This document shows positions 1 through 64,000 of a DNA stretch of 64,000 bases, piece after piece. The notes beneath the pieces were generated by a model. That model saw nothing but the letters and a program-made list of their open reading frames with translations. It was not told the DNA's origin and ran no database searches. The position numbers and the translations under genes were made by a program. Each line of letters starts with the position of its first letter. Within the stretch, counting starts at the first letter, position 1. Source of the DNA: an uncultured Flavobacteriaceae bacterium (GTDB taxonomy: Bacteria; Bacteroidota; Bacteroidia; Flavobacteriales; Flavobacteriaceae); the NCBI GenBank assembly GCA_947494715.1, contig CANLWG010000001.1, positions 248,001 to 312,000 on the forward strand, read 5' to 3'.

Positions 1-158
1 CTTCCGGTATCGCCAATTCATTGGGAAAGATTGCCACTATGGGTCTCGCACCGGCGGTGTTTGGACCATTAATGAATATTACCGGATCGATTTTGGCTTC
101 ATACTGGCACGGAAAAACCATCGAAGTTTCTGAAGATGTAGTTTCCGAAAAAGTGTAG
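1..158 (+). CDS. C-terminal end of a membrane protein, probably a transporter (partial)
   Basis: An open frame enters from the left edge and stops at a TAG at 156-158, giving about 51 residues. It contains one hydrophobic stretch (GLAPAVFGPLMNITGSILAS) followed by a polar, acidic tail ending in SEKV, as in the last transmembrane helix and cytoplasmic tail of a polytopic permease. The next gene, an enolase-superfamily dehydratase, starts 42 bases downstream on the same strand, so the two are probably co-transcribed; a sugar-acid permease would fit. I do not recognise the family from this fragment. The start lies outside the window. Confidence 0.6.
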   Translation, partial: SGIANSLGKIATMGLAPAVFGPLMNITGSILASYWHGKTIEVSEDVVSEKV

Positions 159-200
159 TCAACGATGACTTTTATATAACATCTATCTTAAAAAGATACT

Positions 201-1478
201 ATGAAAAATTCACGAAGAGATTTTTTGACCAAGGCAGCTGCAACAACCGCATTGACGGCATTACCTTTTGTAAGTTATGGAAAGGAATATGAAAGGGCAA
301 TTGATCACACGCCTAAAATGTCCGCCCCGAAAGATTTGAAGATAACCGATATAAAGTGTGGATATATTCGTGGTGGCCATAGCTTGTTCGTTAAGATATA
401 TTCCAATCAAGATATTGTAGGCCATGGAGAAGGTGTGGATGCCACACCTGGAACGTATCATTTAGTAAAGATTTTTAGTGAGCGATTGAAAGGAAAAAAT
501 CCGTTGAATGTACATCGTCTTTTTGAAGATTTACGACGCAGGGGTTTTTTCGAAGGCGCACAGGCGGGTATGTATGTATCCGTATTGACTGCGGTGGAAT
601 CGGCCCTTTGGGATTTGGCAGGAAAAGCTTTGGATCTTCCTGTGTATCAATTGTTGGGAGGCAAGTTCAGGGATAAAATAAGGGTGTATATGGATACCGC
701 TCTGTATCAAAATAAGCTGCCCAAGCCAGAAGATTTTGCCGCTTCAGCGAAAGAAGCCGTTGAAATGGGATTTACCGCTATAAAATTCGATTTGGATCAA
801 TCAAAAGATCCCAACAAGTATGACGCCTATAACTGGACGGCTAGTCCTGCAGAAATTCAACGTATGTATGACCAAATGGCTGCTGCGCGTGAAGCCGTTG
901 GCCCCAATATTGATATTTGTGCCGATATGCATGGCCGATACGATACCACAACGGGAGAACGTGTTGCCAAGGTTTTGGAACCTTTGGGCATGATGTGGCT
1001 TGAAGAACCAATACCTGCTGAAAATGTTGAAGCATATAAAAAAATTACCGATTCGACCAGTACGCCTATTTGCGCTGGCGAAAACCACTATCTCGCGTAT
1101 GGATTTAGACCCCTGCTAGAGGCTGGTGCCGTCGATGTCATCATGCCAGATCTTCAAAAAGCCGGTGGTCTTGGCGAAGCTCAACGTATCGCCAACCTAG
1201 CTAACTTATATTATGTGCCGTTTTCACCGCATATGGTGGCCTCATATTTAGGCGCTATGGCCTCTTGCCATGTCTGTGCTTCCGTACCCAATTTTATGAT
1301 TTTGGAATGGCAGATTTATTTTCATAAGAATCCAATGTTCAAAGAGATTGTCACTTTTGATGGGCCAATGGTAGAGAACGGTTTTATTACGTTATCGGAG
1401 AAACCCGGAATTGGTGTAGAAATCAATGAAGAGGGAATGCGTAAATATGCCGTAAAGGATGTGCCATTTTTTAAATAG
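201..1478 (+). CDS. Enolase-superfamily (mandelate racemase / muconate lactonising type) sugar-acid dehydratase, Tat-exported
   Basis: 425 residues. A twin-arginine signal (SRRDFLTKA, residues 4-12) and a short hydrophobic stretch predict Tat export. The mandelate racemase-like N-terminal cap is followed by a TIM barrel. Visible catalytic pattern: K195-x-D197, metal ligands D242, E268/E269 and E294, and the D317/H344 dyad (PDLQKAGG, FSPHM). The D-x-H-G-R-Y motif at 242-247, with a His two residues after the first metal Asp, is typical of gluconate/galactonate-type acid-sugar dehydratases rather than of racemases. The expected reaction is metal-dependent dehydration of an aldonic or uronic acid to a 2-keto-3-deoxy acid. 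The exact substrate cannot be read from sequence. It lies 42 bases after the membrane-protein end, and its 3' end faces the RraA pseudogene. Confidence 0.85.
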   Translation: MKNSRRDFLTKAAATTALTALPFVSYGKEYERAIDHTPKMSAPKDLKITDIKCGYIRGGHSLFVKIYSNQDIVGHGEGVDATPGTYHLVKIFSERLKGKNPLNVHRLFEDLRRRGFFEGAQAGMYVSVLTAVESALWDLAGKALDLPVYQLLGGKFRDKIRVYMDTALYQNKLPKPEDFAASAKEAVEMGFTAIKFDLDQSKDPNKYDAYNWTASPAEIQRMYDQMAAAREAVGPNIDICADMHGRYDTTTGERVAKVLEPLGMMWLEEPIPAENVEAYKKITDSTSTPICAGENHYLAYGFRPLLEAGAVDVIMPDLQKAGGLGEAQRIANLANLYYVPFSPHMVASYLGAMASCHVCASVPNFMILEWQIYFHKNPMFKEIVTFDGPMVENGFITLSEKPGIGVEINEEGMRKYAVKDVPFFK

Positions 1479-1539
1479 CGAATAAAAAATTAAGAAGAAC
1501 AAGCTTCGAAAATCCAATATATGGCACTATGAACAATAG

Positions 1540-2489
1540 TTACCAAGTGCGGGTTTTCAGTAACTCTTTGATTTGCTCTTTCGGTACTGGAAGTTCATCG
1601 ATATGATCGTTTAGCCATTGTGAAAGTCTTTCTCGATTTCATCAGACCATCGGCTATCGATTTGACCTGGAGTGTATTTTTGCTCACGCAATCTCAAATG
1701 TCCAAACATATCGCGTAGGCGGACGATTTCAGAGGTCTTGACAACCTTTTCAGTTAAGTGGGGAGGAATGAATATGACTCCGCTGTCACGCCCTAATACA
1801 ACATCTCCCGGCATTACCGTAGCCATACCAATTCGAGTGGGAGTGTTGATACCAACCATTGTAGTATTTAAAGCTCCATCAGGATTGTTCAAATGATGTG
1901 AGGGGTGGTACGAACGAAAAAAGGAAGTAAGTGAACCGATTTCTTTGAGACCATCTATATCGCGAATTGCACCGTCATATACGATTTCATTTCCAGTTTT
2001 GCAAAGATAGAATTCCCCAGATTATCGCCTATGGTCGGTCCGTCGACATGCACTCCAAACTGATCTACGACATAGACATCGCCTTTAACGAGCATATCGA
2101 TCGTCCATGCATTTTGAGATTTGATTCGACCATCTTGATTATGCCCTCGCTCATCAATGACCCGATGAATGTCAGGACGACCGGGTAAAAAAAACGGCAG
2201 TTACGGCCCTTCCTACCAAAACACTATCGGGGTTAATCATCTGCCAGCCTTTAGCATACTGATATTTAAAATTATCTCCTTTTAAGACCGCCCACGCCTC
2301 TTCTAGGGTAACCTGTTTCATTCGTTGTAAAATAGCATCCGACACGTAAGGTCTGCCATCTTCAGTGCGCTTACCCTTCCGTTCTGGAGTCAAGAAAATA
2401 AGTTCTTCTTTTGCGATTTGTTGGGTAAATGCACTATGGGCGAATCCTAGAAACAGAAAGACGGATAGGGTTTTTCTTAAATCGTTCAT
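1540..2489 (-). pseudogene. RraA-family (HMG aldolase / demethylmenaquinone methyltransferase-like) gene broken by three frameshifts
   Basis: Read on the minus strand from an ATG at 2487-2489, the product starts with a signal peptide (VFLFLGFAHSAFTQQ) and runs into RraA-like sequence (DSVLVGRAVTAVF). A run of eight T at about 2188-2195 shifts the frame and gives an immediate stop. The true sequence resumes one frame over (PGRPDIHRVIDERG, then GPTIGDNLGN), shifts again near 1997-2000 (a base missing from an A run) into TGNEIVYDGAIRDIDG, and shifts a third time near 1620-1632 before the conserved tail (WLNDHIDELPVPKEQI, ending TRTW at 1540). The intact form would be about 316 residues. RraA-fold proteins cleave or decarboxylate 2-keto acids. 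An intact homologue without a signal peptide lies at 30171. Three indels in one gene argue for real decay, although two fall in homopolymers. Confidence 0.85.
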
Positions 2490-2846
2490 AATTGAATTTT
2501 AGGATGGTTTTGAATATGTAACTATCAATCTGTCCGAATAAAACAAAAAATCATATGGTGACTTAAGGTCCAAAAAAAATAGGAAAATCTTTTCATTCTT
2601 GAGAGTGCCGTATGGAAATATTTTGGGCACTCTAAATATCGAATTTCCAATATTGAAAGTAAGCCAGGATAGTCTTTTTCGCATAACCATTCCAACTATT
2701 GAAATAGCATCTAGAACTCGAGGAGGAAATCGAACATATACTCCGAAGAAACTGGATTTTGAACCCATTAGCTACTAATTCTAGTGAAGTAGGTCTTAGA
2801 GTAGAAATTTGAATTTTAGTAGAAGATATTTCTTATCTTTAATAAC

Positions 2847-3031
2847 AACTTAACGTAAGTTAAATCAAATAAAAAGTTACCTATTCGGTTACCTATGCTA
2901 TCGCTAAATGCTGGAGGCACCGACAATAAAGAGGTAGGAGAGATGGGCCAAGTTCCTGCCACCCCGACGAACCACTTTTTGAGTGGATTTAAAGTGCTGT
3001 TAATCTATGGACTTTCAGCACTTTTGTTTTT
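2847..3031 (+). ncRNA. Structured non-coding stretch ending in a terminator-like hairpin; possible small RNA
   Basis: No gene covers 2490-3060. The stretch holds an interrupted palindrome (AACTTA-ACG-TAAGTT, 2847-2861), a 9-base direct repeat (GTTACCTAT at 2876-2884 and 2888-2896), and three successive hairpins: 2933-2939 with 2954-2960 (7 pairs, one G-U), 2972-2976 with 2982-2986 (5 pairs), and 2991-2999 with 3016-3024 (9 perfect pairs) followed by a T-rich tract to 3031. That order resembles a short structured RNA with an intrinsic terminator on the plus strand. No known RNA family was recognised and no good promoter was found, so it could also be debris next to the IS110 remnant. Confidence 0.3.
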
Positions 3032-3037
3032 ACTGCA

Positions 3038-3067
3038 TTTATATGATATCATCTGATATCATATAAA
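3038..3067. repeat. 14-bp perfect inverted repeat with a 2-base spacer
   Basis: The arm TTTATATGATATCA (3038-3051) is repeated as its exact reverse complement at 3054-3067, separated by TC. It lies where recognisable IS110 transposase sequence ends. It could be an operator, a weak AT-rich hairpin or the scar of an insertion or deletion. IS110 elements do not normally carry terminal inverted repeats, so it is not proposed as an element end. Confidence 0.6.
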
Positions 3068-3425
3068 AGGTGTAGAGTTCGGTGAATGGATTGGTACGCT
3101 CCTTGTACATGATTTTGATAGCAGACAAGGCTATTTAGGATCGTCCTGAAACCGGTACTTTGCCTGCCGAATTTGGCACGCAAAGAGAACATGTCCCTCA
3201 ATTTTCTGATCCGTACATTGGAGATTTTGGAAGGTCTGATCTCTTCCCTCAAGAGATATACGTGGAGTGCAATCCTCTGTGCGTCCATTTGATGGTTCTT
3301 GCCCCAGGCAATCCCTAAGGAACGTATGACCCCCGACCCCCAAGCGGAAATAATGTAGCAAGGTAGGTTTTCGACCGCAAAAAAGCCGGAGAGGGCGTGG
3401 AATGTAGTCCTATACCTTCAAAGTT
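3060..3425 (-). pseudogene. Remnant of an IS110-family (DEDD) transposase
   Basis: Minus-strand translation gives a continuous stretch FFAVENLPCYIISAWG followed by RSLGIAWGKNHQMDAQRIA and LREEIRPSK. This matches the conserved IS110 region SLGIxRGKNDxxDAxRIA, in which the Asp of the DAxRIA box belongs to the DEDD catalytic set. Just upstream, FEGIGLH appears in another frame, matching the FExTGxYH box, so a frameshift separates them. Only about 120 residues of a protein of roughly 340 are left; neither the start nor the C-terminal serine domain is present. The element is dead. It lies between the structured non-coding stretch and the ECF sigma factor gene. Confidence 0.7.
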
Positions 3426-3467
3426 TTAAACAAATACGATTTGGGTGTACAGGGTATTTCTCCAATC

Positions 3468-4067
3468 TCAATTTACCTCATTGTCAAAAGAAAGATTGTA
3501 ACCAGCGATCATAAACAAAATAACCTTGAATTTGTCGCCAAGCTCAGCTCTCAAAATACCATAGGCTTTGGTTATCTGCCCTTCCACGGTTTTGATCGAA
3601 ATACCGAGATATTCTGAGATTTCCATATTGGTGAGCCCTTCACGTTTGCTCATTTCAAAGATGGTCTTACATCGGGGTGGAAGTTTTTTTATCTCTTTGG
3701 TAACAATAGCAATAAGTCTTTCTAGTTCAGATTCATCGGTATCATCAACGAAATCACGCAAATACCTTAAATATTCCTGTTCAAGCGACGAAATCATTTT
3801 ATTCCGTTTATAGGTATTCACGAATTCATGGTATACGGACTTGTATAAAAAACTCTGTAAAGAATAATCACCGTTTAGTTTTTCCCTGAATTGCCAAGTT
3901 CTAAGAAATACATTTTGTACAATGTCCTGTGCCAAGGAATGTTCATCGATCAGGGTCAGGGCATAGGCATATAATCTTCGGTGGTAATGGTTTACCAGGA
4001 AAATGTAGGCCTCATCCTTGCCCATTTTGAGTTCCTCAATCAGTGTTAAGTTGTCCTTGTAGATCAT
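3468..4067 (-). CDS. ECF-type RNA polymerase sigma-70 factor of the PUL
   Basis: 199 residues. Region 2 (about residues 20-90) includes HSLAQDIVQNVFLRTW, the -10-binding helix signature. Region 4 (about 125-180) includes LPPRCKTIFEMSKREG and the helix-turn-helix NMEISEYLGISIKTVEGQI. Length and architecture match Bacteroidota ECF factors that pair with FecR anti-sigma factors and switch on SusCD loci. It is transcribed away from the FecR gene with 118 bases between the starts, whereas most such pairs are co-directional. Expected role: released when the outer membrane transporter binds its glycan, then directs transcription of the neighbouring susC operon. No ECF promoter could be assigned by eye. 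Confidence 0.9.
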   Translation of the reverse strand: MIYKDNLTLIEELKMGKDEAYIFLVNHYHRRLYAYALTLIDEHSLAQDIVQNVFLRTWQFREKLNGDYSLQSFLYKSVYHEFVNTYKRNKMISSLEQEYLRYLRDFVDDTDESELERLIAIVTKEIKKLPPRCKTIFEMSKREGLTNMEISEYLGISIKTVEGQITKAYGILRAELGDKFKVILFMIAGYNLSFDNEVN

Positions 4068-4185
4068 ATTAGGTTCTCTAAATATCTAAATAACTCAGCG
4101 GAAAAATATCAATTTAAAAAAAATATTAGGAAAAAGTAAGGGTATTGTAAATGTCAACTGTATTATGTTATAAGAACATTACTTA

Positions 4186-5355
4186 ATGATTCCTTCCAAA
4201 ATAGAAAATATCATTGTAAAATTTATGGCAAAATCAGCTTCCGCTGATGAGCTGGAACAATTGGATGCTTGGATTAGTCTTAAATCTAACAAGGAGACTT
4301 TCAAAAGCTATATCAAAACACATTTTGCCATTACCATGAGCATGAACGAACTAGATCCAAAACAAATTGGAGAGAAGTTACTCAAACAGATTAGAAAGGA
4401 AAAACGTACGATAAGACTTAGACGCTATAGAAAAGTATTTAAATATGCGGCTATAGTTGTGGTACTTTTTGGAATAGGGTTGTTTTTTAAAAATGAACTA
4501 ATTACCCGGGATGATTTGAATGAGAAGTTGGTTCCCAATGAAGATAAAATAACCTTGGAGCTTGACAATGGCAAGATGCTCAGCATAGACGATGACGGTA
4601 GTACCCAGATCCTGAATGAAAATGGGGAAGTCGTGGGTACCCAGGAAGGGAAAAAACTGAGCTATCGCAATCAACCTAAGAATTCAAAACCCATATTCAA
4701 CACCCTTAAAATACCTTATGGGAAACGTTTTGATATCGAGCTTTCTGATGGAACCAAAATATTTCTGAATTCTGGAAGCAGCATCACCTATCCCGTTACC
4801 TTTTCTGGGCCCAAACGGGAAGTTTATCTAAATGGTGAAGCATTCTTTGATGTAGCAAAGGATAAATCTCATCCTTTTATTGTAAATGCCGAGGAGCTGG
4901 AAATTAAAGTTTTAGGCACCAAATTTAGTGTCCTGGCCTACCCGGAGGATACGAATGCCGATGTGGTTTTGGTAGAAGGTTCCGTTGGCCTTTCGGGTGA
5001 TACAAAGAGTAAGGTACCAAACACCAAGGACAACTTGATTTTAGAACCAGGCCATTTGGGAAGCTTTAATAAAAGTAACAAAACCATTAGCTCTAATAGG
5101 GTAAACACGGCTCTTTACACTTCTTGGATGAATGGGGACATAATGTTCAGGGATGAGCCTTTTAAAAACATTGTTAAGAGGTTGGAGAGACAGTATAACA
5201 TAATCATTATACTCAACAATACCGAGCTGGCCGAAAAAACCTTCAATGCCACATTTGAAGTGGAGAAAGAATCGTTGGAGGAGGTACTTTATTATTTTAA
5301 CAAAGTGCATCAAATCAACTATACGATAGTCAACAACAAGGTAGTAATTAACTAA
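4186..5355 (+). CDS. FecR-family anti-sigma factor (DUF4974 C-terminus)
   Basis: 389 residues. A cytoplasmic N-terminal part (1-80) that should bind the sigma factor is followed by one membrane helix (about 86-101, YAAIVVVLFGIGLFF), a periplasmic FecR domain (about 175-280, with IPYGKRFDIELSDGTKIFLN and GEAFFDV) and a DUF4974 domain (about 318-388) of the STN-like fold. Such proteins hold the sigma factor at the inner membrane and release it when the N-terminal STN domain of the SusC partner signals ligand binding. That partner follows 139 bases downstream and carries an STN domain. Function is assigned from family and context. Confidence 0.92.
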   Translation: MIPSKIENIIVKFMAKSASADELEQLDAWISLKSNKETFKSYIKTHFAITMSMNELDPKQIGEKLLKQIRKEKRTIRLRRYRKVFKYAAIVVVLFGIGLFFKNELITRDDLNEKLVPNEDKITLELDNGKMLSIDDDGSTQILNENGEVVGTQEGKKLSYRNQPKNSKPIFNTLKIPYGKRFDIELSDGTKIFLNSGSSITYPVTFSGPKREVYLNGEAFFDVAKDKSHPFIVNAEELEIKVLGTKFSVLAYPEDTNADVVLVEGSVGLSGDTKSKVPNTKDNLILEPGHLGSFNKSNKTISSNRVNTALYTSWMNGDIMFRDEPFKNIVKRLERQYNIIIILNNTELAEKTFNATFEVEKESLEEVLYYFNKVHQINYTIVNNKVVIN

Positions 5356-5413
5356 ACCCAATAGAATGATGAGAATTCAAAATCCAAACCCAACATGAGA
5401 ATATGACCAAAAA

Positions 5414-5444
5414 AATCGGAAAATGCTCTCAACACTTTCCGATT
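5414..5444 (+). promoter_or_regulatory. 9-bp hairpin in the leader between the FecR and SusC genes
   Basis: AATCGGAAA (5414-5422) pairs exactly with TTTCCGATT (5436-5444) around a 13-base loop, in the 139-base gap between the anti-sigma gene and susC. It has no downstream T tract, so it is not a classical terminator. It could stabilise or attenuate the susC message, or define a processing site. The structure is seen; the role is guessed. Confidence 0.4.
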
Positions 5445-5494
5445 ATGAATGTGATTAAACAAACTGATTAACCACTTGTAAACCTTACAAATTT

Positions 5495-8400
5495 ATGAAA
5501 AATATATTTGGGAATCATCGTGTATTCGATGGCCCACTGAAACTTGATTTGAAAATGAAGTTGTCCTTATTTCTTCTTTTTGCGACAATCTTCTCGATGA
5601 CTGCGAGCGACTCCTACTCCCAAAGAACTAAAATCTCGCTGAATTTAACCGATGTAACATTGGGAGAAGTAATTGATCAAATAGAACTGAACTCCGAGTT
5701 CAGGTTTATTTTCAGTACTGAAGAGGTTGATTTGCAACGCAGGGCGTCCATCAATGCCAAAAAGCAGAAAATAAAGAGCATATTAAAGGAGCTTTTCAAG
5801 GGCACGAATACCTCTTACGAGGTGGACAACCGCAAAATTATTTTGCGCCAAGAAGAGCCGTTGGTAAAACCCAATGGCTTGAAAGTGGACACTTCACCGC
5901 CTACGCAATTCCAGGTAACGGGAACGGTTACGGATGAAGCTGGAACACTCTTGCCCGGAGCCAATGTCGTTGAAAAAGGCACTGACAATGGAACTCAGTC
6001 CGACTTTGACGGCAATTTTACAATACAAGTAGCTGATGGAAACGCAGTCTTGGTTTTCTCATATATTGGCTTTTCTACACAAGAAATTGCAGTTAACGAC
6101 CAATCCACTATCAACGTTTCCCTTAAGGAGACATCGGCAAGTCTTGACGAGGTAGTTCTGATAGGTTACGGATCGGTAAGAAAAAGCGATTTGACTGGAT
6201 CGGTAGCTTCTGTGGATGCCGAAGACCTTAACGCCATACCCGTAAGTTCCATTGACCAGGCACTCCAAGGAAGGGCCAGCGGGGTGAGCGTTGTCCAAAA
6301 TAGTGGTATTCCCGGTGCCGAGACCACCATACGGATTAGGGGTACCAACTCCATTCAAGGTGGCAATAGCCCCTTGGTGATCGTTGATGGTTTTCCGGTT
6401 GTTGGCGGATTGGATGGTATTAACCCGGCAGATATTGAAAACATCGAGATATTAAAGGATGCCTCTTCTACGGCCATTTATGGAGCAAGGGGAACCAATG
6501 GGGTTATTCTGGTAAGCACCAAAAAAGGAAAAGAAGGCAAGTTTACCATAGACTTTGATAGTTACTATGGGATTCAGGAACAGGCCCAGAAATTGGATTT
6601 GTTGAACGCACAAGAGTTCGTTGAGATTGCCAATGAAAGGGCCGTCAACGATGGGGAAGCCGGTCTCTTTTTTCCAGATCCCTCAATTGTAACCAACACA
6701 GATTGGATTGACGAACTCTTTGATGCATCTCCGATCCAAGGCCATACGATTACATTGACCGCAGGTAATGAGCGTATAAAGACCTCCCAATCCTTCAACT
6801 ACTTCAAGCAAGATGGGATTTTAAAGAACAGTGGTTTTGAACGGGCCATTTTGCGGAACAATACCGAGGCCAAAATGAGCGACTGGTTGACCATAGGCAA
6901 CAGTTTGATATTGTCCAGGTCAGACAGGGAATTTAGCGGGGATGGTGGCAATAGGGCGGTTATCGAAGCGCATCTTGCCTCTCCAACGGAACCGGTATTT
7001 AATGCGGATGGCACTTATAACAATGTAACTGTGAACGATTATTCCAATTTGGAATATGCCCCTGGAGCCCTTGATAATCCCTTGAAGTGGATCAACGAAT
7101 ATGAGGATGAGATTCTGACTACTCGGATTTTTGACAATTTCTATGGGCTCTTTACCTTGGCACCGGGGTTGACCTTCAAGCCCTCAATAGGGGTGGATTA
7201 TACTACAACGCAAACCAAAAGGTATATTGGCAGGGAACTACTGGACGGGGCTCCAGCTGGAAGAGCGTTTCGCGGCTCAACGGAAAGCTATTCCATATTG
7301 AATGAAAATGTGCTGAACTACAACAAGGAATTTGGTGACCACCGGATCGATGTTGTGGCGGCGTATAACTGGCAGACCTTTAGAAATACGTTTATTAGTG
7401 CTGCGTCATTTGATTTTGTGACCGACCTACTTGGTGCAGAAGTACTTGATGATGGAGCAAATCCGCAACCGCCAAGCTCTGGCGGTACTGAATGGGGTCT
7501 GGCTTCCTTGTTGGGAAGAATTAACTACACCTACAAGGATAGGTATCTGCTAACCTTGAATGCCAGATCGGATTGGTCTTCACGTTTTGCCCCGGGCAAC
7601 CAAAAGGCCACTTTTCCATCGGCCGCATTTGCATGGAAGGTCTCTAACGAAGATTTTATGTCCGATGTAAATTGGTTGAGCGATCTGAAACTAAGAGCAA
7701 GTTGGGGGAAAACCGGAAACCAGGCCGTGAACCCTTTTCAAACATGGTCCAAAGTGCAGTCCACACCTGTGGTGTTGGGGGATGCGCTTGATGTGGGTTT
7801 TGTGCCCGGAGATCCCGCAAATCCGGATTTGAAATGGGAAACAACGGAACAATATGACTTTGGAGTCGATTTTGGGCTTTTTAACAACAGACTGAGGTTG
7901 ACCTTGGACTACTATCACAAAACAACTTCCGACCTGTTGGCCCTTGTTGATCTGCCGCCGACTAGTGGGTTCTCGAGTATCACCCAGAACATTGGGGAAA
8001 TGGAAAACAAGGGGTTTGACCTTAGTCTGGATGCCAATATCGTAAACGGGGCGGATTTTACTTGGAGTTCTTTCTTCCAATTGTCCAGAAATCGTAATAA
8101 GATTCTAAAATTGGCGAATGGAGCCGATGTTTTTCCTCCTCAGGTCAATAATTTGATTTCTTCATTCCATATACTTAGGGAAGGTTTACCAATATCCACT
8201 TTTTTTGGTTTTGTAAATGATGGCTATGACGAAACTGGAAGAAACCAATACGTTGATTTTGCTGGACGCGATGCCGACGGGAATCTGGTTATGGAGCCGG
8301 ATGGAGAGATCAACGATGACGATAGAACGGTAATCGGGGATCCAAACCCGGATTTCACCTTCGGGTTTGGGAATACCTTCAAGTATAAGAACCTCTCTTT

Positions 8401-8839
8401 AAATATATTCATAGATGGGGCCCAAGGTTTTGATATCGTTTGGGGCACCAAGTTCCAGTTAAGGAATTCTTTCCTTAGAGGCGGCAACCAACTTTCCGAA
8501 GTATTAAATCGATGGACCCCAAGTAATACGGAAAATCCTTCCAGTCCTGTTGTCTCCAGTGATAACATATTTAGAGGGTCCACGGAGTTCATTGAGGATG
8601 GTTCCTTCATTAAGATTAGGACCATTAACCTAGCCTATGACATTCCCACGGATAAGATTTCTTGGTTGAACAATGCCCAGGTATATATTAATGCCCAGAA
8701 CTTTTTCATCTTCACCAATTACTCAGGCTATGACCCTGAGGTAAGCGGGTACGAGGACGGCGATTTGCGCTTGGGTGTAGACAGAAATGTGTACCCCGGT
8801 ACCAGGGTACTTTCAATGGGAGTAAGAATAGGCATTTAA
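5495..8839 (+). CDS. SusC/RagA-family TonB-linked outer membrane glycan transporter with STN signalling domain
   Basis: 1114 residues. After a signal segment (about residues 22-43, ending DSYSQ) comes an STN domain (about 48-118) that talks to the FecR anti-sigma factor. A carboxypeptidase-regulatory-like beta-sandwich follows (about 140-215, GTVTDEAGTLLPGANVVEKG), then the TonB plug (about 220-345) with the SusC signature ASSTAIYGARGTNGVILVST, and a C-terminal 22-strand barrel. It imports an oligosaccharide in energy-dependent fashion together with the SusD encoded 13 bases downstream. The STN domain and the sigma/anti-sigma pair upstream show that the locus is induced by trans-envelope signalling. 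The substrate is probably a sulfated glycan, judging from the sulfatases downstream. Confidence 0.95.
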   Translation: MKNIFGNHRVFDGPLKLDLKMKLSLFLLFATIFSMTASDSYSQRTKISLNLTDVTLGEVIDQIELNSEFRFIFSTEEVDLQRRASINAKKQKIKSILKELFKGTNTSYEVDNRKIILRQEEPLVKPNGLKVDTSPPTQFQVTGTVTDEAGTLLPGANVVEKGTDNGTQSDFDGNFTIQVADGNAVLVFSYIGFSTQEIAVNDQSTINVSLKETSASLDEVVLIGYGSVRKSDLTGSVASVDAEDLNAIPVSSIDQALQGRASGVSVVQNSGIPGAETTIRIRGTNSIQGGNSPLVIVDGFPVVGGLDGINPADIENIEILKDASSTAIYGARGTNGVILVSTKKGKEGKFTIDFDSYYGIQEQAQKLDLLNAQEFVEIANERAVNDGEAGLFFPDPSIVTNTDWIDELFDASPIQGHTITLTAGNERIKTSQSFNYFKQDGILKNSGFERAILRNNTEAKMSDWLTIGNSLILSRSDREFSGDGGNRAVIEAHLASPTEPVFNADGTYNNVTVNDYSNLEYAPGALDNPLKWINEYEDEILTTRIFDNFYGLFTLAPGLTFKPSIGVDYTTTQTKRYIGRELLDGAPAGRAFRGSTESYSILNENVLNYNKEFGDHRIDVVAAYNWQTFRNTFISAASFDFVTDLLGAEVLDDGANPQPPSSGGTEWGLASLLGRINYTYKDRYLLTLNARSDWSSRFAPGNQKATFPSAAFAWKVSNEDFMSDVNWLSDLKLRASWGKTGNQAVNPFQTWSKVQSTPVVLGDALDVGFVPGDPANPDLKWETTEQYDFGVDFGLFNNRLRLTLDYYHKTTSDLLALVDLPPTSGFSSITQNIGEMENKGFDLSLDANIVNGADFTWSSFFQLSRNRNKILKLANGADVFPPQVNNLISSFHILREGLPISTFFGFVNDGYDETGRNQYVDFAGRDADGNLVMEPDGEINDDDRTVIGDPNPDFTFGFGNTFKYKNLSLNIFIDGAQGFDIVWGTKFQLRNSFLRGGNQLSEVLNRWTPSNTENPSSPVVSSDNIFRGSTEFIEDGSFIKIRTINLAYDIPTDKISWLNNAQVYINAQNFFIFTNYSGYDPEVSGYEDGDLRLGVDRNVYPGTRVLSMGVRIGI

Positions 8840-8852
8840 CAAAAAACGAAAC

Positions 8853-10313
8853 ATGAAAACAAAATATTTTTTAGTATTGCTCGGAACTCTTCTGGCAATC
8901 ACATCTTGCGAAGACGTTTATACCGAGGAACCTTTTACATTTTTACCTCCTGAATCACTGGGCTCCGAAGAAGGTGCTTTAGCCTTACTCAAGGGCGCCT
9001 ATGCGGGATTACAGCTGAGAAGTTACTATCAACAGGATTTTGTATTGCAGGCCGAAATGCGGTCCGAGTATATGAACGGACGCGGCAGTTACCTTCCTGT
9101 AGGGCGTTACGATTTGGATCCCAGAAACATAGGAAGAATAGATGATGCCTGGGAGGCTATGTTCAATGCAGTAAACCGGGCCAATACGGTTATTGCTTCC
9201 CTACCTGATTTGGATCTCGATGAGGGCATCAAGGCGCAATTTATGGCAGAGGCCAAGGCGTTAAGGGGACTCCATTATTTTAATATTGTGCGCTCTTGGG
9301 GCGGAGTGCCCCTGCGTCTGGAACCAATTGAAGGTTTGGGCGGTGTTGGAATTCCCAAGTCTTCCCCGGAAGAAGTGTATGCACAAGTTGAGCAGGATCT
9401 GATCGATGCCATAAACTCCAACGCTTTGGCGGAGTCTTTCGGAGCCTCGGATGAAGGGCGATTGACCTTAGACGGAGCAAGGGTTATTTTGGCACATGTA
9501 TATTTGACCCTTGGACAGTATTCCGAGAGTGAGGCCATTGCCAAAGGTATTATTGATTCAGGGCGTTACACCTTGGAGTTGGATCTGCCCACGGTCTTCT
9601 CACCCGAACCCGGTGCCACACATTCTGGCGAAATCTTTTCGGTTACATGGATAAGGAACGGTTCTCAAGGGATGAGGTTGCCCAGCTTTATGCATAACAC
9701 TGCGTTGGGCTATTCCTCGGCAGGCTTTAGGGTATGCTTGAGAAACTTAAACGCCCCCATTATCAATGAAGGATGGGATGAGGCCGACCTTAGAAAGAAT
9801 TTTAATCTTTACAACACTCCAGAGGAGGTAGCCGTACTTTCTGCCGCAATTCCCGGATTGTTCAAAAAATACATAGATAGGAATGGTGCAGGGCAGAATG
9901 CCCACGGCAACGATCAGCCAATTTATCGCTATGCGGACATTTTGACCATATATGCTTGGGCCAATGCGATGGCCAATAATGGGCCGACCCCTGATGCCTA
10001 TGAGGCCCTGAACCAAGTGCGTAGAAGAGGGTACGGTGTTTCGGTAACTACACCGAATGCCGCCATTGATTACGCCGGCCTGGATTTGGATGGGTTCATG
10101 GATGCCGTATGGAACGAGCGGGCTTGGGAGTTCATCATGGAAGGCAAGCGCTGGTACGATCTTCAGTTGATGCCCAGGGACAAGGCACTAGCACTTATCA
10201 ACGAAGCGGGAGGTGAGTTTTTTGAGGATCGGGATTGGCTTTACCCCATTCCCAGACAGGAAATTGACAATAATGACCAATTGACCAATGCCGACCAAAA
10301 CCCAGGATATTAA
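8853..10313 (+). CDS. SusD/RagB-family outer membrane glycan-binding lipoprotein
   Basis: 486 residues with a lipoprotein signal (ITSC, Cys19). The helical TPR-like SusD core is recognisable from AEAKALRGLHYFNIVRSWGG (about 131-150) and from the C-terminal RagB/SusD pattern NERAWEFIMEGKRWYDLQ, followed by the usual ending in which PIP precedes a final NPGY. It forms the lid on the preceding SusC barrel and delivers oligosaccharides to it. The 13-base gap and shared strand show co-transcription. A terminator-like hairpin follows at 10357, so the SusCD message may partly end there before the sulfatase genes. Confidence 0.95.
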   Translation: MKTKYFLVLLGTLLAITSCEDVYTEEPFTFLPPESLGSEEGALALLKGAYAGLQLRSYYQQDFVLQAEMRSEYMNGRGSYLPVGRYDLDPRNIGRIDDAWEAMFNAVNRANTVIASLPDLDLDEGIKAQFMAEAKALRGLHYFNIVRSWGGVPLRLEPIEGLGGVGIPKSSPEEVYAQVEQDLIDAINSNALAESFGASDEGRLTLDGARVILAHVYLTLGQYSESEAIAKGIIDSGRYTLELDLPTVFSPEPGATHSGEIFSVTWIRNGSQGMRLPSFMHNTALGYSSAGFRVCLRNLNAPIINEGWDEADLRKNFNLYNTPEEVAVLSAAIPGLFKKYIDRNGAGQNAHGNDQPIYRYADILTIYAWANAMANNGPTPDAYEALNQVRRRGYGVSVTTPNAAIDYAGLDLDGFMDAVWNERAWEFIMEGKRWYDLQLMPRDKALALINEAGGEFFEDRDWLYPIPRQEIDNNDQLTNADQNPGY

Positions 10314-10356
10314 AATAACGTTTTTGAGTTAGTCTGAGTTGTAGTTTAAAATGAAA

Positions 10357-10387
10357 ACGACCCAGTGTCCTGCTGGGTTGTTTTCTC
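10357..10387 (+). terminator. Intrinsic terminator after susD
   Basis: A 9-pair stem (10357-10365 with 10373-10381, one G-U pair, core GACCCAG/CTGGGTT), a 7-base loop and a T-rich tail (TTTTCTCTT) lie 44 bases after the susD stop. It separates the transporter genes from the sulfatase run and could set a higher SusCD than sulfatase transcript level. Confidence 0.7.
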
Positions 10388-10506
10388 TTAATGCTTCAAG
10401 TTAGGACAACTTGCATCGCATCTTAGTTCATATAGGAATCAAGCCTTATTGGATTATTGTCATGGGACTTATGTTGAAATACAAAAACCAAATGCAAAAA
10501 AGCGGA

Positions 10507-12063
10507 ATGAATAGAAACAGGCCATTTTACCTCTTTGTTTTAGGTATGGTCGCTGTTTTTGGCCTGTTTGGACAAGAGCGGGATACACCAAATATCATCT
10601 TTATCATGTCCGACGATCATGCCTCTCATGCCATAAGTGCCTACAAAGGTCTTTACAAGGACGTGGCACCAACACCCAATATTGATCGGCTGGCGGATGA
10701 GGGTATGCTTTTCAATAATGCCTTTTGCACTAATAGCATCTGTGGCCCAAGTAGGGCGGCCATCCTAACGGGAAAGTATAGCCATCAAAATGGGTTTTAT
10801 AAGAACGAGGGTGGGGATCCCTTTGATAGCACCCAGGAGACCTTCCCCAAATTATTGCAGAGGGACGGTTATACTACTGCAGTCATTGGCAAGTGGCATT
10901 TATGGAGCGAGCCTACAGGTTTCGATTATTATAAGTACCATACGCTTAATGGGGAACAGGGCAGTTATTGGGATCCTGTATACAACGATAACGGAGCGCA
11001 TATACAGGAAGAAGGCTATGCAACCAACCTGACAGGCGATTTTGCCTTGGAATGGCTTGAAGAGAAGCGGGATAAATCCAAACCGTTTATGCTAATGTTC
11101 CAGTTTAAGGCCCCGCATAGACCCTGGTACCCGGACAGCAAATATGAAAAATTGTTCGACGGGGTGGAAATTCCTTATCCCGAAACCTTTAATGATGATT
11201 ACGCCACCAGGGAGCTTACGGCGGGGAAGACCATGATGACCATCGAAAAACACCTGACCAATAAGGACCTCAAGATTCGGCGTCCGAAAGGCATGTCCGA
11301 TACGGAATTTAAGAAGTGGCAACGTTTGGGCGATAAAGGCGAGCATGTGTCGCCTTCGGATACTTTGACGGGCATGGCTCTAAAGAAATGGAAGTATCAA
11401 CGCTATATTAAAGACTATCTGGCCTGCATACGTTCAGTGGATGACAATGTAGGAAGACTTCTCGACTATTTGGACAAGAGTGGTTTATCAAAGAACACCA
11501 TTGTAGTGTATACCGCAGATCAAGGTTTTTATCTTGGTGATCATGGTTGGTACGATAAACGGTTTATGTACGAGGAATCCTTAAGAATGCCTTTTATAAT
11601 ACGATATTCTGGGAAAGTAAAGGCGGGTCGGAAAAACGACAATACAATTTTAAATATCGATTTTGCACCTACTCTTTTGGATATGGCCGGACTTAGGCCT
11701 CCTAAGGAAATCCAGGGGAAGAGTTTCGCTCCCTTGCTTTTCAATACGGATAAGACGGGTTTTAGAAAAGCAATGTATTATCACTATTATGAGTACCCCA
11801 AATGGCACAGTGTTCAACCTCATTATGGGATTCGTACGGAACGATACAAACTCATCCATTTCTACTATGATATTGATGTCTGGGAGTTGTTTGACCTTGA
11901 AAAAGACCCCAATGAGTTGACCAATGTCTACGACGACTTGGAATATGAGGAGGTTGTAAAGAAGCTAAAAAGGAAATTGAGCAGACTACAAAGGGAATAC
12001 AAAGCCAATATTCCACTGGAAAGAATGCGGGCCGTTACCGATAAGGGGCGCATTGAATATTAA
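10507..12063 (+). CDS. Secreted type I (formylglycine) sulfatase
   Basis: 518 residues from the ATG at 10507. An in-frame ATG at 10411 exists, but the later start places a clean signal peptide (NRNRPFYLFVLGMVAVFGLFGQ) at the N-terminus. The alkaline-phosphatase-like sulfatase domain shows the metal Asp pair in IFIMSDDH and the maturation motif C-G-P-S-R, whose Cys79 would become formylglycine. It also shows GKWHLW, FKAPHRPWYP and the second metal site TADQGFYLGDHGWYDKR. The C-terminal part has the usual short sandwich (YELF-type: WELFDLEKDPNE). FKAPHRxWxP resembles N-acetylglucosamine-6-sulfatase-like members, but the substrate cannot be fixed. It probably desulfates the glycan imported by the SusCD upstream and depends on a formylglycine-generating enzyme encoded elsewhere. 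Confidence 0.92.
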   Translation: MNRNRPFYLFVLGMVAVFGLFGQERDTPNIIFIMSDDHASHAISAYKGLYKDVAPTPNIDRLADEGMLFNNAFCTNSICGPSRAAILTGKYSHQNGFYKNEGGDPFDSTQETFPKLLQRDGYTTAVIGKWHLWSEPTGFDYYKYHTLNGEQGSYWDPVYNDNGAHIQEEGYATNLTGDFALEWLEEKRDKSKPFMLMFQFKAPHRPWYPDSKYEKLFDGVEIPYPETFNDDYATRELTAGKTMMTIEKHLTNKDLKIRRPKGMSDTEFKKWQRLGDKGEHVSPSDTLTGMALKKWKYQRYIKDYLACIRSVDDNVGRLLDYLDKSGLSKNTIVVYTADQGFYLGDHGWYDKRFMYEESLRMPFIIRYSGKVKAGRKNDNTILNIDFAPTLLDMAGLRPPKEIQGKSFAPLLFNTDKTGFRKAMYYHYYEYPKWHSVQPHYGIRTERYKLIHFYYDIDVWELFDLEKDPNELTNVYDDLEYEEVVKKLKRKLSRLQREYKANIPLERMRAVTDKGRIEY

Positions 12064-12082
12064 CCAAAAATAAGATTGCCAT

Positions 12083-12853
12083 ATGTCACGAAATATTTTG
12101 TCTATAGGGCTTTTTGTTTGCCTGTTGGGATGCAATACCAACAGTGGCCAGCCTTTACCAACCGCTCTATGGGATTTTAGTGCCGGTGAATCATTGGAGA
12201 GTACCGGAACTGTAAATTACAAATTGATCAAGGCCAATGACCTCGTATCCTTTAAAGAGGACGAGTACACAAAATATCTTGACATACAGGAAGGCGGGTA
12301 TCTATATATTCCTAGAAAGGATTGCCCCGCATTGGACTTTCATGGCGAACGTTCAAAATTTACCATTGTGGCAAAGCTTAACCGCAGAGAGAAATCATAC
12401 CGACAGTGCGAGGCCATTGCCGGTATGTGGAACGAAACCCGTAAGAAAAGACAGTACTATCTTTTTTTGAACCTTATGCAAAAAGAAAGCGGAGATCAGG
12501 TCTGTGGCCATGTCTCCGATGTTGGGGGACCTACACCGGGACATAAATGGGCCATGGATGCATCGATTGGAAAGACACCTATAGCATATGGAGAATGGGT
12601 TACCGTGGCTTTTAGCTTTGATGGGCAGTATGCCAAGTCCTACCTAAACGGTAAACTGGATAGGAGAGAGGATTTAAACCCGTACAAATTTGGAAAAGGC
12701 CTTTTTGATGGTGGAAGAGATGGATCGGACTTTACAGTGGGTGCCGTAGATCGCTTGGGTGAGATCGGTAACTTCTTTGTTGGCGGAATTGCAAAACTGG
12801 TAGTTTACGATAAGGCGCTGTCCGAACAGGAAATTGCCGATTTAAAACTATGA
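12083..12853 (+). CDS. LamG-like (concanavalin A-type) lipoprotein
   Basis: 256 residues with a lipoprotein signal (FVCLLGC). The rest reads as one jelly-roll lectin-like domain: an early sheet (GGYLYIPRKDCPALDF), the LamG-type strand WVTVAFSFDGQYAKSYLNGK and the terminal LVVYDKALSEQEIADLKL, the standard LamG/pentraxin-like ending. No catalytic residues can be assigned, so it is probably a surface glycan-binding protein or an inactive relative of polysaccharide lyases. It sits 20 bases after one sulfatase and 11 bases before the next, so it belongs to the same transcript and most likely binds the same sulfated polysaccharide. Confidence 0.8.
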   Translation: MSRNILSIGLFVCLLGCNTNSGQPLPTALWDFSAGESLESTGTVNYKLIKANDLVSFKEDEYTKYLDIQEGGYLYIPRKDCPALDFHGERSKFTIVAKLNRREKSYRQCEAIAGMWNETRKKRQYYLFLNLMQKESGDQVCGHVSDVGGPTPGHKWAMDASIGKTPIAYGEWVTVAFSFDGQYAKSYLNGKLDRREDLNPYKFGKGLFDGGRDGSDFTVGAVDRLGEIGNFFVGGIAKLVVYDKALSEQEIADLKL

Positions 12854-12863
12854 ACAGGATCCT

Positions 12864-14390
12864 ATGAAACGTCTATTTGGCCAGCTCAATCCAATATTGG
12901 CGGTCATAATATTGCTTGGTCTCCAAAGTTGTAACATGACGGAACGTACCTCTGACCATGAATCCGGAAGGTACAATGTGCTGTTTATTTCCATTGATGA
13001 TCTAAGGCCCCAGCTCGGGAGTTATGGTGATAAGATGGTAAAATCCCCCAATCTTGATCAATTTTCGAAAGAAGCGGTAACGTTCAATAGAGCCTATTGC
13101 CAGCAGGCACTTTGCTCAGCTTCCAGAGCATCCATACTAACCGGATTGAGGCCCGAAACCACTAAGATTACTGGCATGTACCAGAAAGGAAAACCCCTGG
13201 ATGAACAATATCCCGAGGCGTATACCTTACCTGAAAGTTTCAAGGATTCCGGATATTTCTCCTATAGTATTGGCAAGGTGTTCCATCAAATGGGTGCAAC
13301 ATCCATTGGATCTGACAATATTGCCTCTGCCTGGTCGGAACCAGCTTGGAACCCGGACGTACCGGCTTATGGCCCAAACGCAATGAAAAGATATCATACG
13401 AAGTACGATTCCTTGGCAATGGTGGGTGGAGACATGCAAAAACTTGCATCTATTCCCAAAGTAACTTACTTTGAGGCGCCTGATGTAAGCGACCATGATT
13501 TGCCGGATGGCGCCATGGCGGATAAGGCCATTGAGATGATCAATCAAACTCAAAAGGACGGGAAAAATTTCTTTTTGGCCCTTGGTTTTGTCAAACCACA
13601 CTTACCTTTTGTGGCACCAAAAAAATACTGGGACCTATATGACCCTGACAGTCTCCGGCTTCCTCCAAATCGTTTCCACCCTATAAACGCTCCGCCATAC
13701 ACCATACTAAGGGACATTGGCATCTACAAATACGAAAATGGACCTAAAAAAGGAAGTAAACCAACCCAAGAACAGGCGGTCAAAGCGTTACACGGGTATT
13801 TAACCTGTATTAGTTATGTAGATGCCCAGTTTCAGAAAGTAATCCAAGAGCTCAAGGAGCAAGACCTATATGACAAGACCATAATAGTGGTTTATGGAGA
13901 TCATGGCTATCAGGTGGGAGAGCATGACAGTTGGGGTGCCAAGCACTCCAACTATGAATCGTCAACATGGGTTCCCTTATTTATTCGTGTACCTCATTCC
14001 CCTATGAATGGGAAGACTACGGATCAATTGGTAGAGCTTTTAGATATTTACCCCACATTGGTGGATTATTGTAAGGTTAAAAAACCTGCTTATGATCTTG
14101 AAGGAAGAAGCTTGCGTCCAATTCTGGATGCAGATTCGGTATTGAAGTGGAAAAACGAAGCTTTTAGCATATATCCCCGCAACATCCCTAAAGTAGGAAA
14201 GGCTATAGGATATTCCATGGTAACCGATAGGTTCAGATTGGTCAAATGGGCTGCAGTGGATACCGATTCCGTTTCATATGAGCTTTATGATCACCATGTC
14301 GATGCCCAAGAAAACATCAACCTTGTCAATGTGCCCTACTATAAATCAATTTTAGATAACTTAAAACGACGGATGGAGGCGGCTTATTAA
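12864..14390 (+). CDS. Lipoprotein type I sulfatase, iduronate-2-sulfatase-like
   Basis: 508 residues with a lipobox (LQSC, Cys23). The first metal site is ISIDDLRPQLGSYGD (D45, D46), as in iduronate-2-sulfatase relatives. The maturation motif is C84-S-A-S-R88, with Ala in place of the usual Pro; the anaerobic and aerobic maturases tolerate C-x-A/P-x-R. GKVFHQ, GFVKPHLPFVAPKKYWDLY and the second metal site YGDHGYQVGEHDSWGAKHSNYE are intact, so the enzyme is expected to be active. The C-terminal ELYDHHVDAQENINL is the family ending. It should remove a sulfate ester, possibly from an uronate or related residue, at the cell envelope. Its stop is immediately followed by the ATG of the next sulfatase. 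Confidence 0.92.
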   Translation: MKRLFGQLNPILAVIILLGLQSCNMTERTSDHESGRYNVLFISIDDLRPQLGSYGDKMVKSPNLDQFSKEAVTFNRAYCQQALCSASRASILTGLRPETTKITGMYQKGKPLDEQYPEAYTLPESFKDSGYFSYSIGKVFHQMGATSIGSDNIASAWSEPAWNPDVPAYGPNAMKRYHTKYDSLAMVGGDMQKLASIPKVTYFEAPDVSDHDLPDGAMADKAIEMINQTQKDGKNFFLALGFVKPHLPFVAPKKYWDLYDPDSLRLPPNRFHPINAPPYTILRDIGIYKYENGPKKGSKPTQEQAVKALHGYLTCISYVDAQFQKVIQELKEQDLYDKTIIVVYGDHGYQVGEHDSWGAKHSNYESSTWVPLFIRVPHSPMNGKTTDQLVELLDIYPTLVDYCKVKKPAYDLEGRSLRPILDADSVLKWKNEAFSIYPRNIPKVGKAIGYSMVTDRFRLVKWAAVDTDSVSYELYDHHVDAQENINLVNVPYYKSILDNLKRRMEAAY

Positions 14391-16259
14391 ATGGGATACA
14401 TTAAAACAAAATTTTTGGGCATTCTTGCTATTTTGATGCTGATTTCATGTTCAGAAGAAGAAATACCAAACATTTTATGGATCGTGAGTGAAGATAACAG
14501 TCCTTATTTGGGCTGCTATGGCGATACCCTTGCCACTACCCCAAATATTGACACGTTGGCCAAATCCGGTTTTCTTTATACCCATGCCTATGCAAATGCC
14601 CCGGTTTGTGCACCGGCCAGAAATACCATTATCACCGGGGTGTACGCCAATAGTAACGGACATCATCACATGAGGAGCCGATACAATATGTCTGACAAAA
14701 TCACCTTCTTCCCAACCTATTTAAGACAAGCCGGATATTACTGCACCAACAATAGAAAAGAGGATTACAATATGAATTTGGAGCAGACCAAGGATATTTG
14801 GGACGAGTCCAGTTCCAATGCCCATTATAAAAACAGGAAGCAAGGCCAACCCTTTTTCGCCGTTTTCAATATAGGGACCTCCCATGAAAGTTCCATTCAT
14901 AAAACCATTCCAAAGGATGAACTTAGGCACCGTCCCGAAGATATGGTATTGCCTCCTTATCATCCGGACACACCGAAAATAAGGCATGATTGGGCACAAT
15001 TCTATGACAAAATAGAAAACATGGATTCCCAGTTGGGGGATCTCCTCCAAGAATTAGAGGATAGTGGACAATATGATAACACCATTATTTTTTACTACAG
15101 TGACCATGGTGGAATTTTGGCCCGTAGCAAGCGGTTTGTTTACGAGTCCGGAACCAGGGTTCCCATGATTGTCCATATCCCTGAAAAGTACAAACACCTG
15201 TATCCGGAAACGATTATTGAAAACAAGGTGGACCGTTTGGTAAGTTTTGTGGATATGGCACCAACGATTTTAAGCCTATGCAAGATTCCCATTCCTGAGT
15301 TTATGCAAGGTAGGGCATTTTTAGGGGAAGCAAGGACCGAAGATCCGGAGTACTCCTTTATGTTCAAGGATCGTATGGATGAGCGTTATGATATGAGCCG
15401 TTCCGTTAGGGATAAAAAGTACCGCTATATCCGTAACTATTTGCCCTATCGGGTGTATGGACAGCACCTGAATTACCTATGGAATGCGCCATCTATCAAA
15501 TCTTGGGAAGAAGCCTATAAGAATGGAACATGCAATGAGATCCAAAGCATTTTTTGGAGTGAAAAGCCCATAGAAGAGCTTTACGATACCGAAAATGACC
15601 CTTGGGAGGTAAACAACCTGGCCCAGGACCCTATTTATCTACCCATTTTGGAACGCCTCCGAAAGGCCAACCGGGATTGGATGCTGGAAATAAAGGATGT
15701 AGGTTTCATCCCAGAAGAACAATATGGGGCCATGCAATTCCAGAAGCCCCTTTATGACCTTACGCGTTCGGATTTGAATGGGGTCAAAATGGATTCCTTG
15801 ATCACAATAGCGGATTTTGCACTCACTGCCACAAAAAAAGACATCCCAAAACTAGTTTCCCTTCTGGATTCCCAAGACCGTGCTATTCGTTATTGGGCGG
15901 CCACCGGGATTTTGATGCTGGGACAAGATGCTACGGAAACCCTCAAGGATATTGATGTTGCAGATGGGGAGTCCATAGAAGGAGCATCCTTGGTGCTTGC
16001 GGAAGCATTGTACCGGACGGGGGAACACGAAAAGGGGAAAAGGATCTTGCTAAAGGGATTAATGAGTGATAATCTTTTTGCACGGGTGAGGGCATTGAAC
16101 ATAGTGGATTGTGTGGATGAGAGCGACCCTGAGGTGCAAAGGGAGACAGTTCGGATATATGACCATGGAAAACATGACCCAAAGGCGTATGATGTGCGAA
16201 TGTGTAGCTATCTTATGGAGAAGTGGGGTTTAACTTTCAATGATCAAATAACAAATTAA
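14391..16259 (+). CDS. Lipoprotein type I sulfatase, sulfamidase-like, with helical C-terminal extension
   Basis: 622 residues. Lipobox LISC (Cys20). The first metal site is written SEDNSPYLGCYGD and the maturation motif is C73-A-P-A-R77, the pair typical of heparan N-sulfatase-like bacterial sulfatases, in which Glu replaces the first Asp. The second metal site YSDHGGILARSKRFVYESG and ELYDTENDPWEVNNLA are present. After about residue 480 there is an additional part (PKLVSLLDSQDRAIRYWAATGI onwards) that reads like two or three HEAT-type helical repeats, making it longer than an ordinary sulfatase of 480-520 residues. The start codon abuts the previous stop, so translation is probably coupled. 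The substrate is inferred only to be a sulfated glycan. Confidence 0.92.
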   Translation: MGYIKTKFLGILAILMLISCSEEEIPNILWIVSEDNSPYLGCYGDTLATTPNIDTLAKSGFLYTHAYANAPVCAPARNTIITGVYANSNGHHHMRSRYNMSDKITFFPTYLRQAGYYCTNNRKEDYNMNLEQTKDIWDESSSNAHYKNRKQGQPFFAVFNIGTSHESSIHKTIPKDELRHRPEDMVLPPYHPDTPKIRHDWAQFYDKIENMDSQLGDLLQELEDSGQYDNTIIFYYSDHGGILARSKRFVYESGTRVPMIVHIPEKYKHLYPETIIENKVDRLVSFVDMAPTILSLCKIPIPEFMQGRAFLGEARTEDPEYSFMFKDRMDERYDMSRSVRDKKYRYIRNYLPYRVYGQHLNYLWNAPSIKSWEEAYKNGTCNEIQSIFWSEKPIEELYDTENDPWEVNNLAQDPIYLPILERLRKANRDWMLEIKDVGFIPEEQYGAMQFQKPLYDLTRSDLNGVKMDSLITIADFALTATKKDIPKLVSLLDSQDRAIRYWAATGILMLGQDATETLKDIDVADGESIEGASLVLAEALYRTGEHEKGKRILLKGLMSDNLFARVRALNIVDCVDESDPEVQRETVRIYDHGKHDPKAYDVRMCSYLMEKWGLTFNDQITN

Positions 16260-16732
16260 TAATTCCTTGCCTACCATCTTTTTCAAAAATCTGAGTGTCG
16301 GAATTTTTATATTCATCCTACATAGATGGTTTTATCTGTTGGGAATTCTAATGTAGTTAAGCCGAAATCAAAGATACCCATTAGCTTTCTCCGATTCTCG
16401 GAAAATGTGAAAATGAATTGGGAGTATTCGCTGTCAATTGCAAATTTATGTAGGAAAATTTGATTTGAAATTTGCCTCTGAATAGGGCATTTTGAACCGG
16501 GTTTAGACTTTGGCTAACTGTTCAAAAATTAATAATCAACATATTATGGTTCATGGTTTAGTGCAGAAACCCAGATGAAGAAAAAGCCGTTGATTATCAA
16601 AGGCCTTATGCTTTTGAGCTTTTTTCATTATGGTTACTTCTATTTGACTTGTTGCATGATTGTTACCCACTTTTAATGCCGGTTTTCAGCATTTGTTTGA
16701 CAATGAAAATTTTGAAAAACGTCTAATAGCAA
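16260..16732. other. Gene-free gap between convergent genes
   Basis: About 470 bases separate the last sulfatase from the end of the fibre gene. No convincing open frame or strong terminator was found. A 9-base inverted repeat (ATAATCAAC at 16532-16540, GTTGATTAT at 16589-16597) is the only structure noted. Confidence 0.4.
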
Positions 16733-19700
16733 TTATTGTTTATTTTCCAATGCCGACAGTCGTTCATTTATTTGAATGCTCATTTCTTCAAGTTTTGTAT
16801 TCAGGGTATCCCTTTCCGCTTTAAGTTGTTCAATCTGTTTTTTTAGATCTTCCACTTCAGTATTGAGCTCTTTGACCGCATTTACCGAGGCGGCCAAAAT
16901 AGGCCGGTCGGAAAGAGTTAAATAACCCTTGTCATCTTCTCCTATGGCTTCCGGAATAAAAGCTTTTACATTTTGGGCACTAAAGCCGCTGTAGATTCCT
17001 GTTGTATCAAAACCACTTTCCGCAATCCACTTGTAATTAATGGGTTGAAGTCCCTTAAGGGCTACAAGGCCTTTGGTAAAGCTACCACTGATGTTTTTTA
17101 AACGCTCATCCGATGAAGCGGTAATATTTCCGGAAGCATCGGTGCTAAGCGTACCTGCGCCGTAACTTGCAAATTTAATACTACCAGTTTCACTGATGTT
17201 TAAGCGGTCTGAACCGTTAACCCATATAAAGAAGTCACGCGAAGTATCATCTACACCAACAGCCGCTTTTTGTGTTCCACCGGTAATTGCGGTACGGTCA
17301 AAAAGGATCTCCGCAGGTTTGCTGGCATCTACTGTATTCATGTTTATGATATGTAATCCAACATTTTCGTCATCAGCAGATACGACCAGTTCTGAACCGG
17401 GAGTTTCGGTACCAATACCCACTTCACCAGTAGTACTTTCTATGGTCATTGCTACCAGGCCTTTATTCATGTGTCCAAGGCCTCCGTATCCAAATTCAAG
17501 ATTCGTGGCGTCGTCTGTTCCGATTCCCCAACCGTTTCCTTCCGTCCTTCCCTGAGGTGCCAATTCCAGATAAACTTCTCCGGGACTTCCCGAAGAACCT
17601 CCAGCTAGTTGAAGACTAACATCTCCGGTAGACTCAGCCAATACCAATGGTTCATCATTATCGGTATCATCATATACATGCAGTTTCTGCGTTGGATCTG
17701 TTGTCCCAATACCAACATTGCCATCTGTAAAAGAGAAGTTTCCACCTGAAAACTTCAGCATATTTAAATCATTTCTTGCCTGAATTCTCCAATCGGCATC
17801 TTCAGCAGCATTTTTAAAATCAATATAAGCACCATCATCAGCGGTTCTGTACAATTCAATAGATCCGTCATTATATGCCGTATTAGCTGTATTAAAGACG
17901 GCGTCATTATTAATGACAACATCTCCAAAGATTCCACTTTTTGTAGCCCTAAAGTCACCGTTTACTATCAATGAGTCACTGTCAAATTTACCATATATTA
18001 ATGGTGATGAGGTATTGCTATTGTCGATATACAAACGATTGGAGCCGGTTTCATTATATCCGGCACCATAACCGATAAAGATATTACGTGAGCCGGTACT
18101 ATTGTATCCGGATCCCACCCCCAAAGCAGTATTGTAGCTTCCTGTATTAATACTAAAAAGAGCTCTTACACCAATTGCTGTATTATCATTTCCCGACTCA
18201 CTCGTTTGCAGTGCCCCCAACCCATATCCGCTATTGCCACCTCCCGTTCTATTGTTGACAAGAGTGTAATACCCCATCGCTGTATTGCCTATTCCTGTTG
18301 TTTGAAGTCTCAATACACTAGGTCCCACCCCTGTATTGGCACCTCCTGTTGTGTTCGAGTATCCTGTGTGGGTACCAATAAAAACATTTGGATTACCGGA
18401 TAGATCATCATTTGCTCCGGCTCCATTGCCTATAAATAAGGAACTTCCCGTATTCATGGGTTCCAATCGGCTGCCCAACATCGCCCATTTTTCGGTGCCG
18501 CCAAGGTCAAAGCGGATGACATCTTCATCAGCGTTTTCCTCCGTCTGTATTTTGGTGTCGTCATCGGAATCGGTAATTGAGGTGCCTCCAGTACTCGACC
18601 AGCTTAAAGCACCTAAACCGTCGGTGGTCAATACCTGGTTGGCTGTTCCATCATCGGCAGGAAGAGTGAGTGTAAAGCTGGCTCCCACATCGGCATTGGC
18701 TGCCAAGCTGGTGGTAAAGCTATCAGTGGCGTCGGCATCGTGCAATACGATGGTACCGGCCTTGGCTATGGAACCTTTACCTATCGTAGCATCCCCTCCA
18801 TTTACCGTGATATCACTAACAGTAGTATTGCCAGATATTGCTGCATCACCAACGACATCCAGTTCAACAGATGGCGTTTGCTTATTGATCCCAACTTTTG
18901 CATCATTATCGACAACCAGGATATGTCTGTTAACCGGACTAGAGCCAAAGTCATTGTGCGAATCAAAAGCCATAATTCCAGCTTCATATCTTTGAAGCAT
19001 TACACGCTCACCGGAAGTTCCACTCGTTTCTTCCCACATCAAGCGCGGTCCATTGGTTGCGGTAATGGCAATCCCTCTATTACCATTTGAAGTAATCAGG
19101 TTACTGGCAGTATTGGCAATATGTAACCTATATCTTGGGTCGGTAATTCCAACCCCCATATTAGCATTGGCATCAATTACTATAGCTTCGCTGCCTCCTA
19201 CATCAAAACGAATATGATCTTCATCAGCACTTTCTTCTACCTGTATTTTGGTGTCGGCGTCAGCATCGGCTATGGAAGTAAGACTGGTGGTTGTCCAACT
19301 TAAGGCGCCTGAGCCATCGGTGGTGAGTACCTGATTCGCATCTCCATTATTGGCTGGAAGCGTATAGGTCGTTGTTTCTGTCATTGTTGCATGAGGTTGT
19401 ACAACTACTGAGTAATCGGTTGTTCCTTGCTCGGAATAGATGGTAAGTGAACCATCGGTTCCATTAGAACCTGTAGTAATAGTGTCATCGGCACCGAATG
19501 TACCTGCAACATCCAAGAGGAAGTCCGGAGTGTCATCACCGATCCCAACATTTCCACCTGCTGTCCATACCATATTCGTATTGCCATTAAAATCTTCCAA
19601 AGCAAAAGCGTTATCTGTTCCTGCACCACTGAACTTTCCAACAAACTTAAAATTAGATCCGGCTGAACCACCAATATTGCCTTCATCAAAGGAAATTAGT

Positions 19701-22700
19701 GTTTCATCAGTATTACCATCAGTAGCTATGGTTAATTTTCCATCTGAAGGATTTGAGGTGTTCAAACTAAGGTTTCCAAAGTTATCGATCAACATGGCCT
19801 CGGTGCCGGCCACATCAAACCTGATAATATCCTCATCGGCACTTTCTTCCACCTGTATTTTGGTGTCAGCATCGGCATCCGCAATTGAGTTGCCTCCTAT
19901 ACTTGCCCAGCTTAAAGCTCCTGAACCATCGGTGGTCAATACCTGGTTAGCGTCGCCGTCATTGGCTGGAAGCGTTAATATAAAGTCAGCTGCCACATCG
20001 GCATTTGATACCAAGGTCGTAGTGTTACTATCTGTTGCATCTGCATCATGTAATACGATTGCTCCAGCCTTGGCCGTGGTGCCATCGCCAATGATCACAT
20101 CGCCACCTGAAACGGTGGCATCGCCATCTGTTCCGAAAGTACCTGCTACATCTAAAGTAAAATCAGGGGTATCATCACCAATACCGACATTGCCGCCATT
20201 GAAATACGAATCACCATTCGTATGAATACGGTTAGTGATAACAGCAGAAGTGTTGTAAAAGTCTGTGTAACCAGTTGGATCGATTGAGATTTGACCACCG
20301 TTTTGTTCTCCTCGGGGTCGTAATAAAACGAAGCTATTGTTTGCAACCAATTGGAAGTTACCATTAGCAGATATGTTTTCGAGGATTCCATTGGTTTGAT
20401 CAGCAAAGCGTATACGGCCATCTGTTCGTATGTTGCCGCTAACGTCCAGAATATCATTTGGAGTAGTGACACCAATGCCTATATTTCCGGAATTATCAAT
20501 AAGCATGGCCTCTATGCCAGCCACATCAAAGCGGATGATGTCCTCATCGGCACTTTCTTCAACCTGAATTTTAGTATCAGCATCGGCATCAGCGATGGAA
20601 GTGAGGCCGGTAGTTGACCAGCTTAAAGCACCGGAACCATCGGTGGTGAGTACCTGATTGGCAGTACCGTTATTGGCTGGAAACGTATAGGTTGTGGTTT
20701 CTGTCATTGTTGCATGAGGTTGTAAGACCACTGCGTAATCGGTTGTTCCCTGTTCAGAATAGATCGTTAGGGAGCCGTCAGTCCCGTCTGAGCCTGTTGT
20801 AATACTTCCATCTGCGCCGAAAGTACCTGCTACGTCTAAAAGGAAGTCTGGAGCATTATCTCCAATACCAACACTACCACCATCAGTAATTCTCAAACGA
20901 CTTGTACCATTGACCAGTCCGCCAGCAAAAGCCCCACCTGTTCTGAAATCGATACCACCCCTAGAGGCTTCCGTAGCAATGACAAAAATATTGTTGCTTA
21001 ATGTAGCTCCGGCTCCTGAACCTGTCATCCCGATAACAGAGGTTGAATGTCCCCATCTTCCAATTTGGATCAATGCATCTTCTGTTGCAGAGCTTTCCGT
21101 TTCATTACTAAGTAATATTCTTGGAGCATTTCCTCCTGCTGAGGTTTCTCTTCCTATATGAAGCGGGGTTATTGGAGTAGATGTTCCAATACCAACATGG
21201 GCATTAAGTATATTGATTTCGTCGGTAGTTTGATCATCAAATTCTATTTTTCCTGCCGAAGAACCAAGTCCAAGCCAATTCCCACTAGCGGTTGCATCTG
21301 CAAATACATTTCCACTTGTCATAGAACCTACAGCGGTAATACTCGAAGCGATTGCATCGGAATTGATTTTTACCTGTACATCCAAATCTTCCGTTGCATC
21401 AACCAAAGAAGTTGATGAAGCAATGTAGTTCGTACCTGAATTAGCAGTGTAACTGCCATCCGTACCAAGGCCCGAACCTGTCTGTGTTGCATCCAATTCT
21501 GATTGTATATTCGAATCGGCGGTTGTCCTGTTTGAAGTTTCTGTACTGATATCTGTTGCATTTGTCGCAATGTTATCCGCATTGGCCTTCATCTGTGTAT
21601 CCAGCAGGTCGTCCGCATTCTGAAGGTCGGTAGCGGCAGGGATGTAGTTTGCCGAACCATTGGCGGTATAGGTACCGTCCATGCTCAGGCCTGTCCCGGT
21701 CTCGATGGCGTCCACCTCGGTTTGCAGTGCGGTATTGCCCGAGCTTATCGTATCGGCATTGGTCTTTACTTGTACGTCCAGGTCTTCCGTGGCACTGACC
21801 AGGGAAGTGGACGAAGCTATGTAGTTGGTGGCTGCATTGGCAGTATAACTACCGTCCGCGCCCAGTCCGGAGCCTATCTGGGTCGCATCAACTTCAATTT
21901 GAAGATTGGCATCACCTGTAGTCCTGTTCGTGGTTTCCGTACCGATATCTGTTGCATTTGTGGCGATGCTATTGGCTTGTGTATCAATATCGGTTTGTAA
22001 TTCTACCAAAGCGGACTGCGCATCTGTCGAGGTCAGATTGCCAGAGGCTGTTACACTTACCTCTCCTGCCGTCTGGTTATCCGTATTGTCCAGATAGGGA
22101 GCAAGGTCGATATCGGTGGCCGAGCCGTTATCGGTAATCGTCAGGATGTTGCCGGAAAGTTGCAGGTCCTGTATCTCGTTGGACATGGAACCGTCGACCT
22201 CCGAGGTCAGATAGCCGTTGTCCGCCACCATGGCATCGACCTCAACCTCGGAGAGTTGGGTATCGGTATCCACTACATCTATTTCATTTTCCAGTTCATC
22301 AATGGCAGCTTTCAAATTGGTGGCCGTTAAGCCTGAAGTTGTATTGTCATAAGTTACCTCTCCTGCCGTCTGGTTATCGGTATTGTCCAGATAGGGGGTT
22401 AAATCGATATTTGTCGCGGAACCGTTATTGGTAATCGTCAGGATATTGCCGGAAAGTTGCAGGTTCTGTATCTCGTTGGACACGGAACCGTCGACCTCGG
22501 AGGTCAAATAGCCGTTGTCCGCGACCATCGCGTCGACCTCAACCTCGGACAGTTGGGTATCGGTATCGTCAAGGTATGGGGCCAGGTCGATATCGGTTGC
22601 CGAGCCGTTATCGGTGATCGTCAGGATGTTGCCTGCAAGCTGTAGGTCCTGTATCTCGTTGGAAACGGAACCGTCGACCTCCGAGGTCAGATAGCCGTTG

Positions 22701-24067
22701 TTCGCCACCATGGCATCCACTTCGGCCTCACTTAACTTGGTATCATCCAAATAGGCACTTAAATCAATCTCCGTAGCAGTACCATTATCGGTAATGGTCA
22801 GTTTGTTGCCGACCAATTGCAAATCCTGTATCTCGTTGGATACGGAACCGTCGACCTCCGTGGTCAGGAAGCCGTTGTCCGCCACCATGGCATCGACCTC
22901 AACCTCGGACAGTTGGTTATCGGTATTGTCCAGATAGGGGGTTAAATCGATATTTGTCGCGGAACCGTTATCGGTAATCGTGAGGATGTTTCCCGAGAGC
23001 TGTAGGTCCTGTATCTCGTTGGAGACGGAACCGTCGACCTCCGAGGTCAGATAGCCGTTGTTCGCCACCATGGCATCGACCTCAACCTCGGACATTTTGG
23101 TGCCGACATCATCTGCTGCTTCCCATGCATTTGAAGTACCGTTCCATTTCAAGAGCTGTCCATTGGTGGCCGACATCTGCGAAAGGTCGGCAGTGGTAAT
23201 AGTACCATTTGAAATCTCTGTTGTGGTTATCGCCCCCGAGGCTATTTTTACATTGTCATAAGTTCCACTTACATCACCACCAAAAGAAGCGTTTTTTTCC
23301 AGCTTGTTGGTCTGAAGCACTTTTCCTTGTTGGGCACTCAGAACTTCCGTTACGCCCCCTGTAGTAAGGTCGTCAACCACCACTAGTTGGCCGCCGCTGT
23401 TGGTCTGCCAACTTACATTTCCTCCACCATCGGCGACCAGCATTTTATTTGCATCGTTTACTGACTGCGTTGGTAGTTCAATTTCATTTGTTGGGTCATT
23501 GTCGGCATCATCTATTCCATTAGGAAGAGTAACCGAATTCCCTCCGTCAATAGATAATTCGTTGCCGCTAATGGACAAGGTTTGATTATCGTTGCTAACC
23601 AATAATGGGGCCAAATCAATGGTAGAACCTCCGCTTATTGAAAGTTCCGATCCGGTGAGACCGATATCCTGTAACTCTTCTGAACTACCTGCGGAACCTG
23701 CGTACAAGGCATATGGGACACTTAAAAGCTGGGCGGCTCCCATTATATTGCCATTTATATCGATTTGAATGTAACATTTTCCTAATGACCATTCGATAGC
23801 AGCAAAAGCAGTTGGGTCGGAAAAACCAATTTCCAGATTGACCAAACCAAAGGCATTCGTAATAGTATCATGTGTTTCCGTGAATACTTCAACCCCTTCT
23901 TCACTTCCCTGTAGAATAGTAATGCCGATATTTACATTTTCATTGGCCAGGACATCGCCGGACACATTGCGTATAATCGATTGATACTTAAAACCTTGGG
24001 GTGCTTGTGCAATGGTTCCCATCAGTGGAAGCAATAGCAGTACTATTGAGATGTATAGCTTGTTCAT
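16733..24067 (-). CDS. Giant repetitive surface fibre with YadA-like head repeats and C-terminal S74 intramolecular chaperone
   Basis: 2444 residues. Signal peptide (ISIVLLLLPLMGTIAQ), then a beta-rich N-terminal domain ending in LLSVPYALYAGSAG, typical of Bacteroidota fibre proteins. A 60-61-residue tandem repeat (SEVEVDAMVADNGYLTSEVD type, five or more copies, residues about 320-660) follows, then three copies of a ~70-residue TNYIASSTSLVSATEDLD-type repeat (about 700-915). Spaced blocks with the core DADTKIQVEESADEDIIRFD come next (about 1150-1850), followed by left-handed beta-roll head repeats (NTAIGVRALF, NTALGVGSGY; about 1875-2005). The end is a peptidase S74-type domain starting at S2319-D-E-R-L-K2324, the Ser/Lys pair of phage tailspike chaperones, and a coiled coil (about 2395-2444). 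It is expected to trimerise and self-cleave. It follows the small gene at 24155 by 87 bases. Likely role: adhesin or cell-surface fibre. Confidence 0.88.
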   Translation of the reverse strand: MNKLYISIVLLLLPLMGTIAQAPQGFKYQSIIRNVSGDVLANENVNIGITILQGSEEGVEVFTETHDTITNAFGLVNLEIGFSDPTAFAAIEWSLGKCYIQIDINGNIMGAAQLLSVPYALYAGSAGSSEELQDIGLTGSELSISGGSTIDLAPLLVSNDNQTLSISGNELSIDGGNSVTLPNGIDDADNDPTNEIELPTQSVNDANKMLVADGGGNVSWQTNSGGQLVVVDDLTTGGVTEVLSAQQGKVLQTNKLEKNASFGGDVSGTYDNVKIASGAITTTEISNGTITTADLSQMSATNGQLLKWNGTSNAWEAADDVGTKMSEVEVDAMVANNGYLTSEVDGSVSNEIQDLQLSGNILTITDNGSATNIDLTPYLDNTDNQLSEVEVDAMVADNGFLTTEVDGSVSNEIQDLQLVGNKLTITDNGTATEIDLSAYLDDTKLSEAEVDAMVANNGYLTSEVDGSVSNEIQDLQLAGNILTITDNGSATDIDLAPYLDDTDTQLSEVEVDAMVADNGYLTSEVDGSVSNEIQNLQLSGNILTITNNGSATNIDLTPYLDNTDNQTAGEVTYDNTTSGLTATNLKAAIDELENEIDVVDTDTQLSEVEVDAMVADNGYLTSEVDGSMSNEIQDLQLSGNILTITDNGSATDIDLAPYLDNTDNQTAGEVSVTASGNLTSTDAQSALVELQTDIDTQANSIATNATDIGTETTNRTTGDANLQIEVDATQIGSGLGADGSYTANAATNYIASSTSLVSATEDLDVQVKTNADTISSGNTALQTEVDAIETGTGLSMDGTYTANGSANYIPAATDLQNADDLLDTQMKANADNIATNATDISTETSNRTTADSNIQSELDATQTGSGLGTDGSYTANSGTNYIASSTSLVDATEDLDVQVKINSDAIASSITAVGSMTSGNVFADATASGNWLGLGSSAGKIEFDDQTTDEINILNAHVGIGTSTPITPLHIGRETSAGGNAPRILLSNETESSATEDALIQIGRWGHSTSVIGMTGSGAGATLSNNIFVIATEASRGGIDFRTGGAFAGGLVNGTSRLRITDGGSVGIGDNAPDFLLDVAGTFGADGSITTGSDGTDGSLTIYSEQGTTDYAVVLQPHATMTETTTYTFPANNGTANQVLTTDGSGALSWSTTGLTSIADADADTKIQVEESADEDIIRFDVAGIEAMLIDNSGNIGIGVTTPNDILDVSGNIRTDGRIRFADQTNGILENISANGNFQLVANNSFVLLRPRGEQNGGQISIDPTGYTDFYNTSAVITNRIHTNGDSYFNGGNVGIGDDTPDFTLDVAGTFGTDGDATVSGGDVIIGDGTTAKAGAIVLHDADATDSNTTTLVSNADVAADFILTLPANDGDANQVLTTDGSGALSWASIGGNSIADADADTKIQVEESADEDIIRFDVAGTEAMLIDNFGNLSLNTSNPSDGKLTIATDGNTDETLISFDEGNIGGSAGSNFKFVGKFSGAGTDNAFALEDFNGNTNMVWTAGGNVGIGDDTPDFLLDVAGTFGADDTITTGSNGTDGSLTIYSEQGTTDYSVVVQPHATMTETTTYTLPANNGDANQVLTTDGSGALSWTTTSLTSIADADADTKIQVEESADEDHIRFDVGGSEAIVIDANANMGVGITDPRYRLHIANTASNLITSNGNRGIAITATNGPRLMWEETSGTSGERVMLQRYEAGIMAFDSHNDFGSSPVNRHILVVDNDAKVGINKQTPSVELDVVGDAAISGNTTVSDITVNGGDATIGKGSIAKAGTIVLHDADATDSFTTSLAANADVGASFTLTLPADDGTANQVLTTDGLGALSWSSTGGTSITDSDDDTKIQTEENADEDVIRFDLGGTEKWAMLGSRLEPMNTGSSLFIGNGAGANDDLSGNPNVFIGTHTGYSNTTGGANTGVGPSVLRLQTTGIGNTAMGYYTLVNNRTGGGNSGYGLGALQTSESGNDNTAIGVRALFSINTGSYNTALGVGSGYNSTGSRNIFIGYGAGYNETGSNRLYIDNSNTSSPLIYGKFDSDSLIVNGDFRATKSGIFGDVVINNDAVFNTANTAYNDGSIELYRTADDGAYIDFKNAAEDADWRIQARNDLNMLKFSGGNFSFTDGNVGIGTTDPTQKLHVYDDTDNDEPLVLAESTGDVSLQLAGGSSGSPGEVYLELAPQGRTEGNGWGIGTDDATNLEFGYGGLGHMNKGLVAMTIESTTGEVGIGTETPGSELVVSADDENVGLHIINMNTVDASKPAEILFDRTAITGGTQKAAVGVDDTSRDFFIWVNGSDRLNISETGSIKFASYGAGTLSTDASGNITASSDERLKNISGSFTKGLVALKGLQPINYKWIAESGFDTTGIYSGFSAQNVKAFIPEAIGEDDKGYLTLSDRPILAASVNAVKELNTEVEDLKKQIEQLKAERDTLNTKLEEMSIQINERLSALENKQ
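21320..21960 (-). repeat. ~210-bp tandem repeat array (three units) inside the fibre gene
   Basis: Three units encode the pattern GSYTANxxTNYIASSTSL, then (V/D)xATEDLDVQVK, then NATDI(G/S)TETxNRT. The middle unit (about 21590-21760) is more divergent and much richer in G and C than its neighbours, which suggests a mosaic origin. Confidence 0.7.
22180..23100 (-). repeat. 180-bp tandem repeat array inside the fibre gene
   Basis: Units of about 180 bp recur with the marker for residues E-V-E-V-D-A-M at about 23090, 22908, 22728, 22548 and, after an inserted segment, 22248. The units differ at few positions and contain strikingly GC-rich blocks compared with the rest of the gene. They encode the 60-61-residue protein repeat. 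Copy number is open to change by slippage or recombination. Confidence 0.8.
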
Positions 24068-24154
24068 GTTGGTTTGATCTTTATGGTATTGAGACTTGGG
24101 CCTGGTATTTATATCAATTATTGATACTTAATATCCATTGTGATTTTACATTTG

Positions 24155-24730
24155 TCACTCTTTTTTTATAATCTTAAATGAGAAGAGTATCTTGTTGCTA
24201 CGGATAAGATTCAATAAATAAACGGCAGATTCATATTGGTGCATAGGCACTTTCAGCTGATTGTCGATCAGTTTTCCTTTTGAAAGCACGCTACCATTCA
24301 TTTGGTAAAGAATGTAACTGAGCTTCTCGTCCTTGGTGCTTTCTACTTCCAATTGTACATGATCGACAGCTGGGTTAGGATAAACCTGAATTTTTACATC
24401 AAGATCTTCAACTTCTTTGATTGTGCTTATAATCAATTTTGACTGGTGCATCCCCTGCGTGAGAAGGGTGTCACCTGAATTATAGGCTTCTATAACCGGT
24501 TCCCCAACCGTCCAACTCAACTGGAAGTCGCTTCCATAAAAATGGTCACCCGAAGCAGAGATTACTTGCTGTGCGTGTACCGACTTAAAAAAGAAAGAAA
24601 GAAGTACTGACGATACGAATAGCTTGAGTTGACAAAGGACAACAGTGCAGTTATAGGACCTCCGACCTTTACTGTGGTTCAGGTAAACCCTGTTAACAGA
24701 AGTGAGGTTTATGGGTTGAATTGTTAGCAT
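24155..24730 (-). CDS. Small secreted protein with a type IX-type C-terminal sorting domain
   Basis: 191 residues. A hydrophobic signal segment lies at about residues 35-54 (LFVSSVLLSFFFKSVHAQQ), preceded by an unusually long basic N-terminus; the only ATG is at 24728-24730, so the start could be a non-ATG codon nearer the signal. After it comes SASGDHFYGSDFQLSWTVGEPVIEAY, a recurrent Bacteroidota segment. The last ~80 residues (IQVYPNPAVDHVQLEVESTK to FSFKIIKKE) match the type A sorting domain of the type IX secretion system, with the VYPNP signature. It precedes the fibre gene on the same strand by 87 bases. It may be a surface partner or anchor of the fibre; that is inference from position. 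Confidence 0.75.
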   Translation of the reverse strand: MLTIQPINLTSVNRVYLNHSKGRRSYNCTVVLCQLKLFVSSVLLSFFFKSVHAQQVISASGDHFYGSDFQLSWTVGEPVIEAYNSGDTLLTQGMHQSKLIISTIKEVEDLDVKIQVYPNPAVDHVQLEVESTKDEKLSYILYQMNGSVLSKGKLIDNQLKVPMHQYESAVYLLNLIRSNKILFSFKIIKKE

Positions 24731-25416
24731 GTATTAAAAAATATGTTGATCACTTCCATAATAGCATCCTGATACAATCTTACCTAAATAGTAGGATTTA
24801 TCTTATAATACAACGATTTTTAGTAAGATGTATTATGTAATGGCGTATAAAAAATGGACTATTGGCTTAAAATATGAATTAACACTTTTGGTATGGAAAG
24901 GACACAAGAAATTGGGCTATGTCCAGAATGGAAGTTCAAACTTAGAATGCTTGAATTTGCTGGAGATCATGGAAACATTTAAAATGTTGAATATTAGAAA
25001 GATTGATTACTTCAGCTAGAAAAAAAAGTTCGATGCGTATGATGCGAAAGATCTGTTAGGGAAAAGTATTTGTTTCGCCTTATTTTATTTTGCCATCTTT
25101 GGATAATTCAGATTTTACAGATTTACCCGACTCGGTACAAATTGGTTCAATGCTAAAGCTACCTGCTCGCTTGCCTATTTTGAAAAAATTGATATAACCA
25201 TATAATAATCAAATATAAACTACTTTACTTATAGCTTTACCACTCCAACTAACGACTATTTAGGCCAGATAAAAACCCTGTGCATCAATTTTTTCTCAGG
25301 CTTTTCGTTTATTTCGTATTCATATCACTTGAAACTACTTTTCCAGTTCTTTAAGAGGTTCTATATAGACAACACATTTTTTATAAAAACAATCTATGAA
25401 ATCAACAAATTTTTCA
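24731..25416. other. Long gap between divergent genes, no gene recognised
   Basis: About 690 AT-rich bases lie between the start of the secreted-protein gene and the LacI regulator promoter. A 63-codon open frame at 24828-25019 matches nothing recognised and has no convincing start context. No RNA gene or strong hairpin was seen. Confidence 0.4.
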
Positions 25417-25424
25417 TACTTTTG
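25417..25424 (+). promoter_or_regulatory. Bacteroidota-type -7 promoter element of the LacI regulator gene
   Basis: TACTTTTG matches the TAnnTTTG consensus of the main Bacteroidota sigma factor exactly. Transcription would begin near 25431-25434, at the edge of the operator at 25433-25448 and about 20 bases before the TTG start codon. No good TTTG -33 box lies at the expected distance. Confidence 0.5.
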
Positions 25425-25432
25425 ATTGATTG

Positions 25433-25448
25433 ACTAAATCGGTTTAGT
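25433..25448 (+). promoter_or_regulatory. LacI-family operator O1 (ACTAAATCGGTTTAGT)
   Basis: A 16-bp near-perfect palindrome with the central CG typical of LacI/GalR-family operators (one mismatched pair). It overlaps the predicted transcription start of the regulator and ends 4 bases before its TTG start codon. It is the exact reverse complement of the second operator at 26485-26500, which supports both. Binding would block transcription of the regulator itself. Confidence 0.8.
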
Positions 25449-25452
25449 TAAA

Positions 25453-26472
25453 TTGAAGAAAATTTTTTTAAAGGATATTGCAGAGGAGTTGGGCCTGTCC
25501 AAGACGGCCGTTTCCTTGGTGCTGAACAATAGGGGAGACGAGAACAAAATAAGCAAGGAGACCCAAAAAAGAATTTTGGATTTTGCCCAAAAAAATAATT
25601 ACCGGCCCAACCAGATGGCCAGGGGGCTGAGTTTGGGAAAGAGCGAGACCATTGGTTTAATTGTGCCCAACATTTCCGATATCTTTTACGCCAAGATAGC
25701 CCATCATATCGAGCTCAGAGCAAAGAAGTTGGGGTACAATGTTGTATTCAGTAGTTCCAATGAAGATGCCGAGATGGAAAAGGAATTGATATATTCCATG
25801 TTGAACAGACAAGTTGATGGATTGATTATCGCTTCCACCCAAAAGAATAAAGATGAAATCTTAAAATTAAGGAAGGCCAATTTCCCATTTGTATTGATTG
25901 ATAGACATTATCCGGATATTAAAACCAATTATGTAATCGTTGATAATTTTGGTGGTGCAAAAAACATAACCCGACATTTATTAAAGAATGGGAGAAGGAA
26001 CATAGGCCTGGTCAGTATAAGAAGTGAATTGGACGCCGTGCTACAAAGGCGCTTGGGCTATGAAACAGCTCTGATAGAAGAGGGTCTTGAAATCAATACC
26101 CAAACAATAAAGGAATTGGACCCGTTTGCATATAAATCCGAAATGAAATATGCGATCAAGGATATGGTCAGCGGATCAAAAGGTGTAGATGCCATTGTGT
26201 TTACTACCCATTACCTGGCCGCTTCTGGGCTTAGGGAACTCAAACTATTGGATGTTAAGGTGCCAAGCGGGGTGGCAATAATCAGTTTTGATGAACTAGG
26301 TGCCTTTGATTTGGTAGACCCACCGATTAGTACCAGTAAGCAGCCCGTTGATGATATTGGAAATCTCGCTGTTGAGATTTTGGTCAACGATATTGAAAAG
26401 AAGAATGTAAAGATTAAAAGCCAAAGGACATTACAAACTCAACTATTGATTCGAAAATCTTGTGGGGTTTAA
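25453..26472 (+). CDS. LacI/GalR-family transcriptional regulator of the mannoside operon
   Basis: 339 residues, starting at a TTG codon; no ATG is available without losing the helix-turn-helix. The DNA-binding domain begins at once (FLKDIAEELGLSKTAVSLVLNN, residues 4-25) with the hinge region NYRPNQMARGLSLGKS. The periplasmic-binding-protein-like effector domain follows (ETIGLIVPNISDIFYAKIAHHIE, later VIVDNFGGAKNITRHLL and AIISFDELGAFDLVDPPIST). It should bind a sugar or sugar-acid effector and repress or activate the operon that starts 46 bases after its stop. Identical inverted 16-bp sites lie in front of this gene and in front of the GH38 gene, so autoregulation and control of the operon are both likely. 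Confidence 0.92.
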   Translation: MKKIFLKDIAEELGLSKTAVSLVLNNRGDENKISKETQKRILDFAQKNNYRPNQMARGLSLGKSETIGLIVPNISDIFYAKIAHHIELRAKKLGYNVVFSSSNEDAEMEKELIYSMLNRQVDGLIIASTQKNKDEILKLRKANFPFVLIDRHYPDIKTNYVIVDNFGGAKNITRHLLKNGRRNIGLVSIRSELDAVLQRRLGYETALIEEGLEINTQTIKELDPFAYKSEMKYAIKDMVSGSKGVDAIVFTTHYLAASGLRELKLLDVKVPSGVAIISFDELGAFDLVDPPISTSKQPVDDIGNLAVEILVNDIEKKNVKIKSQRTLQTQLLIRKSCGV

Positions 26473-26484
26473 ATTTATTAAAAA

Positions 26485-26500
26485 ACTAAACCGATTTAGT
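26485..26500 (+). promoter_or_regulatory. LacI-family operator O2 (ACTAAACCGATTTAGT)
   Basis: Exact reverse complement of the operator at 25433-25448, located between the regulator stop and the ATG of the GH38-like gene (18 bases before the ATG). The two sites are 1052 bp apart and flank the regulator gene, an arrangement that would allow a DNA loop held by a tetrameric or paired-dimer repressor. Confidence 0.85.
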
Positions 26501-26518
26501 TAAATAAAAACTGTTCTC

Positions 26519-29500
26519 ATGAAACATCAAAGTCGTCATCTAGTTCTTAGATTAGCGTGCCACCTATGCTTTTCTCTTTTTTTAATTGGCACTGCATTTG
26601 CCAATCCGAATGAACCCGCCCTTGGGAAGTCCGAAGATATGCTTTTTCACGAAGGCAACGGAAACGGACATATCCAAGAGTTGAACGTAAACCACCGTTT
26701 GTACAACATTGGGAAAAATGACATCGAAGGTTATAAGGAAATGCTTTCTGGGTCGGAGTTCTTTCTATATCCCTCACTCCGAGAGGATATTAATGTATCA
26801 ATGATTGCTAGGGCTACCACAGGCAAAATGGGCTTTGAGTTTCTTACCGGGGAGGTGCCGGAAAATTATGTATCGGACAAGGTTACTTTTCTAATGTTAA
26901 GTGATATAGACCTTAACCTGAGGGAATCCTTTGATATTCATGTGAATGACCAACCGCTATTGACCTTTAACTCCAACGAAGATGGAACACTTTCAGTTAC
27001 CGACAATCCCGGTAACGGAGCCGCCGAATATATTTTGATAAGAAGGGATGGTAATGGCGATGGTATAGGTGTATTCCGCTTAACGGTTCCAACATCCTAC
27101 ATTCAAAAAGGGAAAAGCGCTAAAATCAAGTTCAATGGCCATAAAAAGAACTCCAATTGTTGGGTCATGATTTTTAAGGCCACCGATGCGGTCGAACGAA
27201 TTAAGAAATCCGTCTTCACGGAAGCCGCTTTTGTAATCAAACAAAGAAATGATGTACTGTATGTAGACGCGCCCGCACATTTTTCAGGAAAATCGGTTTA
27301 TATCATCAGTGATGGTAAAAAAAGTAAACGTAAAACCTTCAAGGCACAAGGCGAGCTTTCCAAAACATCCTTTGCCTTGGAAGCTCCCAAAAATAGCTTC
27401 TCGATTGTTTATGATGATACGGAAATTACATTGGAATTCGAAAATGGTGACGGTACGATTTCCAAAACGGATATCAGGGGAAAGTACCTCTACCATCACA
27501 GAACCAACTACAATAACGGTTGGTTTGCTTCTTTGACCAAATTATACAAACCCGAGTTTTTTGAAACCTATGACGATTTTTTTGACAAAAAATATGAGGA
27601 CGGATTGGTTTCCATCATGAATTCAAGCCATCAGGACATTGCGTGGGTAGACCGTCCTGAAGTCTGTATCATTCTTCGGGACACCTTACTATTAAAACCT
27701 GTACTAAAAGATGCCTTTATTCGTGAGGATTATGGTTTCGATATTGAAGATGGATTAATGTTACGGGAATACTTGGAAAGACATCCGGATTCCAAAGAAC
27801 AATTGACTACCCTGTTGAACAAGAAGTTAATATCCGTGGGTGCAACCTATAACTGCCCGTACGAGGATATGTATGATGCCGAGGATCAGGTAAGGCAGTT
27901 ATACTTGGGTAAAAAATGGGTAAAAAAGACTTTTGGAGGATATGACTCTAAGGTGTATTGGAATGTGGATGTACCCGGTAAATCACTGCAAACGCCACAG
28001 ATTCTAAAAAAAGCTGGGGTAGATTATATGGTGATCAGTAGGCATGCCAAGGGAATGTTCCATTGGGCAAGTCCGGATGGCAGTTCGGTATTTACCTACT
28101 CTCCGGGCCATTACGGTAATGATTTGCTCTATCTGTCCCGAGACCTGAACAGTAAAATGAAGTATGGCGCAGAGCAGGTGTTGTATTGGGAAAAGAATTT
28201 TAAGGGAAGTGAAATTCAAACACCGCTGCTGTCAAGTCAGGATATGCTTCCCGCAATCGATTATTCGGGATTTATAGATTCATGGAATTCTTTTGATTCC
28301 TTGGAAGATGAAAAGGGAACTGAAAAAGATGTGTTCCTTCCTAAAATGGAACTGATGACTATGGATGAGTTTATGCCCTTGGCAGAAAAAAAGGCAACCC
28401 AAGTGGATACCATTATGGGGGAGCGTCCCAATGTTTGGGTGTACATTCATGGACCTGGACATCATGATGCGCTTACGGCCAGTAGGGAGGCTTCGAAATT
28501 GCTTCCGGCGGCAGAAAAGTTCCACTCCATAGCTAATATTATCGACCCTAAAAAAATGCGGTATCCGTTTGAGGAATTCGATGAAGCTTGGCAAGCCAAA
28601 ATTTATCCCGACCATGGTTGGGGTGGTCACGATGGTGACATCACCGATAATTTGTTTAAGGAGAACCTTGTAAAATCGAGGACCATGGGTCAAACCCTTT
28701 TGAACAAGGGTGTTGATTTCATTTCCAGTCGAATTAAAAAGAACGAAAAACTAGGTATTCCCATAGTATTGTTCAATAGTCTTTCATGGGAAAGAACCGA
28801 TCCGGTAACTACATCCGTTAATTTTGCCAAAGGGAACATCAAAAATGTGACTGTCCTTACTTCGGACAAGAAAAAAATCCCAACACAAACCAGTAATGCG
28901 GAATACCACGATGATGGAAGCCTTAAAAGTGCCAAAATTACCTTTATTGCCAAGAACATACCCTCCATTGGATATGTTACTTATTATCTTGCGGATGACA
29001 GGATTACGATTGCGGATGGGAAAATCGCAAATACCTCTTCTTATGAAAACCCTTTTTACAAGGTTGGTTTTGATAAAGGAGGCATAGCACAAGTGTACGA
29101 CAAGGAGCTTAAAAAGGAGCTTTTTACTTCTGATAGTTTTAAGGTAGGAGATGTTTTCACTTTGCAATCCGTAGGAAATGGTGCAGGTGAATTCGGAGAT
29201 GTACAACAGCCCAGTATGGTAGATTTTGACAAGGTGAGTTTGCACGGTCCGGAATGGGAAATCTTGGAGAATGGCCCTGTCTTCACCAAATACAGATTGG
29301 AACAAAAAATCCTACATGCCATTGTGAGGCAGGACATTACCCTGTATCATGATTTAAAGCGCATTTATTTTGATGTTACGCTGCGCAATTGGTCGGGTGA
29401 GTTATATCGCGAGTTTAGAACCGCTTTTCCTGTAAACATGGACAATGCAGAAATTGCCCATGAAGTTCCTTTTGGAAGGGTACGTGTGGGCAAGGATGAA

Positions 29501-30127
29501 ATTAAGACCGCTGGTGAGCGCTATACCCCACTTTGTAAGGATGTACACCCAAGGGCCATAATAGATTGGATTTCGGCTACAGATAATGAGATTTCGGTTA
29601 CCCTTAGTTCTTCGGTCGCAGCTGCAGATTGGATTGACCCCACGGAACATAGTTCGGGTAAGGCCGTCTTACAAAATGTATTGTTGGCAAGTAGGACCTC
29701 ATGTCACTGGGAGGGCAATGAATATTCCCAGGCCGGCAATCACAATTTTCATAATGTGCTGACATCGAATAAGGCCGGAAGTATCCAGGGCCAAAAAATT
29801 GCCAAACAAAAAAACGAACCTTTGCATGTAGTTTTACATCCGGATACTTCAACAAAAGCGTTCTTACCGGAATCTTTAAGCTTCTTTGCTATAGATACTG
29901 AAGATGTAATGATATCGACCATAAAAAAGGCGGAAGATTCCGAAGATATCATTGCGCGAATGTATAATGTAAAAGATAGTGATGAAAAGGTAAATGTTTC
30001 CTCCTATTTCGATATCAAATCATATAAGCAGACCAATATTATAGAGGAAGACCCTAAACCGGTATCTCCTGAATTACAGCTTGGTAAATATGCCATTGAG
30101 ACCTTTAGTTTAGAAGTGAATGAATAG
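26519..30127 (+). CDS. Secreted GH38-family alpha-mannosidase-like glycoside hydrolase
   Basis: 1202 residues with a signal peptide ending near AFA|NP (residue 29). An N-terminal beta-rich region (about 30-330) precedes the GH38 catalytic domain. Visible zinc and catalytic residues: H371 and D373 in NSSHQDIAW, the predicted nucleophile D484 in YWNVDVPGKS, and the H648-H649-D650 motif in GPGHHDALTAS. The later FNSLSWERTDPV is the usual start of the GH38 C-terminal domains. The N-terminal extension and the W-N-V-D-V-P-G form of the nucleophile motif differ from lysosomal/Golgi-type enzymes (WxIDPFGxS), so it belongs to a divergent branch and could act on another alpha-linked sugar. It is the first gene of the operon behind operator O2, followed after 43 bases by the RraA gene. 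Confidence 0.82.
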   Translation: MKHQSRHLVLRLACHLCFSLFLIGTAFANPNEPALGKSEDMLFHEGNGNGHIQELNVNHRLYNIGKNDIEGYKEMLSGSEFFLYPSLREDINVSMIARATTGKMGFEFLTGEVPENYVSDKVTFLMLSDIDLNLRESFDIHVNDQPLLTFNSNEDGTLSVTDNPGNGAAEYILIRRDGNGDGIGVFRLTVPTSYIQKGKSAKIKFNGHKKNSNCWVMIFKATDAVERIKKSVFTEAAFVIKQRNDVLYVDAPAHFSGKSVYIISDGKKSKRKTFKAQGELSKTSFALEAPKNSFSIVYDDTEITLEFENGDGTISKTDIRGKYLYHHRTNYNNGWFASLTKLYKPEFFETYDDFFDKKYEDGLVSIMNSSHQDIAWVDRPEVCIILRDTLLLKPVLKDAFIREDYGFDIEDGLMLREYLERHPDSKEQLTTLLNKKLISVGATYNCPYEDMYDAEDQVRQLYLGKKWVKKTFGGYDSKVYWNVDVPGKSLQTPQILKKAGVDYMVISRHAKGMFHWASPDGSSVFTYSPGHYGNDLLYLSRDLNSKMKYGAEQVLYWEKNFKGSEIQTPLLSSQDMLPAIDYSGFIDSWNSFDSLEDEKGTEKDVFLPKMELMTMDEFMPLAEKKATQVDTIMGERPNVWVYIHGPGHHDALTASREASKLLPAAEKFHSIANIIDPKKMRYPFEEFDEAWQAKIYPDHGWGGHDGDITDNLFKENLVKSRTMGQTLLNKGVDFISSRIKKNEKLGIPIVLFNSLSWERTDPVTTSVNFAKGNIKNVTVLTSDKKKIPTQTSNAEYHDDGSLKSAKITFIAKNIPSIGYVTYYLADDRITIADGKIANTSSYENPFYKVGFDKGGIAQVYDKELKKELFTSDSFKVGDVFTLQSVGNGAGEFGDVQQPSMVDFDKVSLHGPEWEILENGPVFTKYRLEQKILHAIVRQDITLYHDLKRIYFDVTLRNWSGELYREFRTAFPVNMDNAEIAHEVPFGRVRVGKDEIKTAGERYTPLCKDVHPRAIIDWISATDNEISVTLSSSVAAADWIDPTEHSSGKAVLQNVLLASRTSCHWEGNEYSQAGNHNFHNVLTSNKAGSIQGQKIAKQKNEPLHVVLHPDTSTKAFLPESLSFFAIDTEDVMISTIKKAEDSEDIIARMYNVKDSDEKVNVSSYFDIKSYKQTNIIEEDPKPVSPELQLGKYAIETFSLEVNE

Positions 30128-30170
30128 TTTTAAGGAAACTCGACGTGATTTAAACGATTAAAACTTGTGA

Positions 30171-30866
30171 ATGAAGACATTTTGGAAAAATGATAGTGAA
30201 CTGTACGAAATAGCGAAAAAGGAGCTTTTTGTAGCACTTGTAGGCGATGTTTTGGATAAAATGGGGTATTTGCACCAGTTTCTTCTGCCCCATATAAAAC
30301 CTTTGAATAATGATTTTGTGCTCATAGGAAGGGCAATGCCTGTTCTTGAGGCGGATGTATTTGAGGAAGTCTCCGATAGTACCCATAACCCTATAATGAA
30401 AAAGCAGTTCGGAATCATGTTCGAAGCGCTGGACAGCTTAAGGAAAGGTGAGGTTTACATCTGTTCCGGTTCTTCACCAGAGTATGCCCTTTGGGGTGGA
30501 TTAATGAGTACAAGGGCTATTAAATTGGGTGGTGCAGGTGCTGTTGTGAACGGATGGTCCAGGGATACTAAAGAAATCTTGAACCTGGGTTTCCCAACAT
30601 TTTCCTATGGGGGTTATGCCCAAGATCAAGGGCCTAGGGGAAAGGTAATCGATTATAGGGTCCCTATAGAGATTGGCGGTATACGAATCCGTCCCGGAGA
30701 TATGGTTTATGGGGATTTGGATGGGGTGTTGATCGTACCCAAAGAAGCTGTAAATGAAGCTTTTACCGGGGCCATTGAAAAAGCTCGTGGCGAACAATTG
30801 GTGAAAAAGGCCTTGCAAGACGGTATGAGTACGGTTGATGCCTTCAATAAGTTCGGAATTATGTAG
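30171..30866 (+). CDS. RraA-fold lyase (HMG/CHA aldolase-like)
   Basis: 231 residues, no signal peptide, hence cytoplasmic. The RraA signature is present: WGGLMSTRAIKLGGAGAVVNGWSRD, with the G-G-L phosphate/carboxylate loop and the R-D pair that holds the divalent metal and pyruvate enolate, then VIDYRVPIEIGGIRIRPGDMVYGDLDGVLIVP. Characterised relatives cleave 4-hydroxy-4-methyl-2-oxoglutarate or decarboxylate oxaloacetate; related proteins occur in sugar-acid clusters. Here it could cleave a 2-keto-3-deoxy acid into pyruvate and an aldehyde, which would complete a route from the UxuA-like dehydratase in the same operon; that link is inference. It is an intact cytoplasmic counterpart of the secreted-type pseudogene at 1540-2489. 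Confidence 0.85.
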   Translation: MKTFWKNDSELYEIAKKELFVALVGDVLDKMGYLHQFLLPHIKPLNNDFVLIGRAMPVLEADVFEEVSDSTHNPIMKKQFGIMFEALDSLRKGEVYICSGSSPEYALWGGLMSTRAIKLGGAGAVVNGWSRDTKEILNLGFPTFSYGGYAQDQGPRGKVIDYRVPIEIGGIRIRPGDMVYGDLDGVLIVPKEAVNEAFTGAIEKARGEQLVKKALQDGMSTVDAFNKFGIM

Positions 30867-30908
30867 ACCATGAGCCGTATTGACCAACCATGTAATTTAG
30901 GATAATTT

Positions 30909-32369
30909 ATGAAGGCCAAAAATTCGAACTACTTATTGGGAATCAGTTTTGTTTCCACTATTGGAGGTTTTCTCTTTGGATATGATACAGCCATCATTTC
31001 GGGCTGCAATGCCTTTTTAGAGCAACATTTTGAATTGTCCGCGGCCGAGTTGGGTTGGGTAGTTTCATCGGCTTTGCTAGGTACTATTTTTGGTTGTGTT
31101 GTTGCAGGATTCATTACTGATAAACTCGGCAGGAAAAAAGCACTCATTTTAGCCGCAGTTTGTCTAACGCTTTCGGCATTGGGTTCTATGTTGCCTCCCC
31201 AGTTTTTGGGTGATTTAACAAATGCTCACTGGCTTACTTCCGATGTTGATATGGCCTTTAACCTGTTGATTGTGGTTCGTATAATTGGCGGAATCGGCGT
31301 AGGCGTTACTTCGGTTGTGGCACCTATCTATATATCCGAACTTTCTTTGCCACAGAATAGGGGGAAAATGGTATCGCTGTACCAACTCTCTATCACCTTG
31401 GGAATTCTATTGGCGTTTCTAATCGATTGGATTGTATTAAACCGAGCAGGAGACTTGGCGGGTGTTATCTCTAGCGAAGCTTCCGGATTTTGGAATTGGT
31501 TGTTCGTGGAGGAGCTCTGGCGGGGCATGTTCGGTACGGAAATACCTATTGCGCTCATATTCCTGTTTTTACTTTTTATTGTCCCAGAAACACCACGTTG
31601 GCTAATTACTAAAGGTCGACATGAAGAAGCGATGGATACTATGGTGAAAATAAACGGCTTGGAATATGCCCAATCTGCCATGAGTGAAATAAAGGAAATG
31701 ACCAAGATCGAAACCGGCGGTTTCAAGGAATTGTTGCAACCTTTTTTACGCATTCCTCTTTTGATAGGCATCTTACTTCCTATGTTTTCACATTTAAGTG
31801 GTATTGCGGCCATCATGTATTTTGCCCCTAATATTATCAATGAATCGGTTCAAAGTGTGGAAAGTGCCTTTTTAGGTGCTGTTTTGGTGGGTGTTGTAAA
31901 CAGTGCGTTCACTTTTGTGGCCATTTTGAATATTGAAAAATTTGGTAGAAGAAAACTATTGTTGATCGGGGTTATTGGGGCATTCTTATCCTTAACGGGA
32001 GTGGGTGTTTTATTCGCAATGGGCTCGCAATATGTCATTGTTCCCTTACTCATGTACGTGGCCAGCTTCGCTTTTTCCTTTGGTCCCATTGTTTGGGTCA
32101 TTATCAGCGAAATCTTCCCGACCAAGGTACGTGGATTTGCAGTTGCTCTTGGTAGTTTTGCCCTTATGGTAACCGGTTTTATCATTACATTGACCAATCC
32201 CATTCTTATCAAAAACATTATGCCATCGGGCACCTTTTTTGTTTACGCCGCATTAACACTTCCAGCCATATGGTTCATTTGGAAGTATGTCCCAGAGACC
32301 AAGGGAAAAACATTGGAGGAAATTGAAAAATATTGGCGTGCACGCAACCAATCTAAAATTGATGTATAA
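30909..32369 (+). CDS. MFS sugar porter 1
   Basis: 486 residues, twelve predicted membrane helices. Sugar-porter signatures: GGFLFGYDTAIISGCN in helix 1, DKLGRKKAL after helix 2, RIIGGIGVGVTSVVAPIYISE, PETPRWL between the halves, and PETKGKTLEEIEKYW at the C-terminus. It is a proton- or sodium-linked inner membrane importer for a monosaccharide, probably the product of the GH38/GH92 enzymes. A second member of the family lies at 38975 in the same operon. It is longer than the second porter because of extended loops after helices 3 and 6. Confidence 0.92.
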   Translation: MKAKNSNYLLGISFVSTIGGFLFGYDTAIISGCNAFLEQHFELSAAELGWVVSSALLGTIFGCVVAGFITDKLGRKKALILAAVCLTLSALGSMLPPQFLGDLTNAHWLTSDVDMAFNLLIVVRIIGGIGVGVTSVVAPIYISELSLPQNRGKMVSLYQLSITLGILLAFLIDWIVLNRAGDLAGVISSEASGFWNWLFVEELWRGMFGTEIPIALIFLFLLFIVPETPRWLITKGRHEEAMDTMVKINGLEYAQSAMSEIKEMTKIETGGFKELLQPFLRIPLLIGILLPMFSHLSGIAAIMYFAPNIINESVQSVESAFLGAVLVGVVNSAFTFVAILNIEKFGRRKLLLIGVIGAFLSLTGVGVLFAMGSQYVIVPLLMYVASFAFSFGPIVWVIISEIFPTKVRGFAVALGSFALMVTGFIITLTNPILIKNIMPSGTFFVYAALTLPAIWFIWKYVPETKGKTLEEIEKYWRARNQSKIDV

Positions 32370-32386
32370 AATCACTACCAAGACCT

Positions 32387-32824
32387 ATGATAGAGTCCTA
32401 TAAAATAGAAGAAAACGGATATCACCCTTTTTTAATACGAGATGGCTGGCAGGTGGCACAACTGAACTATATGCCTGAACAAGAGATTGATAATATCAAA
32501 AGATTGGACGTGCACCATTTAACAGATGAGGTTTTTATACTGTTGAAAGGAAATGCCGTATTGATTGGTGCGACTATTAACGCAGGAGAGGTAACTTTTA
32601 AGTTAATATTGATGAAACCTAATGTTACTTATAATATTCCACAAGGCACATGGCATAATATAGCGATGACAGAAGGGTGCGAAACTATCATTGTAGAAAA
32701 ATCAAATACCCATGTTTCTGATTTTGAGTATTTTGAACTTAGCGAAGTATACGTCCAAGAACTGAAGAATAAGGTCAATGCACTGTTTGATTCAGCAAAG
32801 AATTTGAGAAATGAAAAATATTGA
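32387..32824 (+). CDS. Single-domain cupin protein
   Basis: 145 residues, cytoplasmic. The small beta-barrel pattern includes LDVHHLTDEVFILLKGNAVLIG, with the two His and the Glu of cupin motif 1 (H-H-x-T-D-E), and YNIPQGTWHNIAM, with the His of motif 2. A metal site is therefore probably intact. Cupins of this size act as sugar isomerases, epimerases, mutarotase-like proteins or sensors; no more precise function can be read. The gene overlaps the following SDR start by 14 bases, so the two are translationally coupled. Confidence 0.75.
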   Translation: MIESYKIEENGYHPFLIRDGWQVAQLNYMPEQEIDNIKRLDVHHLTDEVFILLKGNAVLIGATINAGEVTFKLILMKPNVTYNIPQGTWHNIAMTEGCETIIVEKSNTHVSDFEYFELSEVYVQELKNKVNALFDSAKNLRNEKY

Positions 32825-33611
32825 TTTAAGAGGCAAAAAGGCCTTGGTCACGGGTGGTAGTCAAGGTATAGGCGCTGAAATCTGTATGCAATTGGCTCAT
32901 TGTGGTGCCGATGTTTTTATCAATTATAACAGGAACAGGGAGAAGGCCGAGGCATTGACTAAAGAAATCAAGGAGAAACATGGGGTCAACGTTACCTGTG
33001 GTAGAGCAAATGTGTCCAATACAAAAGAAGTAGAGGCTATGTTCCTTCAAATGGATAATGATATTGGCAACATCGATATTTTGGTGAATAACGCCGGTTG
33101 CGAAACTGTGGTTCACGTTTTGGATATGGAAGAAAAGGATTGGGATAGGGTAGTGGATGTCAATTTAAAAGGTCCGTTTTTATGTGCCCAACAAGCGGGG
33201 CGAAGAATGGAAAATAACGGAGGCGGTGTCATTATCAACATTTCCTCCATTCATGATGTGGTTCCAAGAAAAGGATTAATACATTATTGTTCCGCCAAGG
33301 CAGGATTAAAAATGTTCTCCAAATGCCTTTCATTGGAGTTGGCCGATAAAAGCATTAGGGTTGTCTCTATTGCACCTGGGGCTGTTGAAACGAATATGAA
33401 CCGCGAGGAAATCGCCAAATTTGGTAAAGACAAGTTCGAAAACTGGATACCTCAAGGAAGAATTGGAGAGGTCTCGGATGTAGCCAATACCGTGGTTTTT
33501 ATGGCCAGTGATTTGGCAGATTATATCAATGGAGCCGATATTTATGTGGATGGCGCTTACATGAACCATACAATTCAGTACGATCCTAGACCTAAACGAA
33601 AAAATAAATAA
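32811..33611 (+). CDS. Short-chain dehydrogenase/reductase 1
   Basis: 266 residues. Rossmann fold with TGGSQGIG (14-21), NNAG (93-96) and the catalytic S145/S146, Y159-x-x-x-K163. The C-terminal SDVANTVVFMASDLADYINGADIYVDGAYM is typical of classical SDRs of the glucose dehydrogenase / 3-oxoacyl-ACP reductase type. In this operon it would suit NAD(P)-dependent oxidation of the imported sugar to a lactone for the lactonase at 35556, or redox chemistry on a sugar acid. A paralogue lies at 40356. Its start overlaps the cupin stop. Confidence 0.9.
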   Translation: MKNIDLRGKKALVTGGSQGIGAEICMQLAHCGADVFINYNRNREKAEALTKEIKEKHGVNVTCGRANVSNTKEVEAMFLQMDNDIGNIDILVNNAGCETVVHVLDMEEKDWDRVVDVNLKGPFLCAQQAGRRMENNGGGVIINISSIHDVVPRKGLIHYCSAKAGLKMFSKCLSLELADKSIRVVSIAPGAVETNMNREEIAKFGKDKFENWIPQGRIGEVSDVANTVVFMASDLADYINGADIYVDGAYMNHTIQYDPRPKRKNK

Positions 33612-33623
33612 TTACTTTCGGCC

Positions 33624-34775
33624 ATGTCGGAGATAATCACATTGAAAGGGATTGCTTGGGACCACCCTAGAGGGTATGAGCCTCTCAGGGCTACATCGGC
33701 AGCATTTACTAAAAAGCATCCAGAAGTTCGAATCGAATGGGATATCCGTTCGTTAAAGGAATTTGGGGATACCCCCGTTGAGGATTTGATCGATGTGTAT
33801 GACCTGATTACCATAGACCATCCCTATATGGGGCAGGCACATTCGAACAAGCTTTTAGTACCACTGGAAGAAAGGTTGTCGGAAACTGCACTAAATGAAT
33901 ATCGGAATCAATCGGTCGGGCCAAGTTTTGAATCTTATTATTATAACGGTCATTTGTACGCCTTACCCATCGATGCGGCTGCTTTGGTCTCAGCCTCAAG
34001 AAAAGATTTGATTTCGACCTTAAATCTCGAACTTCCCAATACACGTGAGAAATTGTTTGACTTCTACAAAGAAGTGCCTACTGGTCATTCTGTTGCTTGG
34101 CCCTTATGTGCGACCGACTTGTGGTGTACATTTTTGACTCTATGCGCACAGGATGGGGGGAAGGATTTTATCGAGAATCGAAGGATTGATGAAAAATTAG
34201 GTGGTCTAATCTGGGACGAATTAAAAGCACATTTGAAATACTTGCACCCTGAATCCTTGAACTGGAATCCCATTCAGATTTTGGATTATATGGCAGCAAA
34301 TGATGAAATTATTTATTCCCCCTTTTTATTTGGATATACCAATTATTCCAGGGAGGGCTACGCGAAAAATGTTGTACATTTCGGCAATAGCCCTACAAAT
34401 CCTGCAAATGACGTTTCAACCATTTTAGGAGGGGTTGGACTGGCGGTTTCCGCAAAATGTAAACATGTGGACTTGGCGGTTGCTTATGTGGATTACGTAG
34501 CACGGGCAGAAACACAGGAAGACATGTATACCCAGAACGGAGGACAGCCTGGTAATTTGATAGCTTGGGAGAGTGCTACCAATAACTTACTATGTCATGA
34601 TTTTTTTGACGAGACCCGAACAACGATGGAAAAAGCATACGTACGCCCACGACATAAGGGGTGGAATGAATTTCAAGAGCAGGGGGCCGAGCTATTGCAT
34701 AACAATCTGGTAAAAAATAGTCCATCTCACAAGGTAATGAAAGACTTGAATCAGTTATACCAATCAATTGTCTGA
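33624..34775 (+). CDS. Solute-binding-protein fold (ABC family 1-like) without signal peptide
   Basis: 383 residues starting MSEIITLKGIAWDHPRGYEP. The ATG follows the SDR stop by 12 bases. There is no signal peptide or lipobox; the protein starts directly in the first strand of the fold. Family-1 extracellular binding-protein features are visible: TKKHPEVRIEWDIRSLKEF, the IDHPYMGQ hinge segment, GHLYALPIDAAALVSASRKDL, and AVSAKCKHVDLAVAYVDYVARAETQ near the C-terminus. No ABC permease or ATPase is present, and carbohydrate import here uses MFS porters. It may be a cytoplasmic binding or storage protein, or an enzyme that has reused the fold. The stop is 1 base from the next start. Confidence 0.8.
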   Translation: MSEIITLKGIAWDHPRGYEPLRATSAAFTKKHPEVRIEWDIRSLKEFGDTPVEDLIDVYDLITIDHPYMGQAHSNKLLVPLEERLSETALNEYRNQSVGPSFESYYYNGHLYALPIDAAALVSASRKDLISTLNLELPNTREKLFDFYKEVPTGHSVAWPLCATDLWCTFLTLCAQDGGKDFIENRRIDEKLGGLIWDELKAHLKYLHPESLNWNPIQILDYMAANDEIIYSPFLFGYTNYSREGYAKNVVHFGNSPTNPANDVSTILGGVGLAVSAKCKHVDLAVAYVDYVARAETQEDMYTQNGGQPGNLIAWESATNNLLCHDFFDETRTTMEKAYVRPRHKGWNEFQEQGAELLHNNLVKNSPSHKVMKDLNQLYQSIV

Positions 34776-34776
34776 T

Positions 34777-35544
34777 ATGAATGGTACCTACAAGAATATT
34801 ACGATACAAACAAAGGACGGTATAGCCGTACTCAGATTTAATAGACCTGATCAGCTCAATGCCATGAATCGGGAGATGATGGATGAAATCATTGCAGGCA
34901 TTGAAGAGATAAATACGAACGACAAGGCAATGGTAGCGGTAATCACAGGTGCCGGAAGGGCATTCATGGCAGGTGCCGATATTAAGGAATATGGCAGTCA
35001 AACCCCGGAGCAGTTCAAAGCCTTCCAAGATAGAGGAATACAATTGTATGAAACCATAGAACATGCCCCGAAACCATGGATAGCGGCGGTTAATGGATTT
35101 GCATTGGGGGGAGGCTTCGAAATAGCACTCTCCTGTGATATGATATTGGCCTCCGAAATTGCGAAAATGGGCTTACCGGAAGTTTTTTTGAGTCTGGTTC
35201 CCGGTGGAGGTGGTACCCAACGTTTAATTCAAAGAATAGGAATTAACCGGGCAAAGGAAATGTTGTTTACAGGTGGTCAATACAGTGCGTCAGCACTTTT
35301 TGATTGGGGCATCGTAAATCATGTATATAAGGACGAAGAATTTGATACCGAAGTTTTACGCTTTGCAGGAAAACTGACCCGAAGACCATCAGGAGCGATC
35401 CAACAATTGAAAAGATTGGCACATTTAAGTCTTTTCCCAATTCCTTTTAGCCAAAAAATTGAGGAAGAAGGTCAAGCGGTAACCGAGCTTTTTTATAGTA
35501 AGGAGGCCCAAAAAGCCATTCAAGACTTCATTGATAAATCCTAA
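34777..35544 (+). CDS. Enoyl-CoA hydratase/isomerase (crotonase) family, CaiD-like
   Basis: 255 residues from the ATG at 34777, which lies 1 base after the preceding stop; an in-frame TTG at 34768 would overlap that gene. Crotonase features: VITGAGRAFMAGADIKEYG (first oxyanion-hole segment), NGFALGGGFEIALSCDMILAS (second), and the Glu-bearing GLPEVFLSLVPGGGGTQRL. Such enzymes act only on acyl-CoA thioesters, so an acyl-CoA intermediate must occur in this pathway. Together with the CaiB-type transferases at 36679 and 41147 this recalls the carnitine CaiB/CaiD pair. It could hydrate or dehydrate a CoA-activated sugar acid or a breakdown product; the substrate is unknown. Confidence 0.9.
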   Translation: MNGTYKNITIQTKDGIAVLRFNRPDQLNAMNREMMDEIIAGIEEINTNDKAMVAVITGAGRAFMAGADIKEYGSQTPEQFKAFQDRGIQLYETIEHAPKPWIAAVNGFALGGGFEIALSCDMILASEIAKMGLPEVFLSLVPGGGGTQRLIQRIGINRAKEMLFTGGQYSASALFDWGIVNHVYKDEEFDTEVLRFAGKLTRRPSGAIQQLKRLAHLSLFPIPFSQKIEEEGQAVTELFYSKEAQKAIQDFIDKS

Positions 35545-35555
35545 AAGAAACCGCT

Positions 35556-36602
35556 ATGTTAACCTTTTTTATTGGTAGTTATACAGAATATATTGTACCC
35601 GGTTTTGGAGGTATAGGGCATGGTATTTACACCATTCAACTCAACCCGGATACAGGTAAATTAGTTGTCTTACATACAGAAAAGACACGAAATCCGAGCT
35701 ATTTGGCCATTAGCAATGATACTAAGTTTCTGTATTGCGTTACGGAACTTGACGAAAGTGAGGATCCCAAGGTAAGTGCCTATAGGATTAATACTGACTT
35801 TTCTTTGGAGTTTTTGAACGAACAATCGATTTCAGGGGGGTATCCATGCCATTTGGTAATCCACGAAAACAATATCTTGGTAGCATGTTATGCTACCGGA
35901 AATGTAATTCAATTTCCATTGGACGCTTCTGGAAAACTGATGGAAGCCAAGATAGGATATAACCATAAAGGTTCCAGTATAAACAAGGAGCGCCAAGAGG
36001 CACCCCATGCCCATCAAGTGGCCATTCACTCGAACAAAAAGGATATTTATGTTTGCGATTTGGGCATCGATACGATAAAGGCCTATCACTTGGAAGGAAC
36101 GGAATTGACTCCAAATGAAACTAGGGATTGTAAGGTTTCCAAAGGAGGCGGTCCACGACATATGGTTTTTAACATGGAGGGCAATTTGGCCTATGTCCTT
36201 AATGAGTTGACAGGCGCCCTATCGGTATTACAAAATAGGAATGGCCTATTTGAGGAGATAAAATCCTATTCTACCTTACCTGAGGATTACAAAGGAATTC
36301 CAAGTGCTTCGGCGATTCGTATACACCCTAATGGAAAATACCTGTATGTAGCCAACAGACAACTGGATGCGCTAACCATCTTTGGTATTGCTGATGATAA
36401 ATTACAGTTAATTGATTATCAATATACAAAAGGAAAAGAAATACGGGAATTCAACATAGCCCCGGATAGTAAATGGTTGATTGCCTGTCACCAAAATTCA
36501 CACGATACCGTAGTTTATAAAATTCTTGAAGATGGAAAGCTGGTAGAGGCCTATCGTACCAAAGAAATTCTATCTCCGGTTTGTGTTGTTTTTCCAAATT
36601 AA
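35556..36602 (+). CDS. Lactonase family protein (6-phosphogluconolactonase / YbhE-like beta-propeller)
   Basis: 348 residues, no signal peptide. Seven-bladed propeller pattern with the family start FFIGSYTEYIVPGFGGIGHGIYTI, conserved NPSYLAISNDTKFLYCVTEL, APHAHQVAIHSNKKDIYVCDLGIDTI, GGGPRHMVFNMEGNLAYVLNEL and HPNGKYLYVANR. Relatives hydrolyse 6-phosphogluconolactone or other aldonolactones. In this operon it would open the lactone made by an SDR sugar dehydrogenase and deliver an aldonic acid to the UxuA-like dehydratase. It lies 11 bases after the crotonase gene. A 76-base gap follows, the longest within the operon, so a minor internal promoter is possible there. Confidence 0.88.
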   Translation: MLTFFIGSYTEYIVPGFGGIGHGIYTIQLNPDTGKLVVLHTEKTRNPSYLAISNDTKFLYCVTELDESEDPKVSAYRINTDFSLEFLNEQSISGGYPCHLVIHENNILVACYATGNVIQFPLDASGKLMEAKIGYNHKGSSINKERQEAPHAHQVAIHSNKKDIYVCDLGIDTIKAYHLEGTELTPNETRDCKVSKGGGPRHMVFNMEGNLAYVLNELTGALSVLQNRNGLFEEIKSYSTLPEDYKGIPSASAIRIHPNGKYLYVANRQLDALTIFGIADDKLQLIDYQYTKGKEIREFNIAPDSKWLIACHQNSHDTVVYKILEDGKLVEAYRTKEILSPVCVVFPN

Positions 36603-36678
36603 AACTGGGTAGTGGGACGGTTTTTGCAAATTTTTGAAATAGAAACAAAGATGTCGTCCAACGGCATATTCGTATAAA

Positions 36679-37872
36679 ATGGAGAGCAGGGAAAAAGAAG
36701 GCCCTTTAAATGGCTTGGTCGTTGCGGATTTCACACAATTGGCACAAGGCCCTTGGGCTACACAGATGTTGGGTGACATGGGTGCCGATATCATCAAAAT
36801 TGAACCGGTGAAAGGCGATTGGATGCGGCATTATTCCTATGGTAACCTTTACCCGAACGGTGAAAGTATTTCGTTCTTAAGCTTCAATCGAAATAAGCGT
36901 AGCATCGCTCTAAATCTAAAGGACCCAAAAGGTAATAAAGTAGCAACTGATATCATTGCCAAGGCAGATATTTTGGTCGAAAATTTTCGCCCAGGGGTTA
37001 TGGAAAGACTTGGATTGGGCTATCAGGACATGAAAAAATTGAATCCTGGATTGGTGTATTGCTCCAGTTCGGGTTATGGTTCCTCAGGTCCGTATTTGCA
37101 TAGACCAGGTCAGGATTTATTGGCACAATCTATTGGTGGAGGGTCTGCGTTGAATGGGGTAAAAGGTCAAATGCCGGTGGTTACTGCTGTGGGTCAGGCG
37201 GATCTATTAACGAGTCTATTCATTAATCAATCCGTTTTAGCGGCAATTCATTCGCGCTCCCAAACGGGAAAGGGCCAAAAAATAGAGGCCAACCTATTGA
37301 ACTCTGTGGTAGGTTTTCATACTCAAGAAGTCACCGCTTATTTACATAAAGGCGAGAATCCCGTGCGAAGTGAAAGTGGGATTCCAAATCCGTGGTTGGG
37401 TGCACCTTATGGATTGTATAACACCAAAGATGGCTATGTGGCCATTGGAATGAATTCTGTACAAAAACTGGCACAGGTCATTGGTTTGGAAAAGTATGCT
37501 ACAGAAGAATTTACATCGAACAATATTATGGAAAGCAGGGACGAAATACGCTTTGCGTTTGATGTCGCTTTCAGGACCAAAACTACAGATGAGTGGCTTG
37601 AAATTTTGTTGCAGAAAGACATTTGGTGCTCGCAAGTAAATACCTTTGATGAAATGGTCAAAGATCCGCAAATAGAGCATAATCAAATGATTATGGAGAT
37701 TGATCACCCTACGGTTGGCAAGATTAAAACAACAGGCTTTTCGGTTTGGTTTAGCGATACGCCTCAAAAGATTTACAGACCGCCCCCTCTTTTAAATGAG
37801 AATGCCAAAGAAATACTCGAGGAATTTTGCGAGTATGACGATGATGAATTAATAACTGAAAATAAAGAATAG
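36679..37872 (+). CDS. CaiB/BaiF-family CoA-transferase 1
   Basis: 397 residues. Class III CoA-transferase pattern: VVADFTQLAQGPWATQMLGD, GADIIKIE, NRNKRSIALNLKDPKG, VENFRPGVMERLGLGY, and the likely nucleophile D175 in VGQADLLTSL followed by RSQTGKGQKIEANLL. These enzymes move CoA between carboxylates through an aspartyl anhydride. It would activate a carboxylic acid from the pathway at the expense of a donor acyl-CoA. The stop overlaps the GTG start of the UxuA-like gene by one base. A paralogue is at 41147, which suggests two acids or a heteromeric enzyme. Confidence 0.9.
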   Translation: MESREKEGPLNGLVVADFTQLAQGPWATQMLGDMGADIIKIEPVKGDWMRHYSYGNLYPNGESISFLSFNRNKRSIALNLKDPKGNKVATDIIAKADILVENFRPGVMERLGLGYQDMKKLNPGLVYCSSSGYGSSGPYLHRPGQDLLAQSIGGGSALNGVKGQMPVVTAVGQADLLTSLFINQSVLAAIHSRSQTGKGQKIEANLLNSVVGFHTQEVTAYLHKGENPVRSESGIPNPWLGAPYGLYNTKDGYVAIGMNSVQKLAQVIGLEKYATEEFTSNNIMESRDEIRFAFDVAFRTKTTDEWLEILLQKDIWCSQVNTFDEMVKDPQIEHNQMIMEIDHPTVGKIKTTGFSVWFSDTPQKIYRPPPLLNENAKEILEEFCEYDDDELITENKE

Positions 37873-38930
37873 TGAAACTAGGATTCGGTCTATACAGGCA
37901 TATGCTCAATACGGAGCATTATCAGTTCGCAAAGCAATGTGGTGCCACCCATTTGGTGATTCATTTGGTAGACTATTTTGGACATAATAAAGAGAATTCG
38001 GATCAACCGATTGGTGGTAAAGAAGGTTGGGGAAGGGCCGGAAATCCAAATGAAATTTGGTCGTTGGAAGAGTTGATGGCCATCAAAAAAGAAATCAACG
38101 ACCACGGGTTGGAATTGGAGGCTATAGAAAATTTTGATCCCGCCCATTGGCACGATATTTTGTTGGACGGCCCTCAAAAAGAGCTGCAAATGGCAAATCT
38201 AAAACAGTTGATTCGCAATGTTGGCAAGGCAGGTATACCCACTTTTGGATATAATTTTTCTATGGCGGGAGTAGCTGCAAGAACCCAAGGTCCGTACGCA
38301 AGGGGAGGAGCCATTTCCGTAGGGATGGAGGGTGCGGACAACACCCCAATACCCAATGGCATGGTCTGGAATATGGTGTATGATGAAAATGCACCGGAAG
38401 GTACCGTACCCAAAATTGACCATGATGAACTTTGGAACCGTTTGCATTATTTCTTGGAAGGGATTTTACCTGTTGCAGAGGAAGCTGGGGTTAAAATGGC
38501 AGCGCATCCTGACGACCCACCGATGCCTTACGTTCGGGATACGCCAAGGCTGGTCTATCAACCTGATATGTATCAAAAATTGATCGATATGAATCCGAGT
38601 CCATCGAACCATCTGGAATTCTGCCTGGGCTCCATTGCTGAAATGACCGAGGGCAATGTGTATGACGCGACCGACGCCTATAGTAAGCAAGATAAAATCA
38701 GTTATATCCATTTCAGAAATATCGTAGGCAAAGTACCTCATTATAAGGAGGTTTTCGTTGACGAGGGCGATATCGATATGTTCAAAATTTTAAAGATCCT
38801 AAAGAAAAACAATTTTGATGGGGTTTTAATTCCGGACCATACACCACAAATGACCTGTGATGCACCATGGTATGCCGGTATGGCCTATGCTATGGGCTAT
38901 ATGAAGGCAGCCATTTCATTATTGGAATAA
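37872..38930 (+). CDS. UxuA-family mannonate dehydratase-like protein (GTG start)
   Basis: 352 residues starting at a GTG that shares one base with the preceding stop. TIM-barrel pattern of UxuA: GFGLYRHMLNTEHYQFAKQ at the start, NLKQLIRNVGKAGIPTFGYNFS, LEGILPVAEEAGVKMAAHPDDPP (metal His), LEFCLGSIAEM (metal Cys), ISYIHFRNIVGK (metal His) and LIPDHTPQM (metal Asp). All four ligand positions of the Fe/Mn site look present. Mannonate dehydratase converts D-mannonate to 2-keto-3-deoxygluconate, which suits an alpha-mannosidase operon with a sugar dehydrogenase and lactonase. The middle region differs from E. coli and Bacillus UxuA, so a related aldonate could be the real substrate. Confidence 0.85.
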   Translation: MKLGFGLYRHMLNTEHYQFAKQCGATHLVIHLVDYFGHNKENSDQPIGGKEGWGRAGNPNEIWSLEELMAIKKEINDHGLELEAIENFDPAHWHDILLDGPQKELQMANLKQLIRNVGKAGIPTFGYNFSMAGVAARTQGPYARGGAISVGMEGADNTPIPNGMVWNMVYDENAPEGTVPKIDHDELWNRLHYFLEGILPVAEEAGVKMAAHPDDPPMPYVRDTPRLVYQPDMYQKLIDMNPSPSNHLEFCLGSIAEMTEGNVYDATDAYSKQDKISYIHFRNIVGKVPHYKEVFVDEGDIDMFKILKILKKNNFDGVLIPDHTPQMTCDAPWYAGMAYAMGYMKAAISLLE

Positions 38931-38974
38931 GCAATTTGTGAAAACCAATACATAATCAAAAACAAATTCCAATT

Positions 38975-40354
38975 ATGAAAAACAATGTTACTTTTTTAGC
39001 TGTAATCGCCGCGCTTGGAGGCTTTTTATTCGGATATGATACGGCTATTATTTCCGGGACCATCGGTTTTGTAAAAACACAATTTGAACTCAATACGGTT
39101 TTAGAAGGCTGGTATGTAAGCTCAGCGCTTGTCGGCACCATTTTAGGGGTTTCCGTTGCAGGTATTCTTAGCGACAAATTCGGCCGAAAGAACATATTGA
39201 TTATGTCGGGGATGTTTTTCGCACTTTCGGCAATCGGCTGTGCAGTATCGGGTTCTTTCATTAGCTTGGTAATCTATAGAATTCTTGGTGGAATAGGTGT
39301 AGGTATTGCTTCTATGTTGTCACCCTTATATATCTCCGAGATAGCCCCTGCGAAAAAAAGAGGAAGATTGGTTGCTTTATATCAACTGGCTATAACCTTT
39401 GGTATTCTAGTGGCCTATTTTGCTAATGCATATTTGCTTTCACTTTCGACGTCGGAGGGTTTAACGGCCACCTCAGGAATGACCCATAAAATATTTGTCG
39501 CTGAGGTTTGGCGAGCAATGCTAGGTAGCGAAACCATCCCCGCTACCCTTTTCCTTTTATTACTTTTCTCCATACCCAAAAGCCCGCGTTGGCTTACCAT
39601 GAAAGGGAAAAGGGAACAGGCCAAAAGCATTTTATTGCGGTTCGTGACGAAAGAAGAGGCCGATATCGAAATACAAAATGTTGAAGACGTGCTGTCCAAG
39701 GAGTCGGGCGGGATCAAAGCTGTTTTTTCAGGTCCCTTTAAACTGGCGATGATCATTGGAATTTCATTGGCACTCCTAAGTCAAGTAAGTGGAATCAATG
39801 CCATTATATACTACGGACCAAAAATCCTGGAAGAGGGTGGTCTGCAGTTGGGTGAGGCCCTAGGCGGCCAAGTGGTAATTGGTATCGTTAATGTCTTGTT
39901 CACTTTTGTGGCCCTTTGGAAGATTGATGATTTAGGGCGAAAACCTTTACTCACGTACGGCATAATAGGAATCATGATTTCCTTATTGGTGGTTGGATTA
40001 TTGTTCTATTTCGAGGTAAACAATACGTACCTATTAATGACATTCATACTTACTTTCATTGCTTGTTTTGCTTTCTCTTTTGGTCCGGTAGTATGGGTGC
40101 TCCTTTCAGAAATATATCCGTTGAAAGTTCGTGGTGCGGCAATGTCCATGGCTACTATGGCGGTATGGGTGGGCACTACTTTTGTTGGGCAGATGACGCC
40201 CTGGTTTTTGGAAAACCTGAAACCATATGGTACGTTTTGGTTTTTTGCGGCCTGCATGATTCCAGCAGTTTACTTGGCCGTAAAGGTTCTTCCAGAAACC
40301 AAGGGAAAGACCTTGGAGGAAATAGAGAATTACTGGTTAACAAAAAAGGAATAG
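38975..40354 (+). CDS. MFS sugar porter 2
   Basis: 459 residues, twelve membrane helices. Sugar-porter signatures: GGFLFGYDTAIISGTI, DKFGRKNILI, RILGGIGVGIASMLSPLYISE, IPKSPRWLTMKGKREQA, SGINAIIYYGPKIL and PETKGKTLEEIENYW. It shares most motifs with the porter at 30909 but has shorter loops and closer similarity to xylose/glucose-type symporters. It starts 44 bases after the UxuA-like gene and heads a second porter-SDR-CoA-transferase block, parallel to the first. Expected role: inner membrane import of a second sugar or sugar acid. Confidence 0.92.
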   Translation: MKNNVTFLAVIAALGGFLFGYDTAIISGTIGFVKTQFELNTVLEGWYVSSALVGTILGVSVAGILSDKFGRKNILIMSGMFFALSAIGCAVSGSFISLVIYRILGGIGVGIASMLSPLYISEIAPAKKRGRLVALYQLAITFGILVAYFANAYLLSLSTSEGLTATSGMTHKIFVAEVWRAMLGSETIPATLFLLLLFSIPKSPRWLTMKGKREQAKSILLRFVTKEEADIEIQNVEDVLSKESGGIKAVFSGPFKLAMIIGISLALLSQVSGINAIIYYGPKILEEGGLQLGEALGGQVVIGIVNVLFTFVALWKIDDLGRKPLLTYGIIGIMISLLVVGLLFYFEVNNTYLLMTFILTFIACFAFSFGPVVWVLLSEIYPLKVRGAAMSMATMAVWVGTTFVGQMTPWFLENLKPYGTFWFFAACMIPAVYLAVKVLPETKGKTLEEIENYWLTKKE

Positions 40355-40355
40355 C

Positions 40356-41144
40356 ATGAATCGTCTTAAAAATCAGGTAGCTATTGTAACCGGGGCAGCT
40401 AATGGTATTGGATTGGCCATAAGCAGGGCTTTTAGTTCTGAAGGGGCAACGGTGGTCATGTGTGATATCAACGGTGATAAATGTGATGAGGAAGCAAGGA
40501 AATTGAGTATTAATGATGCTGTGATCAGAAGCCATTTTTGTGATGTAGGCGTTACCGAAGACGTACAAACAGTTGTTCAGAAGACCATAGCGGAATTTGA
40601 AAGAATCGATATTTTGGTAAACAATGCGGCAGTGGCCATATCGGGGGATATTCGGGAGATGCCCGAGTCGGACTGGGACAAGGTCATGAATATCAACTTA
40701 AAGAGTGTTTTTAGAGGGATAAAAACAGTATTGCCCCATATGCTGCAACAAAAATCGGGAAGTGTTATCACCTTATCATCGGCACAGGCTTTTCGAAGTT
40801 GGGATGATTGGACGGCCTATGCCGCGGCGAAAGGTGCCATCCTTTCCATGAGCAATCAACTGGCCGGACAATTTGGACACGAAAATGTACGCTTTAATAC
40901 CATTTCCCCGGGAGCGATACTTACCCCTTTGAACGAAAAAAGAATTGTGCAGGAAGGGCAGGGTTTTTTGGAAGGTAGTATCGGCCAGGCTGCTATGCTA
41001 CGAATGGGAGAGGCTGAAGAAGTTGCCATGACCGCTGTTTTTCTAGCGTCCAATGAGGCAAAATTTATTACAGGAGAAGATATTAAAGTAGATGGGGGAT
41101 TGACCAGTCTTCCAAGATATATAGATAAAACAAAAAACAAGTAG
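40356..41144 (+). CDS. Short-chain dehydrogenase/reductase 2
   Basis: 262 residues. TGAANGIG (12-19), NNAA (89-92), S141/S142 and Y155-x-x-x-K159 give an intact classical SDR. The NAD-preference Asp is present (VVMCDINGDKC, residue 37), pointing to NAD rather than NADP. The C-terminal GEAEEVAMTAVFLASNEAKFITGEDIKVDGGLTSL is standard. The ATG lies one base after the stop of porter 2 and the stop is two bases before the CoA-transferase ATG. It probably oxidises a hydroxyl of the sugar or acid handled by this block. It is not a close copy of the SDR at 32811. Confidence 0.9.
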   Translation: MNRLKNQVAIVTGAANGIGLAISRAFSSEGATVVMCDINGDKCDEEARKLSINDAVIRSHFCDVGVTEDVQTVVQKTIAEFERIDILVNNAAVAISGDIREMPESDWDKVMNINLKSVFRGIKTVLPHMLQQKSGSVITLSSAQAFRSWDDWTAYAAAKGAILSMSNQLAGQFGHENVRFNTISPGAILTPLNEKRIVQEGQGFLEGSIGQAAMLRMGEAEEVAMTAVFLASNEAKFITGEDIKVDGGLTSLPRYIDKTKNK

Positions 41145-41146
41145 TA

Positions 41147-42352
41147 ATGCAACAAGCATTGGAAGGTGTAAAAGTATTGGACTTTTCACAATTGTTACAG
41201 GGCCCTTTTGCTACTCAGATGATGGGTGATTTGGGTGCGGATGTCATTAAGATTGAAAGAAACGGTAGTGGCGATATCTATCGGGGCATGACCTTTTTTA
41301 ATCAATGGATTGCAGGTGACGAATCGCCTTGCTTTATGGCCTGGAATAGAAACAAACGTTCATTGGCGATAGATATAAAATCTCCTCAAGGCAAAGAGAT
41401 CATTTACAAACTGGCCAAAGAAGCAGATGTACTTGTAGAGAATTTTCGCCCAGGGGTGATGGAGCGGTTGGGTTATGGCTATGAGGATTTGAAAAAGATT
41501 AATCCACGTATCATTTATTGTTCCGCCAGTGGTTGGGGAGATGATGGGCCTTATCTGACTCGCCCAGGGCAGGACTTGTTGGTACAGAGCGTTAGCGGTG
41601 CCATTATGACAAGCGGCAAAAACTCCGATGGGCCTGTGGCCATAGGTACGGCCCTGTGCGACCAAGTAAACGGACTCAACTCCGTCTATGCTATCCTTGC
41701 CGCGTTGTATTATCGTGAAAGGACAGGTAAAGGCCAGCAAATAAAGACCAATCTATTGTCCTCGGCCATTGCCTTTCAGATGCAGGACTATTTTACCATT
41801 CAGAATTTAGGACAGACTTTTGAGCGCCCGGAATCCAAAATAGGACACCCGGGCAATGGAGCCCCTTTCGGAATGTATGAAACTAGTGATGGGTACCTCA
41901 CCATTGCCATGAGCCCTTGGCCTAAATTGGTAGAAGCCTTGGGAGACCAATCATTAATGCAATACAATGACCCACAGGTACTTTTTGATGATCGGGATAA
42001 AATCCATGGTACTATAGAAGCTATTACGATTACCAAAACTACGGACGAATGGTTAGAGATTATGCTGGGACTGGATCTTTGGGTAGCTAAAGTAAATGAC
42101 CAAAAGGATGTAGAAAAAGACCCTCAGGTGATTCATAATAATACATTTATAGACGTGGAGCACCCCAAAGCAGGGAAAGTAAAGGTGACCAATATCCCCT
42201 TCACCATGAGCGAGACACCCGGGCATATCAAGCGTTCATCTCCGCTTATCGGAGAACATGGCACAGAAATTCTAATGGAAATAGGGTATAGCGAAGGAGA
42301 TATTGAAAATTTGGTTTCAGAAAATGTTATCAGCATTGAAAAGATTACATGA
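41147..42352 (+). CDS. CaiB/BaiF-family CoA-transferase 2
   Basis: 401 residues with the same signatures as the enzyme at 36679: LDFSQLLQGPFATQMMGDLG, GADVIKIE, NRNKRSLAIDIKSPQG, VENFRPGVMERLGYGY and the likely nucleophile D172 in TALCDQVNGLNS, followed by RERTGKGQQIKTNLL. Between GADVIKIE and the NRNK box it has a distinct insert (RGMTFFNQWIAGDESPCF), so the acid-binding pocket probably differs from that of the first enzyme. It may activate a second carboxylate or take CoA from a different donor. The gene is packed between the SDR (2 bases) and GH92 (1 base) genes. Confidence 0.9.
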   Translation: MQQALEGVKVLDFSQLLQGPFATQMMGDLGADVIKIERNGSGDIYRGMTFFNQWIAGDESPCFMAWNRNKRSLAIDIKSPQGKEIIYKLAKEADVLVENFRPGVMERLGYGYEDLKKINPRIIYCSASGWGDDGPYLTRPGQDLLVQSVSGAIMTSGKNSDGPVAIGTALCDQVNGLNSVYAILAALYYRERTGKGQQIKTNLLSSAIAFQMQDYFTIQNLGQTFERPESKIGHPGNGAPFGMYETSDGYLTIAMSPWPKLVEALGDQSLMQYNDPQVLFDDRDKIHGTIEAITITKTTDEWLEIMLGLDLWVAKVNDQKDVEKDPQVIHNNTFIDVEHPKAGKVKVTNIPFTMSETPGHIKRSSPLIGEHGTEILMEIGYSEGDIENLVSENVISIEKIT

Positions 42353-42353
42353 C

Positions 42354-45026
42354 ATGAGGTGTTGTTTCAGGAAAAACTATATCGTTCTCGCCTGTCTTTT
42401 GGTTTGTTTTGGTTGTAAACAGCAGTCGGAGGAAGTTGTCCAATCCAAATCTATAAATCCGCTGCCTAGGAAGGCGTATTTGGGCTATGTGGATACCCGC
42501 GTAGGGACGGCTCCAAGTATTGCCGATATAACCGTTACCGAAGTTGAGGAGCCACTTGGTTATGTGTCTCCCATTGTGGGGAACCCCTCTGCTTTGACCC
42601 ATTGGACTCCCCAGACCGCAAAATGGACCGATCGTGTAATAACCGTTCCAGTACCGTATTGGTACGATCAAAAAAAGATTCAAGGTTTTCGGGGTACGCG
42701 ATATCCCAATGGCGCCGTGGTTGGCGATTGGGGACCTATGTCCCTAATGCCTCTTACGGGGGAAATTAAAATTGATGCGGAAGAACGTGCTTCAAGGTTT
42801 AGCCATGATACAGAGATTGCCAAACCACACTATTACTCGGTAAAACTGGACGATTACGATATCAAAGCTGAATTTACTGCGGCTTCCAAGACCGGATTTT
42901 TTCAGTTCACTTTTCCAGAATCCAAGTCATCATCAATAGTATTCGATGGAGTGTATGTCCCCGGGCATTATAAGGTGATTCCCGAGAAAAATGAAATTGA
43001 AGGTTACACGGTTATCGCAGGTCATTTTAAGAATCATTTTGTGGCCAAGTTTGATAAAAAATTTGAAGCCTTCAACGTGGATATGTTGCCTAATGTGGTA
43101 GATGCCGATTTGGTTCCGGACGGATTTAAAGCGGCCTACTACAACAACGATAAATTGGAAGGAGAGCCGGATGTATTCGTAACCTATTCCAAATTGAATT
43201 ACAATTGGTTGAAAGCCCCTGCCGAAGGTGTTAAGGACGATTTTTTTTCGGCAGTGTATACGGGTACCCTGGTAGCAAGACATTCCGGGGAACATACCTT
43301 TGAGTTAACGACCAAGGATGGTACACGAATGTATATCAATGACGAAATGGTCATTGACCAATGGATGTATAGGGCAACAGGTACCAACATCCATAAGATG
43401 AACCTCATAAAAGGGCAGAAATACAATATACGCATCGAATACTACGACGGTTCCAGCACTACCGAGATGCATCTAAGATGTGCGGAGCCCGTACGACCAG
43501 ACCCCGATCTTGGTCCCAAGATGGCACTTAAAGGAGCTGATGGGAATGCAGTTTATGTAACCTTTGCCACAAAAGATCAAGAAAAAGTAAAGATGAAAGT
43601 GGGTACTTCCCTGATTGATTTGGAACAAGCTCGGGCAAATATGGAAGAAGAATTTCCAGATTTCGATTTTAACGAAGCCGTAGAAAAGAGTTCCGATGTT
43701 TGGGAGAAAGAATTAAATAGGACTCAAGTGGAAGGTTCCGATAATGATAAAGCAATTTTCTATACAGCCTTGACCAAATGTTTCGTAAATCCTCGCAACT
43801 TAAACGAAGGAGGTAGATATTTTAGCCCATTCGATTTTCAGGTTCACGAAGGTGAAATGTACACCGACTTATCTATTTGGGATACTTTCCGCTCCTTGCA
43901 TCCGTTATGGGTAATTTTAAAACCTCAGGAAACTACCGATATCATTAACGGTATGTTGAACACCTATAAACAGGGAGGTTGGCTGCCTAAATGGCCCAAC
44001 CCCTGGTACCGAAGTATTATGATGGGAACTCACGCCGATGCCGTTATTACGGATGCCTATATAAAGGGCATTAGAGGTTTTGATACTGAGTTGGCTTTTG
44101 AGGCCATGTTAAAAAACGCTACTGAAAAAGGAAATCGCGGTTTTTCAGGTCGAGTTGGGATTGAGTATTTCAATGAAATTGGCTATGTACCTACTGATAT
44201 TTTTGGATTTTATGGCGAACCTGTAGCAAGAACCCTGGAGTTTTCTTATGATGATTACTGTATTGCCCAAATGGCAAAAGCTCTGGCTAAAGATGATTAC
44301 TATGATGACTTTATGCAACGCTCAAAGCGATACAATAATGTTCTGGATAGAGAAACAGGCTTGGTTCGCGGGAAGAAACTAAATGGGGAGTGGCTTCCTC
44401 CTTTTGATAAAAGTATTAGTGTTTGGGCACAAGGAACCGATCATGATACGGAAATATACTATAAGAATCATACCTTGTTAGTGCCGCATGATATCCCCGG
44501 ATTGGCCGACTTTATGGGTGGAGAAGAAAAGCTGGTGGACTACCTAGATGAGTTTTTTGAAAAGGATATGTATTACGTAGGAGATGAATTCTCTATGCAT
44601 GCCCCTTATATGTACAATAGCTTGGGCACTCCCTGGAAAACACAAAAAGTAGTACGGGACATGTTGGCCAAATACTTCTTTAATGACGTAGGCGGATTGC
44701 CCGGTAATGATGATTGCGGACAGGTATCCTCTTGGTACGTTTTTGGTGCTATGGGTTTCTACCCGGCAAATCCGGGAGATCCGGTATATCAACTTTGTAG
44801 CCCTGTATTTAGCAAGGTGCAAATTAGTGTTGGAAAAGAAAAGGTTTTTACTATAATCGCTAACAACAACTCCAAAGAGAACACCTACATTCAATCGGCT
44901 ACTTTAAATGGGGAGCCTTATAATTCAAGTCAATTACATCACAATGCAATTATTGACGGGGCTGAATTGGTTTTTGAAATGGGACCTGAACCAAATACAA
45001 ATTGGGGTTTGGACCAAGCCAAATAA
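42354..45026 (+). CDS. GH92-family alpha-mannosidase-like lipoprotein with inserted PA14 domain
   Basis: 890 residues from the ATG at 42354, which follows the previous stop by one base and gives a lipoprotein signal (LACLLVCFGC). The N-terminal GH92 sandwich (YVDTRVGTAPSIADITVTEV) lacks the usual glycine-rich GTGGHGHTFPGA form. A PA14 domain (about 251-380, GFKAAYYNN to EMHLRC) is inserted into or after this domain. The alpha/alpha-barrel contains DLSIWDTFRSLHPLW, the likely general acid E745 in GDEFSMHAPYMYN, and GNDDCGQVSSWYVFGAMGFYP with D787. GH92 enzymes are calcium-dependent exo-alpha-mannosidases acting with inversion. It is anchored at the envelope and probably works with the GH38 enzyme at the head of the operon. 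It is the last gene of the run. Confidence 0.88.
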   Translation: MRCCFRKNYIVLACLLVCFGCKQQSEEVVQSKSINPLPRKAYLGYVDTRVGTAPSIADITVTEVEEPLGYVSPIVGNPSALTHWTPQTAKWTDRVITVPVPYWYDQKKIQGFRGTRYPNGAVVGDWGPMSLMPLTGEIKIDAEERASRFSHDTEIAKPHYYSVKLDDYDIKAEFTAASKTGFFQFTFPESKSSSIVFDGVYVPGHYKVIPEKNEIEGYTVIAGHFKNHFVAKFDKKFEAFNVDMLPNVVDADLVPDGFKAAYYNNDKLEGEPDVFVTYSKLNYNWLKAPAEGVKDDFFSAVYTGTLVARHSGEHTFELTTKDGTRMYINDEMVIDQWMYRATGTNIHKMNLIKGQKYNIRIEYYDGSSTTEMHLRCAEPVRPDPDLGPKMALKGADGNAVYVTFATKDQEKVKMKVGTSLIDLEQARANMEEEFPDFDFNEAVEKSSDVWEKELNRTQVEGSDNDKAIFYTALTKCFVNPRNLNEGGRYFSPFDFQVHEGEMYTDLSIWDTFRSLHPLWVILKPQETTDIINGMLNTYKQGGWLPKWPNPWYRSIMMGTHADAVITDAYIKGIRGFDTELAFEAMLKNATEKGNRGFSGRVGIEYFNEIGYVPTDIFGFYGEPVARTLEFSYDDYCIAQMAKALAKDDYYDDFMQRSKRYNNVLDRETGLVRGKKLNGEWLPPFDKSISVWAQGTDHDTEIYYKNHTLLVPHDIPGLADFMGGEEKLVDYLDEFFEKDMYYVGDEFSMHAPYMYNSLGTPWKTQKVVRDMLAKYFFNDVGGLPGNDDCGQVSSWYVFGAMGFYPANPGDPVYQLCSPVFSKVQISVGKEKVFTIIANNNSKENTYIQSATLNGEPYNSSQLHHNAIIDGAELVFEMGPEPNTNWGLDQAK

Positions 45027-45087
45027 AAATGAGGAGCAATGGACCAGTAATTTGTGAATACGCGTGGAATAGTAGATTTAAGCTTAA

Positions 45088-46155
45088 CTATTTATACTCA
45101 TTAATAAAATCGATTACCTCTTTCGCAAACAAATCAGGTTCTACAAGCATAGGGGAGTGGCCCGAGTTTTCAAAAATGACCAATTCTTTGGAAGTAGCGC
45201 CAAGATCATCAAAAGCATCTTGGGCAAACTTGGGTGGCACCACCATATCATACTTGCCCCAAAGCACCAAAGACGGTATGGTAATTTCATTGAGTCTATC
45301 CGCATATGACAGGTTTTCAAAAATACCTTGATCCCGCACCAGAATAGATTGTGTGTTTCCACTGTTCCACAATACGGTCAAAAGATTATTTTTAAAAATA
45401 GCGTTGACCGCTAATTCACGTTGAATGTCTTTATCAATTTTATTTACGACTTTGTCATCTGCAAGTTTTTGCTCGGCGGTAAAAGCCTCTCGGTTCATCG
45501 AATAAAAATCGTCATCGGTATAGGTGGTGGTATCCAATCCATCGATCTTGTCCTTCACGCCTTCCCAATATGAGGTGTTATTATCTACCGCAATTTGTTC
45601 ATTGGCTACCCTTCTAAAATTATTAGGATATTCAAAGTATAGCCCCTTGGCATCATGGGCACCGTCAACTTCGATCCATCCTTTAAAGGCATCTTGGTTC
45701 TTTAACATAACGGCCGTTCCCAGTGTTCCTCCCCAACTATGGCCCATTAAAAAGAACCGAGAATCATTTCCGTATTTGTGCCGTATAACCTTCACCAACG
45801 CCAGAACATCCTTGACCATAATATCAACACTAATGCCATCTTCGGAATATCTGCCTTGCGACATGCCCGAACCGCGTTGATCAAAATATACGACAGCGCA
45901 GCTTTTTTCGATTTTACTTTTGATAGTTCCTGACCGATATACCAAACCATCTCCACCAGGGCCGCCATGCAAAATGATAAGAAATACTTTTTCCAAAGCG
46001 TTACCATAAATGTGTGCGGGCATATCCGCCCCTTTGTGGCGTACATATAGGGTATCGCTCAAATCACCAATGTCTTCCTTTGCACAAGAGAGAACGAACA
46101 AAAACGAAAGCAAGAACAAAACTGTTTTTACTGGATTATAAATCATCTTTTGCAT
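45088..46155 (-). CDS. Alpha/beta-hydrolase lipoprotein, prolyl iminopeptidase-like
   Basis: 355 residues from the ATG at 46155, which has AAGGAAA upstream; longer in-frame starts would hide the lipoprotein signal (LFLLSFLFVLSC). The alpha/beta-hydrolase fold shows the oxyanion motif HGGPGG, the nucleophile elbow GHSWGG, the acid in LVLWGKYDMVVPP and the catalytic His in ENSGHSPMLVEP. Prolyl iminopeptidases and epoxide-hydrolase-like proteins share this layout; the substrate is not identifiable. It should sit in the cell envelope. The start overlaps the end of the upstream barrel-like gene, so the two are co-transcribed. Confidence 0.85.
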   Translation of the reverse strand: MQKMIYNPVKTVLFLLSFLFVLSCAKEDIGDLSDTLYVRHKGADMPAHIYGNALEKVFLIILHGGPGGDGLVYRSGTIKSKIEKSCAVVYFDQRGSGMSQGRYSEDGISVDIMVKDVLALVKVIRHKYGNDSRFFLMGHSWGGTLGTAVMLKNQDAFKGWIEVDGAHDAKGLYFEYPNNFRRVANEQIAVDNNTSYWEGVKDKIDGLDTTTYTDDDFYSMNREAFTAEQKLADDKVVNKIDKDIQRELAVNAIFKNNLLTVLWNSGNTQSILVRDQGIFENLSYADRLNEITIPSLVLWGKYDMVVPPKFAQDAFDDLGATSKELVIFENSGHSPMLVEPDLFAKEVIDFINEYK

Positions 46156-46786
46156 ATTTCCTTTTCTTTTTGAAGTTAAAACGATAGCCATATTCAATGG
46201 CGAAAGAGGGCAAAGAATTGGCATTGTAAGGGGTGCGGAGCATGTAGGTAATGTTGAGGTATCTACCCGTCAATTTTTTGCCTTTGCGTAATTTTCCCAA
46301 ACCAAAAGAAATGGATGGGGCATAATAATTCCTGCCGGGAAGGAAAACTTTATCCACGTTGTCTCCGGACACTTCATAGGTTTCCGGCAAGAACGCACGA
46401 TAAAACCCCAAGGGATTAAATTGAATGTTGATCTGTTTGCCCTTGGTATTTGTTCTACGCCAGAGAATTCCGTAATTCGTAAAAACACCAAGTTCTGTTC
46501 TGGGATCCCAACTGACACCAAAGGTTCCGTTAAGCAGCCATTGTTTCGTAATGATTTTTGTCCTGCGCTTTTTTTCTTTGGTTCGTACCTTTTCTTTCCA
46601 AAGGTACTCGGCTCCGAAGGTTAAACCCGGGTTCCAATAAAAATTACCATAATAACCGGCTCTGAACTCTGTTTTATCCATGAAGTTAGAAGAGGGATTT
46701 TCTACTTGATTATCAAAATCGGTTAGATTTTGAGCAAGAAGGCCACCATACCAGAGATACAGGCACACAAAGATGTTTTTTTTCAT
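46136..46786 (-). CDS. Secreted beta-rich protein of unknown function, possibly a small outer membrane barrel
   Basis: 216 residues. A signal peptide (NIFVCLYLWYGGLLAQ) is followed by alternating amphipathic strands with aromatic ends (FRAGYYGNFYWNPGLTFGAEYLW, WLLNGTFGVSWDPRTELGVFTNYGILW, YAPSISFGLGKLR, FAIEYGYRFNFKKK), the pattern of an 8-10-stranded outer membrane barrel. It has no recognised domain. The C-terminus ends with a basic tail rather than a terminal Phe strand. It overlaps the start of the alpha/beta-hydrolase gene by about 20 bases, which indicates translational coupling. Confidence 0.65.
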   Translation of the reverse strand: MKKNIFVCLYLWYGGLLAQNLTDFDNQVENPSSNFMDKTEFRAGYYGNFYWNPGLTFGAEYLWKEKVRTKEKKRRTKIITKQWLLNGTFGVSWDPRTELGVFTNYGILWRRTNTKGKQINIQFNPLGFYRAFLPETYEVSGDNVDKVFLPGRNYYAPSISFGLGKLRKGKKLTGRYLNITYMLRTPYNANSLPSFAIEYGYRFNFKKKRKYAKDDL

Positions 46787-46898
46787 TTCTTGATTTGATG
46801 ATTGTAAGCTTTAAATCGTATGATCCATTAAATAATATTTTAAACAATGACCAACATTGAGGTAGAAATCTCTACTCCAATGTTTAACGTATTGCCTC

Positions 46899-48413
46899 TT
46901 ACGGGCAAGAAGCTTCGGGGTCTTTAATTAAAATAAGATTGGCATCGTCCAAGTCACAAATTTCTTGTGGAATAACCGTTATTTGGTTTTCTTCTATATT
47001 CAATTCAATCAAACCAGTGAGCATGCCCAATTCTGAGGGCAGCGCTGTAAGCTGGTTTTTTTGAAGTTTTAATGATTTAAGACTACTGAGGTTACCTATT
47101 TCTAAAGGGATGGCGGTCAATCGATTTTCATCTATACGCAAATCGACCAATTTGGTCAAATTACCGATTTCGACAGGAACACTGGAAAGATTGCAATATC
47201 CCAAACTCAGATTTAAGAGCTCTGTTAGGTTACCGATTTCAATGGGTATAGATTCCAAATTACGGCTGCCATAAAGGGATAGACTTTTAAGCTTGGTAAG
47301 TGTACCGATTTCCTTTGGTAGTGTGTTCAAATCATTGAACGTTAGATTTAATTCTATAAGTTGCTTTAAATTTCCAATTGTAGCGGGCAATTGCTGTATG
47401 TCATTATTATGAAATCTTAAATATTCCATTGCGGATAGATTTCCTATTTCCACAGGTAATACTATTAAGGAATTATGTGTTAAATCTAAAAACTGCAATT
47501 TTTTTAATTGACCTATTTCGGGAGGTAATGAACTTGTATTGTTACGGATCAATTCCAATGCATAAAGCTCGGAAAGGTTTCCTATTAACGGGGTAATAAT
47601 CGATAGGCCTTGATCTCTAATTTCTATTTTGGTCACTCTTCCGTTCTCCACGGTAATCCCTTCCCATTCACTGATATCCTTTGAAAAATCCCAATTTATC
47701 GTATTATTTGGATTTGCATTGTACCAAGCTATGAGCACATCCCGATCCATAATGGCAGCATTCGTTAGGGTAACGGTATAGTTTTCCGTGCTTTCATTGG
47801 CTGCCGTTACCGTATACAATACTGGACTGGTAAAATCAGTCTCGGTTTTGGAATTGGGCACTACCGTTGCACCTTCTGAAAAGACTAGTGTTGGCTTTAA
47901 AGTGTTCAATGGCGTACCGTAAGGCAACTCGGCATTTATGGTTTTGGTATCTTCGTTGATAGTGGCCTCTATATCTTCGAGAAGGGCATCATTATCCGAA
48001 GCCAAGAATACAAATGATTCAATTTGCTTATCATCGGATTTCGTAACGGTAATCACAACCGTATACTGTGCCGTTGTTTCGTCTTCAGCGGTCACTGTGT
48101 ATATCACCGGTTGGGAAAAATCCGTAGTTATCTCATTTTCTGGATCTATCGTAGCATTTTCGGATATGGCTACAGTTGCCTTAAGTGAGGTAACAGCTGT
48201 ACCTTCAGGTAATTCTGCTGTTATCATTTTTTTGTCCTGGTCTATTTCAGCATGGACATCAACCGATAGTTCATCATTGTCCGTGGCCAAAAACGAAAAA
48301 GCCGTAATTTCCTTTTCACTGCTTTTTTTGGGTTCATTGTCATCATCATTGGTACAGGATGGTAGTGTAAGGCTTAGTACGGATAAAAATGTAAGTAGGC
48401 TTAGTTTTTTCAT
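46899..48413 (-). CDS. Lipoprotein with two DUF5018/Ig-like domains and a leucine-rich repeat domain
   Basis: 504 residues. Lipobox TLPSC (about Cys20) followed by an acidic linker. Two related ~85-residue domains (about 35-110 and 118-205; core ITAELPEGTAVTSLKATV / INAELPYGTPLNTLKPTL and YTVTAEDETTAQYTVVIT) match the DUF5018-type beta-sandwich found in Bacteroidota surface proteins. A short linker leads to about nine leucine-rich repeats (residues ~270-480, consensus LPxEIGNLTxLxxLxLxxN), ending with a capping CDLDDANLILIKDPEASCP. It is predicted to be exposed at the cell surface for protein or glycan binding. No catalytic residues are seen. Confidence 0.85.
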   Translation of the reverse strand: MKKLSLLTFLSVLSLTLPSCTNDDDNEPKKSSEKEITAFSFLATDNDELSVDVHAEIDQDKKMITAELPEGTAVTSLKATVAISENATIDPENEITTDFSQPVIYTVTAEDETTAQYTVVITVTKSDDKQIESFVFLASDNDALLEDIEATINEDTKTINAELPYGTPLNTLKPTLVFSEGATVVPNSKTETDFTSPVLYTVTAANESTENYTVTLTNAAIMDRDVLIAWYNANPNNTINWDFSKDISEWEGITVENGRVTKIEIRDQGLSIITPLIGNLSELYALELIRNNTSSLPPEIGQLKKLQFLDLTHNSLIVLPVEIGNLSAMEYLRFHNNDIQQLPATIGNLKQLIELNLTFNDLNTLPKEIGTLTKLKSLSLYGSRNLESIPIEIGNLTELLNLSLGYCNLSSVPVEIGNLTKLVDLRIDENRLTAIPLEIGNLSSLKSLKLQKNQLTALPSELGMLTGLIELNIEENQITVIPQEICDLDDANLILIKDPEASCP

Positions 48414-48695
48414 AGCATTTAATTTTCACTTGTATATTCAGTAAGATTTGACCACAAAAATAAATGCGGAAACCATTTTAGTATTTGTCAAAAAATCAAT
48501 ATTTTTTGGAAGATGCTTTTCTAAAAAGAAGTTTTTAATGATCAAACGGGGATGAAGACGGATTGACTTTGGAAATGGACAATGAATAATCTCCGAACAT
48601 TACTTCAGAAATTGCAGCTTACGAGAAATGACGATTAGACCTAACCTCTGGACTTTTTTAACCTTATACATTTTTCATCGAATGATAGAATGCCT

Positions 48696-49616
48696 TCAAT
48701 TTTGTACTTGGAAAGACGAAGGAGGTCGGCCATAGGCCTTTTTAAAAACTTTGCTAAATACTGAGGAATCGCTGAACCCAAGTAAATCGGATACCTCACT
48801 TACCGAAAAATGTCCATTTTGAAGATACTCCTTTGCTTGGGATACTTTTAATCTATTGATGTATTGATGGGGTGTTTTGCCAAATGCATTTTTAAACGAA
48901 TCGTACAAGTGAAATTTAGACAAAGAAGAAACAAAGGACAATTGTTCAATAGATATTTGTGTACCTATATTATCATGAATAAATTCATAGGCAATAAGCA
49001 GTCTTTTTAATGTTTCATCCTTTGTAGAGCGTTTTTTGGCATCTATTTTACTTGAAATTTTGTTTCCCAAAAGCTGCTCATGGTATACCGATCGCAATAC
49101 TTCAATAGTCAATTCTTCCGGACAGAAGAACTCATAATCATAGGTATTGCTCTGTGCATAAATTTGCTGAAGTAATCGTCCGGATGAATAACAATCCGCA
49201 TGTAAAGTGTTTTCCAAAAAACGGAACACTTCCTGTGAAGTGTTAAAAGGGGCATCTAGCAATTGTTGATCCTGTGCTTTTAAATAATAGGCATGCTGAG
49301 CATTAAAATTATCGGATATACCAAAACTCAAAACGTCTATGTACCGGTTCTTTTCATTTAAATATTCCCATCCCTCATTGGGGTTTAAAACAAGGAATTT
49401 ATTATCTCTGGCTTTCAGTATTTTATCTTTTCTATGTAGCTCTCCGGCCCCCTTATGGAAAAATACAACGGTCATACAGTTTTCAAAAAATTCATAATGT
49501 TCGAAGCGAGCCTCGTATCGCATTAAAAAATTTTCTTGTTTTGCATAGTGGGGAGGTAGTTCAAACGTCCTCTTTTGAAAGTGGTTATAATATTTGTCTT
49601 TGTATTTGAGGGGCAT
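48696..49616 (-). CDS. AraC-family transcriptional regulator
   Basis: 306 residues. The N-terminal ~200 residues form a cupin-like sensor region (FFHKGAGELHRKDKILKARDN, FLVLNPNEGWEY). The C-terminal AraC/XylS domain (about 205-306) has two helix-turn-helices: TQISIEQLSFVSSLSKFHLYDSFKNAFG and FSVSEVSDLLGFSDSSVFSKVFKKAYGRPPSSF. Its target cannot be told; the neighbours on the same strand are the LRR lipoprotein gene (282 bases downstream), and the opposite-strand neighbour is a small lipoprotein. Confidence 0.9.
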   Translation of the reverse strand: MPLKYKDKYYNHFQKRTFELPPHYAKQENFLMRYEARFEHYEFFENCMTVVFFHKGAGELHRKDKILKARDNKFLVLNPNEGWEYLNEKNRYIDVLSFGISDNFNAQHAYYLKAQDQQLLDAPFNTSQEVFRFLENTLHADCYSSGRLLQQIYAQSNTYDYEFFCPEELTIEVLRSVYHEQLLGNKISSKIDAKKRSTKDETLKRLLIAYEFIHDNIGTQISIEQLSFVSSLSKFHLYDSFKNAFGKTPHQYINRLKVSQAKEYLQNGHFSVSEVSDLLGFSDSSVFSKVFKKAYGRPPSSFQVQN

Positions 49617-50000
49617 AGATTTATGGCTTCACTGAAATTGTTAACTGGTATACTAAGGGGATTAGTATGTATTGTAAATAGAAGTTACATTTTTTAACAT
49701 CACTTTGGGTTCAAAACAAATAGGCTATCTAGGCACTACTCAGAGTTAAAAAATATGGTTTAGAAAATATCTTATGGAAGTACAGGCAAAGGAAAGGTTG
49801 CGCGAAAATTTTGATTTTAATATTCTGTTTTAAGATAAAAGCATATTAAAACTTCAAACTTAAATTATTGTAAAATCGTAATTGTACATTACATTGTTAA
49901 GTGTGGATAAAACACTTTTTTACTACCTATGCGAAGTTTAAGGAGCTATCTAACCGATAGGGTAGGGGTTCTGCGTATAAACGAACAACAACCTATAAAA
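49617..50000. other. Gap between divergent genes
   Basis: About 380 AT-rich bases between the AraC gene and a small lipoprotein gene. It must hold both promoters, but no TAnnTTTG element with a matching -33 box or clear operator was identified. Confidence 0.35.
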
Positions 50001-50672
50001 ATGAAAAACAAACAGTACATATTTATTCTAATCCTGTTGGCGGGTATATTTTTTAATCTTACTGGTTGTGCCCATAAAAAACAGAATCCAGAATCACCTT
50101 CTGTATCTTACGACTCAATTTTATCACCCAAATTACTGAATAGTGAACGGATTAAAATGAAGTATGGAAGTTATGCCATTAAAATCCTTAGCGATAACTC
50201 CAAAACGAGAATATCCGATCTCTATAGTTCACAGGACGACAAAAAGATAACACGAACCTTCGCTCTTGTAAATTATTCGGAGGTAATTGATGCAACTTTT
50301 TTAAATGAGCATGAGGAAATTGTGAAGGGAGGGTCCATAGGACGTGTTTTTAAAAACAACGGCTGGCAGATTAAAAAGAAAAGTATTTTTTTCGGTGAAA
50401 TTTCACCTTCGGAAGACCTTTCTTCGGTATATGCTCTTATGGGTAATATTGCCCATTCAGAATTAGCAATTTATATGTATGGATTTCACATCGAAAAAAA
50501 CAAAAAGGAGTTTCAATATGCTACGATTGTAGAGATTTATCATCCGGATTACCTTACGATACATGACTTAAAATCCATAAACAAGGATTCGTATAAGTAT
50601 TTGGAAAAAAGCCCATTTATTGACCAAACGATAAAAGAGATTGCACGGATTACAAGGGAACTAAAACCTTAA
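50001..50672 (+). CDS. Lipoprotein of unknown function
   Basis: 223 residues from the ATG at 50001; an upstream in-frame ATG at 49929 would bury the signal. Signal and lipobox: YIFILILLAGIFFNLTGC. The mature part has no recognised domain. It contains many basic residues and strand-like segments (SYAIKILSDNSKTRISDLY, GWQIKKKSIFFGEISPS, FQYATIVEIYHPDYLTIHDL). It faces the end of the molybdenum-enzyme cluster and is not obviously linked to it. Confidence 0.7.
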   Translation: MKNKQYIFILILLAGIFFNLTGCAHKKQNPESPSVSYDSILSPKLLNSERIKMKYGSYAIKILSDNSKTRISDLYSSQDDKKITRTFALVNYSEVIDATFLNEHEEIVKGGSIGRVFKNNGWQIKKKSIFFGEISPSEDLSSVYALMGNIAHSELAIYMYGFHIEKNKKEFQYATIVEIYHPDYLTIHDLKSINKDSYKYLEKSPFIDQTIKEIARITRELKP

Positions 50673-50695
50673 GAATTTCTGTTCCAAAAATTAGC

Positions 50696-52933
50696 TTAAG
50701 CATCCATGCCATGAATATCCTGTTTAGTGACCGGCATTTTTCGTATACGTTTACCACTTAAGTCAAAAATGGCATTTAATACCGCCGGAGCCAAAGGTGG
50801 CGTGCCCGGTTCACCTAAGCCAGTAGGACGTTCATCACTTTCAATAAAAACAACCTCAATCTCAGGGGATTCATCCATTCGAAGTACTTTGCAATTGTGG
50901 AAATTGGTTCTTTGTACAATACCATTTTCAGCCTCAAGACCACCATATTTCAAAGCGGTCAGTGCCCAAATTATTGCCCCTTCAATTTGGCCTTTCCCAA
51001 AATGGGGATTTACTACCATACCACAATGGACTACGGCGGTAACCTTGTCTACTCGAAAACCACTTTCGGATTCGTTCAGGGTTACTTCGGCAATTTCAGC
51101 ACATACAGTGTCACCAAAATTTGAAATGGCGAAGCCCTTGCCCTTGCCCTTGCCTTTCCCTTTGGGCATTTGCTTATCCCATAGACCATTTTCCTTTACA
51201 AACCTCATTACCTCGATATGTCGTTGCCTGATAATCTTTTTTCTGGGCAAAAAGTATTTTTTCACCCAGTCTGGGAAGCTGCTAGGATCTCCCCAATCAA
51301 CTTCACGGCTAAGTAATTCAAGTCGAAAATCGACGGCATCTTTCCCCAATTTATCGGCTAGCTCATCAATGAAGCATTCCTTGGCCAGATTAGCGGAATG
51401 CTCCCCGGTACTCCGCCAGGCGCCTTCCGCTACTAAAGTAGGAACCTTGGAGAGATAGCATCGCATATTGGGAATGGCATAATAATGATCCCATTTGTTG
51501 GACCAGGCAGAGTATCCGGTAGTGCTAATAGCTGTGTTCTCAAGCCCCAATACGTTTCCATCCGAACTTATGGCCGCTTTCAAATAATTCCGTAAACAAG
51601 GATGAAAATGGTCATGCATAATCTCGTCTTCCCTGCTCCAGGTGACCTTTACCGGAAGCTTTATCTTTTTTGAAATAAAGGCAGCCTCCATAGATGAATC
51701 TACGTGGTACCGTCTGCCAAAAGATCCACCGGAATTCAAAATATGAACGGATACCGCATCTGTAGGCAAGCCTATGACATTGGCCACTTCTGCATTGACG
51801 ATACTTGGATCCTGTGCCCCGACCCAAATCTCACAACGGTCACCTTGATAATGGGCTGTTGCATTAATTGGTTCCATCAAGGCATGGGCCTGATGTGGAT
51901 TGTTGTACTCCGCCTCTATAATTTCATTGTCTTCATCCTTAAAAACCTGTTCCATATTCCCAATTTCAAAAGTCATGGGAGCAGTTTCACTTGCTTGGGC
52001 CATTTCCTTTTCCAACGAGGTGATACTTCTTGTACCATGTTGCCCGTAATCCCATTGTACCTTAAGTGCCTTTCTGGCTTTAAAGGCATTCCATGTTGAA
52101 TCTGCCACTATAACCACACCTTTATCAACATAGCCCCTTTTGGGATGGATTTTGGATTTCTCTTCTTCAGATAATATCAAGGGAAATACATCTAGGACAC
52201 CTGTTACCTTTTTGGCCTCGGTAGCATCAAATTCTATAAGTTTCCCTTGGAAGACCGGGCATTTTTCTATAGATGCATACACCATTCCGGGAAGGTTCAT
52301 ATCTAGCCCGAACCGTGCATTCCCAGAAACGACCTTTTTGGTAATCCTATTTTTAATCGGCTTACCGATGTATACGTAGTCTTTTGATTTTTTCAATGTC
52401 ACTTCCTCCGGCACTGGCAGTTGGGAAGCCGTCTCGGCCAACTCACCAAACTCCAGTTTTTCATTGGTTCCTATATTAGTGACAAAACTATTTTCCACCT
52501 TTAGGGCCATGGTATCCACTCCCCATCGGGTCGCGGCAGCCTGTTTCAACATTTCCCTAGCCGTTGCGCCGGCTTCACGAATAGTATCCCAAGTACGCTC
52601 AATGGAACCGCTTCCACCTGTTGTCCCCATTTCTTGCCAAGTATATTGGGGATGATAATCTGATTTTTTAATCTGGACTTTGGACCAATCGGCACCTAAC
52701 TCGTCGGCAAGTATAGTAGGTATCGAGGTCCCGGTTCCCTGTCCCATTTCATGCTTGGTAAGCATTACTGTAATTTTACCATCCGTGTCAATAGAAAGAA
52801 ATTTATTCATTTTGATTTCTTGGCTATTGACATTATTGGAAGTGGTATTTGCATATGCCGGAACTACCAATGATACCAAAAGACCGCCCCCGGCCAAACT
52901 ACCTACTTTGATAAAATCTCTTCTTGATGTCAT
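50696..52933 (-). CDS. Molybdopterin-binding subunit of a xanthine-dehydrogenase-family hydroxylase (IorB-like), copy A
   Basis: 745 residues with a twin-arginine signal (TSRRDFIKVGS, then hydrophobic GGGLLVSLVVPAYA), so it is folded with cofactor and exported by Tat. Molybdopterin-binding segments are visible: MLTKHEMGQGTGTSIPTILA, GTTGGSGSIERTWD, PHQAHALMEPINATAHY, SGGSFGRRYH, and the active-site Glu in GLGEPGTPPLAPAVLNAIF. The aldehyde oxidase/isoquinoline 1-oxidoreductase beta layout is complete. An odd (Lys-Gly)5 run occupies residues 591-600. It lies 24 bases after copy B and has no small subunit of its own, so both copies may share the 2Fe-2S protein at 55165. Substrate unknown; probably an aldehyde or N-heterocycle oxidised in the periplasm. 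Confidence 0.9.
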   Translation of the reverse strand: MTSRRDFIKVGSLAGGGLLVSLVVPAYANTTSNNVNSQEIKMNKFLSIDTDGKITVMLTKHEMGQGTGTSIPTILADELGADWSKVQIKKSDYHPQYTWQEMGTTGGSGSIERTWDTIREAGATAREMLKQAAATRWGVDTMALKVENSFVTNIGTNEKLEFGELAETASQLPVPEEVTLKKSKDYVYIGKPIKNRITKKVVSGNARFGLDMNLPGMVYASIEKCPVFQGKLIEFDATEAKKVTGVLDVFPLILSEEEKSKIHPKRGYVDKGVVIVADSTWNAFKARKALKVQWDYGQHGTRSITSLEKEMAQASETAPMTFEIGNMEQVFKDEDNEIIEAEYNNPHQAHALMEPINATAHYQGDRCEIWVGAQDPSIVNAEVANVIGLPTDAVSVHILNSGGSFGRRYHVDSSMEAAFISKKIKLPVKVTWSREDEIMHDHFHPCLRNYLKAAISSDGNVLGLENTAISTTGYSAWSNKWDHYYAIPNMRCYLSKVPTLVAEGAWRSTGEHSANLAKECFIDELADKLGKDAVDFRLELLSREVDWGDPSSFPDWVKKYFLPRKKIIRQRHIEVMRFVKENGLWDKQMPKGKGKGKGKGFAISNFGDTVCAEIAEVTLNESESGFRVDKVTAVVHCGMVVNPHFGKGQIEGAIIWALTALKYGGLEAENGIVQRTNFHNCKVLRMDESPEIEVVFIESDERPTGLGEPGTPPLAPAVLNAIFDLSGKRIRKMPVTKQDIHGMDA

Positions 52934-52957
52934 AATTGTTATTTTATTGAAGTGGCT

Positions 52958-55168
52958 TTATGCATAACGATAGCTAAGTTCTTTTACCGGAATAGTTCTA
53001 ACTCGAATGCCCGAAGCGGCGTAAATTCCGTTTAATACCGCAGGAGTCAAGGGTGGAACGGCGGTTTCCCCCATTCCGGTCGGCACAGCATCACTTTCCA
53101 TAAAATGGATAGCTATTTCAGGAGCTCCATCAATCCTTAAAACCTTGTAATCGTGGAAATTGGATTGTACTACCTGACCGTTTTTGACTGTTATTCCTTC
53201 GTAGATTAACGGAGTCAAGGCCCAATAGATACTCCCCTCTACCTGGGCTTTTGCCCCATTTGGATTGACTACTGTACCACAATCGACTACCGCTGTTATT
53301 TTCTTAATCTCCCATATGCCATCTTTTACGGCAATATGGGCTACTTGGCCACAAACAGAGCTTCGCCACTCGGTAAGCTCCCTACCATAGCCATAGTCAC
53401 TTATGGCAACGCCCAAACCTTCGTTTTCCGGTAATGGACTATGCCAATTCACTTTTTCGGATAGTATATCGAGAACGTTCAGATATCTGGGGATTTGTGT
53501 TTTTCTCGCCTTGGTACCTCTTGAGTACTCCCCTGATTCTTCAATTTCGCTCAACTCCTTTTGTAATAATTCCTTCCTGAACGCAACAGGGTCCTTTTTG
53601 GCCAAATGTGCCATTTCATCAATGAAGCACTCCCTGCCAAATATACTGTTATGGGCACCTACGCTTCTCCAGGAACCAAAATGTAGCACGGATCCCCGAA
53701 TCGAATATTCAGACTTATAGTTGGGAATATTGTAGATCATATTGACCCCTGCTCCCCAAGCATGTGTGGTAATACCCTTATAGTGGGCCGCAATGAGATT
53801 GTTATCCTTGTCCAGCCCACCTCGGTAATGTTCTTGACGGAAGGGATGATAACGACCGTGCTGAATTTCGTCCTCCCTCGTCCAAGTAACTTTTACGGTC
53901 CTCCCTATTTTCTTGGATATGAGTGCAGCTTGTGTGACATAATCGACAAAAAATCGTCTACCGAACCCACCTCCTGAGGGATAGGTGTGAAAGACAAAGT
54001 TTTCCAATTCGAGGTCCAGGATTCTTGACAAATAATGTGAAGTAAATTGTGGTGATTGTGTTCCGGCCCAAATCTCACACTTTCCATCCTTTACCCTTGC
54101 TATTGCATTTAAGGGCTCCATTAAGCCGTGGGCCAAATAGGGGTTTTCATAGGATACAGTGATTTCCTTAACTACTTCTTGGTCAAATGCCGTATCAATG
54201 TTTTCCCTGCTCCCCCTTTGGTTGAAATCTTCACGCAAGGCTATTTTAAAATCTGCTTTTAAAGACATCGTATCTTTCGTGCCGTAACTCCCCAAGTCCC
54301 ATTGAATATTATCTTCTAAGATTTTTTTCCCTTTAATTGCTGTCCAGGTAGAATCGGCAATAACCGCCAGACCGGCTTCGGATCCCTTAAAAACTATATT
54401 CCCCGTTGTGGAAGGAAATTCAACAATCTGTGATACTCCTTTTATGGCCAATACCTTAGATGCATCATATTGTACTATTTTTGCATCCTTGGTAGGGTAT
54501 AGGACAATGGAGGCATATACCATATCTGGCAGATTTACATCAATTCCATAGGGATAGGCCCCTTTTTTGACAAACTTGTTTTTCAAATCAATAACGGGTT
54601 TACCGATGAGTTTATAATCTTCCGGACTTTTCAGTTGAATAGCCTCCGGAGGAGTTAATTCTGATGCTTTTTCTGCCAATTGACCATAACTCAATGATCT
54701 AGAATCTCTTTTACTAAACACAAAACTCTCTTGCGCATAACAGTCTTCTTTGCTAACACTCCAAGTTTGGGACGCGGCTTCCAACAATACATCCCGTACC
54801 GCGGCCCCTGCTTTTCTGAGTACCTCCCACATTTCCACTATAGAACCACTCCCGCCTGTAGCAAAAAGATTCCACTCGTTTTGGTAATCGGGAACTTCTT
54901 TGTTATAGGGTATAAATTCTGTTTTAATGGTTTCCAAGTTAGCTTCAAGCTCTTCTGCCATTAGCATGGCCAAGCTTGTTTTTATTCCCTGCCCAAGCTC
55001 CTGCTTAATTATTCCAAGGGTTATGGTATTATCAGAAGCTATTTTTATATAAAGGTTGGGTTCAAAAGTAAAACCAGTATTATTTTCAATATAAGGATGG
55101 AACCCAAATAACACTCCGCTTCCGGCTAAAGAGGATATTTTTATAAAATTTCTTCTGGACAAGCTCAT
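52958..55168 (-). CDS. Molybdopterin-binding subunit of a xanthine-dehydrogenase-family hydroxylase (IorB-like), copy B
   Basis: 736 residues, Tat signal ([21 protein letters not shown]). Molybdopterin segments correspond to those of copy [61 protein letters not shown] and the active-site Glu in [19 protein letters not shown]. It is clearly a diverged paralogue of the product of 50696 and lacks that copy's Lys-Gly run. Its ATG overlaps the end of the 2Fe-2S gene by 4 bases (ATGA type), so it is the direct partner of that subunit. Electrons should pass from Mo through the two iron-sulfur clusters to the lipoprotein cytochrome encoded just upstream. Confidence 0.92.
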
Positions 55169-55629
55169 GATGAAATATCCTTTGCCGCCAATTTTATAGC
55201 CTTACGGATCCTGGGATATGTTCCGCAGCGACAAATGTTCCCTTTCATGGCACGGTTTATATCCTCGTCCGTTGGATCGGGAATACGATCCAATAGGGCT
55301 ACGGCGGACATGATTTGCCCGGAATGGCAATACCCACATTGAGGTACATCCTCCTCTTCCCATGCTTTCTGTACGGGATGATCTGCATTTTCGGTCAATC
55401 CCTCTATGGTAATGATCTGTTTATCTTGAATACTTTCTATGGGCAAGCAACAGGAACGCATGGGAAGGCCATCCATATGTATCGTACAGGCGCCACATTG
55501 ACCTATACCACATCCATATTTGGTACCATATAATTTCAAAGTGTCCCTTAGGACCCATAACAAAGGGGTGTCCGGAGCTACATCAAAAGTGTATCTTTTC
55601 TGGTTTACTGTTAATGAATACTGTGCCAT
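55165..55629 (-). CDS. 2Fe-2S subunit of the molybdenum hydroxylase (IorA-like)
   Basis: 154 residues. The plant-ferredoxin-like cluster uses C40, C45, C48 and C60 ([13 protein letters not shown] ... MRSC). The helical second cluster uses C98, C101, C133 and C135 (QCGYCHSGQ ... [12 protein letters not shown]). This is the small subunit of IorAB-type enzymes, which lack a flavin subunit. It has no signal peptide and should travel to the periplasm bound to a Tat-exported large subunit. It ends four bases inside the copy B start and begins 3 bases after the cytochrome stop. Confidence 0.95.
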
Positions 55630-55632
55630 GAT

Positions 55633-55998
55633 CTATTGATTTTTGATTGAGTCGATCTGGGACCCCAAAATAAAGTCGGCCTTGTTGTCCCAACTATTTT
55701 GAACATAGTTTAATACGTCCGCAATTTCTTTGTTGTTGATTGAAATAGGCCTCATACCGTTATCAAAGCCCGAACCGTCTTTTATCAAGCCAATGGCCCT
55801 TTGTGTTTGCGCGATAATAATCCTATCCGGTTTTATCAAAGAGGGATATGTTCCAGACACACCTTCTCCAGTATCACGATGACAACTGATACAATGGGTA
55901 ATATAGACTTCCCTTCCACGGGCCAAACTTTCTTTTTCCTCTTTTGATTGGCAAGAAATGATGGCCAGTGATAATAGTACTATGGGTTTGTAATTCAT
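55633..55998 (-). CDS. Lipoprotein c-type cytochrome (monohaem)
   Basis: 121 residues with a lipobox (LAIISC, Cys16) and a single haem site C36-I-S-C39-H40. The sixth-ligand Met is probably in DNGMRPISINNKEIADVLNYVQ. Small class I cytochrome anchored at the periplasmic face or outer membrane. Its position between the VOC gene (4-base overlap) and the 2Fe-2S subunit identifies it as the likely electron acceptor of the molybdenum hydroxylase, in place of a flavin subunit. Confidence 0.92.
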   Translation of the reverse strand: MNYKPIVLLSLAIISCQSKEEKESLARGREVYITHCISCHRDTGEGVSGTYPSLIKPDRIIIAQTQRAIGLIKDGSGFDNGMRPISINNKEIADVLNYVQNSWDNKADFILGSQIDSIKNQ

Positions 55999-56360
55999 AA
56001 ACTTTTACGTGTTTGCTGTCCAAATAAAAAAGTGTATCCATTATTGTCCTCAATACCGAACTCCCTCATGCCATAATCATAGTTCTCGATGGGATATACG
56101 ACTTTTGCTTTGGATTGTAATTGCTCCCAAAGTGTATTGACCCTGTCTGTATCGAAATAAAAGGAGCCCGTGAAAAATGGTCTATAAAATAGCATGCGAC
56201 TACCGGGATGGGATATTAGAATCTCGATGTTGCCCAATCTCAACTTTGCGGATTTACGACTCCTTTCATAATCAGTACATTCAAAGCCCAATACATCTGT
56301 GTAGAAGCCGATGGTTTCCTCAAGTCTTTCCGTATATAGTATGGGTTTTAGGGAATTCAT
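55995..56360 (-). CDS. VOC-superfamily (glyoxalase/bleomycin-resistance-like) protein
   Basis: 121 residues. Two beta-alpha-beta-beta-beta modules: LKPILYTERLEETIGFYTDVLGFEC then RLGNIEILISHPG, and GSFYFDTDRVNTLWEQLQSKAKVVYPIENYDYGMREFGIEDNNGYTFLFGQ. The final E-F-x-x-x-D-N-N-G-Y-x-F is the usual second-half signature. Metal ligands cannot be assigned with confidence, so it could be an enzyme or a binding protein. It is the first gene of the five-gene minus-strand cluster and overlaps the cytochrome gene by four bases. Confidence 0.85.
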   Translation of the reverse strand: MNSLKPILYTERLEETIGFYTDVLGFECTDYERSRKSAKLRLGNIEILISHPGSRMLFYRPFFTGSFYFDTDRVNTLWEQLQSKAKVVYPIENYDYGMREFGIEDNNGYTFLFGQQTRKSL

Positions 56361-56879
56361 GTATGAAATTTGTTATGATTTCTTTTCTCGGATATTACGC
56401 TATCCTTAATTTTAAGGGACATTCCATTTTGTTATCCTAACTTAGCGGAAACTAAACTGAATCAGAAAACATTTATGCAGATGGCCCTTAAAACTCTGCA
56501 AATACAGTTTCCTCATCGATAAAATTTCTCAGGTTATATCCTTGATGAAGGATAGCCTCAATCCTTGAATTCAAATTGTCTTTTTCTGCATGTTTGACCA
56601 GGTTGTGGTAAACGAAGGTTATGCAAAAGTTCTTGCCTTGACTTATTTTCTGTTAGCGACAAGCCCTAGGAATTTCCCAAAATAGCAGTCTATTGAAGGA
56701 ACTATTTTCGATAGGTCTGCCACTGCAATTTCGCAGAGTTAATACTATCATTTGCATAGTGAATGGATGGTTTTGTAGAATTACTGTTTGTATTGCGAAA
56801 GGGAGTTGGTAACTTGTGTCATTGGATTAAATTATCATGGATTGAAAATCCAATAGCTAATAAACAGTCAGCGATACCA
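56361..56879. other. Gap between divergent genes with an orphan coding-like fragment
   Basis: About 500 bases. On the minus strand, 56488-56652 reads open for 54 codons without an ATG (with NSRIEAILHQGYNLRNFIDE near the end) and looks like the end of a lost gene; the family was not recognised. In the plus direction an in-frame ATG at 56763 precedes the histidine kinase but is not thought to be its start. Confidence 0.35.
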
Positions 56880-57899
56880 ATGAGGTTGTCCGCAAAAATA
56901 GTATTGCACCTTTGTTTTTGGATACTGGTGGAAGCCATCTGGAACAATAGTTGTTCGGTTTCCGGAAGCTCCTTGTTGAGTGGACAGTTGGGGCCGGGAG
57001 AGTTGGAATGGGTAATATTGATGTACACGATCCATATAGTTTCATTTTATTCCTTTTACTTCATATATAAGTTGGAAAATGGTTTTACAGTGCAGATATT
57101 GGGGCTTTACCTTGGCAATTATATACTCATATGTGCCTTAAGGTATTATGGACTAGGTTACTTCTATGCCGTTTTAGGCGAGCCCGATTTTTTTGCCCAT
57201 ATACGCTTTTTTTGGAGCGCTCTTCTCAGAACCCTGATGTTCGGCACCTATGCTACATTGATAGCACTGATAGAGAGCAGGTTTACATTCGCGAAACTGG
57301 AAAAGGAATTAAATGAGCAAAATACAAAAAGTGAAATGGCACTTTTACGATCACAGATAAATCCTCATTTCCTGTACAATACACTCAACAATATTTATTC
57401 GTTAGCCTACCCAAAATCTACAAAGGCGGCCCAGGCCGTCATGAAACTTTCAGGTATTATGCGATATAGTTTAACGGAAGCGAACAATAAATTTGTTCCG
57501 TTACAAAAAGAGATAGACTATCTAAACAGCTATATTTCCCTGGAAAGAATGCGATATAGAAACCCTTCTTTTATAGCATTCTCGGTCAAAGGTGATACAG
57601 ATAACATTAATATAGCCCCAATGTTGTTCATTCCCTTTGTAGAAAATGCCTTTAAACATGGTGATGTAGAAAAAGGCGAATCTGCAATAAAGATTGATTT
57701 AATAGTCCATACGGATTCACTTGTTTTTGAGGTTGCAAACCAGTACAGTACCAATAGCCAGCAATCGCAAGGTAGCGGCATTGGATTAAAGAATGTAAAA
57801 AGACGTTTGGAACTGATCTACCCCAATAGACATAAACTCATCGTAGATGATAATAAGCTAGAATCCACCTTTAGCATACGACTCGAAATCTATTTTTAA
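56880..57899 (+). CDS. LytS/YehU-type sensor histidine kinase
   Basis: 339 residues from the ATG at 56880, which puts the first membrane helix (IVLHLCFWILVEAIW) at the N-terminus; an in-frame ATG at 56763 would add 39 residues of unlikely composition. Four membrane helices fill about residues 5-155, followed by a coiled linker. The His_kinase segment LRSQINPHFLYNTLNNIYSLA carries the phospho-acceptor His. The ATPase N box (FIPFVENAFKHG) and G box (GSGIGLKNVKRRL) are intact. The stop TAA is directly followed by the ATG of the response regulator, so the two form a strict pair. Confidence 0.93.
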   Translation: MRLSAKIVLHLCFWILVEAIWNNSCSVSGSSLLSGQLGPGELEWVILMYTIHIVSFYSFYFIYKLENGFTVQILGLYLGNYILICALRYYGLGYFYAVLGEPDFFAHIRFFWSALLRTLMFGTYATLIALIESRFTFAKLEKELNEQNTKSEMALLRSQINPHFLYNTLNNIYSLAYPKSTKAAQAVMKLSGIMRYSLTEANNKFVPLQKEIDYLNSYISLERMRYRNPSFIAFSVKGDTDNINIAPMLFIPFVENAFKHGDVEKGESAIKIDLIVHTDSLVFEVANQYSTNSQQSQGSGIGLKNVKRRLELIYPNRHKLIVDDNKLESTFSIRLEIYF

Positions 57900-58625
57900 A
57901 TGATTATAAATTGTGCTGCCGTTGATGATGAATATTTGGCATTGGATGTTATTGGAAAATACATTCAAAAAGTACCCTTTCTAAGACTGCAGGGCACTTT
58001 TGATAGTGGAATGTCGTTCATGACCCATTTAAAGGAGAACACCGTAGATTTATTGTTTTTGGATATCCAAATGAAGGAACTCACTGGGATACAGCTATTA
58101 AAATCCCTTAGTAACCCTCCTTTGGTCATATTTACAACGGCCTATGATGCATATGCTGTTGAAAGCTACGAATTGGATGTTATTGACTATCTTTTAAAGC
58201 CTATTTCCCTTGAACGATTTGTAAAAGCGGTAGATAAGGCCTACAACAAATTACTGCCTCATAGCTCTGCCAACACAACTGTAAAGGATATTGCTATTGG
58301 TAATACCGCAGAAAATTTCTTTTTTGTTAAATCGGGAACAAGTCTTGAACGCATATCATATGATGATATATTATACATTAAAGGGGAACGGGATTACCTT
58401 AAGGTGGTGACCCATAACAAAAGTCTTTTGGTCCTATTGAAATTCAAGTATTTTGAGGATTTTCTACCTTCGGATCAATTTTATCGCGTCCATAGATCAT
58501 ATATGGTCGCCATGGATAAAATCGAAAAAATACAAGGAAATCGCATTCATATTGCCAATGCCAAAATACCGATGGGCAATAACTATAGGAACAGTTTTAT
58601 AGATGAGGTTACAAGACAAAGATAG
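57900..58625 (+). CDS. LytTR-family response regulator
   Basis: 241 residues. The receiver domain (1-120) has the acidic pair D9/D10, phospho-acceptor D55 in LLFLDIQMKELTG, T in IFTTAYDAYAVE and the K of YLLKPISLERF. The LytTR DNA-binding domain (about 135-238) has FFVKSGTSLERISYDDILYIKGERDYLKVVT and FYRVHRSYMVAMDKIEKI. It starts right after the kinase stop codon. Targets of LytTR regulators are direct repeats upstream of promoters; no target is assigned here. Confidence 0.95.
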   Translation: MIINCAAVDDEYLALDVIGKYIQKVPFLRLQGTFDSGMSFMTHLKENTVDLLFLDIQMKELTGIQLLKSLSNPPLVIFTTAYDAYAVESYELDVIDYLLKPISLERFVKAVDKAYNKLLPHSSANTTVKDIAIGNTAENFFFVKSGTSLERISYDDILYIKGERDYLKVVTHNKSLLVLLKFKYFEDFLPSDQFYRVHRSYMVAMDKIEKIQGNRIHIANAKIPMGNNYRNSFIDEVTRQR

Positions 58626-58881
58626 ATAGGAGCAGAAAGTTAACTCTTCCAACGGCAATGTTTTTAAAAATCGCAATTTTTCACCTTGGTCTAGATATGT
58701 TTGAGGCATTATAGGCTATTTCTACAATCTGGAGCGAAGTACAGTATAAATTACTTGAACTTTTAAACACACGAATAACAAAAATTAAGAGAAGTTGTGT
58801 ATGAGGCGAGCCTATTTTTCTGGAAGATTAAGTAAAGAAATGAAAAAGATATAAAAGCTCTATTAAGAAAAAACTGAAGGC

Positions 58882-61800
58882 TTACTTCATATTTAAATCC
58901 ATTACAGTTTCGTTCCCAAAAAAATCATATAGAATAATTTTTTCTTCCCGACCATTAATTACTAAAGTTCTTTTGGATTGCGAAAGATAGGATGAACCAA
59001 AATAGAACTCTTGAATTCGTTCAGTCCCGTCTTTATTCATGATTCTGGCTTTTACCGTTTTTTGTGGTATATCCAATTGCCGGATGTTTTGGGTTGTTGT
59101 TCGATCAATAACATACCCTTTAAGGGAATCTTTATTGTTTCCAAAAAGATAGGTCAGTTTCCCATCAATTTCGATTTCTGCTGCGCCTCTTGAATTCTTA
59201 TTAATGGACAAACCGCTTTTTGAAGAAGAAACAGCCTTAAAATCTCCATTGCCATTACCTTTTAGAAATACCCCTTTTAATGCATCATATCGCCCAACAC
59301 CCACTTCAGTGCCAAAATCGTTACCGGAAAGAAGAATATCCAAAAACCCATCGGTATCGAAATCTTGGATCAGAATCCCATATATAGGTGCCAACTGTGC
59401 TTCAAGGGGCAGATCGGTCAGCTGAAACTTTCCGTTGCCTTGGTTCTTTAGGAAGCTTGATGCAAAATGAAATGCCTTTACGATATACGAACTACTTTTT
59501 TCTTTTTGGGATAGTACATCACCAATTGTTGCCCTGGCATAGCTTGCATAATCCGGAAACTTTTTTTTCATTTCAGGAATTTGCTTGATTAGGTCATCTC
59601 TGGAATGCGAAGGATATTCCTGGCCTTGAATATAATAAGTAAGGATCGGGTCTAAAACGCCATTCCTGTCATAATCGATAGCATATATAGAAAGAGGTTC
59701 TTCGGAGGAGACACGATAAACGGTATTCAAGCCTAAATTTCCTAAAACATAGTCCACATCTCCATCGTTGTCAAAATCCCCGGCATTTATACTGTTCCAC
59801 CATCCTGAAGTATGGGTAAGACCGATAGTATTGGACACATTCTCGAAACTACCTTCTTTATTCTCGAAAAACTGAATAGGCATAAATTCGCCTATTACAA
59901 TTAGGTCTGTGTCCAAGTCATTATCCCAGTCCGTCCATATGGCATCGGTTACCATTCCAATTCTTTTCAATGATGGTGCTATTTCATTGGTCAAATCTTC
60001 AAATTTCCCATTTTGATTAACGAGTAGATAACTATCCGGTGGCACTGGGTATTTTAAGGGTGTTAAGCGTCCTCCTACAAAAAGGTCCAAGTCCCCATCT
60101 TTATCGAAATCTGAAGCCCGAACGCAGGAACCGCTCGAATTTATTTTCGGCAGCGCATGGATGTCCAACTTAAAATTGCCTTTCCCATCGTTCTTATAAA
60201 GCCTATCTTGGAAGTATTCCGATTTCTCATAAAATTCGTTACTTCCGCTTACAACATAAAGATCCAAGTCACCATCATTGTCGTAATCAAAAAATAGGGC
60301 TCCCGTATCTTCCTCATACTTTTCCTTTGGGTTTTTAATCAGGGGTTTCTTTTCAAACATTCCATTTTTGGATTGATAGAAAAGAAATCCACTATGATTG
60401 TAACCCCCACCTATGAAAAAATCATCAAGGGCATCACCATTAATATCCCCCACGGCTATGCCAGGACCTTGTTGGGAGTGTTTATGGGGTAATAGAAATT
60501 GTCGGTCAAAATCGTTGTATTCAGTTTCACCGTGCACAAAATTTAGGTTGTATTCATCGGTGATGTCTCTAAAAAAAGGCTTCTCCAACACATTCTTGGG
60601 TTTTTTAGCAGTATTGTGCAATAGTCTGTCCTTGTTTAAAGTCAACATCTCATTGGACTTGGGATGATGCAAAGAGTTTCTTTGCCCGTCTGGCCACTCT
60701 ATAACAATGCTGTCAATTTTTGAATGGCCTCCTAAGCCAAAATGAAGACCGTAATCCATGGATGATTGGTACCCCCGGGTAACCGCTTGTTGCATAATTT
60801 GTTTTTGATCATTTTGGAATAACGTGATTTTTGTTCCCAGAGCCTTGGTATTTAGGCTATCCCCGATCAATGTAATGTTGATAAAGTTTCGGTTTAAAAG
60901 GATATTGGTTCTATTTTCATAGACAAAGGCTTCGGAGTTGATGTTGTTCACTACGATATCCAGGTCTCCGTCATTGTCCAAATCCCCATAGGCCGCCCCG
61001 TTGGAAAGGGAAGGCTGGTCCAACGCCCAATCTTTTGATACATTTTGGAATTTCAACCCCCCTGAATTTCTAAACAGAAAATTTGACCTTGTTATGGAAG
61101 GCATTTCTTTGGCCTTTTGTTTTAGGATTGCATTCAGGCTATCGCTGGAAACATCGTGGGACATAGAACCGGTATAGTTGATAAAATCAAGATCTGTAAT
61201 GTCACGCAAATAGCCGTTAGTGATGTAGAGGTCTTTCCAACCATCATTGTCAAAATCCGCAAAAAGGGGTGCCCAGCTCCAATCCGTAGCTGCAATTCCG
61301 GACAGCTGTCCTATTTCGGAAAAGGATAGACCTTCACCCAATAAAGAACCATTGTTCATTTGAAGTGTGTTACGCATGTACTGTGGCAAATATCCTTGTT
61401 TTAGCGTATGTTCAAAAAGATTATGGTTCAAGGGTCCTGTCATTTTCTTTTTGTAATAATTGTCTTCTGGAAGCATATCCAGGGTAATGAGGTCCATAAG
61501 TCCGTCATTGTTGAAATCCGCTATGTCATTACCCATACTAAAGTGACTCATATGGCCTAACACTTGTTGGGACATTTCTTTGAATGTGCCATCCTGATTG
61601 TTTATATAGAGGTAGTCGTTGGCAATAAAGTCATTGGTAACAAAAACATCTTCCCAACCATCGGCATTCACATCTCCTATCCCAAGGCCAAGGCCAAGGC
61701 CGTCAAAGACTATTCCTGCAGCAATGGTGACATCAGAGAACCTGGGCCCTTCTGGAGCAATGCCATTATTCCGGTATAAGCGGTCGTTGGCTGCACTCGA

Positions 61801-62448
61801 GCCATCTTTGAGAAGCGGTTTCAAGGCATTTGGATTCCTCACGTCATTGGTATGGTTAAGCAAATACATGTCCAAATCCCCATCCTTGTCATAATCAAAA
61901 AAGGCTGCCTGAGTGGAATATCCGGTATCCGCGAGTTCAAAATCTTCTGCTTGCTCTTTAAACGTAAGATCTCCATTGTTGATGTAGAAAAGATTCCTAC
62001 GTTTTTCTTTTGGAAAGTTACCAGAACGGCAGACATAGATATCCAAGAGCCCATCATGGTTAATATCTACCATGGTAACCCCGGTAGACCATCCCTCAAT
62101 TATTATCCCGGCCGAATCGGTAATATCTTTAAATTGCAAACCGCCCATGTTCAAGTAAAGGCGATCTTTTACCATATTGCCTGTAAAATAAAGATCCGGC
62201 AGGCTATCATTGTTGATATCCCCAATGGCCACCCCACCACCGTTATAGACATAGAAGAAATCTACCATGTTAAAATTTTCATTTTCCTCTATACGGTTTT
62301 CAAAATGGATTTTTGTGGAATCAGAGGATAAAAGCGCAAATAAGGGTACAGCAGTACTATCTTCCCGTTGAGGGCTTTTTTCTGTACAGGCTATGATACC
62401 TAATAATGCCCAGGGAATAAGAAATAATATGGTTTTTCTTGAAATCAT
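58882..62448 (-). CDS. FG-GAP/VCBS-repeat lipoprotein with ASPIC/UnbV domain
   Basis: 1188 residues, lipobox IIAC (Cys21). Calcium-binding FG-GAP repeats of the D-x-D-x-D-G-x-x-D/D-L type occur throughout (IGDINNDSLPDLYFTG, FFDYDKDGDLDMYLLN, FADFDNDGWKDLYITN, YGDLDNDGDLDIVVNN, FFDYDNDGDLDLYVVSG and more), forming one or two beta-propellers. An ASPIC/UnbV domain lies at about 530-590 (GTKITLFQNDQ, SMDYGLHFGLGGHSKIDSIV). Proteins of this type follow SusCD pairs in many marine Bacteroidota and are thought to bind glycans or proteins at the surface; enzymatic activity has not been established for most. Here the SusD gene lies 105 bases upstream with a terminator in between. Confidence 0.9.
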   Translation of the reverse strand: MISRKTILFLIPWALLGIIACTEKSPQREDSTAVPLFALLSSDSTKIHFENRIEENENFNMVDFFYVYNGGGVAIGDINNDSLPDLYFTGNMVKDRLYLNMGGLQFKDITDSAGIIIEGWSTGVTMVDINHDGLLDIYVCRSGNFPKEKRRNLFYINNGDLTFKEQAEDFELADTGYSTQAAFFDYDKDGDLDMYLLNHTNDVRNPNALKPLLKDGSSAANDRLYRNNGIAPEGPRFSDVTIAAGIVFDGLGLGLGIGDVNADGWEDVFVTNDFIANDYLYINNQDGTFKEMSQQVLGHMSHFSMGNDIADFNNDGLMDLITLDMLPEDNYYKKKMTGPLNHNLFEHTLKQGYLPQYMRNTLQMNNGSLLGEGLSFSEIGQLSGIAATDWSWAPLFADFDNDGWKDLYITNGYLRDITDLDFINYTGSMSHDVSSDSLNAILKQKAKEMPSITRSNFLFRNSGGLKFQNVSKDWALDQPSLSNGAAYGDLDNDGDLDIVVNNINSEAFVYENRTNILLNRNFINITLIGDSLNTKALGTKITLFQNDQKQIMQQAVTRGYQSSMDYGLHFGLGGHSKIDSIVIEWPDGQRNSLHHPKSNEMLTLNKDRLLHNTAKKPKNVLEKPFFRDITDEYNLNFVHGETEYNDFDRQFLLPHKHSQQGPGIAVGDINGDALDDFFIGGGYNHSGFLFYQSKNGMFEKKPLIKNPKEKYEEDTGALFFDYDNDGDLDLYVVSGSNEFYEKSEYFQDRLYKNDGKGNFKLDIHALPKINSSGSCVRASDFDKDGDLDLFVGGRLTPLKYPVPPDSYLLVNQNGKFEDLTNEIAPSLKRIGMVTDAIWTDWDNDLDTDLIVIGEFMPIQFFENKEGSFENVSNTIGLTHTSGWWNSINAGDFDNDGDVDYVLGNLGLNTVYRVSSEEPLSIYAIDYDRNGVLDPILTYYIQGQEYPSHSRDDLIKQIPEMKKKFPDYASYARATIGDVLSQKEKSSSYIVKAFHFASSFLKNQGNGKFQLTDLPLEAQLAPIYGILIQDFDTDGFLDILLSGNDFGTEVGVGRYDALKGVFLKGNGNGDFKAVSSSKSGLSINKNSRGAAEIEIDGKLTYLFGNNKDSLKGYVIDRTTTQNIRQLDIPQKTVKARIMNKDGTERIQEFYFGSSYLSQSKRTLVINGREEKIILYDFFGNETVMDLNMK

Positions 62449-62496
62449 TATACAATGCCGGATAATGTCATGAAAGTTAAGGAAAGTTGGGTAGTA

Positions 62497-62530
62497 GAAA
62501 AAGACCCGCCGATAGGGCAGGTCTTTTATT
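62497..62530 (-). terminator. Intrinsic terminator/attenuator between susD and the FG-GAP lipoprotein gene
   Basis: On the minus strand AAAGACCTGCC (62526-62516) pairs with GGCGGGTCTTT (62510-62500) with one mismatch around a 5-base loop, followed by a T-rich stretch. It lies 28 bases after the SusD stop and 50 bases before the next gene's ATG. It may end the SusCD transcript or reduce readthrough into the lipoprotein gene. Confidence 0.75.
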
Positions 62531-62553
62531 GTACAACTAAGTCAAACAAAAAT

Positions 62554-63999
62554 TTAATATAGTGGATTTTGTGTTACATTGGGATTCCCCAAAACCTCGC
62601 TTAACGGTATGGGTAGAACATAATCCTTAGCCGATAATGTGCGATCTACATTGTAAGTGTCGATAAAATCTTGGATGTATTCGCCCAAATAATCCGGTGA
62701 TCCGCCAAAAGTACTTTTTCTTTTCAGCTCGGGGTATACCTCGCATTCAAAGGCGAACTCCAATACGCGTTCGTTCACAATTGCATCCCTTAGTAGGTCT
62801 TGAGTCAATCCTGAAAGTGGCTCTAAGCCAGCACGTTCCCGAACAAGATTGATACCGAAATAAGGATCTCCACTACCACTTTCATTGGCGGCTTCAGAAT
62901 GACCCAAAAGAATGTCTGCCAATCGGATATATACTGTATTTTTCTCACTATCATTGGCATTGGATATGCCCACTTCTGTATATTTAGCCGACCAGGCATT
63001 TGAAAACACCAGTTCTTCCGGGTTATTTGGATCGGCATCTGCAGATACCAAACCACCGAAACGGCTAAGATTATATGAAGCATCTTTGCTCCAGGTAACC
63101 ACCGGGAATTCACCGTCTGATTTTGGACCCACCCTATTGGAAACATATTCATTTATGAAGGTACCGGGAATTCTTTTATCTTCAGGATCATATTTGGTCC
63201 TAAACGCCTGTGTTCCATTAAGCCAATGCCAGCCCACACCACCAAGATCATTAGGTAAATCGGCAGGCACATAATGTTGGTGGGCATTTTGATTCTCATC
63301 TATATTCGCGGAAGCTGATATCTGCGCCTCAAAAATCCTTTCTCCAGAATTTTCGGTAGCCACTGCAAAATTGTCGGCAAAATCATCAAAAAGGGCAACG
63401 CCACTTTCATTTACAATGGTTTCTGCCATTGTTCGTGCTTCGTTCCATTTTTCGTCCTGTAAATAGGCTTTTACCAGCAAACCCATTGCCGCCCATTTCG
63501 TAGCTCTGCCAATTTCCTCTGCTGCGTACGATTCCGGTAATAGATTGGAGGCAGTCAATAAATCGGCTTCAATAAGATCTAATGCTACTCTTTTACCGTT
63601 TTCATTGGATGGAAGATCTTGGTCGCTAACGGTACGTTCGGCCGTAACAGGTATGTCATCAAAATATCGGACCAAGTTATAATAGTAAAACGCCCTTAGG
63701 AACAAGGCCTCCCCTTTTACTCTATCTACCAACGCTGTATTAGGGACTCCGGCCTCTTTCAATTCATCGGATTTTTGAATCAGCGCATTCGCTCTATTGA
63801 TATTTGAGTAAGAGATTTCCCAATAAGCTGCAATATAGGCATCGGCCGGATCCACATTTCCGTTCTGGAAATCCAAAGGTCCCTTTTCCCAACCTACCTG
63901 GTAACCGACCCTACTCTCGAACACATAACGGTTGTAAAAATGGTTGAACCATTCCCCGCCTTGGCCTATACCATCGTATACAGCGTTTACACCAAGTTC
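62554..63999 (-). CDS. SusD/RagB-family lipoprotein, N-terminus beyond the window
   Basis: 482 residues are visible; the frame stays open to the right edge (GIGQGGEWFNHFYNRYVFES precedes the in-frame GTG at 63922-63924), so that GTG is internal and the real start is outside. SusD features: ANALIQKSDEL, GEALFLRAFYYYNLVRYFDDIP, KWAAMGLLVKAYLQ, IRLADILLGHSEAANESG and the terminal NERVLEFAFECEVYPELKRKS with the final LPIPLSEVLGNPNVTQNPLY. It is a surface glycan-binding lid protein; its SusC should lie just past the window end. Together with the FG-GAP lipoprotein it forms a second glycan uptake locus. Confidence 0.93.
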   Translation of the reverse strand, partial: ELGVNAVYDGIGQGGEWFNHFYNRYVFESRVGYQVGWEKGPLDFQNGNVDPADAYIAAYWEISYSNINRANALIQKSDELKEAGVPNTALVDRVKGEALFLRAFYYYNLVRYFDDIPVTAERTVSDQDLPSNENGKRVALDLIEADLLTASNLLPESYAAEEIGRATKWAAMGLLVKAYLQDEKWNEARTMAETIVNESGVALFDDFADNFAVATENSGERIFEAQISASANIDENQNAHQHYVPADLPNDLGGVGWHWLNGTQAFRTKYDPEDKRIPGTFINEYVSNRVGPKSDGEFPVVTWSKDASYNLSRFGGLVSADADPNNPEELVFSNAWSAKYTEVGISNANDSEKNTVYIRLADILLGHSEAANESGSGDPYFGINLVRERAGLEPLSGLTQDLLRDAIVNERVLEFAFECEVYPELKRKSTFGGSPDYLGEYIQDFIDTYNVDRTLSAKDYVLPIPLSEVLGNPNVTQNPLY

Positions 64000-64000
64000 G

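Follow-up and report, generated by a model that had tools for sequence, protein, structure and literature searches.

The CoA-transferase and crotonase genes that lie among the sugar genes of a putative LacI-controlled operon in an uncultured Flavobacteriaceae bacterium are a cassette separable from the mannose genes and occurring with other sugars too, and this cassette may be an undescribed means of dehydrating sugar acids in many unrelated bacteria. Its hub is a homologue of ABC-type solute-binding proteins (SBP), which is accompanied by a CaiB-type CoA-transferase and one acyl-CoA hydratase. The operon lies in the window, by which we mean the whole 64,000-nucleotide stretch of DNA that was analysed. 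If true, a CoA-thioester route would link sugar-acid catabolism with fatty-acid-type chemistry, hundreds of proteins currently annotated as transporter parts would gain a function, the hydratase family would predict sugar configuration, and the CoA enzymes of mannoside, rhamnose and fucose loci would be accounted for.

The predicted mannoside operon of the window

According to the ORF list of the window, LacI and 14 downstream genes occupy positions 25453-45026, all on the same strand; they and the LacI operators are as follows.

25433..25448, no strand: LacI operator 1, ACTAAATCGGTTTAGT
25453..26472, +: LacI-family regulator (Pfam over cut-off)
26485..26500, no strand: LacI operator 2, exact reverse complement of operator 1
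26519..30127, +: GH38 alpha-mannosidase-like protein, 1202 aa (Pfam; N-terminal signal judged by eye)
30171..30866, +: RraA-like protein, R131 and D132 kept (Pfam 108 bits, cut-off 24.5)
30909..32369, +: MFS sugar porter 1 (TIGR00879 336 bits, cut-off 238)
32387..32824, +: cupin-like protein, a weak call (NCBIfam WbuC cupin 23.8 bits, below the cut-off of 42)
32811..33611, +: SDR1, proposed mannose 1-dehydrogenase (Pfam; NF005559 228 bits, cut-off 215)
33624..34775, +: SBP, cytosolic ABC-type solute-binding-protein homologue (Pfam SBP_bac_1 45.6 bits, cut-off 26)
34768..35544, +: crotonase (ECH), both glutamates kept (Pfam)
35556..36602, +: 7-bladed beta-propeller lactonase (PGL; Pfam)
36679..37872, +: CaiB1, family III CoA-transferase (Pfam)
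37872..38930, +: UxuA-like protein, proposed mannonate dehydratase (Pfam 191 bits, cut-off 23.7; ManD alignment)
38975..40354, +: MFS sugar porter 2, part of layout D (TIGR00879 387 bits, cut-off 238)
40356..41144, +: SDR2, part of layout D (Pfam; NF005559 220 bits, cut-off 215)
41147..42352, +: CaiB2, family III CoA-transferase, part of layout D (Pfam)
42354..45026, +: GH92 alpha-mannosidase-like protein with PA14 (Pfam; lipobox judged by eye)

From LacI onward the gaps are 46, 43, 42, 17, -14, 12, -8, 11, 76, -1, 44, 1, 2 and 1 bases, taking ATG 42354 as the GH92 start where the ORF list has TTG 42303. The earlier note had described the spacing as mostly overlapping or 1-44 bases, which is correct except for the 46 bases between LacI and GH38 and the 76 between the lactonase and CaiB1. 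Its family calls were borne out by Pfam matches over cut-off for LacI, GH38, RraA, both sugar porters (Sugar_tr), both SDRs, ECH, the 7-bladed lactonase, both CoA_transf_3 proteins, UxuA and GH92, the last with an additional PA14 match, and the ORF list agrees with it that SusCD, KDG kinase and KDPG aldolase are missing from the run; the SBP had not been named there. The cupin-like gene has no Pfam match and is present in 27 of 30 loci of the window's layout (type A). Besides CaiB1 and CaiB2, no CoA_transf_3 gene was found in the genome. Promoter and terminator scans gave chance-level results.

The two perfect operators flank lacI, and nowhere else in the 5.97 Mb genome does the sequence recur exactly. 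With up to three mismatches allowed, 28 of 100 shuffles also gave at least two matches, so that the count by itself is not significant, and with up to two mismatches the pattern fell at four places genome-wide versus 16 for the reversed control; the case for operators therefore rests on position and not on abundance. Among the 14 LacI-bearing relative loci checked, 13 have at least one operator-like site less than 400 bases from lacI and 10 have such sites on both sides of it.

Gene context supports alpha-mannosides as the target of the operon, and likewise a route from mannose through mannonolactone and mannonate to 2-keto-3-deoxygluconate (KDG). The type-A loci were picked by at least three of RraA, MFS1, SDR1 and UxuA, and six pairs of loci fetched twice, from two collections, were removed for the layout counts. 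GH38 or GH92 homologues occur in all 30 de-duplicated loci and the lactonase in 27, and the linkage of importer, SDR, lactonase and UxuA-like genes with alpha-mannosidases is conserved across them. In the ManD alignment the window's UxuA-like protein has all four metal-site residues, whose role we assume to be that in ManD; H212, C251 and H280 are kept in 39/39 aligned homologues and D322 in 35/39. Against the NCBIfam mannonate dehydratase models the protein stays below the cut-offs (153.9 against 191 and 125.5 against 199.55 bits). In the proposed route GH38 and GH92 would release mannose outside the cytoplasm, the MFS porters would import it, SDR1 and the lactonase would carry out its oxidation to D-mannonate, from which the UxuA-like enzyme would remove water to give KDG. 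The lactonase counts and UxuA-like residues support the pathway proposed earlier as far as KDG; its last step, in which RraA makes pyruvate and glyceraldehyde, becomes one of two options. The RraA-like protein reaches no NCBIfam model at its cut-off, and the Arg-Asp pair that we presume to be functional is kept in its homologues (R131 in 39/39, D132 in 38/39). Homologues of KDG kinase and KDPG aldolase occur in 8 of the 127 related loci, so that a phosphorylative ending is no less probable than cleavage of KDG by RraA. The genome holds three PF01081 aldolases, one of which adjoins a PfkB kinase, UxaC and UxuA on C4.

The CoA cassette and its binding protein

The earlier note had named a lack of co-occurrence of the sugar and CoA genes in relatives as evidence against it; we found wide co-occurrence instead, with the cassette present in at least six phyla. 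CaiB lies near the SBP in 113 of 127 loci, a set including some loci fetched twice, from two collections, and within 7 kb of the SBP 48 have crotonase only, 47 MaoC only, one both and 31 neither. The 14 loci that carry the SBP without CaiB include L059 and L060, and some of the 14 are contig ends; two loci counted as CaiB-bearing, L037 and L083, hold just a remnant or contig-end piece. Two mannose loci (L180, L181) are without CoA genes, which are degraded in L061, L064 and L037, and the cassette adjoins mannose, rhamnose and fucose genes alike. The window's run itself joins the cassette (SBP, crotonase, CaiB1) to MFS2-SDR2-CaiB2 of the second layout, D. TRAP carriers adjoin the cassette in L100 and L153, which makes an acid the likely substrate. 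As to the product, L198 encodes an FAH protein homologous to 2-keto-3-deoxy-D-arabinonate dehydratase.

The predicted fold of the SBP (mean pLDDT 95.2) matches sugar-binding proteins, best 5iai with TM 0.86/0.83. Judged by this model, in which the first strand begins at residue 5, it has no export signal, and 94 of 107 homologues have at most 11 residues before the core; the protein is thus predicted to stay in the cytosol. No ABC permease or ATPase lies beside it in the run. An ABC transporter is encoded at some other loci, together with a separate SBP that belongs to it. An arginine aligned with SmoF R345 was considered as a sign of acid binding and dropped, since a trehalose/maltose binder has the same residue.

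As to the CoA enzymes, we take D175 of CaiB, E118 and E138 of ECH, and D38 and H43 of MaoC to be catalytic. When rows with stops or below 80% of median length are left out, D175, which aligns with the Asp of solved CoA-transferases, is kept in 169/169 CaiB rows, both glutamates in 50/50 ECH rows (alignment to 2pbp), D38 in 58/58 MaoC rows and H43 in 53/58.

Hydratase type, sugar and neighbouring dehydratases

The C3 configuration of the sugar acid is expected to set the hydratase type. Crotonase pairs with D-mannose-type markers and MaoC with L-rhamnose/L-fucose markers. Clustering took 125 SBPs to 71 clusters, with two short or broken SBPs left out. Hydratase type followed the sugar markers in 40/40 labelled clusters (27 and 13; p 8e-11, ignoring relatedness), a result obtained after post hoc tightening of marker thresholds, before which there were exceptions, and with UxuA no longer used as a marker; another 13 crotonase or MaoC clusters lacked any marker and stand outside the 40. 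Tests on dereplicated sets, which leave out mixed and unmarked clusters and also ignore relatedness, gave counts of 19, 2, 1 and 12 at 70% (p 2.0e-6) and of 7, 1, 1 and 7 at 60% (p 0.010). Allowing for relatedness, there are two independent hydratase switches only (sign test p 0.5). The crotonase loci L044, L046 and L048 were dropped as a third switch, since L213, the locus with crotonase and MaoC together, has the same crotonase and aldehyde dehydrogenase beside MaoC.

Judged with the window UxuA as query for UxuA, a UxuA or MR_MLE gene also occurs in 32/48 crotonase loci, the window's layout included, and in 5/47 MaoC loci; 16/48 and 42/47, respectively, have no UxuA, MR_MLE, IlvD or UxaA within 9.5 kb. 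In six proteobacterial loci of rhamnose type MR_MLE is annotated. L219 was not counted as a rhamnose locus without dehydratase, because an MR_MLE gene lies some 2.8 kb beyond the stretch that was fetched, and six other genomes checked alongside it have several MR_MLE genes each at the family level. In the Flavobacterium locus L106 the cassette is divergent from FucP and L-fucose dehydrogenase genes, both over cut-off, with lactonase-like and diketo-hydrolase-like proteins below cut-off. Thirteen genomes of this type were searched, and in most of them no fuconate dehydratase was recognised: enolase-superfamily proteins over cut-off number two in 12 and three in one, the two in the one genome checked having their best matches, still below cut-off, with MenC and dipeptide epimerase/racemase models, and IlvD occurs once in 10 and twice in three. 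A CoA cycle fits such fucose loci.

Proposed role of the cassette and known systems

To our knowledge, the known aldonate dehydratases (enolase superfamily, UxuA, IlvD/EDD) use metals or Fe-S clusters and not CoA. Our tentative reading, to which we give somewhat less than an even chance, is that the window's cassette is a carnitine-like CoA-dependent aldonate dehydratase fed by the SBP within a LacI-controlled alpha-mannoside operon. Gene content, operators, conservation, catalytic residues, the missing export signal and modularity are observed; all substrates, the direction of the reactions and the cycle as such are inferred. The SBP would hold the acid for CaiB, which would transfer CoA onto the aldonate; crotonase would then take out water across C2-C3, a step that the thioester would favour by acidifying the C2 proton, the enol would turn into 2-keto-3-deoxyacyl-CoA, and CaiB would hand the CoA to the next aldonate. 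In favour of this reading count the closeness of CaiB to the SBP, the kept active-site residues, the TRAP carriers, the FAH homologue of L198, the fucose loci with no recognised fuconate dehydratase, the 16/48 crotonase and 42/47 MaoC loci with no other aldonate dehydratase within 9.5 kb, and the match of hydratase type to sugar markers. Against it count the UxuA or MR_MLE genes of 32/48 crotonase and 5/47 MaoC loci, the MR_MLE genes of rhamnose-type loci, the post hoc thresholds and just two independent switches behind the hydratase pattern, the two hydratases together in L213, and the loci whose SBP lacks CaiB or has only a piece of it; nor does the run encode a CoA ligase or anything else to prime the cycle. 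That there is a widespread class of such dehydratases, in which the SBP hands the aldonate to CaiB, crotonase or MaoC dehydrates it according to C3 configuration and CoA is recycled, is possible and more doubtful still. We found no earlier description of the cassette in the open-access literature, a search of CC-licensed PMC papers only that does not establish absence from print; the passages searched in PMC10444878 and PMC8857213 do not mention CaiB.

Alternatively, the cassette may handle a different acid, either a hydroxy-acid substituent of the glycan or a cleavage product of the sugar, for instance lactate or glycerate. Breakdown would then follow the usual course through CoA esters, with the SBP as binder or sensor. 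The best scores of the CaiB proteins are indeed with succinate-hydroxymethylglutarate and related CoA-transferases, crotonase is paired with aldehyde dehydrogenase in L213, L044, L046 and L048, and in L148 an AMP-binding protein and tetronate-type genes accompany the cassette; however, neither a thiolase nor an acyl-CoA dehydrogenase nor a CoA lyase is present in the run, and such an acid sits poorly with mannose, rhamnose and fucose neighbours alike, a sugar-SBP fold and sugar importers. We consider this unlikely. Rather unlikely, too, is a CoA-dependent epimerase, in which CaiB and the hydratase would invert C2 or C3 of the aldonate by reversible dehydration and rehydration and so feed the nearby UxuA or MR_MLE. 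Carnitine racemisation and acyl-CoA epimerisation are among the reactions of the crotonase and CaiB families, and an epimerase would account both for the dehydratases kept in two thirds of the crotonase loci and for the cassette being dispensable in L180 and L181, but it would leave most MaoC loci and the other crotonase loci with no recognised dehydratase to feed within 9.5 kb, and most of the 13 Flavobacterium genomes with none recognised at all.

Enzymes with the PBP-type-II fold exist, e.g. MqnA, and the SBP might itself act on a sugar or sugar acid whose product CaiB and the hydratase process. The 31 columns, often polar or aromatic, that are invariant among 27 of its sequences with identities as low as 31%, its retention without CaiB in L059, L060 and others, and the fusion of a second SBP-like protein to a Gfo/Idh dehydrogenase in L056 would suit an enzyme; its nearest structures, however, are ordinary sugar-binding proteins, the arginine aligned with SmoF R345 is common to the trehalose/maltose binder and nothing indicates catalysis, which makes this very improbable. 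That the CoA genes are chance or passenger neighbours with no sugar-catabolic role could be read from the mannose loci that lack them or hold them degraded, but is contradicted by conservation, namely the association in so many loci and phyla and the position within a tightly spaced operon with conserved operators, and we give it hardly any credence.

The preferred reading, a CoA-dependent aldonate dehydratase, has its closest parallel in the E. coli cai operon, where CaiB (CoA-transferase) and CaiD (crotonase) dehydrate L-carnitine. A family III CoA-transferase with its Asp, a crotonase with both Glu and an adjoining transporter are common to both, and CoA could likewise cycle between acid and product; however, with the L-carnitine CoA-transferase model CaiB1 scores 129.5 bits where the cut-off is 413, the run has a cytosolic SBP and sugar genes and neither CaiA nor CaiC, and half of the classed loci have MaoC in place of crotonase. 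Oxidative (aldonate) hexose catabolism reaches KDG via the mannonate dehydratase UxuA, and the window shares its importer, SDR, lactonase and UxuA-like protein, although the last is below the NCBIfam cut-offs and RraA, the cupin and the CoA cassette are added. Dehydrogenase, lactonase, aldonate dehydratase and 2,4-diketo hydrolase make up the non-phosphorylative L-fucose/L-rhamnose pathway; the Flavobacterium loci resemble it in dehydrogenase, FucP, lactonase-like and hydrolase-like genes, but in place of a recognised fuconate dehydratase they have SBP-CaiB-CaiB-SBP2-Gfo/Idh-MaoC. The SBP shares fold and family with SmoF and the trehalose/maltose binder, yet differs from ABC sugar-binding proteins in being without export signal, permease and ATPase and in its linkage to CoA enzymes. 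Finally, many MaoC loci have two adjacent CaiB genes as in BbsEF-type heteromeric family III CoA-transferases, and CaiB2 matches the benzylsuccinate CoA-transferase subunit structure 9fn0; unlike in that type, both CaiB genes keep the Asp, and in the window CaiB1 and CaiB2 lie apart and come from two layouts.

The LacI-flanked operon and its solute-binding-protein homologue

The lacI gene and the 14 genes that follow it lie on a single strand (25453-45026), on contig C1 of the 5.97 Mb genome, with intergenic spacings of -14 to 76 bases, and the protein families that an earlier note had assigned to these genes were borne out by Pfam and NCBIfam. On the two sides of lacI we found a pair of sites, and no other place in the genome matches them exactly:

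25433-25448, 16 bases: LacI operator 1, on one side of lacI, exact reverse complement of operator 2
26485-26500, 16 bases: LacI operator 2, on the other side of lacI, exact reverse complement of operator 1

An operator-type site was present within 400 bases of lacI in 13 of the 14 LacI-bearing loci checked in relatives, with both sites in 10 of the 14, while locus L081 had no such site within that distance. The simplest reading of these sites is that LacI would control its own gene together with the operon. Besides the two CaiB (family III CoA-transferase) genes of the operon, no further CaiB gene turned up in the genome. Elsewhere in the window, 16733-24067 (-) encodes a repetitive protein of 2444 amino acids, in a bacterial genome, which carries a phage tail-fibre repeat and a C-terminal Peptidase_S74 domain (endosialidase chaperone), both over the Pfam cut-off.

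The product of the gene at 33624-34775, which the earlier note had left unnamed, belongs to the ABC solute-binding protein family (45.6 bits against a cut-off of 26) and is called SBP hereafter. Its predicted structure (mean pLDDT 95.2) has the solute-binding-protein fold, and its structural matches include sugar binders, among them SmoF and the trehalose/maltose binder. The first strand begins at residue 5, most homologues have short N-termini and no ABC permease or ATPase gene lies within the operon run; from these features SBP is very likely cytosolic. Even with the longest possible frame allowed, 94 of 107 homologues have at most 11 residues ahead of the core; longer mechanical frames occur in 11, and in the other 2 the search motif went unmatched. 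The window's genome has a second SBP of this kind:

L060 (on contig C9), 9630-10796: second SBP, without CaiB

It adjoins a metallo-beta-lactamase-fold protein, SDRs, an enolase-superfamily protein and an RraA that is 74-75% identical to the RraA of the window. In another locus (L056, 12854-15133) one frame fuses a second SBP-like protein to a Gfo/Idh dehydrogenase, a single case and a possible sequencing error.

Distribution and gene layouts of the cassette

By SBP, the nearest named relative among the matches listed is Ulvibacterium marinum (96% identity). SBP is present in 24 of 299 Flavobacteriaceae genomes, in 2 of the 24 as fragments, and, under a stricter limit, in 19 of 395 Bacteroidota genomes; it was found at no fewer than 562 places in the GTDB collection, 80 of which were kept. 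It also occurs on plasmids, in 145 records that are for the most part rhizobial. In the 127 neighbourhoods compared, CaiB lies near SBP in 113 and is missing from 14, and it is near SBP in 61 of 71 representatives of SBP clusters formed at 80% identity, L037 being counted through a 50-bit CaiB remnant only. SBP and CaiB occur together in Bacteroidota, Bacillota, Chloroflexota, Acidobacteriota, Pseudomonadota and Actinomycetota. Within 7 kb of SBP, 48 of the 127 loci have only a crotonase (ECH), 47 only a MaoC hydratase, 1 both and 31 neither.

Gene layouts around SBP homologues
A (mannoside type, 30 de-duplicated loci): RraA, MFS1, cupin, SDR1, SBP, ECH, lactonase, CaiB1, UxuA-like
B: RhaT or FucP, SBP, CaiB, CaiB, second SBP-like protein, Gfo/Idh, MaoC; IclR frequently present
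C (L059, L060): SBP without CaiB; metallo-beta-lactamase-fold protein, SDRs, enolase-superfamily protein, RraA
D (L103, L104, L136, L140, L143): MFS2-SDR2-CaiB2-ECH-SBP, mostly then lactonase
Pseudomonadota, crotonase class: DUF4432 epimerase, SDR, CaiB, SBP, crotonase, sugar ABC transporter; often LacI or FAH protein
Pseudomonadota, MaoC class: IclR, L-rhamnose mutarotase, Gfo/Idh, MaoC, CaiB, SBP; most with amidohydrolase or MR_MLE

The window operon is layout A with the MFS2-SDR2-CaiB2 of layout D appended, and all three appended genes are present in only two of the 30 layout-A loci, both from Ulvibacterium. GH38 or GH92 homologues accompany all 30, and both hydratase classes are found in Pseudomonadota. 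SBP, ECH and CaiB are all absent from L180 and L181, which do carry the mannose genes, L061 and L064 have SBP as fragments only and no ECH (L064 also lacks CaiB), and the CaiB of L037 is reduced to a remnant; thus, mannose genes occur without the cassette of SBP, CaiB and hydratase, and the cassette occurs with other sugars. The record of L143 is titled Comamonas, and it clusters with Bacteroidota loci in both SBP tree and gene order, possibly as a mis-binned contig. Several mannoside loci (L037 14051-15436, L180 3432-4823, L181 15774-17162) have, after UxuA, a protein of 462-463 amino acids whose start is Tat-like, the L037 copy having no Pfam match. A Mucilaginibacter type-B locus (L098, 17601-20243) continues into two further genes, one for a RuBisCO-like protein that matches OiaX best (503 bits, short of the cut-off of 700) and one for a protein of the four-carbon acid sugar kinase type, a pair possibly linked to apiose-type sugars.

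As for the mannose route, the UxuA-like protein scores below NCBIfam cut-offs and retains the residues aligned with the ManD metal site, which we take to have metal-site roles. Homologues of KDG kinase and KDPG aldolase occur in L061, L064, L075, L076, L079, L081, L082 and L094 (Pfam check on L094 only), and contig C4 of the window's genome groups a PfkB kinase, a KDPG-type aldolase, UxaC and UxuA. RraA, which is also found in other loci of these genomes, retains R131-D132 and may cleave KDG. Just ahead of the window (contig C1, 212001-248500; L062, L063) we observed MR_MLE proteins, an SMP-30 lactonase, a GntP permease, an HpcH/HpaI aldolase, GH127 and a second divergent UxuA-like protein, these sugar-acid genes being near putative SusC and SusD genes (judged by eye).

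Hydratase class and sugar configuration

Crotonases act on (3S)-3-hydroxyacyl-CoA and MaoC hydratases on the (3R) form; the C3 hydroxyl of D-mannonate, D-gluconate and D-galactonate is oriented as in the crotonase class, and in L-rhamnonate and L-fuconate it has the orientation of the MaoC class. We found that sugar markers agree with hydratase class in all 40 labelled clusters, with marker thresholds tightened post hoc: 27 crotonase clusters have GH38, GH92 or DUF4432, and 13 MaoC clusters have RhaM, RhaT, FucP or GH78. A further 13 clusters without any marker stand outside this count. Before tightening (80% dereplication), 27 and 14 clusters were concordant, the exceptions being one MaoC cluster with a D-type marker, one crotonase cluster with an L-type marker and one with both. 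Only two independent hydratase switches were counted (p 0.5), and L213 holds a crotonase (1213-1983) and a MaoC (15719-16162) in one locus, which counts against a simple either-or rule.

A candidate CoA-dependent sugar-acid dehydratase

We tentatively propose, as a possibility short of an even chance, that the cassette is a CoA-dependent dehydratase turning aldonates into 2-keto-3-deoxy acids, on the basis of substrate class, conserved active sites, a missing step, a product-type FAH homologue and the stereochemistry. That it represents a hitherto unknown type of sugar-acid dehydratase is somewhat less probable, at roughly one in three. The substrate class is indicated by neighbouring SDRs and lactonases, and by TRAP carriers in L100 and L153; the active sites of the cassette enzymes are conserved; and, as to products, L198, a locus of the crotonase class, encodes an FAH protein homologous to 2-keto-3-deoxy-D-arabinonate dehydratase. 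The missing step, a recognised fuconate dehydratase, concerns Flavobacterium L106, where FucP (365 bits against a cut-off of 280) and L-fucose dehydrogenase (354 against 300), with a fuconolactonase-like protein (270, below the cut-off of 400) and a 2,4-didehydro-3-deoxy-L-rhamnonate-hydrolase-like protein (375, below 500), are divergent from SBP-CaiB-CaiB-SBP2-Gfo/Idh-MaoC. Of 14 genomes in which BLAST had identified this layout, we searched 13 for enolase-superfamily proteins and IlvD. Enolase-superfamily proteins over the cut-off numbered two in 12 genomes and three in one, and in the one genome checked both best matched MenC and dipeptide epimerase/racemase models, below cut-off; IlvD was present once in 10 genomes and twice in 3.

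Against the dehydratase reading stand UxuA or MR_MLE, also present in 32 of the 48 crotonase loci, and MR_MLE annotated in six proteobacterial rhamnose-type loci, together with the scarcity of switches, L213 and the 14 loci where SBP lacks CaiB. In the window layout UxuA alone could dehydrate, so the cassette must act there on some other acid, on an epimer or in a second flux. That the CoA enzymes treat a different acid altogether is unlikely in our estimate, and we judge it improbable that the cassette inverts aldonates and so feeds an ordinary dehydratase. We found no description of the SBP-CaiB-hydratase set in the full text of CC-licensed PMC literature. Although CaiB1 of the window falls far below the carnitine CoA-transferase cut-off, the logic proposed for the cassette as a dehydratase is like that of CaiB and CaiD acting on carnitine.
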